A stretch of DNA of 32,959 nt. Origin: Planctomycetota bacterium. Lineage in GTDB: Bacteria > Planctomycetota > PUPC01 > DSUN01. Under the pieces are notes generated by a model. It was not told where the DNA came from, did no database searches, and worked only from the letters and a program-made list of their open reading frames with translations. The translations under genes and the position numbers were made by a program. Within the stretch, counting starts at the first letter, position 1; each line of letters opens with the position of its first letter. The DNA lies in assembly GCA_016872855.1 (NCBI GenBank), contig VGYV01000007.1, positions 1 to 32,959 of the forward strand, given 5' to 3'. Positions 1 to 32,959 of the stretch are shown here, in pieces.

Positions 1-282
1 GCCGGTGGTGTTGGCGAACTGGATGCCGCCGATGGCGCCGCCGAAGGGGGCGTCGGCGATGCTCGTGACCGTGCCCGCCGCGGCCGCGGCGCCGGTGTTC
101 GTGAAGCGTGCGATGTCGGTGGCCCACGGCGGGGTGTGGGTGCCGGTCCAGTTGGCTCCAGCGCTCCACAGGTCGTTCCCCGCGGCATCGGACCAGTCAA
201 TGACATCGGCGCGGGCGGCGGGGAGGGCGCAGGCGAGAACGAGGGATAGGATAAGAAGCAGCAGCCGGGCATTGGGGGACAT
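1..282 (-). CDS. Secreted surface protein, N-terminal fragment (beta-strand-repeat type)
   Basis: The gene runs off the left edge, so only its first 94 codons are visible. It starts at ATG (282-280), preceded on the minus strand by a strong AAGGAGG ribosome binding site about 7 bases upstream. The product opens with a clear signal peptide: MSPNARL, a run of Leu/Ile/Val/Ala, and a likely cleavage after AARA at about residue 25. The mature part starts with a tryptophan- and asparagine-containing stretch (DWSDAAGNDLWSAGANWTG) followed by Thr/Ala/Gly-rich sequence. This style is typical of planctomycete and verrucomicrobial secreted proteins with autotransporter-associated beta-strand repeats, often ending in a PEP-CTERM-like anchor. 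The C-terminus is not visible, so anchoring and function are unknown. The family assignment rests on the general pattern only. Confidence 0.7.
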   Translation of the reverse strand, partial: MSPNARLLLLILSLVLACALPAARADVIDWSDAAGNDLWSAGANWTGTHTPPWATDIARFTNTGAAAAAGTVTSIADAPFGGAIGGIQFANTTG

Positions 283-509
283 GCTTCGCCTCCTTGAATA
301 AGCGCGCACAAAAACGTGCCTTGTAAGCCGGCAAAAACCGTGCCTATGAGGGAGGCAGCCCCGCTCGCATTTGGCCCCGCTGCAAACCTAGGCCAGGTAA
401 CACGTTAGGTCGTCCATCGCCACGCTGCGGCCAGTGGGTGGGGCCGTGCCGCCCTCACGCGAGTCAGGCAAGGCAGACAGCTCTGTCCGCCGCGGCGGAC
501 CGGCAGGGG

Positions 510-1112
510 TCAGGGGGTCGAGGCGATGGGCTCTCCGAGCGCGATGGCGCGGCCGGCCTGGTAGGCATCGGCCAAGGCGGTCGGATGCTCCAGGATGTCG
601 CCCTGGGCGTCTATGTGCCTGTAGCATAGTTCGCCGGCCCAGGCAAAGTCCAGGACGTTGAAGAAGGCCTTGATGGTGCGTCGGGGTCCGTCGAACATCC
701 AGCGCTTGTCGAAGCCGCAGCAGGCGACCCAGAGGCCCCTGCGATGGGGGCGCGGCGGGTTGAAGAGGGGCTTTTTCATGGTGTATTTGAGGGACCAGAA
801 GCACTGGCAGCGGTCAATGAGGATCTTGGCCTGGGCGGAGACGGCGGAGAAGAAGATCGGGGTGGCGATGACGAGGTGGTCGGTGGCGAGGAGCTTGTCA
901 TGGACGCCTTGGGCATCGTCCTGGATGACACAGCGCCCCGTGGTTTGGCAGCGGTCGCACTCCGTGCAGGGATGCATCTTGAGGTCGCGCGCGGCGAGGA
1001 GCTCGACGGCGGCGCCGGCCTCGGCCGCGCCACGGATGACCTCGCGGAGCAAGGCGTCGGTGTTGCCATCCTTCCTGGGGCTGCCGGCGATGCCGAGGAC
1101 GGTGGGGGGCAT
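510..1112 (-). CDS. Iron-sulfur flavoprotein / NADPH-dependent FMN reductase family
   Basis: A 200-residue flavodoxin-fold protein. The N-terminus (VLGIAGSPRKDGNTDALL) is the FMN phosphate-binding loop of the NADPH-dependent FMN reductase family. Residues about 48-60 hold four cysteines in the spacing CX2CX2CX5C, which matches the compact cluster motif of archaeal and bacterial iron-sulfur flavoproteins (Isf) that bind 4Fe-4S. The 'ATPIFF' segment near residue 83 is the usual second flavin-contacting loop. The start is ATG at 1112-1110 with AGGAG 9 bases upstream. Family members move electrons between ferredoxin-like donors and small acceptors such as O2 or H2O2; the actual substrate cannot be told. 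It is divergent from the rubrerythrin-like gene across a repeat element, which would fit an oxidative-stress neighbourhood, but this is only context. Confidence 0.85.
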   Translation of the reverse strand: MPPTVLGIAGSPRKDGNTDALLREVIRGAAEAGAAVELLAARDLKMHPCTECDRCQTTGRCVIQDDAQGVHDKLLATDHLVIATPIFFSAVSAQAKILIDRCQCFWSLKYTMKKPLFNPPRPHRRGLWVACCGFDKRWMFDGPRRTIKAFFNVLDFAWAGELCYRHIDAQGDILEHPTALADAYQAGRAIALGEPIASTP

Positions 1113-1136
1113 GGGAACCGGCTCCTGGGTATGGGC

Positions 1137-1281
1137 GCAGTAACGGATTTGCGCGCCGGAGAGGGTGTTTCTGTTCGTAGTTCGGCCTTCAGGCGGTTTC
1201 CATGGCCGCCAAGGCGTACAGAAGAACCGCGTAAACGCCGAACTACGAACGAAGACGGGCAGCGCGCGAATCCGTTACTGC
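1137..1281. repeat. Nested palindromic element, REPIN-like core (E1)
   Basis: The outer arms 1137-1156 and 1262-1281 are inverted copies (19 of 20 match; core TAACGGATT). Inside lies a second inverted pair at 1173-1194 and 1229-1250. The inner arms begin GTTCGTAGTTCG and then carry one mini-hairpin each, gccTTCAggc on one side and gcgTAAAcgc on the other. A GTAG tetranucleotide sits at the foot of both hairpins, as in REP sequences recognised by RAYT transposases. The outer arm sequence recurs at 1897-2073 on the other side of the rubrerythrin-like gene. Confidence 0.85.
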
Positions 1282-1301
1282 ACCCCCTGGGCATTTGCCT
1301 G

Positions 1302-1330
1302 TTGCCGGGCGAAAGCACTTCTGCTATTAT
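1302..1330 (+). promoter_or_regulatory. Sigma-70-like promoter of the rubrerythrin-like gene
   Basis: TTGCCG at 1302-1307 and TATTAT at 1325-1330 are separated by 17 bp. The distance to the ATG at 1390 gives a leader of about 50 nt with a GAGGAG ribosome binding site at 1378-1383. Confidence 0.65.
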
Positions 1331-1389
1331 ACGGGCGCGGTGGAGGCGCGCAACGCGCGCCCGCAGGACGGACTGTTGAGGAGAACGTG

Positions 1390-1887
1390 ATGGCAGAGGC
1401 GGATCCCCTCCAGTACGCCATTCAGCTCGAGCGGGACGGCTTGGCCTTCTACACCGAGGTGGGGGCGAGGACGGAGAACCCGCTCGGCCGGAAGATGTTC
1501 GAGGGCCTGGCGGCAGACGAGCGGCGGCACGAGAAGGTGTTGCTCGAGCTCGCCGCGAAGCGGAAGGCGGCGCTGGCCGGCGAGCTTCCGAAGGAGCGCC
1601 TGGTGACGCTCTTCGCCACGCTGGGCGAGGAGCTCAGGCGCGAGCTGACGGCGGAGGCCAGCGACACCGAGGCCGTCGAGAAGGCGCTCCGCATGGAGCG
1701 CGCGAGCATCGCCCACTACACGGCCCAGGCCGCCGCGGCGCCGAGCGAGGACGCGCGCGCCCTCTACCGCCGGCTCGTGGTGGAAGAGGAGCAGCACGTG
1801 GACATCCTTGAGAACTGCCTGGCCTATCTGAACAAGACGGGCCAGTGGTTTCTGTGGGACGAGCAGGCGGTGCTCGACGGGGGCTGA
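1390..1887 (+). CDS. Rubrerythrin-like ferritin-fold diiron protein
   Basis: 165 residues, starting at ATG 1390 with GAGGAG 6 bases upstream; longer in-frame starts would run through the upstream promoter and repeat. The sequence shows the full ferritin-like diiron ligand set: Glu14, Glu44-x-x-His47, Glu103 and Glu133-x-x-His136, spread over a four-helix bundle. There is no CxxC pair, so the C-terminal rubredoxin domain of classical rubrerythrin is absent. Such short erythrin-type proteins usually reduce peroxide or handle iron in anaerobes, taking electrons from a separate partner; the adjacent iron-sulfur flavoprotein on the other strand could be such a partner, which is inference. The gene is monocistronic: it has its own promoter and is followed by a large palindromic element and a hairpin. 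Confidence 0.85.
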   Translation: MAEADPLQYAIQLERDGLAFYTEVGARTENPLGRKMFEGLAADERRHEKVLLELAAKRKAALAGELPKERLVTLFATLGEELRRELTAEASDTEAVEKALRMERASIAHYTAQAAAAPSEDARALYRRLVVEEEQHVDILENCLAYLNKTGQWFLWDEQAVLDGG

Positions 1888-1896
1888 GGGGCCATG

Positions 1897-2073
1897 GCCG
1901 TAGTGACGGATTTGCACGGCTGGGCACACCTTATTGAACCGAGCGGTTCTGCGGTCGGTTCGATAAGGGCTTCGTAGGCCCCGCGCTGACCGGGGGCGCC
2001 GGGAAGAAGAAACCAAACCCACGAGAGCTGGGTTTGGTTTCTAGTGTGCCCAGCCGCGCGAATCCGTTACGGC
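1897..2073. repeat. Palindromic element related to the one at 1137-1281
   Basis: Outer arms at 1897-1929 and 2044-2073 are inverted copies with a 3-nt gap and two mismatches. They contain the same ACGGATT(C/T) motif as the element at 1137-1281. Internal inverted pairs include CTTATTGAACC matched imperfectly by GGTTCGATAAG around 1930-1967, and a perfect 12-bp stem at 2010-2021/2029-2040. Confidence 0.8.
2010..2040. terminator. Candidate hairpin terminator
   Basis: A perfect 12-bp stem (AAACCAAACCCA paired with TGGGTTTGGTTT) with a 7-nt loop, ending in a short T-rich run. It lies between the rubrerythrin-like gene and the promoter of the pilM-like gene. It has no long U-tract and is part of a larger palindromic element, so terminator function is tentative. 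Confidence 0.35.
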
Positions 2074-2154
2074 ACCCGACGGGCCGGGCGGCCCGGTAGA
2101 AATGGCAAAGGGAACATCCGCCGACGGGGGCCGCAAGGGGTGCGGAATTTGCGC

Positions 2155-2182
2155 TTGACAGGCCGGGCGGGCAATGTATAAT
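2155..2182 (+). promoter_or_regulatory. Near-consensus sigma-70 promoter of the PilM-secretin cluster
   Basis: TTGACA at 2155-2160 and TATAAT at 2177-2182 are both perfect consensus boxes, 16 bp apart. The leader to the TTG start at 2274 is about 85 nt. Both boxes being perfect suggests strong constitutive expression. Confidence 0.85.
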
Positions 2183-2273
2183 TGCTAATGGGAAGGGGAG
2201 TTAGGCATTCGCGGGGCGTCGCCCGGACCTGCCCCGCCCCCTGGGGGCTGCGCAGAGCCGAGGAGAGCCAGGA

Positions 2274-4112
2274 TTGGCCTATAAGACGGCCTGGGGCATA
2301 GATATTGGCGAATCCGCCATCAAGGCGGTCAAGGTGCGCCGCTCGGGCGACACCGTGGTAATCGAGGACTATCACACGGTCGCGTGCGAGGCGCGGGCCG
2401 ACGCGGCGCAGGCCGGGGACCGCGACTTTCGGGTCCGCTCCGCCCTGTCCGAGCTGCAATATCAGGCCGACCTCGGGGGGGGCGGCGTGGCCGTGTCCCT
2501 GGCCGGCCGCGACGTGTTTCCCCGGTTCATCCCCCTGCCGCCGGTCGAGAAGAAGCGCATCCCGGAGATAGTGCGCTACGAGGCGCGCACCCAGATGCCC
2601 TTCCCTATTGATGAGGTGGTGTGGGACTACCAGCCCGTGAGCGGCATGGACACACCGGGCGAGGAGGTGGAGGTGGCCTTCTTTGCCGTGAAGAAGGCCA
2701 CGGTCTACAGCTTCCTGACCAACCTGCGGCTGGCGCGCGTGACGCCGACGCTGGTGGAGATCACGCCGCTCGCCCTCTACAACTTCCTGACCCACGACCG
2801 CAGCTTCGACAGCGGCACCGTGGTGATTGACGTGGGGGCGGCGAACACGGACCTGGTGATCATAGACGGGGAGCGCTTCTGGACGCGGAGCGTGGCGATT
2901 TCGGGGAACGACGTGACGCGGGCGCTCCAGGAGAAGTACCAGATTTCGTTCGAGGAGGCTGAGAGCCTCAAGCGGAAGGCGGCCAGTTCGACGCAGGCCG
3001 AGAAGATCTTCGGCGCGATGAAGCCGATCGTGGACGACCTGATCGGGGAGATCCAACGCTCGATCGGCTACTACAAGGCCCAGCAGTCGCGCACGGCCCG
3101 CATCGAGCGCGTGGTCCTGCTCGGCAACGCCTTCAAGCTCCCCCAGCTCGTCGAGTACTTCCGCAAGGGCCTCGACTACGAGGTCTCGGTCCTCGACCGC
3201 CTGAGCAAGGTGCGGGTGGGGACCGGGATGGACGCGGAGAAGTTCGAGGCGGAGCTGCCGAGCTACGCGGTGGCCCTGGGCCTGGCCGTCCAGGGCGTGG
3301 GCCTGGCGCGGGTGAACATAGACCTGATGCCGGGCGAGCTGGTGCGCGAGCGTCTGCTGCGGCGGAAGATCCCCTACGTTGCGGCCTCGCTCTTCCTGCT
3401 GGCCCTGCCGCTGGGCGTGGGGTACCACGCCGCCTCCACCGAGATTGACCGCTGCGCGGCGGAGGAGGGGCCGATCAAGAAGCGGACGGCCGAGTGCCAA
3501 GCGAAGATAAAGGAGGAGACCGTCGCGAAGGACCTCGGGGAGCTCGTGCCCAGGCTGGCGGCCGTCGGCGAGGCGGGGAAGGGGCGCGACGAGTGGGCAC
3601 TGTTCTTCGACGACCTGAACGGGGCGGTGAACCAGTTGGAGCGCGAGCCGTTCCGCCTGAACACGATCCGCGAGGTGCCCCCGGCCGAAGTGGCTGGCCT
3701 GATAGGTGAGACACTGGGCAAGGTGGGGATGCCAAAGCTCGAGGACATCCGCGCCCGGGGCCTCACGATCGAGGTGAAGTTCGAGAAGGACACCGGGTTC
3801 ACCGACAACGACGTGAGCCTGCTCCTCGGCCTGCTGGAGAAGCAGAAGCCGCGGGTGGTGGACGTGACGGGCCGTCAGCCCGAGATAATCCCCGTGGGCG
3901 AGCTCATCGGCCACCGCGCCGCCGCGGAAGGCTCAGCCGCCGACAAGGCGGTTGGGGGATGGGCCTATGCCTTCTGGCTCACGTATCGCTGGGATGGCTC
4001 GCCGCTGCCGACGGCCCCTGCGGCGGCCCCCAAGGCGCCGGAGCCGAAGGCGAAGCCCAAGCCGCGGCCCAAGCCGCGGGCGAAGGGGGATGACTTGAGG
4101 AAGATCGAATGA
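2274..4112 (+). CDS. PilM-PilN fusion: type IV pilus-like inner-membrane assembly protein
   Basis: 612 residues from a TTG start at 2274 (AGGAG at 2261-2265). Residues 1-345 are a PilM-type actin-like ATPase: a phosphate-1 loop (WGIDIGESAIKAVKV, from residue 7) and a phosphate-2 motif (VIDVGAANTDLVII, near residue 184). Residues 346-353 read RVNIDLMP, resembling the INLLP motif by which free PilN docks on PilM. A basic stretch and one transmembrane helix (about 366-384) follow, then some 200 periplasmic residues and a Pro/Lys-rich tail. This order equals PilM joined to PilN, so the cytoplasmic ATPase fold is tethered to the membrane. It is the first gene of the cluster, behind a perfect promoter. 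In known systems PilM-PilN-PilO link the cytoplasmic motor to the secretin; here no pilin or pilus ATPase is nearby. Confidence 0.85.
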   Translation: MAYKTAWGIDIGESAIKAVKVRRSGDTVVIEDYHTVACEARADAAQAGDRDFRVRSALSELQYQADLGGGGVAVSLAGRDVFPRFIPLPPVEKKRIPEIVRYEARTQMPFPIDEVVWDYQPVSGMDTPGEEVEVAFFAVKKATVYSFLTNLRLARVTPTLVEITPLALYNFLTHDRSFDSGTVVIDVGAANTDLVIIDGERFWTRSVAISGNDVTRALQEKYQISFEEAESLKRKAASSTQAEKIFGAMKPIVDDLIGEIQRSIGYYKAQQSRTARIERVVLLGNAFKLPQLVEYFRKGLDYEVSVLDRLSKVRVGTGMDAEKFEAELPSYAVALGLAVQGVGLARVNIDLMPGELVRERLLRRKIPYVAASLFLLALPLGVGYHAASTEIDRCAAEEGPIKKRTAECQAKIKEETVAKDLGELVPRLAAVGEAGKGRDEWALFFDDLNGAVNQLEREPFRLNTIREVPPAEVAGLIGETLGKVGMPKLEDIRARGLTIEVKFEKDTGFTDNDVSLLLGLLEKQKPRVVDVTGRQPEIIPVGELIGHRAAAEGSAADKAVGGWAYAFWLTYRWDGSPLPTAPAAAPKAPEPKAKPKPRPKPRAKGDDLRKIE

Positions 4113-4177
4113 GCGTCCCGCGCGGCGCCGCCGGCCTCTGGCTAGCCCGGGGGCTGATTGGCGAGGAAGGTTAGAGA

Positions 4178-5791
4178 ATGGGCTTCGTCCGCAAGCACTT
4201 CGCATGGCTGATCATGGGGGTAGTCCTCCTCGGGGAGATCGCCGCGCTCTGGTTCGTGACCGGCAAGCAGAGCGCAGCGGAGACAGCCCGCGAGAACCTC
4301 GAGAAGCTGCGCGAACAGCGCGACAAGCTCGAACGCGAGATCGTGGACATAGATAAGCGGATTGACGTGCACAAGGACCGCAAGCGCCTGGTGCGGCGCG
4401 AGCTGGGCGACTGCGCGCTCTTCCTGTGGCACACGGGCCAGGCCATCGAGGGACTCTTCGAGTCCCCTGAGCTTGCCCCCTACCGCGCGTGCCCCTGGGA
4501 GACGCCCCCGAACTTCGAAGTTTTCAAGATCCGCTTCGACACGGAATACCATGCCCAGGCCAAGGCGCTCACCCCGCTGATGGACAAGGTGGGCACGGAC
4601 CCTGCCATGCTCGCCTTCGCCGACGTCGGCGCCCTGGCCGCGGTCAATGTGCTGATCGGCGACGTGTTCGCCATGCAGAAGGAGTTCTGGGTCAAGAAGG
4701 AGCTGGTCCAGATCCTCGCCGCGGCGGAGGCAGAGCTCTTGAGCATCACGTATGGCAGCGGCGCAGCGGGCCCTGCGCGCCACCTGCCCGCCGCCGTAAG
4801 GGCCGCGATGGCGGCGGGGCCAGGCAAGCTGGCTGAGGAGATTCCCATCCAGTTCAGCATCTCCTGCAACTACCTCAAGTTGCACGGCGTCCTCGATGCC
4901 CTCCTCGGCTCGCGTCTGTGCCTGAGGATCGAGTCCGTCGCCAAGGTCAGCCGCTCGAAGGTGGTCGAGAAGCCGGCGGCTGCCCCTGCGCCCCCCAAGG
5001 GCGCTCCCGCCGGCAAGGCACCGGAGGCGCCCGCCCCCCAGCCCGAGCGGCGCGAATATGTGACTGTGGACATCACGGGCCACGTCGCCGACATCACGAT
5101 GGACGTCCAATCAGTCCTCTTCCCCGCGAGGGCCTTCGAGAGGAGGGCGAAGGAGGCGGAGGAGAAGGCGGCGGATAAGGCGAAGGTCCTGGAAGAGGTC
5201 GTCAAGCAGTGGCTCGACGAGCAGCTCCGCCGCACCGAGGCGCGCTTGAAGCTCTGCGAGGTGCCCGACCCCACCAAGCGGCCCGAGAAGGGGCTGGAGT
5301 GGGTCGCCCGCGAGCTCGGCGAGGTCGGGAACTTCGAGAAGGCGGCGCCCCCTGCCCCCGACAAGGCCCTGCCGCCGGTCAATGACGAGCTGTTCGGGGA
5401 GGGGCGCGAATACGTGTTCCCGGACGTCAAGGCGGCCCGTCTGTGGCTGAACCGCCGCTACGACTTCGAGCGGGCCAAGCTCGAGGCCTACGCGGCTCTC
5501 TGGCGTCGCACCCGGGCCGCCCTCGATGGCGGCAAGGGCGACGAGAAGTCCGGCGTCGGCGTCTTCACCAGCCCTGAGGGCATCACCGTGGCGCTCCGGC
5601 CGGCCGCCCAGTTCGACGCGAACCAGTGGTACGAGGCCGACTTCGTCCCTGGCGAGCGCTACACGGGCAGGCCCGACCCCAAGGAGCGCGACCCGCAGTC
5701 GCGCCTCGCGCAGGTGAAGCTGGGCCTCGTGACCTTCAAGCCGAGGGAGAACCGCGACGTGAGGCGCGCGGTCAAGGCGGCTGGGCGATAG
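4178..5791 (+). CDS. PilO-like bitopic inner-membrane protein with coiled coil
   Basis: 537 residues from ATG 4178, with GAGGAAGG about 8 bases upstream. A short cytoplasmic N-terminus is followed by one transmembrane helix (about residues 8-28, AWLIMGVVLLGEIAALWFV). A charged coiled coil (about 33-72, rich in Glu/Lys/Arg/Leu heptads) and a large periplasmic part follow. Pro/Ala-rich linkers occur near residues 265-290 and a second helical stretch near 325-350. The topology and its position directly after PilM-PilN match PilO and the Akkermansia pilus-like protein Amuc_1100, but at 537 residues it is far longer than PilO (about 200). No catalytic motif is visible. It probably forms a scaffold in the periplasm; the PilO assignment rests on topology and gene order rather than on sequence motifs. 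Confidence 0.65.
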   Translation: MGFVRKHFAWLIMGVVLLGEIAALWFVTGKQSAAETARENLEKLREQRDKLEREIVDIDKRIDVHKDRKRLVRRELGDCALFLWHTGQAIEGLFESPELAPYRACPWETPPNFEVFKIRFDTEYHAQAKALTPLMDKVGTDPAMLAFADVGALAAVNVLIGDVFAMQKEFWVKKELVQILAAAEAELLSITYGSGAAGPARHLPAAVRAAMAAGPGKLAEEIPIQFSISCNYLKLHGVLDALLGSRLCLRIESVAKVSRSKVVEKPAAAPAPPKGAPAGKAPEAPAPQPERREYVTVDITGHVADITMDVQSVLFPARAFERRAKEAEEKAADKAKVLEEVVKQWLDEQLRRTEARLKLCEVPDPTKRPEKGLEWVARELGEVGNFEKAAPPAPDKALPPVNDELFGEGREYVFPDVKAARLWLNRRYDFERAKLEAYAALWRRTRAALDGGKGDEKSGVGVFTSPEGITVALRPAAQFDANQWYEADFVPGERYTGRPDPKERDPQSRLAQVKLGLVTFKPRENRDVRRAVKAAGR

Positions 5792-5861
5792 GAGAGCGTC
5801 GCGCGGCGGCGCCCCAGGCCCGCCGCACGCCGCTGGGCGTCCCCTTGCGAAGGGGGTGTTG

Positions 5862-7460
5862 ATGGACCTGTCCGGCAGCAAAGAGTTCCTCTTCCGGCAC
5901 GGCGAGAAGCTCGTGCTGGGCCTGGTCATCCTGTTCGTGGGCTACAGGGTCTACCTCAACCTCTTCGGCGCCGAGGTCGTGCAGCCCGCGCGCAGGCCCG
6001 TCCAGCGCGTCGCGCCCCCCATGCCGGGCATGGAGATTGACGCCTCGTTCTGGCGGACCGCTTCGCCCTTCCTCTGCCCGCCGCCTGTCGAGGGCGCGAG
6101 GCACAACTGGTTCTACCCGCCCAAGACGCACTGGGGGAAATACGTGGAGCTGGGGGAAGGCAAGAAGGGCCGGGACGCGGCGCAGGTGCCCGTGGGGCGC
6201 AAGGTGGTGGGCTCCCCGCAAGTCACCGCACTCACCGAGGGTGAGAAGGCGTACCTGAACGTCCCCCCCGCCTACAAGGAGCTGACCCAGGTATGCCAGA
6301 TTGAGGCCAGCGCAGTCCCCGTGGCAAACAGCCAACCGCCCAGTGACATGCTGGTCATCAAGGCGGTGAAGGCTGGCTTTTGGGCCCGGGTCATGGTGAT
6401 GCTGGAGAACGAGGACCGCTTCTGCGTGGCCGTGATGGTCGCTCCTTCCGACATCGAAATCGAGACGGGGCTTGTAGAGGCCAAGATCGAGGAGATTCGG
6501 GAGAGGCCGCAGGCGCTGGGCACCGTGATCCTCCGCTTCAACGCCCCGCGCGGCTCCAAGACGCTGCCCGGCAAGGTGATCAACTACATCGAGCCCACCT
6601 ACTTCGAGGTCCGGCGCAAGGGCGAGCGCGACAAGGAGGACAGCGTGATCGGCAAAGTGCCGGGCCGCACCGTGGCGCCTGCCGAGCCCGGCCCGGGGCC
6701 GGTGCCCGCACCAAAGCCGAAGCCCGATGTCCCCGTCGGCTTCCCCGGCAGCGCGAAGGAGGCGCCGCCCGAGCCAAAAGGAGCACCACCTACCAAGGGG
6801 GCGCCCGCCGCCGATACGGGCGAGATGTCCTTTGAGGACATGGATGTCGAGGCCGAGGTGACCTATACCTACTTCATCCGCAGCGTCCTCGAGCCGCAGG
6901 TAGAGGGCGCGAAGACCGAGACCAGGGACGGCCCCCCCGTCTCCTACTGGACCTCCCCGCGCTTCACCTTCGTCTACCTCGGCGGCGACGCCCAGCACGC
7001 CAACATCCGTATCTACATCGGGCAGCGAGCCAAGACTCCCGAGGAGAAGAAGCTGGAGGAGTGGCGGGACTACGAGCGCGTGCCGATCGGTGGCTGGGTG
7101 GGCGAGGTGCCGAAGGAGTTCCGGCCCGCGCCCGAGGCCGCGGAGGGGGCCGGTCCAGAGCCGGGCAAAGGCGGACCCGCGAAGGCGAAAGCCGCGTCCC
7201 CGGCCCCGGGGGATGGCGCATCGGCGCGATTCGTCACCCGCTACGTCCTGGTCGCCATCGAGCAGAACGTGTTCCGCCCGAGCCCGCAGACGACGACCAG
7301 GTGGAAAGGAACGCAGCGGATCGTGCTTCAGACATATAGCGAGACTCAGGGACACCGAGTGGTCTTGCGCGACCCGAAGAACCGCCTGCACTGCCTCTGG
7401 CAGGAGACGAAGGCCACGGCTCCTCCCGTGAAGGGCAAGGAGGGCGGCGTAAAGCAATAG
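5862..7460 (+). CDS. Bitopic periplasmic scaffold protein of the pilus-like cluster
   Basis: 532 residues. ATG 5862 is preferred over the in-frame GTG 5856 and TTG 5859 because AAGGGGG at 5850-5856 is then correctly spaced. One transmembrane helix lies near the N-terminus (about residues 15-35, KLVLGLVILFVGYRVYLNLF). The rest is predicted to be periplasmic, with a long Pro/Ala/Gly/Lys-rich linker around residues 270-320 and another near 425-455. I do not recognise a domain. Position (third gene, before the secretins) is that of PilP or of the Amuc_1099-type proteins, which bridge the PilN/PilO platform and the secretin N-domains; no lipobox is present, so it is not a classical PilP lipoprotein. 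Its function is inferred from context only. Confidence 0.6.
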   Translation: MDLSGSKEFLFRHGEKLVLGLVILFVGYRVYLNLFGAEVVQPARRPVQRVAPPMPGMEIDASFWRTASPFLCPPPVEGARHNWFYPPKTHWGKYVELGEGKKGRDAAQVPVGRKVVGSPQVTALTEGEKAYLNVPPAYKELTQVCQIEASAVPVANSQPPSDMLVIKAVKAGFWARVMVMLENEDRFCVAVMVAPSDIEIETGLVEAKIEEIRERPQALGTVILRFNAPRGSKTLPGKVINYIEPTYFEVRRKGERDKEDSVIGKVPGRTVAPAEPGPGPVPAPKPKPDVPVGFPGSAKEAPPEPKGAPPTKGAPAADTGEMSFEDMDVEAEVTYTYFIRSVLEPQVEGAKTETRDGPPVSYWTSPRFTFVYLGGDAQHANIRIYIGQRAKTPEEKKLEEWRDYERVPIGGWVGEVPKEFRPAPEAAEGAGPEPGKGGPAKAKAASPAPGDGASARFVTRYVLVAIEQNVFRPSPQTTTRWKGTQRIVLQTYSETQGHRVVLRDPKNRLHCLWQETKATAPPVKGKEGGVKQ

Positions 7461-7465
7461 ACCAC

Positions 7466-7494
7466 TTGACGTTCCGAGTCGCGCGCGTTACAAT
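7466..7494 (+). promoter_or_regulatory. Sigma-70-like promoter of the secretin genes
   Basis: TTGACG at 7466-7471 and TACAAT at 7489-7494 are 17 bp apart, starting 5 bases after the stop codon of the upstream gene. The leader to the ATG at 7581 is about 80 nt. The secretins may therefore be expressed apart from the inner-membrane proteins. Confidence 0.75.
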
Positions 7495-7580
7495 AGCGTA
7501 GCTTTGCGGGCGGCACGCCGCCCGATGCAGGTTCGCGGGGGCAGCCTGCGACCTCTGACACGCGGTGCCACGAAAGGAGC

Positions 7581-10169
7581 ATGGGCGTGGTCACTCCAAG
7601 AGCGTTCCGCGCAGGACCCGTAGGGGCATTGCGGGGGCCAACCCCGGGACGGGCCGTCCTGGCCCTGCTGTTGGCCCTGCCCCTGTTGCTGCCCATGGCT
7701 TCGCCAGGCCGTGGCGAAGGCGCAGCCGACCCCGCGAAGGCGATGGAGGCCTTCATCGCGCAGCGCAAGGCCCAGATGGAGAAGGAGGAACGCGACTTCC
7801 AGCGCCTCCTCGACCAGGGCCGGTCCCTCCTCGCCGAGCACTCGTATGACCAGGCGAAGCGCGTCCTCGCCGAGGCCGCGCGCCTGCGCCCCGCCGACGA
7901 AACGTGTGCCCGCCTCCTCGCCGAGGCCGAGGCCCGCAACCCCGCCAAGGCCGGCCCAGAGCGCCTCATCGAGCGCCTGAAGGAGGAGCATCAGAGCAAG
8001 AACGCACTCCTCCAAGTCCAGCTCGACTTCAGCCTCGTCGAGGCCCGCAAAGCACTGAAGGCGGGCGAACACGCCCGCGCGCGCGAGCACGCCGAGCGCG
8101 TGCTCGACAGCGTGAGCTGCGTGGCCGACGCCGCCCGCGCGGCGAAGCTCCGCGCCGACGCCGAGGCCGTCCTCACCGCCGCCCGCGCCGCGGGTGACCA
8201 GGCGAAGGCCGCCGAACTCCAGGCCGCCATCGCCGAGCACAAGGCGCGCGCCGCGAAGGACACTTCGGCCACCCTCCTCGACCTCAGCCGCCAGGGCTGG
8301 GACTGGCTGAAGAAGGGCGACGGCGCGAAGGCCCTGGCCATCGCCGACGACATGCAGCGCCTCGACCCCGGCAATGGCCAGGCCGTGTGGCTGCGTCTCG
8401 AGGCCCAGCGGCTCGTGGGCGGCGCCGGCGACGAGGCGAAGATGAAGGCCGAGCGGAAGGAGGGCGAGAGGAAGCTCCTCGAAAACCTCGATGCCGAGTT
8501 CAAGGACCTCAAGGACGCCAAGCCCAAGATCGTCCTCTCCGGCAAGCGGCACCCGGGCGACTTCGTGGCCAGGGACGAGCGGCCCATCGAGGCCTGGGAG
8601 CAGCAGTACCGCGCCAAGCTCCGCCAGCCGGTCGAGGTCGAGCTGCGCGACGCCACCATCGCCGAGGCCTGCCGCTACCTGTCGGCTGCGGCCGACTGCA
8701 CGATGGTGCTCGACCCCGCGGTGGCCAAGGACACGCGGCGCCTCACCCTGCCCAAGATGACCATGAGCCTCGAACACGCCCTCCGGTGGGTCTGCCGCTT
8801 CTCCAAGTCCACCTACACCCTTCGTGACCACGCCATCCTCGTCACCACCCGCGGCGGCCTCCTCGACCAGCCAGTGACCCGGAACTACGACCTCAGCAGC
8901 CTCCTCATCCCCATCCGGTGCATCCGCAGCGCCTTCAACGGCGGCACGCAGGCCGACGTCCAGGGCGGCGGCGGACGCGAAACGGTCGCCTCCAACCGCC
9001 CCGGCCTGCGCGAGGACGAGACCAACGTTGTGGCCGAGGACACGATGGGCGAAACCTGGGTCCGCTTCATCCGCAACACCGTGGCACCCGACACCTGGGA
9101 GGAGCCCACCAAGGACATGGTGCAGCAGGCGCGCCAGCCCTACACCATCAACTACCGCAACGGCCGCATCGTCGTCGTCCACACCCCCGAAGTCCACGAG
9201 CAGATCGAACGCCTCCTCAACGACTTCCGCCGGGCGCGAAACCTCCAGGTCCACATCTTCGCCCGCTTCCTGGTCGTCCAGACCGACTTCCTGGAGCGCT
9301 ACGACCTCGACCTGGTGGGCCAGGGCTTCGACCTGGCGACCGACGACCTCACGCTCCAGCCCGGCACCTCGCTGCCCGAGGTCTACGGCTTCGTGAGCGA
9401 GCCGACCGACCCGTGGCAGGCAGGCACTACCATCCCCAACCCCACCCCGCCGCCCCCCACGCTGCCTGTGCCACCCCCTCGCCGCTCACTGATCGGCTAC
9501 CTCTACAACGACTCCGGCGTGAGCCTCGGCGGCGAGGGCGAGCTCGGCCTCGGCGCCGGCGACCCCCTGAGCATCCGCTGCTCCAGGATGGGCAGCCACG
9601 CCTGCAACGCCCTCCTACAGGCCGCCATCAAGCGCCGCAAGGGCACCGTCCTCACCGCACCCCGCCTCACCTGCTTCAACACCCAACGCGCCAACTTCCA
9701 GGCCGTGACCAACTACAACTACATCCGCTCCCTCAACTCCGACGGCGAGCCGGAAATCGGCAACGTGCCCGACGGCATCATCTTCGACGTCCAGCCCTTT
9801 GTCAGCTCGGACCGCCGCTACATCACCCTCGTCCTCCAGCCCCAGATGCGCACGCTGATGAACAGCGCCACGCTCCAGACCAGCGGCTTCACCTACGCCA
9901 CCACGGGCCTCCTGGCCTACCGCCGCGTGAACCTGCCCGACACGGTGCTCCGCAGCATCGCCACCACGGTGACCGTCCCCGACGGCGGCACCATGCTCGT
10001 CGGCGGGCTCGCCACCGTCCGCGAGCGCAGCGGCGAGGCCAGCGTCCCCATCCTCCACGACATCCCGCTCCTGAAGTACCTCTTCCGCGAGTGGACGCAA
10101 TTCGACAGCCGGGAGAGCCTCCTCGTCCTGGTGACCGCGGAAATCGTGCCGGACATCTTCGAGGAGTGA
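7581..10169 (+). CDS. Outer-membrane secretin 1 with N-terminal helical repeats
   Basis: 862 residues from ATG 7581 with AAAGGAG 1 base further upstream than average spacing would put it. The N-terminus has a basic region and a Leu/Ala-rich signal peptide ending near residue 45. Residues about 65-290 are alpha-helical and Ala/Glu/Lys-rich, with TPR-like units. Residues about 334-425 resemble an STN/secretin-N type domain, and a second N-domain lies near 490-550. The C-terminal part from about 553 is the secretin beta-domain. Its hallmarks are visible: GTVLTAPRLTCFNTQRANF, VPDGGTMLVGG (near 800), and the conserved end PILHDIPLLKYLF (near 823-836). It should form a multimeric outer-membrane ring. 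It is followed by a paralogue of the same architecture. Confidence 0.9.
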   Translation: MGVVTPRAFRAGPVGALRGPTPGRAVLALLLALPLLLPMASPGRGEGAADPAKAMEAFIAQRKAQMEKEERDFQRLLDQGRSLLAEHSYDQAKRVLAEAARLRPADETCARLLAEAEARNPAKAGPERLIERLKEEHQSKNALLQVQLDFSLVEARKALKAGEHARAREHAERVLDSVSCVADAARAAKLRADAEAVLTAARAAGDQAKAAELQAAIAEHKARAAKDTSATLLDLSRQGWDWLKKGDGAKALAIADDMQRLDPGNGQAVWLRLEAQRLVGGAGDEAKMKAERKEGERKLLENLDAEFKDLKDAKPKIVLSGKRHPGDFVARDERPIEAWEQQYRAKLRQPVEVELRDATIAEACRYLSAAADCTMVLDPAVAKDTRRLTLPKMTMSLEHALRWVCRFSKSTYTLRDHAILVTTRGGLLDQPVTRNYDLSSLLIPIRCIRSAFNGGTQADVQGGGGRETVASNRPGLREDETNVVAEDTMGETWVRFIRNTVAPDTWEEPTKDMVQQARQPYTINYRNGRIVVVHTPEVHEQIERLLNDFRRARNLQVHIFARFLVVQTDFLERYDLDLVGQGFDLATDDLTLQPGTSLPEVYGFVSEPTDPWQAGTTIPNPTPPPPTLPVPPPRRSLIGYLYNDSGVSLGGEGELGLGAGDPLSIRCSRMGSHACNALLQAAIKRRKGTVLTAPRLTCFNTQRANFQAVTNYNYIRSLNSDGEPEIGNVPDGIIFDVQPFVSSDRRYITLVLQPQMRTLMNSATLQTSGFTYATTGLLAYRRVNLPDTVLRSIATTVTVPDGGTMLVGGLATVRERSGEASVPILHDIPLLKYLFREWTQFDSRESLLVLVTAEIVPDIFEE

Positions 10170-10241
10170 TCGCGCCCGATCGTGCTTCGGCGGGGCGCAG
10201 GAATGCGGCCCGCCGGCCCTGCTGCTCAAAGGAGACGACCC

Positions 10242-12662
10242 GTGAGAAAGCCAGTGGCTCCGACCCCCGTGATGACGGCCCGCTTCGGGCCTGGGCGATG
10301 GCTGGCCCTCGCCCTCTTGGCCGCCCTCGCCTCCGCTGCCTGGGCGGAACAGGCGGCCACCTCCCCGCAGCGCGACGATAGCCAGGCGGCCCGCGAGGCC
10401 GAAGTCGCACGCCAGCAACGCCTCCAGGAGGCCCAGGTGCTCGCCGCGCGCGGCAAGGAACTCGTGGCCAAGCGCGCCTTCGCCGAGGCCCGCGAGGCCC
10501 TCCGCGAAGCCCTCCGCCTCAACCCCGCCGACGCGGCCTCCCGCAAGCTCCTCGACCAGGCCGAAGCCGCCCTCGGCGTGGCCAACGGCAACGACGTGCT
10601 CGCACACACACGCCAGACCCACGCCTTCAAGGCCCAGGTGCTCCGCCAACAGATCCAGCTCGACCTCTTTGAGGCGGAGAGGTGCCTGAAGGCGAAGGAA
10701 TACGACAAGGCGATCCAGCAAGCGGGGCGCGCCCTGGCCGCCGTGGACCAGGTGGACGATCCCCGGAGCTCTGCCGACCTGCGCGAGCGCGCCGAGAAGC
10801 TTGCTGCCGAGGCCCGCACCGCCGCCTTCGCGACCGCCGCCGCGCGCCGCCAGGCCGACCTCGAACGCGCCAAGGCCCAGGCCGCCGCCGAGAAGTCAGA
10901 ACGCGAGCGCGACCAGGCCCAGGGCCTCCGCGTCCTGCGCGACCAGGCCAGGAAGCTCCTCGAGGCCAAGGAGTATGACAAGGCCAACGCCCTCATCGCC
11001 GAAATGCGGCGGATTGACCCCGACAGCCGCGACGCCCAGCTCCTGACCGACCAGGTGCGCGAGGCCACCGAGGCCTCCCGCGGCTGGCGCGGCAAGAGCC
11101 GCGAGCGCCGCGAGGGCGAGAGCGCGCTCCTGACGGGAATCGAGAGGGAGATGCGCCCGCCCAAGCCCGACGTGGTGCTCTCCCGCGACCCCAAGGCCCG
11201 CAGGACCCGCGTGGCGGCCGGCCCGATGGAGCCCTGGGAGGCCGAGCTCCGCTCCAAGCTCGCCACCCCCGTTACCGTCGAGTTCCGCGAGACTCCTGTC
11301 GCACAGGCCGTCGAGCAGCTCCAGAACCTCGGCAACGTGAATATCATCCTCGACCCCGAGGCCACCACGGGCCATGCTCCCGTGACCATCTCCCGCACCC
11401 GGATGCCCCTCGAGCACATGCTCCGCTGGGTCGCGCGCTTCGGCAACCTCCAGTACTGCCTGCGCGACGGCGCCATCTACCTCACGGGCCGCGGCGGCAC
11501 CCTCGACGCCCCAGTCACCAAAATGTACGACGTGACCACCCTCCTTAGCCCTGCCACTACCGCCGAGCCCGTCCGCAACGCCGGCCCCATCGAGCCCGGC
11601 GCCAGGCCCTTCCAGATCGTCGAGGCCACCAGCCCCGACCCCGAGCCCATCGGCCGCGGGTGGGTCGAGTTCATCAAGTCCACCATCGCCCCAAGCACGT
11701 GGGACCAGACCCTTCAGGCCGCCCCCCAGCCTTACACCATCCAGTACCGCAACGGCCGCATCGTTGTCGTCCACACCCCGGAGGTCCAGCGGCAGGTCGA
11801 GGACCTGCTGAACGACTTCCGCAAGGCCCGCACCCTTCAGGTCCACATGATCGGCCGCTTCGTCACCATCGAAAAGAAGTTCCTCGAGTCCCTCAACCTC
11901 TCCTTCTCCTACGACAGCGACACGACGGTGACGCCGCCGCTGACGCCGGGGGTGAATGCCCACGACGTCACGGCCTCGATGAGCCCTGCGCCCCAGGTGC
12001 CCAGCCTGACACAGTTCGATGCCTACGGCCCGAGCGGCGGCCTTGGCGTCCGCTACTCACTGCTCGACGACAACTCGCTGGTCCTGCTCCTGAAGGCCGT
12101 GATGAACGAGGGGAAGGGCACCGTGCTCGAGGCCCCGCGCCTGACCTGCTACAACACCCAGCGGGCCAACATCCAGGTGCTGCGCAATCGCAACTACGTG
12201 CGGCGCGTGAGCAGCGACTTCACGCCTGAGATCGGCAACATCCCCGAGGGCACGATCTTCGACATCCAGCCCTTCGTGAGCGCCGACCGCCGCCACATCA
12301 CCCTCGTCTGCCAGCCCCAGATGCGCACCTTCGTCAGCTTCACCACCTTCTCCTACGGCGTCCAGACCGTCCAGGTCAGCGACGACGATACGCTCGACCT
12401 GATCATGATCGTCCAGCTCCCCACCACCACCCTGCGCTCGATCGGCACCACCGTGACCGTGCCCAACGGCGGCACCATCGTCATGGGCGGGTTCACCGTC
12501 GTCGAGGAGCGGAGCGGCATCGCCACCGCGCCCCTCGTCGAGGGCATCCCGCTCCTGCGCTACCTCTTCCGCGGACGTGATATCATCGAGGGACGCCGGA
12601 GCCTGATCATGCTCATCAGCGCGGAGACGGTGGACGACATCTTCGAGGAAGAGGAGGGCTAG
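10242..12662 (+). CDS. Outer-membrane secretin 2, tandem paralogue
   Basis: 806 residues from GTG 10242, chosen because AAAGGAG at 10229-10235 is well placed and a normal signal peptide (RWLALALLAALASAAWA) then starts the protein. Architecture matches the preceding gene: helical TPR-like repeats (about 45-290), an STN-like domain (about 327-420), a second N-domain starting near 473 (WVEFIKSTIAPSTW), and a secretin beta-domain from about 531. The beta-domain includes GTVLEAPRLTCYNTQRANI, VPNGGTIVMGG (near 740) and the PLVEGIPLLRYLF end motif. Spacing from the first secretin is 72 bp with no promoter seen, so the two are probably co-transcribed. The two proteins are clearly homologous but well diverged, most strongly between the N-domains and the barrel. 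Confidence 0.9.
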   Translation: MRKPVAPTPVMTARFGPGRWLALALLAALASAAWAEQAATSPQRDDSQAAREAEVARQQRLQEAQVLAARGKELVAKRAFAEAREALREALRLNPADAASRKLLDQAEAALGVANGNDVLAHTRQTHAFKAQVLRQQIQLDLFEAERCLKAKEYDKAIQQAGRALAAVDQVDDPRSSADLRERAEKLAAEARTAAFATAAARRQADLERAKAQAAAEKSERERDQAQGLRVLRDQARKLLEAKEYDKANALIAEMRRIDPDSRDAQLLTDQVREATEASRGWRGKSRERREGESALLTGIEREMRPPKPDVVLSRDPKARRTRVAAGPMEPWEAELRSKLATPVTVEFRETPVAQAVEQLQNLGNVNIILDPEATTGHAPVTISRTRMPLEHMLRWVARFGNLQYCLRDGAIYLTGRGGTLDAPVTKMYDVTTLLSPATTAEPVRNAGPIEPGARPFQIVEATSPDPEPIGRGWVEFIKSTIAPSTWDQTLQAAPQPYTIQYRNGRIVVVHTPEVQRQVEDLLNDFRKARTLQVHMIGRFVTIEKKFLESLNLSFSYDSDTTVTPPLTPGVNAHDVTASMSPAPQVPSLTQFDAYGPSGGLGVRYSLLDDNSLVLLLKAVMNEGKGTVLEAPRLTCYNTQRANIQVLRNRNYVRRVSSDFTPEIGNIPEGTIFDIQPFVSADRRHITLVCQPQMRTFVSFTTFSYGVQTVQVSDDDTLDLIMIVQLPTTTLRSIGTTVTVPNGGTIVMGGFTVVEERSGIATAPLVEGIPLLRYLFRGRDIIEGRRSLIMLISAETVDDIFEEEEG

Positions 12663-12767
12663 GCCCCAGAGCGCCCCCGGTCGCCCGCGTGTGGCGGGCC
12701 GCACGCCCGTTCCGGTCCCGGCCTTTTCGCGCCCTGCGGCCTCACGCGGATTCCTGGACAGGTTCCT

Positions 12768-12918
12768 AAATGGGTTTCAGCGATTCGGAGCAATGGATTT
12801 GGTTTGGAGTGCGGCCTTCAGGCCGTGGGAGCCCTGATACGGGCTAAAGCCCGCACTCCAAACAGGTGCCTTGAGAGATGCAACCAACTTGGATGCTCCG
12901 AATCGCTGAAACCCATTT
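12768..12918. repeat. Nested palindromic element, REPIN-like core (E2) inside a perfect 25-bp inverted repeat
   Basis: The arms 12768-12792 and 12894-12918 are perfect 25-bp inverted copies. Nested inside, 12802-12863 holds a second inverted pair whose arms both begin GTTTGGAGTGCGG. Each inner arm then carries a mini-hairpin with a different stem, ggccTTCaggcc and gggctAAAgccc. GGAG lies at the foot of each hairpin. Confidence 0.9.
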
Positions 12919-13271
12919 GGTGTGCCGCGGAGCACGGGAGAAGGCAAGCGGGGTCGCGGATCTTTATGAGAACTTGACGCCCGGGCGTCCCGATTTGATG
13001 CGGGATTTACGCCGCATGGGGTATGCTTCCGACGGAAAGGAGAAGTGGCGAGTGCGGGAGGGTTCCGTTGGTCCTTTGCGTGAAAGGACCGCTGCCACGA
13101 CCGGACCACGCCCTGGCCAGTGCGAGGCAGCGCCCCAGCCGCCCAGGTGCGGCAGGCAGGACGGCCGTTTTAGTCCCGGCTCGCTTGCGCCCCGCGGCCG
13201 GCGATCGCTCGTGCGCCGCGGGGCGTGGTGTTTGGCATTGTGCGGCCCCACAGGCTGAGGCATTGAGGGAC
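12919..13271 (+). other. Gene-free leader upstream of the large TPR gene
   Basis: No convincing gene is seen in these 353 bp. An AAAGGAG followed by GTG at 13052 opens a 68-codon Arg/Pro/Gly-rich frame without recognisable features. A small hairpin (GTCCTTTGCGTGAAAGGAC) lies at 13070-13088. TTGACG (12974-12979) and TTGATG (12995-13000) occur, but neither has a good -10 box at 16-18 bp, so the promoter of the downstream operon is not identified. Confidence 0.5.
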
Positions 13272-16200
13272 ATGCGGCAGCCGTTGAACGCGCTTGTTCG
13301 CGCCGCCACCGCGGCGCTCGTCGTCGCCCTGGCCGGCATGGCCTGTGCCGGCACCCCCTCCTGGTCCCGCCGGCTGGAGTTCGCCTCGCGCCTCCTGCGC
13401 AACCACGGTTACGCCGACCTCTCCAAGCAGGTGGTGAATCAGCTCCTCGACGACCCGGCGATCAAGGGTCCCGAGCGGACCGAACTGTACAAGGCGGTGG
13501 GCGAATACCACGTTGAGGCTATCGAGAGCGTCAAGGGGAAGGACGCCTTCCAGCAGTGCATCTGGCACCTGGGCGAAGCCAGGAAGTACTTCACCAAGTA
13601 CGCCGAGGAGAAGAAGGGCGGCGGCTTCGAAATGCAGGTCCGCATCACCTGGCTCTCGGTTAACAGGGCTCGCGTCTACTCCCGAATGCTCGAGGAAGCC
13701 GACACACCGAAGGCCGACCAGGCGAAGCACAAGGCCGAAGCCGTCAGCGCCTACAGGGCCGCCATCAAGGAGTTCGAGGACCTCGCCAAGGCCAAGAAGG
13801 CCGAGGAGGACAAGGCGAAGGGCCTGGCGAAGCTCAAGGAGGACGCGAACTTCGTCCGCGTCCGCAACGAGCACGTCAGCGTGCGCATCTACCTCAACGA
13901 CACGCGCGTCGAGCTCGGCAAGTTCCTCAAGAAGACGGGCGCCGACGCCAAGGAGTGGCGGGCCCTGATTGACGCCGCGGTCAAGGACTACCGGGCCATG
14001 CTCTTCGAGTTCGGCGGCGCCGCAGGCCTCGCCCAGATCAACGTCAAGCTCGCCAAGGCCCTCATGGAGCTCGGCCCCGAGGGCGACAAGGAGGCCATCG
14101 AACGGCTCGACGAAGTGTGGGAGAACCGCCAGGCCTACCTCGACTTCCTGGCCATCCCGTGCGAGGCCATGCACGTCAAGGCCATGATCCTCGTCCGCCA
14201 AAAGAAGCACTCGGAGGCGACCGACGTCCTGGACGACATGATCAGCCGGCGCACAGGCCGCGGATGGGAGCCGGCCAAGCTCCCGATTGACCAAGTCAGC
14301 GAGCGGGTCACCGACATCCTCCAGAACCTCGATGAGGGGGAAATCCAGAAGCAATACGACGCCAAGGCCCTCGCCGAGTCGTTCGTCCTCCTGGCCGAGG
14401 CATATGCCGCGCGCGGCAAGGCCGCCGAGGACGCCAAGAAGCCCGCCAAGGAGAGCGAGCGCCTCTATGGCATGGCCTACGAGATCGCCCTCGGCGTCTG
14501 GGAAGCCAAGCTGATGCTCCCCGACCCCAAGTACGCCGGCCTCGTCCAGACCTGGCGCGAAAAGGGCCGCCGGCCACTCTCCCTCACCGACCTGAACATC
14601 ATGATCCGCAAGCTGCTCGAGGAGGGGGAGAGGTTCCGCGAGAAGGACCCCGAGCGCTCGCGCGCGGCCTACCTCAAGGCCGCCAAGCTCTACACCGAGG
14701 TCGCCGGCCGCACCAAGCCCGAGCCCGACCAGGTGCGCAAGATCTGGGACAGCGTCGCCAAGTGTTACTATGCGGGTGGCGACTGCATGTCCGCCTACGT
14801 CGTCTTCACCGGCCTGTCGCGTTGGTCCCTCAGGCCCCAGCCTCCGCATCCTGTGGCCTATGGTTTTGCCCAGGCCGCCGTGTCCGCCATCCGCGCTCAG
14901 TACGACCGGAGCGTGAAGGACAAGGCCAGCCCGTCGCAGATCGCCTTCGAGAAGAAGCTCCTCGGTGACGCGAATCTGTGGGCCGAGTCCCTCAGCATCG
15001 AGGGCCCCGAGGGCCACGCCATCGCCGAGGCGCGGCGGCTGCGCGGCGAGAAGAAGTTCCACGAAGCTCTCAAGCTCCTTGACGGCGTGCGTCAGGAGTC
15101 CCGGGTCTACCCCCACGCGCTCCACGAGCGCGCGATCATCCTCCGCGAGATGTTCCTCGCACTCCCCAAGGAGGAGCGGGCCGCCCTGGCCGGCCAACGC
15201 CTCCTCAAGGGCGCGCTCGAAGCCTTCCAAGGCTGCCTCGACTTCGCCAGGAAGAGGCTCCCCGAGCTCAAGGGCGACGACGCGGCGGAGGACCGAAAGC
15301 GCCTCATCGAGGTCATCGGCTCCACCATCACCATCTACTGCGACACGCTCCTGAAGGACTACGTCAACCAGCCCGCCAGGGTGCTCGACCTGACAGGGAA
15401 TCTGGCCCAGGACTACCCCGGCATCGAGGCGGCGGTCGCGTATCCCCTCATCCTCTACACCCGGATGCACGCCGCCTACGTCATCGCCACCGGCAAGGAC
15501 GCCGACCAGGCCGCCAAAGCCCTTGCCCCGCTGGACGACGCCTGGAGGCGTCTCAGGGAGTTCCCGGACTTCCGCTACCTTCCCAACGCCTGCAAGATGG
15601 GCGCCATGGCCTACAACGAAGTGGCCAAGGGCCTCGAAGAGCAGGCCAAGAAGGCCACGGGCGCCGCGAAGGCCGACCTCGAGAAGCGCGCCGCCGCCGC
15701 TCGCGACCGCGGCCTCGAGTTCTACCTCGAACTCCTCTCCCTCGCCCCCCACCAGACCCTCGTCACCTACCACTACGTCCTCGGCCAGCTCGAGAAGCGG
15801 GTCTCCGACAACAAGAACGCCGACTACCGCCGCATCGTCGAGCTCGCCCCCAGGGCCCTCGGCATGTTCCGCCCCGGCGAGGCCGACCCTGACCGCCTGG
15901 TCCAGGTCAAGCTCATCCTGGCCAACGCCTACTTCCACCTGCGCAACTGGCGCGAGGGCATCACCGTCCTCGAGGACGCCAACGGCCGCTACGAGGCCGA
16001 GCACCAGAAGCGGATGAAGATCTATGAGGACATCAAGAGGCGGGCCGAGGAGGCCGGCAAGCAGGCTCCCAAGCTCCCCGCGCGCCACCCACTCCAGGCC
16101 CAGGTGCTCGAAGCGCTGGGCCGAGCCTACGTCGAGACGAAGACGAAGCTCAAAGAAGCCAAGCTGATCTTCGCGGAGCGGGTGAAGAACTACTACCCCT

Positions 16201-16493
16201 CGCGGGAGAAGCCCGAACACTGGGTGGCCATGCTCTACCTGTGCAGGGCTGCCCACCTCGAAGGTGACCACGAGGAGGCCGTCAAATACCTCTTCGTCGT
16301 CTCCGAGGGCATTGCCGCGAACCCCGTCACCACGGGGGAAGGCGCGCCCAAAGACTTCCTCGACCTGGCGGCCAAGGTGCAGCAGGAAGTGAGAGCGCTT
16401 CCAGAGTCCCTGCTGAAGCGGAAACTCCTGGACGCGCTCGACGGCATCCTCAAGAAGCTCAGGGACGCAGTGAGCAAGGGAGACAAGCGTTGA
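13272..16493 (+). CDS. Large exported TPR-repeat protein
   Basis: 1073 residues from ATG 13272. The frame is open further upstream to 13023, but only the 13272 start gives a proper signal peptide (MRQPLNALVRAATAALVVALAGMACAG), so it is chosen although the ribosome binding site is weak. The mature protein is almost entirely alpha-helical, Ala/Glu/Lys/Leu-rich, with many degenerate tetratricopeptide units (for example around residues 30-100, 370-420, 830-880 and 920-1050). There is no transmembrane segment after the signal and no catalytic motif. It overlaps the next TPR gene by 4 bp (TTGA). Large exported TPR proteins are common partners of TolQ/TolR-type motors, such as the Glt proteins of Myxococcus gliding. 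It is probably a periplasmic adaptor; its target is unknown. Confidence 0.75.
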   Translation: MRQPLNALVRAATAALVVALAGMACAGTPSWSRRLEFASRLLRNHGYADLSKQVVNQLLDDPAIKGPERTELYKAVGEYHVEAIESVKGKDAFQQCIWHLGEARKYFTKYAEEKKGGGFEMQVRITWLSVNRARVYSRMLEEADTPKADQAKHKAEAVSAYRAAIKEFEDLAKAKKAEEDKAKGLAKLKEDANFVRVRNEHVSVRIYLNDTRVELGKFLKKTGADAKEWRALIDAAVKDYRAMLFEFGGAAGLAQINVKLAKALMELGPEGDKEAIERLDEVWENRQAYLDFLAIPCEAMHVKAMILVRQKKHSEATDVLDDMISRRTGRGWEPAKLPIDQVSERVTDILQNLDEGEIQKQYDAKALAESFVLLAEAYAARGKAAEDAKKPAKESERLYGMAYEIALGVWEAKLMLPDPKYAGLVQTWREKGRRPLSLTDLNIMIRKLLEEGERFREKDPERSRAAYLKAAKLYTEVAGRTKPEPDQVRKIWDSVAKCYYAGGDCMSAYVVFTGLSRWSLRPQPPHPVAYGFAQAAVSAIRAQYDRSVKDKASPSQIAFEKKLLGDANLWAESLSIEGPEGHAIAEARRLRGEKKFHEALKLLDGVRQESRVYPHALHERAIILREMFLALPKEERAALAGQRLLKGALEAFQGCLDFARKRLPELKGDDAAEDRKRLIEVIGSTITIYCDTLLKDYVNQPARVLDLTGNLAQDYPGIEAAVAYPLILYTRMHAAYVIATGKDADQAAKALAPLDDAWRRLREFPDFRYLPNACKMGAMAYNEVAKGLEEQAKKATGAAKADLEKRAAAARDRGLEFYLELLSLAPHQTLVTYHYVLGQLEKRVSDNKNADYRRIVELAPRALGMFRPGEADPDRLVQVKLILANAYFHLRNWREGITVLEDANGRYEAEHQKRMKIYEDIKRRAEEAGKQAPKLPARHPLQAQVLEALGRAYVETKTKLKEAKLIFAERVKNYYPSREKPEHWVAMLYLCRAAHLEGDHEEAVKYLFVVSEGIAANPVTTGEGAPKDFLDLAAKVQQEVRALPESLLKRKLLDALDGILKKLRDAVSKGDKR

Positions 16494-17677
16494 GACCCAC
16501 TACCCCCAGACCCCCTCTCGCGCGGCTGGCGGGCGGCCTGTTGCTGCTCCTGGCGGCCGCCACGGCCCAGGCCGGCGCCGTCGTCACCGACGCCGTCCAC
16601 CTCAAGACCGCGAAGGACCCTATCATCGAGCGGGGCACAATCCTCGCCGAGTCGATGGACGGGATCGAGATCCAGACCGCCCAGGGCAAGGGCAGCTTCC
16701 CTCTGAGCCGTATCATCCAGGTGGACTACGGCGATAGCCCCGAGGCATACAAGCGCGGCCACGACCGCCGCGAGCAAGGCATCTACCGCGAGGCTATCAC
16801 CTACTTCGAGAATGCGCCAAGGACCCCGAACGCCCGCAAGTTCTGGATCGAGCCGGCCTCCCTCTACTTCGCTGGCCTCTGCTACCTCGAGGAGGGTGCC
16901 GACCTCGATGCTGCCCAGGCGAAGTTCCGCGAACTGCTCCAAGCCCACCCCCAGTCGCGCTGGGTGCCTGACGCCATGTTGGGCCTGGGGAAGGCCCTCT
17001 TCGCCGCCAAGAAGTGGGATCCCGCCCTCGCACAGTTCGGCAGCCTGGCCAAGCTGGCCATCCCCAAGGGCGACACCCCAGGCTGGAGCGATTGGCTCGC
17101 CACCGCCTCGCTCTGGCAGGGCAAGACCTACCTCGAGGCTAAGCGGCCCGACGAGGCCATGAAGTGCGCCAAGAAGGTCCTCGCCGTCATCACGGACCCC
17201 AAGCACGACCTGTACATACAGGGCAAGATGCTCGAAGCGATGGTCCTCCTCGAACAGAGCGAGCCCGAGAAGGCCGTGGCGGAGCTCACTGACCTGATCA
17301 AGAGGCTCGCCCCCCGCGTGGCCGACGAAGTCGAGCACCCCACCCCCACCGCCCGCATGCAGCGCACCGAGGCCCAGTGCCACAACGCCCTCGGCCAGGC
17401 CCTCCTCAAGCAGCACGCCAAGACCAAGAAGGACGAAGACCTACGCGGCGCGCTCCTCGCCTTCCTCTGGACCGTGGTCCTCTACCCCAGGGCCCAGTTC
17501 GTCCCCGAGCACATGGAGGCCCTCTACTTCGCCTCCCAGTGCTTCGACCGGCTGAAGGAGAAAGCCCGCGCAGCAGAGCTGATGCGGGAGCTGACGGACC
17601 GCTATCCGGAGAACCCCTACACCCGCGTGCCCGGCGCAGTGAAAGCCGGCGCCCCGAGAAAGGAGACCGACAAGTGA
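16490..17677 (+). CDS. Exported TPR protein, CpoB/YbgF-like
   Basis: 395 residues from TTG 16490, whose TTGA overlaps the upstream TGA stop; AAGGGAG at 16476-16482 is correctly spaced. A signal peptide with a Leu/Ala-rich core (GGLLLLLAAATAQAGA) is followed by a small N-terminal beta-rich part (about 28-85). Several TPR units come next (about 85-380), including the tidy repeat LDAAQAKFRELLQAHPQSRW near residue 140. The organisation, and its place just before ExbB, recall CpoB/YbgF of the Tol-Pal system, in which a periplasmic TPR protein works with TolQ-TolR. It overlaps the following ExbB gene by 4 bp (GTGA), which suggests translational coupling. Confidence 0.75.
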   Translation: MRPTTPRPPLARLAGGLLLLLAAATAQAGAVVTDAVHLKTAKDPIIERGTILAESMDGIEIQTAQGKGSFPLSRIIQVDYGDSPEAYKRGHDRREQGIYREAITYFENAPRTPNARKFWIEPASLYFAGLCYLEEGADLDAAQAKFRELLQAHPQSRWVPDAMLGLGKALFAAKKWDPALAQFGSLAKLAIPKGDTPGWSDWLATASLWQGKTYLEAKRPDEAMKCAKKVLAVITDPKHDLYIQGKMLEAMVLLEQSEPEKAVAELTDLIKRLAPRVADEVEHPTPTARMQRTEAQCHNALGQALLKQHAKTKKDEDLRGALLAFLWTVVLYPRAQFVPEHMEALYFASQCFDRLKEKARAAELMRELTDRYPENPYTRVPGAVKAGAPRKETDK

Positions 17678-18480
17678 ACAGGATGGGTTGGGTACTGGCG
17701 GCGATGCTGGCGGCGACGGTGGTGGCCGTGGGCCTGACGATGGCGTGGACGCCGGCCGTGGCGGGCGAGGGCGAGAAGGAGAAGCCGGGAACGGTCGAGG
17801 TCACGCCGAAGAAGGCGGAGCCTGAGCCCCCCGGGCCCGCGGAACGGGAGCCGGCCCCCGAGCGGAGCACGTCCCTGTTGGCCCAGCTCAACAAGGGCGG
17901 CGTCATCGGCTGGATCATCATGGCCCTCTCCCCCGTCGCCCTCGCGCTCATCATCGAGCACAGCGTCACCCTCCGCCGCGACAAGATGTGCCCGCCCGAG
18001 CTGGTGCAGGAGCTGAACGACTTCTTCAACGAGGAGCAATACGAGGAGGCACTCGAGCTGTGCAACGTCGAGCGCAACTTCCTCACCAACACCGTGCGGG
18101 CCGGCCTGGCGCGCCTCGATGCCGGCTTCGAGGCCATGCAGCAGGGCATGACCTCCGCCGCCGAAGAGGAGTTCACTAACTACCAGCTTCGCATTAGCTG
18201 GCTCTCCCTCATCGGCAACGTCGCCCCGATGATGGGCCTCCTCGGCACCGTCCAGGGCATGATCGGCGCCTTCGGCAAGATCGCCGAGATGACCGTCGTC
18301 AAGCCCTCCGTCCTCGCAGGCAACATCAACGTCGCGCTCGTCACCACCTTCCAGGGCCTCACCGTTGCCATCCCCGTCATGTGCGCCTACCAGTACATCG
18401 CCAACCGCATCGTCTCCAACGTCCTGGCCTCCGGCAACACGGTGAGCGAGCTGATGGACCGCTTCCGCGGCAAGAAGTAG
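17674..18480 (+). CDS. exbB: ExbB/TolQ/MotA-family proton channel subunit
   Basis: 268 residues from GTG 17674 (AGGAG 8 bases upstream); ATG 17683 would leave the ribosome binding site too far. The N-terminus has an extra signal-like hydrophobic helix (about 5-28) and a Pro/Glu-rich linker (about 30-65). Three ExbB/TolQ helices follow: GGVIGWIIMALSPVALALII (about 72-92), a helix with GLLGTVQGMIGAFG (Thr192), and one with VTTFQGLTVAIPV (Thr224/Thr225). These threonines correspond to the channel-lining positions of TolQ/ExbB/MotA. It should form a pentamer around an ExbD pair in the inner membrane and use the proton gradient to produce movement. The N-terminal extension resembles the longer ExbB versions with a periplasmic leader. 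The partners are the next two genes. Confidence 0.9.
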   Translation: MNRMGWVLAAMLAATVVAVGLTMAWTPAVAGEGEKEKPGTVEVTPKKAEPEPPGPAEREPAPERSTSLLAQLNKGGVIGWIIMALSPVALALIIEHSVTLRRDKMCPPELVQELNDFFNEEQYEEALELCNVERNFLTNTVRAGLARLDAGFEAMQQGMTSAAEEEFTNYQLRISWLSLIGNVAPMMGLLGTVQGMIGAFGKIAEMTVVKPSVLAGNINVALVTTFQGLTVAIPVMCAYQYIANRIVSNVLASGNTVSELMDRFRGKK

Positions 18481-18518
18481 GCCAGGCGCCGTTGCCACAC
18501 CTGTGGAGGTCCGACAAG

Positions 18519-18974
18519 ATGCTCAAGAGCCCCAGCCGGCGAATCATGCTGACCAAGCTCAACATGACGCCCATGATTGACTGCGTCTTCCTCCTCAACC
18601 TCTTCTTCATGACCGTCACCGAGCTCACGCGCCAGGACGAGATCGAGGCCCTGTTGCTGCCGGACATCGAGAACGCCAAGGCCGACGACAACCCGGACCC
18701 CGAGCGCCTGGTGATCAACGTCATGAAGGACGGGGCGATGCTCATCAGCGGCACCGAGCGCACTGATGACCAGGTGATTGACGCCTTGATCACCGAGTCC
18801 CGCCTGACCAGGACCCGGGAGGGGGTGAGCGACAGGACGGTCCTCATCAAGGCCGACAAGCGCACGCCCTTCAGGTTCATCAGGAAACTCATGTTCTGGT
18901 GCGTCCAGCACAACATCAAGATCTGGCGCGTCTCCTTCGGCATCGAGCCGGCCCAAATGGAGGGCGGCCCATAG
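18519..18974 (+). CDS. exbD: ExbD/TolR-family protein, first copy
   Basis: 151 residues from ATG 18519 with GGAGGT 8 bases upstream. It has a short basic cytoplasmic N-terminus and the single ExbD transmembrane helix (about residues 18-36). Its start, LNMTPMIDCVFLL, carries the essential membrane aspartate, Asp21. The remaining periplasmic domain (about 40-145) has the usual TolR/ExbD pattern with a conserved 'LIKADKRTPF' strand. It functions as the proton-responding rotor/stator partner of ExbB. It differs clearly from the second copy in the periplasmic domain, so the two are not a recent duplication. Confidence 0.9.
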   Translation: MLKSPSRRIMLTKLNMTPMIDCVFLLNLFFMTVTELTRQDEIEALLLPDIENAKADDNPDPERLVINVMKDGAMLISGTERTDDQVIDALITESRLTRTREGVSDRTVLIKADKRTPFRFIRKLMFWCVQHNIKIWRVSFGIEPAQMEGGP

Positions 18975-19018
18975 CCCCACGCTGCCGAGGGACCTCATAG
19001 AGCGAGGAGCCTTCCACA

Positions 19019-19471
19019 ATGCCTCTCATCAGCCAGGACACGAAGAAGAGGGTCACGCTCACCGAGCTGAACATGACCCCCATGATTGACTGCGTGTTCC
19101 TCCTCCTCCTGTTCTTCATGGTGGGCATGAAGTTCAAGGAGCTGGACCGGAAGCTCGACACGGACCTGCCGCAGATGGGCAAGCCGAAGCCCGAGGACCC
19201 ATTCGAGCTCAAGACCGAGCTGTGGATCGAAATCCGCGTCCGACCGGGAACCTCGGGCGACAATGCCCAGCCCCTCTACGTCCTCGACCAGGTGCCCATG
19301 GACGCGGCGAGGCTCCACGAGGCCCTGCGCCGCCGGGCAGCAGTCCCGGGTGTCATCAATGACCCCGTCATCCTCGACCCCAGCGACAATGCCCACCACG
19401 GCTGGATCATGACCGCGATGGACTACCTGAACGGGCTGAGGTTCAAGAGCATCAATTTCCGGCAGCGGTGA
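19019..19471 (+). CDS. exbD: ExbD/TolR-family protein, second copy
   Basis: 150 residues from ATG 19019 with GAGGAG 9 bases upstream. The N-terminal transmembrane helix starts LNMTPMIDCVFLLLLFF, with the essential aspartate at Asp24, so both ExbD copies look proton-competent. The periplasmic part (about 45-150) is polar and keeps the 'MDYLNGLRFKSINF' type end of the family. One ExbB followed by two different ExbD genes is the composition of the AglR-AglQ-AglS motor of Myxococcus and is also common in PVC bacteria. No TonB-like protein with a periplasmic Pro-rich linker is encoded nearby. Confidence 0.9.
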   Translation: MPLISQDTKKRVTLTELNMTPMIDCVFLLLLFFMVGMKFKELDRKLDTDLPQMGKPKPEDPFELKTELWIEIRVRPGTSGDNAQPLYVLDQVPMDAARLHEALRRRAAVPGVINDPVILDPSDNAHHGWIMTAMDYLNGLRFKSINFRQR

Positions 19472-19495
19472 CCCCCTGCCGATGGAGGCCCGCTG

Positions 19496-20176
19496 ATGCC
19501 GCGTTCTGCCCCAGCCCTGCTTGTCGCGCTTGCCGCACTCGCCTGTGCCTTGGCCGGCGAGGGCCAGAAGCCCGAGCTGCCAGGGCTCCGCCTCGACCTC
19601 AAGGCCAAGACCATCGAGTTCGACGGCACCTTCTGCCTCGGCGAATACCCTCTCGAGCTCCTCATCTGCCAGAACACCCTCAAAGACTACGAATCCATGA
19701 TCTCCTCCCCCTGCAAGCCCAGCGTCCTCCACACCGCCCTCCTCGCCCTCGGCCTCAAGCCGCGCGTCCGCGACAAGAAGGAGCCGGGCGTCGTCCTCCG
19801 CGAGGGCGACCCCGTGGACCTCCGCCTCCGCTTCACCCGCGAACGCAAAGAGGTCACAGTCGAGCCCCGCGAACTCATCGTCCACCTCGAATCCAAGAGG
19901 CACATCGAGGCCACCCCCTTCGTCTTCTTCGGCTCCTTCCTCTTCCCCGACCCCGAGAACGAGAAGCGCATGATCTACCTGGGCGACGCCGAGAACTGGC
20001 TCATCGGCCTCCTCGGCGACACGGCGAGCGTCATTGACCTCCCGCCCGCCGCCGCGGGCAAGTACGGCGCCCTGGCCATTGACACCAAGGCCGCTCCGCC
20101 CAAGGGCTCCAAAGTCACCGTCATCCTCTCCCCGGCCAAGGACCGCAAGCCCCCCGAGGCCGAGAAGGAGAAGTGA
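19496..20176 (+). CDS. Exported YdjY-type domain protein
   Basis: 226 residues from ATG 19496 with GGAGG 7 bases upstream. It has a signal peptide (MPRSAPALLVALAALACALAG). The mature start (LRLDLKAKTIEFDGTFCLGEYPLELLICQ) and the following 'KDYESMI...KPSVLHTALLALGLKP' are what I recognise as the YdjY domain, a small conserved exported domain frequent in planctomycetes. The function of YdjY is unknown; in E. coli a YdjY gene lies in a predicted redox-related operon. The tail is Lys/Pro/Glu-rich. It is the last gene of the TPR-ExbB-ExbD run, 24 bp after ExbD, so it is probably co-transcribed and may be a periplasmic accessory of the motor. Confidence 0.65.
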   Translation: MPRSAPALLVALAALACALAGEGQKPELPGLRLDLKAKTIEFDGTFCLGEYPLELLICQNTLKDYESMISSPCKPSVLHTALLALGLKPRVRDKKEPGVVLREGDPVDLRLRFTRERKEVTVEPRELIVHLESKRHIEATPFVFFGSFLFPDPENEKRMIYLGDAENWLIGLLGDTASVIDLPPAAAGKYGALAIDTKAAPPKGSKVTVILSPAKDRKPPEAEKEK

Positions 20177-20220
20177 CCCCGAGTATCGGCCCAGGTCAGG
20201 CAGCTCCCCCGGCTGCAAGT

Positions 20221-20306
20221 CCTACCCTCTCCCGACCCTCTCCCTGAGAGGGAGAGGGGTTTGGAACCCCCCTCCCTTCAAGGGAGGGGGTAGGGGGAGG
20301 GTTGGG
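20221..20306. repeat. Two-hairpin palindromic repeat of the CCCTCTCCC type
   Basis: Two stem-loops sit side by side: 20237-20257 (9-bp stem, GAG loop) and 20268-20290 (10-bp stem, TCA loop). Both are built from pyrimidine-rich CCTCTCCC or CCCTCCC strands. The same type with other loops recurs at 26549-26690. Confidence 0.75.
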
Positions 20307-20363
20307 GCCAGGGAACGTCACAGAGTATCAGGACCAGAAGCCACACTTCTCGGAAGCCTCCGA

Positions 20364-21374
20364 TTGCCCAAGCTCGACGCCAACGTCTACGTCACCCGCG
20401 CTATCCCTCAGCCGGGCATTGACCTGCTCGTCGAGGCATGCGCCCGCGTCGGGGTGAACCCCCACGACCGCGTGTTGGCCCGCGACGAGCTTCTCGTCGC
20501 CGTGCGCGGCCGCGACGCCGTGCTCTGCCTCCTCACCGACACGATTGACGCCGCCGTCCTCGACGCCGCGGCGGGCTGCAAGGTCTTCGCCAACTGCGCC
20601 GTCGGCTACAACAACATTGACGTGGCCGCCGCCACGGCCCGCCGCATCGCCGTCACCAACACCCCAGGCGTCCTCACCGACGCCACGGCCGACCTCACCT
20701 GGGCGCTCCTCTTCGCCGCCGCCCGCCGCATCCCCGAGGGCGACCGTTACACGCGGGCCGGCCGGTTCACAGGCTGGTCCCCCATGCTACTCCTCGGCGC
20801 CGACATCAGCGGCCGCACCCTCGGCATCATCGGCGCTGGCCGCATCGGCACCGCCGTCGCTCTCCGCTCACGCGGCTTCCGCATGCGAGTCCTCTACTTC
20901 GACCAGGTCCAGAACGAAGCCCTCGAACAAGCCGTCGGCGCACAGCGCGTGGACCTCGATACCCTGCTCCGCGAATCAGACTTTGTCTCCGTCCACGTCA
21001 GCCTTGATGCCACGACCCGCCACCTCATCGGCGCCCGCGAGCTGGCCGCCATGAAGCCCACCGCCATCCTCCTCAACACGTCCCGCGGCCCCGTGGTGGA
21101 CGAGGCGGCCCTCGTCGCCGCGCTTCGCGAGCGCCGCATCGCCGGCGCCGGCCTCGACGTCTTCGAGGACGAGCCGCGCCTCGCCCCCGGCCTCGCCGAG
21201 CTCGACAACGCCGTCATCCCCCCGCATCTGGGCAGCGCCACCATTGGCACCCGCACCCGCATGGCCACCCTCGCCGCAACCAACCTCCTCGCCGTCCTGC
21301 GCGGCGAGACCCCACCCAACCTCGTCAACCCCGAAGTGCTGGCCTCTGCCCCTGACGGAATTGCGCAGGAGTGA
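20364..21374 (+). CDS. D-2-hydroxyacid dehydrogenase (glyoxylate/hydroxypyruvate reductase-like)
   Basis: 336 residues from TTG 20364, with GGAAG at 20352-20356; longer forms would run through the upstream repeat. It is a full-length member of the D-isomer 2-hydroxyacid dehydrogenase family. The Rossmann motif GAGRIG lies at residues 157-162. The catalytic triad is present: Arg241 (in NTSRGPVVDE), Glu270 (in FEDEP) and His288 (in PPHLGSAT). The substrate-loop region CAVGYNNID near residue 75 is typical of glyoxylate/hydroxypyruvate reductases (GyaR type). It reduces 2-oxoacids with NAD(P)H in the cytoplasm. Exact substrate cannot be fixed from sequence. It is followed, after a 276-bp repeat-bearing gap, by citramalate synthase, so both may serve 2-oxoacid metabolism. 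Confidence 0.88.
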   Translation: MPKLDANVYVTRAIPQPGIDLLVEACARVGVNPHDRVLARDELLVAVRGRDAVLCLLTDTIDAAVLDAAAGCKVFANCAVGYNNIDVAAATARRIAVTNTPGVLTDATADLTWALLFAAARRIPEGDRYTRAGRFTGWSPMLLLGADISGRTLGIIGAGRIGTAVALRSRGFRMRVLYFDQVQNEALEQAVGAQRVDLDTLLRESDFVSVHVSLDATTRHLIGARELAAMKPTAILLNTSRGPVVDEAALVAALRERRIAGAGLDVFEDEPRLAPGLAELDNAVIPPHLGSATIGTRTRMATLAATNLLAVLRGETPPNLVNPEVLASAPDGIAQE

Positions 21375-21440
21375 CGCAGTGGGCTGTCATGGGCACTGGT
21401 CTCACCTCCCCTCCCTCGGTGGCGGCTTGTGGCCACGAGG

Positions 21441-21562
21441 CCGCTTCGCGGGGACCCAAAGCGGCATCTCCGATGCCGCACTCCAAAACCCTCCCGCGCC
21501 AAAGGGACGTGGACTATGGACTGCGGTGACGAAGTCACCGCTTTCGGTTCCCGCGAAGCGGG
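21441..21562. repeat. Two-armed palindromic element with covarying mini-hairpins
   Basis: The arms 21441-21480 and 21522-21562 are inverted copies over the outer part (CCGCTTCGCGGG and AAAGCGG blocks). Each contains a mini-hairpin whose stem differs between arms: ggcatcTCCgatgcc and ggtgacTTCgtcacc. A GCACTCCAAAAC block at about 21477-21488 matches the GTTTGGAGTGC arm of the element at 12802-12863 in reverse orientation. Confidence 0.85.
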
Positions 21563-21650
21563 CAGGGCGGCGCGACCTCCGAGGTTGGGGGCAAAGGCCA
21601 GTCCTCGGTGTAAGGCATGGGCTGAGGGTGCCTGGACCAGGAAGCCACGC

Positions 21651-23234
<1,584 letters not shown>

Positions 23235-23237
<3 letters not shown>

Positions 23238-24884
23238 TACAATGCCCCACGGACAAGGGGACAGGTTCGCAGTCCCGAAGGGACTGGCGTGGGTGGCCGG
23301 CGGCTTCTTCTCTATCTCTGGCGCAGGAGTCGTTCGCAGTCCCGAAGGGGCTGGAGTGGGTGGCCGGCGGCTTCTTCTCTATCTCTGGCGCAGGAGTCGT
23401 TCGCAGTCCCGAAGGGACTGGAGTGGGTGGCCGGCGGCTTCAGCCGCCGGAGCGCGGCGCACAGAGGGCCCAGTCCCGAAGGGACGGCAGAAGCCTTCAC
23501 GGACGCGTCGCGCCCCAGGTGTCTGCCGTCCCTTCGGGACTTCTCTATCTCTGGCGCACGAGTCCGGCGGCTGAAGCCGCCGGCAACCAACTGCGCTCCC
23601 TCTGGGAGCAAGACCTGGTACAATGCCCCACGGACAAGGGGACAGGTTCGCAGTCCCGAAGGGACTGGAGTGGGTGGCCGGCGGCTTCTTCTCTATCTCT
23701 GGCGCACGAGTCGTTCGCAGTCCCGAAGGGACTGGAGTGGGTGGCCGGCGGCTTCAGCCGCCGGAGCGTGGCGCACCCACGGCCCAGTCCCGAAGGGACG
23801 GCAGAAGCCTTCACGGACGCGTCGCGCCCCAGGTGTCTGCCGTCCCTTCGGGACTTCTCTATCTCTGGCGCACGAGTCCGGCGGCTTACGCCGCCGGCAA
23901 CCAACTGCGCTCCCTGTGGGAGCAAGACCTAGTACAATGCCCCACGGACAAGGGGACAGGTTCGCAGTCCCGAAGGGATTGGCGTGGGTGGCCGGCGGCT
24001 TCAGCCGCCGGAGCGCGGCGCACAGAGGGCCCAGTCCCGAAGGGACGGCAGAAGCCTTCACGGACGCGTCACGCCCCAGGTGTCTGCCGTCCCTTCGGGA
24101 CTTCTCTATCTCTGGCGCACGAGTCCGGTGGCTTACGCCGCCGGCAACCAACTGCGCTCCCTGTGGGAGCAAGACCTAGTACAATGCCCCACGGACAAGG
24201 GGACAGGTTCGCAGTCCCGAAGGGACTGGCGTGGGTGGCCGGCGGCTTCAGCCGCCGGAGCGCGGCGCACAGGCGGCCCAGTCCCGAAGGGACGGCAGAA
24301 GCCTTCACGGACGCGTCGCGCCCCAGGTGTCTGCCGTCCCTTCGGGACTTCTCTATCTTTGGCGCAGGAGTCCGGCGGCTGAAGCCGCCGGCAACCAACT
24401 GCGCTCCCTCTGGGAGCAAGACCTAGTACAATGCCCCACGGACAAGGGGACAGGTTCGCAGTCCCGAAGGGGCTGGAGTGGGTGGCCGGCGGCTTCTTCT
24501 CTATCTCTGGCGCACGAGTCCGGCGGCTGAAGCCGCCGGCAACCAACTGCGCTCCCTGTGGGAGCAAGACCTAGTACAATGCCCCACGGACAAGGGGACA
24601 GGTTCGCAGTCCCGAAGGGACTGGCGTGGGTGGCCGGCGGCTTCTTCTCTATCTCTGGCGCATGAGTCGTTCGCAGTCCCGAAGGGACTGGCGTGGGTGG
24701 CCGGCGGCTTCAGCCGCCGGAGCGCGGCGCACAGACGGCCCAGTCCCGAAGGGACGGCAGAAGCCTTCACGGACGCGTCGCGCCCCAGGTGTCTGCCGTC
24801 CCTTCGGGACTTCTCTATCTCTGGCGCACGAGTCCGGCGGCTGAAGCCGCCGGCAACCAACTGCGCTCCCTCTGGGAGCAAGAC
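23235..24884. repeat. Mosaic array of six palindrome-rich repeat units
   Basis: Six units start at TACAATGCCCCACGGACAAG-type anchors at 23238, 23619, 23933, 24180, 24427 and 24575. Unit lengths are 381, 314, 247, 247, 148 and about 310 bp. They are explained by four blocks: A (anchor plus cagtcccGAAgggactg hairpin), B (a 67-bp insert), C (a long hairpin) and D (tail). The order is ABBCD, ABCD, ACD, ACD, AD, ABCD. Block C forms a perfect 20-bp stem around a loop of about 30 nt. Block D carries ccggcggc/gccgccgg and gctccc/gggagc hairpins. Unit lengths are mostly not multiples of three, so it is not coding. Confidence 0.92.
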
Positions 24885-25395
24885 AGTGCGATGGCAGCGA
24901 GCTTGTCCCTTCATTTGTGGGGCGATGCACTTCGCACACAGACAGAGGGGTCGCCAGGTACGAACACGGGCGGGTGGGCCCCGCGGCAGGCGGCCCCGTC
25001 CGTCTCGCTCCGCGCAAGTCCCCATGAGTTCGGCTAGAAATTCTCGCAGTGGAGCGCTTGACAAACGCCGCGGGTAGAGTATAATACTGGTGTCGTGACA
25101 GGTCGCGCTGCCCCACAGCGCGTCCTCACGAAAGGGTGGGCGGCTGGAGCCGCCGGCCCAGTGGCCTCCTCGAATGGCGGCCGCTGAACAATCCTCTTGT
25201 TCCGCAATCCCATACATAACAGCGGCTTATGGCTCGGCAGCCAACGCGCAGGGCGCCGGAGCCGCCACCGGCACCGTAGCCACGCGCCAGGGCTGGCCAA
25301 GCCAGAGGAGGTGACCACCGTAGCAGGCCAAGGCGTCGCTGGGCGCTGCGAGGGCAGCATAGTGGGACACTCGTAAGTGCTTGAGGAGAAAGAAC
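24885..25395 (+). other. Gene-free stretch: promoter and ~300-nt structured leader
   Basis: No convincing gene is seen between the repeat array and the AAA ATPase. Downstream of the promoter at 25058-25085 the leader contains hairpins at 25105-25121 (GCGCTG paired with CAGCGC) and about 25138-25153 (ggcggcTGGAgccgcc). A 46-codon frame at 25174-25314 has no ribosome binding site. Confidence 0.6.
25058..25085 (+). promoter_or_regulatory. Near-consensus sigma-70 promoter upstream of the AAA ATPase
   Basis: TTGACA at 25058-25063 and TATAAT at 25080-25085 are perfect consensus boxes with a 16-bp spacer. Transcription would start near 25092, about 300 nt before the ATG at 25396. Confidence 0.8.
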
Positions 25396-26529
25396 ATGAC
25401 TGCGGAAGAGCTGGAACGGCGGTACGTGACCGCGCCGGAGGCCGAAGCAGTGTTCGCCCGGCTGGCCGAGGGCGCGGGTGGCGGGGTGAAGTGGCTCTGG
25501 CCGGGGCGGATTCCCCTGGGCAAGGTGAGTCTGCTCGTCGGCGATCCGGGGCTCGGCAAGTCGCTCCTGGCGCTCGACATGGCGGCGCGGGTGAGCCGCG
25601 GCCTGCTATGGCCGGACGGGGGCGGGACGGCCCCGTCCGGGCGTGTGCTCGTGCTGAGCGCGGAGGACGACGCGGACGACACGATCCGGCCGCGCCTCGA
25701 GGCCCTCGGCGGCGACCCGATGAAGGTGGCGGCGCTGCGGGTGACGGGGCACCCCGGCCGCCGCGCGACGTGGGCGTTCTCAATGGCGCGCGACCTGCCG
25801 GAGGTCGCGGACGCCATGGTGGAACGGGGCGACGTGCGGCTGGTGGTCCTGGACCCGTTGAACGCCTATCTGGGCCGGCGCGACACCGGGAGCAGCGGGG
25901 CGGTGCTGGCGGCCATGGCGCCGCTTCAGGCCCTGGCCGCGGGCACCGGCGCCGCCGTCCTGGGCATCAGCCACCTGAACAAGCGGGCCACAGGCCCCAT
26001 GCTGTACCGCGCGATGGGCAACGTGGCCCTTGTGGCCGCGTCGCGCTCGGCGTGGGGCGCGGTGGCCGACGCGGCGACGCCCGGGCGGCGGCTGCTCCTG
26101 CCGCTCAAGTGCAACCTGGCGGCCCCGCCGCCGGGGCTGGCCTATCGCATCGTGCCGAGCACCGCGTCGCCGGGGGTGCCTGTGGTGGCCTGGGAGGCTG
26201 AGCCTGTCCAGTGGACCGCCGACGAGGCGATGGCGCGGGCCGCCGCCCCGACCCGGTGTCAGGAGGTCGTGCAGTGGCTGCGGGAGCTGCTGGCCGGCGG
26301 GGCTATGCTCTACAGGGAGATCGCGAACCACGCGCGCGCGGCGGGGTTCACCCCGAACGCCTTGCGGGACGCAAAGCAAGCGCTGGGCGTGGTCCACTAC
26401 CACGATGGCTACGGCACCCGATGGCTCTGGCGGCTGCGCGAGCAGCCGAGGCCGCGGCCGGAGGGCGCCACGGAAGCGCCCGGCGCGGCGGAGACTCCGC
26501 CGGCGGCCGGCTGCCCGGCCGCCGGATAG
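25396..26529 (+). CDS. RepA-like AAA/RecA-fold ATPase
   Basis: 377 residues from ATG 25396 with GAGGAGA 7 bases upstream. The P-loop GDPGLGKS is at residues 49-56 and the Walker B strand LVVLDP ends at Asp153. 'GISHLNK' near residue 195 corresponds to the sensor strand of RepA/DnaB-like RecA-fold ATPases. Residues about 290-350 look like a winged-helix domain (CQEVVQWLRELL...YREIANHARAAGFT...). Such proteins, related to the RSF1010 RepA helicase, are typical of plasmids, prophages and integrative elements, usually beside a small HTH or excisionase gene and a primase. None of these partners is found here, so it may be a remnant or a solitary gene. The last 20 or so residues are Ala/Pro/Gly-rich and encoded by palindromes. 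Confidence 0.8.
   Translation: MTAEELERRYVTAPEAEAVFARLAEGAGGGVKWLWPGRIPLGKVSLLVGDPGLGKSLLALDMAARVSRGLLWPDGGGTAPSGRVLVLSAEDDADDTIRPRLEALGGDPMKVAALRVTGHPGRRATWAFSMARDLPEVADAMVERGDVRLVVLDPLNAYLGRRDTGSSGAVLAAMAPLQALAAGTGAAVLGISHLNKRATGPMLYRAMGNVALVAASRSAWGAVADAATPGRRLLLPLKCNLAAPPPGLAYRIVPSTASPGVPVVAWEAEPVQWTADEAMARAAAPTRCQEVVQWLRELLAGGAMLYREIANHARAAGFTPNALRDAKQALGVVHYHDGYGTRWLWRLREQPRPRPEGATEAPGAAETPPAAGCPAAG
26487..26525. repeat. Two palindromes forming the 3' end of the AAA ATPase gene
   Basis: 26487-26501 is a 6-bp stem with a GAC loop (ggcgga/tccgcc). 26500-26525 is a perfect 11-bp stem (CCGGCGGCCGG) with a CTGC loop, ending two bases before the TAG stop. Both lie inside the coding region. 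Confidence 0.8.
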
Positions 26530-26548
26530 CTGGCGCCGCCGCCCGGCC

Positions 26549-26690
26549 TCCCTCTCCCTTTGGGAGAGGGCTGGGGTGAGGGCTCCGGGGCCGGGCGCTG
26601 GCCCATGCCCGGCGCCCTCACCCTTCCCTCTCCCAGAGGGAGAGGGCCGGAGGCCCGGTCCCCGAGAGGGAGAGGGCCGGCGTGTCCCCT
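26549..26690. repeat. Two-hairpin palindromic repeat of the CCCTCTCCC type
   Basis: Mini-hairpins lie at 26551-26569 (CCTCTCCC stem, TTT loop) and 26626-26646 (CCCTCTCCC stem, AGA loop). They are joined by inverted GTGAGGGC/GCCCTCAC arms around a ccgggc/gcccgg stem. A further partial copy (GAGAGGGAGAGGGCC) follows to 26690. It is the same type as 20221-20306. Confidence 0.8.
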
Positions 26691-26716
26691 GGGCGGGAGG
26701 CGGCGCGGCCGGCGTA

Positions 26717-26979
26717 CCCATTGTTGGGGATCGCGGATGCATCGAGATCCCCAACAATGGAGCGCGGAGGCCATGCGGACCGGGGCCTTGTCATGCGTAA
26801 ACCACTGGGGCATAGACACATGCGGCGCCGGTGGCCGCCTCCGAGAGCGCCCCCGGTGGCGCAAAGTGGGTGTGCGCGTGCAGGCGCAACAATGGGTGGA
26901 ACGCTCTGTAAGTGCGAGAATCGCCAATCTCTCATTGTTGCGGCCCCTTTTTGGGGCCGCAACAATGGACAACAATGGG
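26717..26979. repeat. Element with CATTGTTG inverted repeats
   Basis: A perfect 15-bp inverted repeat, CCATTGTTGGGGATC, lies at 26718-26732/26746-26760. A second 15-bp stem, CATTGTTGCGGCCCC with a 5-T loop, lies at 26933-26947/26953-26967. Extra CAACAATGGG copies occur at 26887 and 26970. The segment starts CCCATTGTTG and ends CAACAATGGG, so it resembles a small terminal-inverted-repeat (MITE-like) element of about 260 bp. No gene is seen in it. Confidence 0.65.
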
Positions 26980-27004
26980 GACTTCCCGAACTGGGGCGAG
27001 CCGC

Positions 27005-29233
27005 CTACTCGCCGTCGCCCTCGGCGGGGGCGTCGAAGGTGCTGGCGACCTCGACGATGCGGTAGGTGGCGGCCTCGCCGGCGTGGGAGAAGGGGACCTC
27101 GTCGCCCACGCGGCGGCGCAGGAGGGCCTGGGCCAGCGGGGCCACATAGGCGATAACGCCGTGCTCCGCATCGGAGTCCCACGGGCCGAGGATGGAAAGG
27201 GTCCGGCGCTCGCCGGTGGCGGCGTTTTCGACGGTGACGCGGGAGCCGATGGAGACGTGCTCGGTGTGGACCATGGCCGGCTCGATGGGGCGGGCGCGCT
27301 GGAGTTCCTCGCCCATCTCGATGGCCTTGGCGTTGAGGACGTGTTGCTCCTGGATGGCTGCGCGGAAGTCCGCGTTGTCCGTCAGGTCGCCCGAGTCCTT
27401 GGCCTTGGCGATGTCGGCGCTGTTTTTGGGGATGAGGACGTTGACGACGTGGTCGTGCTCCTTGCGTCGGCGTGCGATGGCGGCGGCGGTGTTGTAGATG
27501 TACTCGACGGCCGGGGCCTCGGCCTTGTGCTCCTCCTCGACGAGGAGCTTTGGGAAGCGGCGGACCATCTTGCGTTCGAGGATGCGCGCGAACTGTTCGG
27601 GCAGCACGCTGCTCTGTCGGATGCGGAAGTGGAGGCGGACGGCTTCGGCCTCGCTCATGGCGTCGAGCATGGCGTCGAAGTAGGCCAGGTCGCCGGCGCG
27701 CAGGGCCTGGCGGATGTCGGCCATCTCGTCGCCCTGGTCGAAGGGGGTCCACTCGCCGCGCTGGTGGGCCTTGCGGCGGGCCAGCACATCGCCCTCTGTC
27801 AGTAGCCGCTCGAAGACCTCGGCCGGCGTGGCCGGCGTTGTCCAGCGGCGCAGGAGCAGGTTGCGGCAGACCCACGCGAACAGGGTGAGGTTGCGGCGCG
27901 GGTTCGCCAGGACCTCCTCGGCGAAGGTCTGTATCGTCGGTGGCTCGCCATCCGCGGGCAAGCCGTCCGCCGCGGCGTCCCACAGGCTGTCGGGGCCGCC
28001 GAGGAGGACCAGGCGGCACAGCTCGGCCGGCTTCTCCGCCCGGTCCCGCAGCATGCGGAAGACCTGGGAGCGTGTGGCGTTGCCTGTGAGGCCGTTGAGG
28101 AGGGGGAGGGGGTTCGCCCGGTGCTGCTCGACGATTTGCTCGGGGGCGGGGAACGGCCCGGCGTCGGCGTCGAGGCGGGTGAGGAGGGAGGCGGCCTCGA
28201 ATGCCTCGCCCGCGTTGCGCTCGGCCGGGATGCGGGCGGCGATGGTGCGGGCCGCGGGAAGCAGGAAGGCCTCGGGATCGGCCTCGTTGCCCATGTGCTG
28301 GGCGTACTCGGCCAGGGCCTCGGTGAGGTGGCGGAGGTCTTTGAGGCGGGCGAAGCGGCCCGACATCGCCTCGTCGTAGGTGAGGGGCTGGGCTCGGAGA
28401 GTGAGGATGGGGTTGCTGCCTGTGCCGATGGTGATGTAGGGGTCGCGCTTGAGGGCGGCGCGTGCGGCGGCCCACCACTTGCTCCAGGCGTCGGCGGGGA
28501 TGGCGACGCCCTCGATGAGGTCGCGGAGTGCGCGGCACGAGACGCGGCCGTCCAGGGCTTCGAGGGCCATGCGGACGAGGCGGGCCGGGTCGTCGGTGGC
28601 CACCTGGGCGAGGCGGGCGGGGTCGGTCTTGCGCAGGACGAGGAAGCTGTCGGGGGGGAGGCGGACGAACATGCCCTCGATGTTCTCGATGGGCACCTGG
28701 TGGCCGCGCTTGCGCTCGAAGTCCACCGTGGCACGGGCCGTCAGGGGGTCGAAGCCCTTCACGCTGCCCACGCCCCAGCCGGCCGGGTGGTAGAAGTAGT
28801 CGCCTTCGCGGTACGAAAGCAGCTTGTCGAGGGCCGCGACGGCGGCGCCCAGGTCGTCCGCGGCGAGCAGGCCGGAGCGGTCCAGGCAGGCGCCGAGGTG
28901 CGGCACCTCCTGGCGGGCGTGGCGGTAGCAGTCGAGGAGGGCGGCGCGGACCTCCTCGTTGGCGTTCGCGGCCGGCGCCACGGCGCGGAGCAACGGCAGC
29001 GCCTCGGCGTAGCGGGAGGCGCGAATCAGCTCGGGGGCCAGCGCGAGGACCAGGTCGAGCGCGCGGGCGCCATCGCCAGCGTCCACAATGCCCCCAAGCA
29101 CGCGCGCCAGCTCGTCGGCGGGCAGCGCCTCCGCCTCCAACAGCTCCAGCCAGAGGCTCTCCACCGCCCCGTAGTCCTTGCGTGCCGCGGCCTTGGCCAG
29201 GCGCGCCACGACACCGCTCGCATTCGGCTCCAC
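27005..29233 (-). CDS. greA: Transcript cleavage factor GreA/GreB with long N-terminal extension
   Basis: 742 residues from GTG 29233-29231, with AAAGGAG 11 bases upstream; an in-frame TTG at 29260 overlapping the upstream stop (TTGA) is the alternative. The last 170 residues are a complete GreA/GreB: a coiled-coil domain with the tip motif SGDLTDNADF (Asp616 and Asp619, matching E. coli Asp41 and Glu44, the latter conservatively changed) and the FKBP-like C-terminal domain (about 655-735). They bind the RNA polymerase secondary channel and stimulate cleavage of backtracked RNA. The first 570 residues are helical, HEAT/TPR-like, with an inserted small beta module near residues 160-200 (EGDYFYHPAGWGVGSVKGFD). 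Normal GreA is about 158 residues; similar long fusions are known from Chlamydiae. It is the second gene after the lipid kinase, with a 23-bp gap. Confidence 0.85.
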   Translation of the reverse strand: MEPNASGVVARLAKAAARKDYGAVESLWLELLEAEALPADELARVLGGIVDAGDGARALDLVLALAPELIRASRYAEALPLLRAVAPAANANEEVRAALLDCYRHARQEVPHLGACLDRSGLLAADDLGAAVAALDKLLSYREGDYFYHPAGWGVGSVKGFDPLTARATVDFERKRGHQVPIENIEGMFVRLPPDSFLVLRKTDPARLAQVATDDPARLVRMALEALDGRVSCRALRDLIEGVAIPADAWSKWWAAARAALKRDPYITIGTGSNPILTLRAQPLTYDEAMSGRFARLKDLRHLTEALAEYAQHMGNEADPEAFLLPAARTIAARIPAERNAGEAFEAASLLTRLDADAGPFPAPEQIVEQHRANPLPLLNGLTGNATRSQVFRMLRDRAEKPAELCRLVLLGGPDSLWDAAADGLPADGEPPTIQTFAEEVLANPRRNLTLFAWVCRNLLLRRWTTPATPAEVFERLLTEGDVLARRKAHQRGEWTPFDQGDEMADIRQALRAGDLAYFDAMLDAMSEAEAVRLHFRIRQSSVLPEQFARILERKMVRRFPKLLVEEEHKAEAPAVEYIYNTAAAIARRRKEHDHVVNVLIPKNSADIAKAKDSGDLTDNADFRAAIQEQHVLNAKAIEMGEELQRARPIEPAMVHTEHVSIGSRVTVENAATGERRTLSILGPWDSDAEHGVIAYVAPLAQALLRRRVGDEVPFSHAGEAATYRIVEVASTFDAPAEGDGE

Positions 29234-29256
29234 CTGTGTGCCCGCTCCTTTCTCCG

Positions 29257-30120
29257 TCAAGGCACGATGAAACGCACCCTTCTGTCCAGCATCTCTATCG
29301 TCGCCGGCAGCAGGCCGGCGGGCTCGCCGTCCACATGGTAACGCACCGGCTCGGCACTCGTCAGGCGCACCGAGCGGCCCCGCAGGCAGCGGGTGCCGCT
29401 GAGCCCCTGGCAGCGTGCCAAGAGCGCCAGGATGGCCCGAAGGTAGCGCCCGAACCCGCCGTGGGGCAGCACGCACACGTCGAGCGACCCATCATCCGGC
29501 CTTGCGCAGGGGCTGATGCGGAAGGGGCCGCCATAGCTGGCAACGTTGCTCACGAGGGCGAAGCCCTGGGCCTCGACGGGCGGCGCGCCGTCCACGCACA
29601 CGCTGATGCGGGGCGTCCCGTAGCGGGCCAGGCAGCGCACGATGAGCGGCGCGTAGCGCCACATCCGCATGGTGCCGGCGCGCTCGGCGGCCAAGCGGGC
29701 CGTGACCTCAGCATCGAAGCCCGCCCCGACCATCGAGACGAAGCGCCGCCCCTCCACCGCGGGCAGGTCGAGCGTCCGCTCGCGCCCCCGCGCCACCATC
29801 GCGCAAAAGCCGCTCACACGCCGTGGCAGGCGAAGCTCCTTAGCCAACACGTTCCCTGTCCCCAGCGGCAGGAGCGCCACGGGGCGGTCCATGTCGAGTC
29901 CGTTGAGGACTTCGTTGAGCGTGCCGTCGCCTCCTGCGACGAGCAGCAGGTCGTGTGCCCCGGCTGCCGCGGCTGCCGCCCGCGCGTCGCCCGGCCGCGA
30001 GGTCACGGCCACCTCGACCGCGAACCCCGCCTGCCGCAGCCCGCGCTGGGCCTCTGCGAGGCGCTCCTGGCCCTTGCCGCGTCCCGCGATGGGATTCACG
30101 ATGGCCAGCGCGCGCCGCAC
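29257..30120 (-). CDS. Diacylglycerol/lipid kinase family protein
   Basis: 287 residues from GTG 30120-30118. This start is supported by AGGAG 5 bases upstream and by the promoter just before it; the frame is open further upstream but through a repeat. The DAGK catalytic domain is clear: VNPIAGRGKG (residues 8-17), the nucleotide-binding GGDGT motif (63-67), LPLGTGN near residue 86, and the C-terminal DDGSLDVCVLP and YHVDGEP segments. These enzymes (YegS/DgkB/BmrU family) phosphorylate diacylglycerol or related lipids at the inner face of the membrane. The substrate cannot be decided. It heads a two-gene transcript with the extended GreA, with its stop 23 bp before the GreA start. Confidence 0.88.
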   Translation of the reverse strand: MRRALAIVNPIAGRGKGQERLAEAQRGLRQAGFAVEVAVTSRPGDARAAAAAAGAHDLLLVAGGDGTLNEVLNGLDMDRPVALLPLGTGNVLAKELRLPRRVSGFCAMVARGRERTLDLPAVEGRRFVSMVGAGFDAEVTARLAAERAGTMRMWRYAPLIVRCLARYGTPRISVCVDGAPPVEAQGFALVSNVASYGGPFRISPCARPDDGSLDVCVLPHGGFGRYLRAILALLARCQGLSGTRCLRGRSVRLTSAEPVRYHVDGEPAGLLPATIEMLDRRVRFIVP

Positions 30121-30150
30121 GTCCGCTCCTGCCCAGAGGTGCCAGACCAC

Positions 30151-30179
30151 ATTATACCAACTCGCCCCCCGCCGCTCAA
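30151..30179 (-). promoter_or_regulatory. Sigma-70-like promoter of the lipid kinase-GreA operon
   Basis: On the minus strand TTGAGC (30179-30174) and TATAAT (30156-30151) are separated by 17 bp. It lies about 30 nt before the GTG start, so the leader is short. Confidence 0.75.
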
Positions 30180-30213
30180 ACCAGACGCAGCGGGCGCCCG
30201 GCTCCATGCAGCC

Positions 30214-30285
30214 GAGGACTGGCTGAAGCCAGGACTCCAAACAAGTGGCTGGCTGCGTTTGGAGTCCTGCCTTCAGGCAGTCCTC
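30214..30285. repeat. REPIN-like palindromic element (E3) overlapping the hemD stop codon
   Basis: The arms 30214-30242 and 30257-30285 are inverted copies matching at 27 of 29 positions. The two differences compensate each other within each arm: one arm folds as ctggcTGAAgccag, the other (same orientation) as ctgccTGAAggcag. The outer part GTTTGGAGTCC is close to that of the element at 12802-12863 and includes GGAG. The TGA stop of the CobA-HemD gene (30286-30284) lies at the edge. It may also end that transcript before the next promoter. Confidence 0.9.
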
Positions 30286-31894
30286 AGGGCAACTGGACGG
30301 TACAGAGGTCCCGCAGGGTCGCCACGAGGCCGGGGATGGTGTGTTTCTCGGCCTCGGCGGCAATGGCCAGGCCCAGCTCGCGCGCCGTCTCGCTTGTCAC
30401 AGGGCCGATCGAGACGAGGCGCACGGAAGAGGGGAGGGCAGCGGCGCGGGCCGGCCCCAACGCCTGCACGAAGCCGCGGACCGTGGATGAGCTGGTGAAG
30501 GTAACAAAGTCCACCCCGCCGGCCGCGACCTGCTCGACCGCCTCCTCGTCGGCCTCTCCACCCACGATGGTGCGGTAGGCGTCCACCTCGGTCACTACGG
30601 CGCCGGCCTCCTCAAGCCCCTTGCGCACCGTCTCCGGCACGTCGGCGGCCCTGGGCAGGAGCACGCGCTGGCCGGCGATGGACTCCTGCGCGGCGAGGGC
30701 CTGGACGAGTTCCGCGCCTGTGAACCGCTCGGGCTGGCAGTCCGGGCGGATCCCGTGGCTTGCGAGGCGCTCGGCCGTCGCTGGCCCGATTGCGGCCACC
30801 CTCGGCAGCGCCCGAGCGTCCTTCCCGGCCAGAGCGAGCCGCCCGAAGAAGCCATCTACGCCATTCACGCTCGTGAACAGGACCCACTGGAAGCCTGGCG
30901 AAGGGGGTGATTGTGGGCGGGGCGTCTCTGCCCCGCGCGGGGCACGGAGGCCCCGCCCACAGGGACCGCCTTCAACGGTGGCCCTCGTGAGCTCGGCGAT
31001 GGCTCGGTCGAGCGGCGCCCAGTCGGCCGGCGGCTCGATGCGAATCGTCGGCATCTCGATCACCTCGGCCCCGAGCGCCTCGAGCTGCTGGCACAGCTCG
31101 CTCGCCTGCGCCCGCGCCCGCGTCACCACGATTCGGCGGCCAAAGAGCGGCCGGAGGTCGAACCACCGAAGCTGTTCCCGCAGCGCGGCGACCTTGCCGA
31201 CCACGAGCACCGCGGGCGCCTCGATCCCCGCCGAACGCTCCTCTATATCGCTCAGCGTCCCCACCGCCGTCCGCTGCCGCGGCGACGTGCCCCACTGCAC
31301 CACTGCCGCGGGGGTCTCCGCCGCCAAGCCACGTGCCGTGAGCCGTTCGACGATCTGGGCGAGGTTCTTCACACCCATGTAGAAGACCAGCGTGCCCACG
31401 CCGGTCGCCAACTTGTCCCAGGCTATATCGCTCGCCTCCTTCGTCGGATCTTCATGCCCCGTCACGAACGCCACGGACGCCGCCAGCCCTCGGTGCGTGA
31501 CGGGGATTCCCGCATAGGCGGGCGCCGCGATGCCGGCGGTGACGCCTGGCACCACCTCGAAAGGCACGCCTGCCTCGGCCAGCGCCAGAGCCTCTTCGCC
31601 CCCGCGCCCGAACACGAAAGGGTCGCCGCCCTTCAGCCGGCACACCCGTTTCCCCTCCTTGCCTTTCGCCACGAGCAGCGCGTTGATCTCATCCTGCTTC
31701 ATCGTATGGCATCCGCCGCGTTTCCCCGCGCTGATCAGCTCCGCGTCAGCCCGCGCCTCGCGCAGGAGCCTTGGGTTCGCCAGCGCATCGTAAACCACCA
31801 CATCGGCCTGGCGCAGCGCCTCCAGCCCCTTCACCGCAATCAGCCCTGGGTCCCCCGGGCCGGCTCCGACAAGGAACACGATACCATTCGACAT
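30284..31894 (-). CDS. cobA-hemD: CobA-HemD fusion: uroporphyrinogen-III methyltransferase / synthase
   Basis: 536 residues from ATG 31894-31892. Residues 1-250 are SUMT (CobA): the SAM-site start VGAGPGDPGL (9-18), RLKGGDPFVFGRGGEE near residue 88, and PVTHRG near 131. This part transfers two methyl groups from SAM to uroporphyrinogen III, giving precorrin-2 for siroheme or cobalamin. Residues about 252-536 are uroporphyrinogen-III synthase (HemD): GRRIVVTRARAQASEL at its start, VLFTSVNGVDGFF, and VDFVTFTSSSTVRGF near the end. The fused arrangement is common in Clostridia and PVC bacteria. Unusual is an insertion of about 26 residues (about 308-335, Gly/Arg/Pro-rich) directly before the FTSVNGV strand. 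It is encoded by a palindrome at 30912-30961 and keeps the frame. Confidence 0.92.
   Translation of the reverse strand: MSNGIVFLVGAGPGDPGLIAVKGLEALRQADVVVYDALANPRLLREARADAELISAGKRGGCHTMKQDEINALLVAKGKEGKRVCRLKGGDPFVFGRGGEEALALAEAGVPFEVVPGVTAGIAAPAYAGIPVTHRGLAASVAFVTGHEDPTKEASDIAWDKLATGVGTLVFYMGVKNLAQIVERLTARGLAAETPAAVVQWGTSPRQRTAVGTLSDIEERSAGIEAPAVLVVGKVAALREQLRWFDLRPLFGRRIVVTRARAQASELCQQLEALGAEVIEMPTIRIEPPADWAPLDRAIAELTRATVEGGPCGRGLRAPRGAETPRPQSPPSPGFQWVLFTSVNGVDGFFGRLALAGKDARALPRVAAIGPATAERLASHGIRPDCQPERFTGAELVQALAAQESIAGQRVLLPRAADVPETVRKGLEEAGAVVTEVDAYRTIVGGEADEEAVEQVAAGGVDFVTFTSSSTVRGFVQALGPARAAALPSSVRLVSIGPVTSETARELGLAIAAEAEKHTIPGLVATLRDLCTVQLP
30912..30961. repeat. Palindromic element inserted in frame inside hemD
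   Basis: Perfect 12-bp inverted arms TGTGGGCGGGGC (30912-30923) and its complement (30950-30961) flank an inner GCCCCGC/GCGGGGC pair. The element adds codons to the HemD part of CobA-HemD without a stop or frameshift. Confidence 0.85.
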
Positions 31895-31937
31895 AGGCTT
31901 CCCTTCTCAACGCGACCTGGGCCCGCAGCCAGACGGG

Positions 31938-32012
31938 ATGAATGGATGGGTGGAGGAATGGGTGATTGTCTGCCACCCATCCACCCGTCCATTCCTCCAG
32001 CCATCCACTCAT
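31938..32012. repeat. Imperfect inverted repeat upstream of cobA-hemD
   Basis: The arms 31938-31961 and 31989-32012 match at 22 of 24 positions and are built from ATGGATGG and GGAGGAATGG words. The element lies between the divergent cobA-hemD gene and the small gene at 32223. No clear promoter was found for cobA-hemD here. Confidence 0.75.
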
Positions 32013-32124
32013 ACTTATCCAGCATGCCCGAAAGCGTGCGGCGGGTCAAGGGCGACAGCGGGCCTGGCGGGTGGCTGCCGTGGCGATTGCGGGGCAGGGC
32101 GATGCCCCGGATTGGCGACGGCTC

Positions 32125-32152
32125 TTGACACAGCCGCGCGGAGGGGTAGCAT
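32125..32152 (+). promoter_or_regulatory. Sigma-70-like promoter of the small uncharacterised gene
   Basis: TTGACA at 32125-32130 and TAGCAT at 32147-32152 are 16 bp apart. The start codon at 32223 is about 65 nt downstream of the expected start of transcription. Confidence 0.6.
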
Positions 32153-32222
32153 CAGCACGGTGCAACGTAGGCGTTGCGAGAGCCAGGCGGATCTGCGCAA
32201 GCATTGTTCGGGGGGCATCCGG

Positions 32223-32669
32223 ATGGGCGAGTTCACTGTCTATGTCGCTGATAACTTCCATCACGGGGATGAGGACGAGATGTACGAGCACGGCGAGTAC
32301 GAGACATACTCCAGGGCGGTGGCGGCGGCCAAGCGGATCGTGGACGCCTGGCTGAAGAAGGCGTACCAGCCCGGAGCCAACGCCGACGATCTCTATCAAC
32401 GCTACGCGAGCTTTGGGGACGACCCCTACGTCGTCCCCGAGCCCGAGGGGAAACACTTTTCGGCCTGGGAGTATGCCAAGCAGCGGTGCCAGGAGCTCTG
32501 CGCGCCGGGTGACCGCTGGCCCGCATTTCCCATGAGCCGGCCCAGCTCCGGGGGAGCGATAGGGCTTTGCCGGCGGCGTAAGCCGCCGGGAAGGTGGCCA
32601 AGAAAGGGCCAGCCCCGACGGGGCGGAAGGAAGAGCATGTTCTTCCGCCCCTCTGGGGCTGAACACTGA
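32223..32669 (+). CDS. Small uncharacterised protein with repeat-derived C-terminal tail
   Basis: 148 residues from ATG 32223; the ribosome binding site is poor (only a G-run about 8 bases upstream). Residues 1-95 (MGEFTVYVADNFHHGDEDEM...YASFGDDPYVVPEPE...SAWEYAKQRCQELC) form a soluble, acidic, mixed alpha/beta domain. From memory it resembles a widespread family of about 95-100 residues with no known function, which normally ends right after the 'AKxRCxEIC' helix. Residues about 97-148 are different in character (Arg/Gly/Pro/Lys-rich) and are encoded by palindromic repeats at 32570-32661. The tail therefore looks like read-through into a repeat that removed or displaced the original stop. 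It has its own promoter. Confidence 0.7.
   Translation: MGEFTVYVADNFHHGDEDEMYEHGEYETYSRAVAAAKRIVDAWLKKAYQPGANADDLYQRYASFGDDPYVVPEPEGKHFSAWEYAKQRCQELCAPGDRWPAFPMSRPSSGGAIGLCRRRKPPGRWPRKGQPRRGGRKSMFFRPSGAEH
32570..32661. repeat. Palindromes overlapping the 3' end of the small gene
   Basis: 32570-32589 is an 8-bp ccggcggc/gccgccgg stem with a GTAA loop, the same stem as in the 23-25 kb array. The arms 32610-32629 and 32642-32661 are inverted copies that differ only in the mini-hairpin loops (gccccGACggggc and gccccTCTggggc). Confidence 0.85.
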
Positions 32670-32681
32670 TGGCCTCGCGAT

Positions 32682-32950
32682 CCGGCGGCTCACGCCGCCG
32701 GCAAAACCCTGTCGTCCCTTCGGGACTTGGGCTTTTTCTGAGAAGGCTCTCCGGGCTTTCTTGTGGGTGCCCACAAGGGGGGCGCCAAGCCGAGGAACCC
32801 TTCTACCTCCCTCAGCATAGGCATGGCAAGGACTTACGCCGAAATACACCGGTGCCGGCGCTGGATCGCCAGCTGCTCGCGCCGACCGACAACCACAACC
32901 CCTGGGGGCTACCCACAAAGAACCCCGAAGCGGCTCTGAGAAATGCGGGC
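32682..32950. repeat. Repeat region at the right edge
   Basis: It holds ccggcggcTCACgccgccgg at 32682-32701 and gtcccTTCgggac at 32714-32726, both known from the array at 23-25 kb. Two imperfect inverted arms follow at about 32730-32770 and 32906-32945 (shared TTTCT, CTTTGTGGGT-like words), about 135 bp apart. No gene is supported in 32670-32959. Confidence 0.6.
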
Positions 32951-32959
32951 TAGCCCCCT

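Follow-up and report, generated by a model that had tools for sequence, protein, structure and literature searches.

To our knowledge, all secretin systems examined to date obtain their driving force from cytosolic ATPases or from phage extrusion. Among the closest described systems, the Akkermansia locus Amuc_1098-1102 (MUL2) encodes a PilM-like long protein directly followed by the Amuc_1100-fold O protein, a secretin with N-terminal TPRs and the pilin-like Amuc_1102, and its relatives in Akkermansia belong to a system that mediates the attachment and uptake of glycans (PMC13174399; PMC12418764). The type IVa pilus comprises PilM, PilN, PilO, PilQ and the lipoprotein PilP, which links to PilQ. 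In PVC bacteria, clusters of a TPR gene, a TolQ-like gene and two different TolR-like genes have been described that centre on a vWA transducer, in an account in which the word secretin does not occur (PMC12204202). Planctomycetes take up dextran into the periplasm in a CCCP-sensitive manner and possess crater-like connections from the outer to the inner membrane, the composition of which is unknown (PMC5394234), and uptake of large molecules into their big periplasm, possibly by way of such structures, is described (PMC5394234; PMC11131199). A joined secretin and ExbB/ExbD system in Planctomycetes was not found described in the open-licence literature.

Here, we analysed a window, i.e. the whole stretch of 32,959 nucleotides of contig VGYV01000007.1 from a Planctomycetota bacterium, in which eleven ORFs, all on the plus strand, occupy positions 2274-20176, about where a first-pass annotation had placed eleven same-strand genes. 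The PilM, secretin, ExbB, ExbD and YdjY families it had named are matched by profile, and the 4-bp overlaps (TPR1/TPR2, 16490-16493; TPR2/ExbB, 17674-17677) and the 609-bp gap it had reported are real in the sequence. The features are as follows:

2155-2182, plus strand: sigma-70 consensus promoter TTGACA-16-TATAAT upstream of the cluster, 12/12 consensus matches (shuffled sequence yields 0.6 such sites, of any quality, over the whole region)
2274-4112, plus strand: PilM-PilN fusion, 612 aa (PilM_2, TIGR01175 and PDB profile matches)
4178-5791, plus strand: O, bitopic protein of Amuc_1100/PilO fold (Foldseek; slot 1 after PilM)
5856-7460, plus strand: P, bitopic linker protein (slot 2 after PilM; motif; low-confidence model)
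7581-10169, plus strand: secretin 1, 862 aa, signal peptide (PF00263, 1.9e-25)
10182-12662, plus strand: secretin 2, 826 aa, N-terminal TPR (PF00263, 3.6e-19; start codon uncertain)
12768-12918, no strand: inverted-repeat (MITE/REP-like) element within the 609-bp gap
13272-16493, plus strand: TPR1, exported helical-repeat protein, 1073 aa (signal peptide; position across loci)
16490-17677, plus strand: TPR2, exported TPR protein, 395 aa (TPR_6, 2e-15)
17674-18480, plus strand: ExbB/TolQ-type proton channel (PF01618, 1.3e-25; start codon uncertain)
18519-18974, plus strand: ExbD 1, transmembrane Asp D21 (PF02472, 5.1e-16)
19019-19471, plus strand: ExbD 2, transmembrane Asp D24 (PF02472, 9.3e-19)
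19496-20176, plus strand: YdjY-domain exported protein (NF040466, 1.8e-25)

Among known systems, the Akkermansia MUL2 glycan-uptake locus, which the first-pass annotation did not mention, is the one most closely related to the first half. As in MUL2, a long PilM-like protein is followed directly by an O protein of Amuc_1100 fold, and a secretin with N-terminal TPRs is present (secretin 2; TPR_2 at residues 84-116, 9e-5, under the cut-off of that model). Unlike in MUL2, the NCBIfam cut-offs are not reached: the PilM-PilN protein scores 250 bits over residues 8-453 against the Amuc_1101 family (NF045709; cut-off 650), and the two secretins score 71 and 45 bits against the Amuc_1098-family model (cut-off 750), over the C-terminal gate domain only. 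Secretin 1 matches the MshL, Amuc_1098 and PilQ models, all under cut-off. No candidate ORF for Amuc_1102 was found in the cluster, in a search which short diverged pilins may escape, and the MUL2 accounts consulted do not describe ExbB-ExbD-ExbD or TPR genes as belonging to the locus.

The fusion protein consists of an actin-fold PilM part (residues 1-345; Pfam PilM_2 1e-39, TIGR01175 9.8e-51, PDB PilM 2.7e-62), an N-L-x-P motif (residues 350-353) with P353 conserved in 24/24 sequences, one transmembrane helix around residue 366 and a PilN-like remainder, residues 346-466 matching Myxococcus PilN in a profile comparison (3jc8_Na, E 5.9e-7). PilM and PilN occupy one chain at the level of sequence, groove binding being a type IVa feature. 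O is built from an N-terminal transmembrane helix, a coiled coil and a ferredoxin-like periplasmic domain, for which the top Foldseek matches were all Amuc_1100 (best E 1.8e-4), followed by PilO (5.4e-3 for the model from M. xanthus, 0.027 for the crystal structure). P carries a cytosolic H-x-E-K motif (H15 conserved in 28/35 sequences, K18 in 32/35), one transmembrane helix, a Pro-rich low-confidence linker and a C-terminal beta domain. Both families hold their slots after PilM across the phylum; neither sequence gave a significant match when searched against the PDB, nor did the fold search of the low-confidence P model (pLDDT 53.9). In position and layout P appears to resemble GspC/PilP. 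Type II secretion systems would share a secretin and a bitopic linker of GspC-like layout with the cluster, but GspE/F and pseudopilins are absent from it.

The motor residues are retained: T192, T225, P185 and G191 of ExbB are conserved in 29/30 sequences, and the transmembrane Asp of each ExbD (D21 and D24) in 28/28. Together with the gene linkage described below, the ExbB Thr and ExbD Asp residues point to the proton motive force (PMF) as the putative power source of the cluster. The ExbB Thr and ExbD Asp are shared with ExbBD, TolQR and AglRQS, the last also having one ExbB and two ExbD, and the ExbB and ExbD proteins of the cluster score best against TolQ/TolR models. In contrast to these systems, the motor is joined to a secretin, and TonB, TolA, TolB, Pal and a TonB-dependent receptor were not recognised in the cluster. 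TonB-dependent receptors are almost entirely lacking: this genome has a single plug domain, and the complete genome G031 has none. The motor is therefore unlikely to act mainly for them. From the PVC clusters the locus differs in that a vWA transducer is absent from the window, and the linkage to a secretin and PilMNO is new beyond that account.

The first-pass annotation had proposed a coupling of the PilMN/secretin platform with ExbB-ExbD-ExbD, and this is supported by synteny across Planctomycetota; the refuting condition it had set, a lack of synteny between the two halves in relatives, was decided in favour of the proposal. PilM and ExbB lie on one strand, with ExbB 8.7-18.6 kb downstream, in 27/72 relatives, and all 27 linked ExbB are the best ExbB of their genome. 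Relative to ExbB, a secretin is located between -8.5 and +6 kb in 45/60 evaluable loci and, in a sample of ExbB genes chosen without regard to linkage, within approximately 8.5 kb in 13/16 evaluable loci; over all loci read, secretin-ExbB linkage extends to 34 families. The linkage of platform or secretin with the motor is far beyond chance. A contig scan returned 80 loci, all of them from Planctomycetota or, judged by the match, mislabelled as other groups. Five loci (L097-L099, L101 and L102) keep secretin-TPR-TPR-ExbB-ExbD-ExbD without PilM, and therefore the secretin belongs with the motor, suggesting that the secretin is the motor's partner and PilMNO the more dispensable part. A Phycisphaerae locus has secretin-ExbB-ExbD-ExbD with no TPR gene in between. 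TPR2 profile matches recur at the same place across families; TPR1 evolves fast, with a full-length homologue only in the nearest relative, G001, and was dropped as a synteny marker, its place being held by a protein of about 1000 aa in most loci.

A border between two systems at 12663-13271, where the first-pass annotation had divided the cluster into halves, is rejected. The gap contains the inverted-repeat element (arms of 37 nt), of which two more near-full-length copies, 99% identical, occur elsewhere in the genome along with partial copies that number in the dozens, and the equivalent gap in G001 measures only 30 bp. A secondary insertion that includes the repeat element accounts for the 609-bp gap, and the cluster is a single array because the gap in G001 is so short; the reduced clusters keep the secretin with TPR-ExbB-ExbD.

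These data are consistent with a model, to which we give a probability of about 0.5, according to which the cluster encodes one PMF-energised envelope-spanning secretin machine whose most plausible role is the uptake of macromolecules. PilM-PilN, as cytosolic ring and inner-membrane anchor, would form together with O and P an alignment platform in the style of type IV pili, the secretins would be the outer-membrane gate, ExbB and two different ExbD the proton-driven motor, and TPR1 and TPR2 would provide the periplasmic connection between the secretin and either motor or platform. Protons passing through ExbB-ExbD would set the secretin assembly in motion or open it, replacing or adding to a PilB/PilT-type ATPase. 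The machine would most plausibly carry macromolecules, be they polysaccharide or protein, through the outer membrane and into the large periplasm of these bacteria. Against a single machine stands that gene linkage is not physical contact.

The strongest alternative, possible though clearly less probable, is that PilB/PilT from other loci drive an ordinary platform and secretin of the type-IV-pilus type (MUL2-like), with ExbB-ExbD-ExbD-TPR as a separate Tol-like envelope system that only happens to share the operon. The cluster shares PilM, PilN (here fused), the PilO fold and a secretin with type IVa pili, and Akkermansia MUL2 has been interpreted as pilus biogenesis. PilB, PilC and pilin genes are absent from the window, as had been claimed, but the system being "pilus-less" is not borne out: PilB-type ATPases are present in 99/99 genomes, and this genome has three PilB, PilC and an N-methyl pilin on another contig (C303). 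The search for such genes elsewhere was thus positive, while their strict co-occurrence with the PilMN-secretin part, intended as a discriminator, is uninformative because the ATPases are universal. Platform and motor are moreover unlinked in some lineages, PilM-O lying far from the ExbB cluster, which has no adjacent secretin, in G031, G054, G010, G098, G063 and Ca. Uabimicrobium amorphum; fragmented contigs were rejected as proof of splitting, many PilM contigs ending before ExbB could be reached. However, a PilB profile whose positive control worked had no match within any cluster locus read, PilC, PilT and pilin are likewise missing from this cluster, and what the cluster does contain is a proton motor, TPR proteins and two secretins. 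The motor lies in cluster loci of 34 families and rearrangements keep it with the secretin, and a second secretin-PilM pair of this genome, on contig C35, could serve the pilus instead. As a separate observation, genome G047 has a PilB-like ORF 1.5 kb after an ExbB that is without nearby PilM or secretin.

A PMF-powered machine exporting enzymes or fibre subunits appears rather improbable. In known systems secretins act mainly in export, signal peptides are present on CAZymes of Planctomycetes (PMC11131199) and fibres were seen on crater-like structures (PMC5394234), but the cluster has no conserved gene for an exported substrate. We consider a gliding or surface-motility motor, in which ExbB, the ExbD pair and the exported TPR proteins would travel along an envelope complex or through it, to have a slim chance: in Myxococcus AglRQS-Glt, exported TPR proteins likewise accompany one TolQ-like and two TolR-like proteins (PMC3169522), the PVC clusters reportedly have a vWA force transducer as their neighbour (PMC12204202) and some Planctomycetota show surface movement, but Agl-Glt as described has neither secretin nor PilMN, the many families carrying the cluster are unlikely all to be gliders, and no vWA protein was found in the window or in ten downstream ORFs tested. 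Equally improbable is a Tol-Pal-like bridge holding the outer membrane and energised for constriction without a transport role: crater-like structures do fasten inner to outer membrane (PMC5394234) and the motor scores best against TolQ/TolR, but a pure tether has no need of gated channels such as secretins, and TolA, TolB and Pal were not recognised in the cluster.

On the basis of its gene content, the cluster is a strong candidate for the planctomycetal apparatus drawing large molecules, e.g. polysaccharides, through the envelope. The wider proposal that many Planctomycetota families possess a secretin class in which ExbB and two ExbD replace the ATPase, which works inward and which is the crater-like uptake apparatus, is speculative and we regard it as doubtful. 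If true, the coupling of a secretin to a proton motor would amount to a novel kind of power supply. The cluster provides a concrete gene set that makes the uptake question testable in the harmless and genetically tractable Planctopirus limnophila, provided that it is present there; deletions of three PilQ-like genes exist already for this species (PMC11958385). The Akkermansia MUL2 glycan locus is now linked to a phylum-wide planctomycetal system.

Within the window, no CAZyme was recognised next to the cluster, which leaves the substrate unconstrained. The YdjY slot is occupied in other families by an alkaline-phosphatase-superfamily protein and/or another secretin. The downstream "sulfatase" was rejected as a sign of sulfated-glycan use, the members checked being without the canonical C/S-x-P-x-R at the expected place, and a candidate diverged ExbB after YdjY in Phycisphaerae is not ExbB, the three Pfam-matched members being SIS-domain proteins. 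Unlike known secretin machines, some clusters contain two or three secretins.

All eleven same-strand genes listed in the first-pass annotation were found on the + strand of the window, which is contig C7 of a fragmented 8.88-Mb genome of the phylum Planctomycetota, with PilM, the two secretins, TPR, ExbB, two ExbD and YdjY being assigned by Pfam and NCBIfam.

2155-2182: consensus promoter (12/12 matches), preceding the eleven + strand genes
2274-20176, + strand: PilM-PilN, O and P (bitopic periplasmic proteins), secretin 1, secretin 2, TPR1, TPR2 (exported TPR proteins), ExbB, two ExbD, YdjY
12768-12918: inverted-repeat element with 37-nt arms, within the 609-bp gap

The cluster is one array and not two halves divided at the 609-bp gap: the gap harbours the repeat element, and its equivalent measures only 30 bp in G001, the sole same-family relative within the genome sample. 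Contigs C93 and C102 hold two more near-full-length copies of the element at 99% identity, and its inner hairpin recurs in dozens of partial copies elsewhere in the genome.

A profile built from 24 relatives confirms the PilM-PilN fusion, matching solved PilM (2.7e-62) and, with residues 346-466, Myxococcus PilN (5.9e-7); where the two parts join, the N-L-x-P motif is conserved, with P353 present in 24/24. Iterative profile searches place the O and P families first and second after PilM in most loci throughout the phylum. The O model (pLDDT 69) comprises a TM helix, a coiled coil and a ferredoxin-like domain, and its top-ranking solved structures are without exception Akkermansia Amuc_1100 (best E 1.8e-4), followed by PilO. 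The bitopic P protein has a conserved H-x-E-K motif on the cytosolic side, then a Pro-rich linker and, at its C-terminus, a beta domain; for its weak model (pLDDT 53.9) no significant structural match was found. P may have a GspC/PilP-like or a TonB-like role. In the P N-termini (alignment A3) the cytosolic motif directly precedes the TM helix and is conserved phylum-wide; the motor or PilMN may make contact here.

A long PilM was found in about 72/99 relatives, and 27 of these ~72 genomes have their best ExbB on the PilM strand, 8.7-18.6 kb downstream of it, random placement predicting well under one such case by our own estimate from genome sizes. Among 64 ExbB loci read, 61 have at least two ExbD, and 45/60 evaluable loci (34 families) have a same-strand secretin within -8.5 to +6 kb of ExbB, a rate that is biased because some loci were chosen for PilM linkage and others for its absence; the better estimate comes from 20 best-ExbB loci that had not been selected for linkage, where 13/16 evaluable have the secretin.

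In L097-L099, L101 and L102, where PilM gave no hit, secretin-TPR-TPR-ExbB-ExbD-ExbD is followed by another secretin, preceded in L097, L098 and L102 by an alkaline-phosphatase-superfamily protein; the tested upstream ORFs of L097-L099 and L102 are housekeeping or without assignment. A Phycisphaerae MAG (L125) shows secretin-ExbB-ExbD-ExbD directly. Clusters are split in G031, G054, G010, G098, G063 and the engulfing planctomycete Ca. Uabimicrobium amorphum (L121, G099), which carries PilM-O-secretin at about 9.29 Mb and TPR-TPR-ExbB-ExbD-ExbD at 2.82 Mb. Secretin, TPR and motor thus make up the most stable unit, PilMNO being joined to it in many but not all lineages. Separately, a membrane-anchored alkaline-phosphatase/sulfatase-superfamily protein, often with TPRs, lies downstream of ExbD in L092, L094, L097, L098, L102, L081 and L079; the members checked are without the canonical sulfatase motif. 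Four loci (L218, L228, L230, L240) have one ExbB followed by at least four ExbD-type ORFs in tandem.

The TM Asp of ExbD is invariant (28/28 in each of both copies) and the Thr residues of ExbB are kept in 28-29 of 30, suggesting that the motor is probably functional; we put its coupling to the secretin at a probability of about 0.6. The proposal of a pilus-less, PMF-powered system is supported in part: no cluster locus read contains a PilB-type ATPase, but such ATPases occur in 99/99 genomes, and contig C303 of the source genome itself encodes PilB and PilC together with an N-methyl pilin. On its contig C35 (L199:7067-14067), a second secretin (1113 aa) is followed by a further PilM (578 aa) and by a 614-aa protein that matches nothing in Pfam. 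Because of these genes, an ATPase encoded elsewhere may act on the cluster machine. Contig C40 (L200:6718-8994, - strand) holds two more secretin-domain matches about 1.5 kb apart, just one of which the profiles recovered as a labelled ORF.

TonB-dependent receptors are nearly absent and the ExbB-ExbD motor therefore probably has another client. Macromolecule uptake is the reading best supported by context, and we propose it tentatively. CCCP depresses ATP levels and other PMF-driven processes as well, so its effect on dextran uptake is not specific to ExbBD. Dextran enters the planctomycetal periplasm only without CCCP, and crater-like outer-membrane complexes of unknown composition, joined to the inner membrane and bearing fibres, were described (PMC5394234); a later genome survey still terms the import route unknown (PMC11131199). 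The glycan attachment and uptake system of Akkermansia includes relatives of PilM, O and secretin (PMC13174399, PMC12418764, PMC4960237). The TPR-tolQ-tolR-tolR-vWA clusters that a 2025 study reported from the PVC group have no secretins (PMC12204202), whereas the cluster described here is secretin-linked, a linkage to ExbB-ExbD for which we found no published description in the open-licence papers searched.

Elsewhere in the window, repeats with unit lengths of 67, 148 and 247 bp (GTTCGCAGTCCCGAAGGGACTGG...) form an array of about 1.6 kb (23265-24884) after a citramalate/homocitrate-synthase-like gene, an 823-aa protein (27008-29476, - strand) has GreA/GreB domains at its C-terminus only, and an Acido-Lenti-1 RNA (RF01687; 32682-32727) scores 46.9 bits against the Rfam gathering score of 37. 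A partial TPR1 paralogue in the same genome (G000:C281:3777-4397, - strand) comprises 214 aa with 42% identity to residues 664-877.
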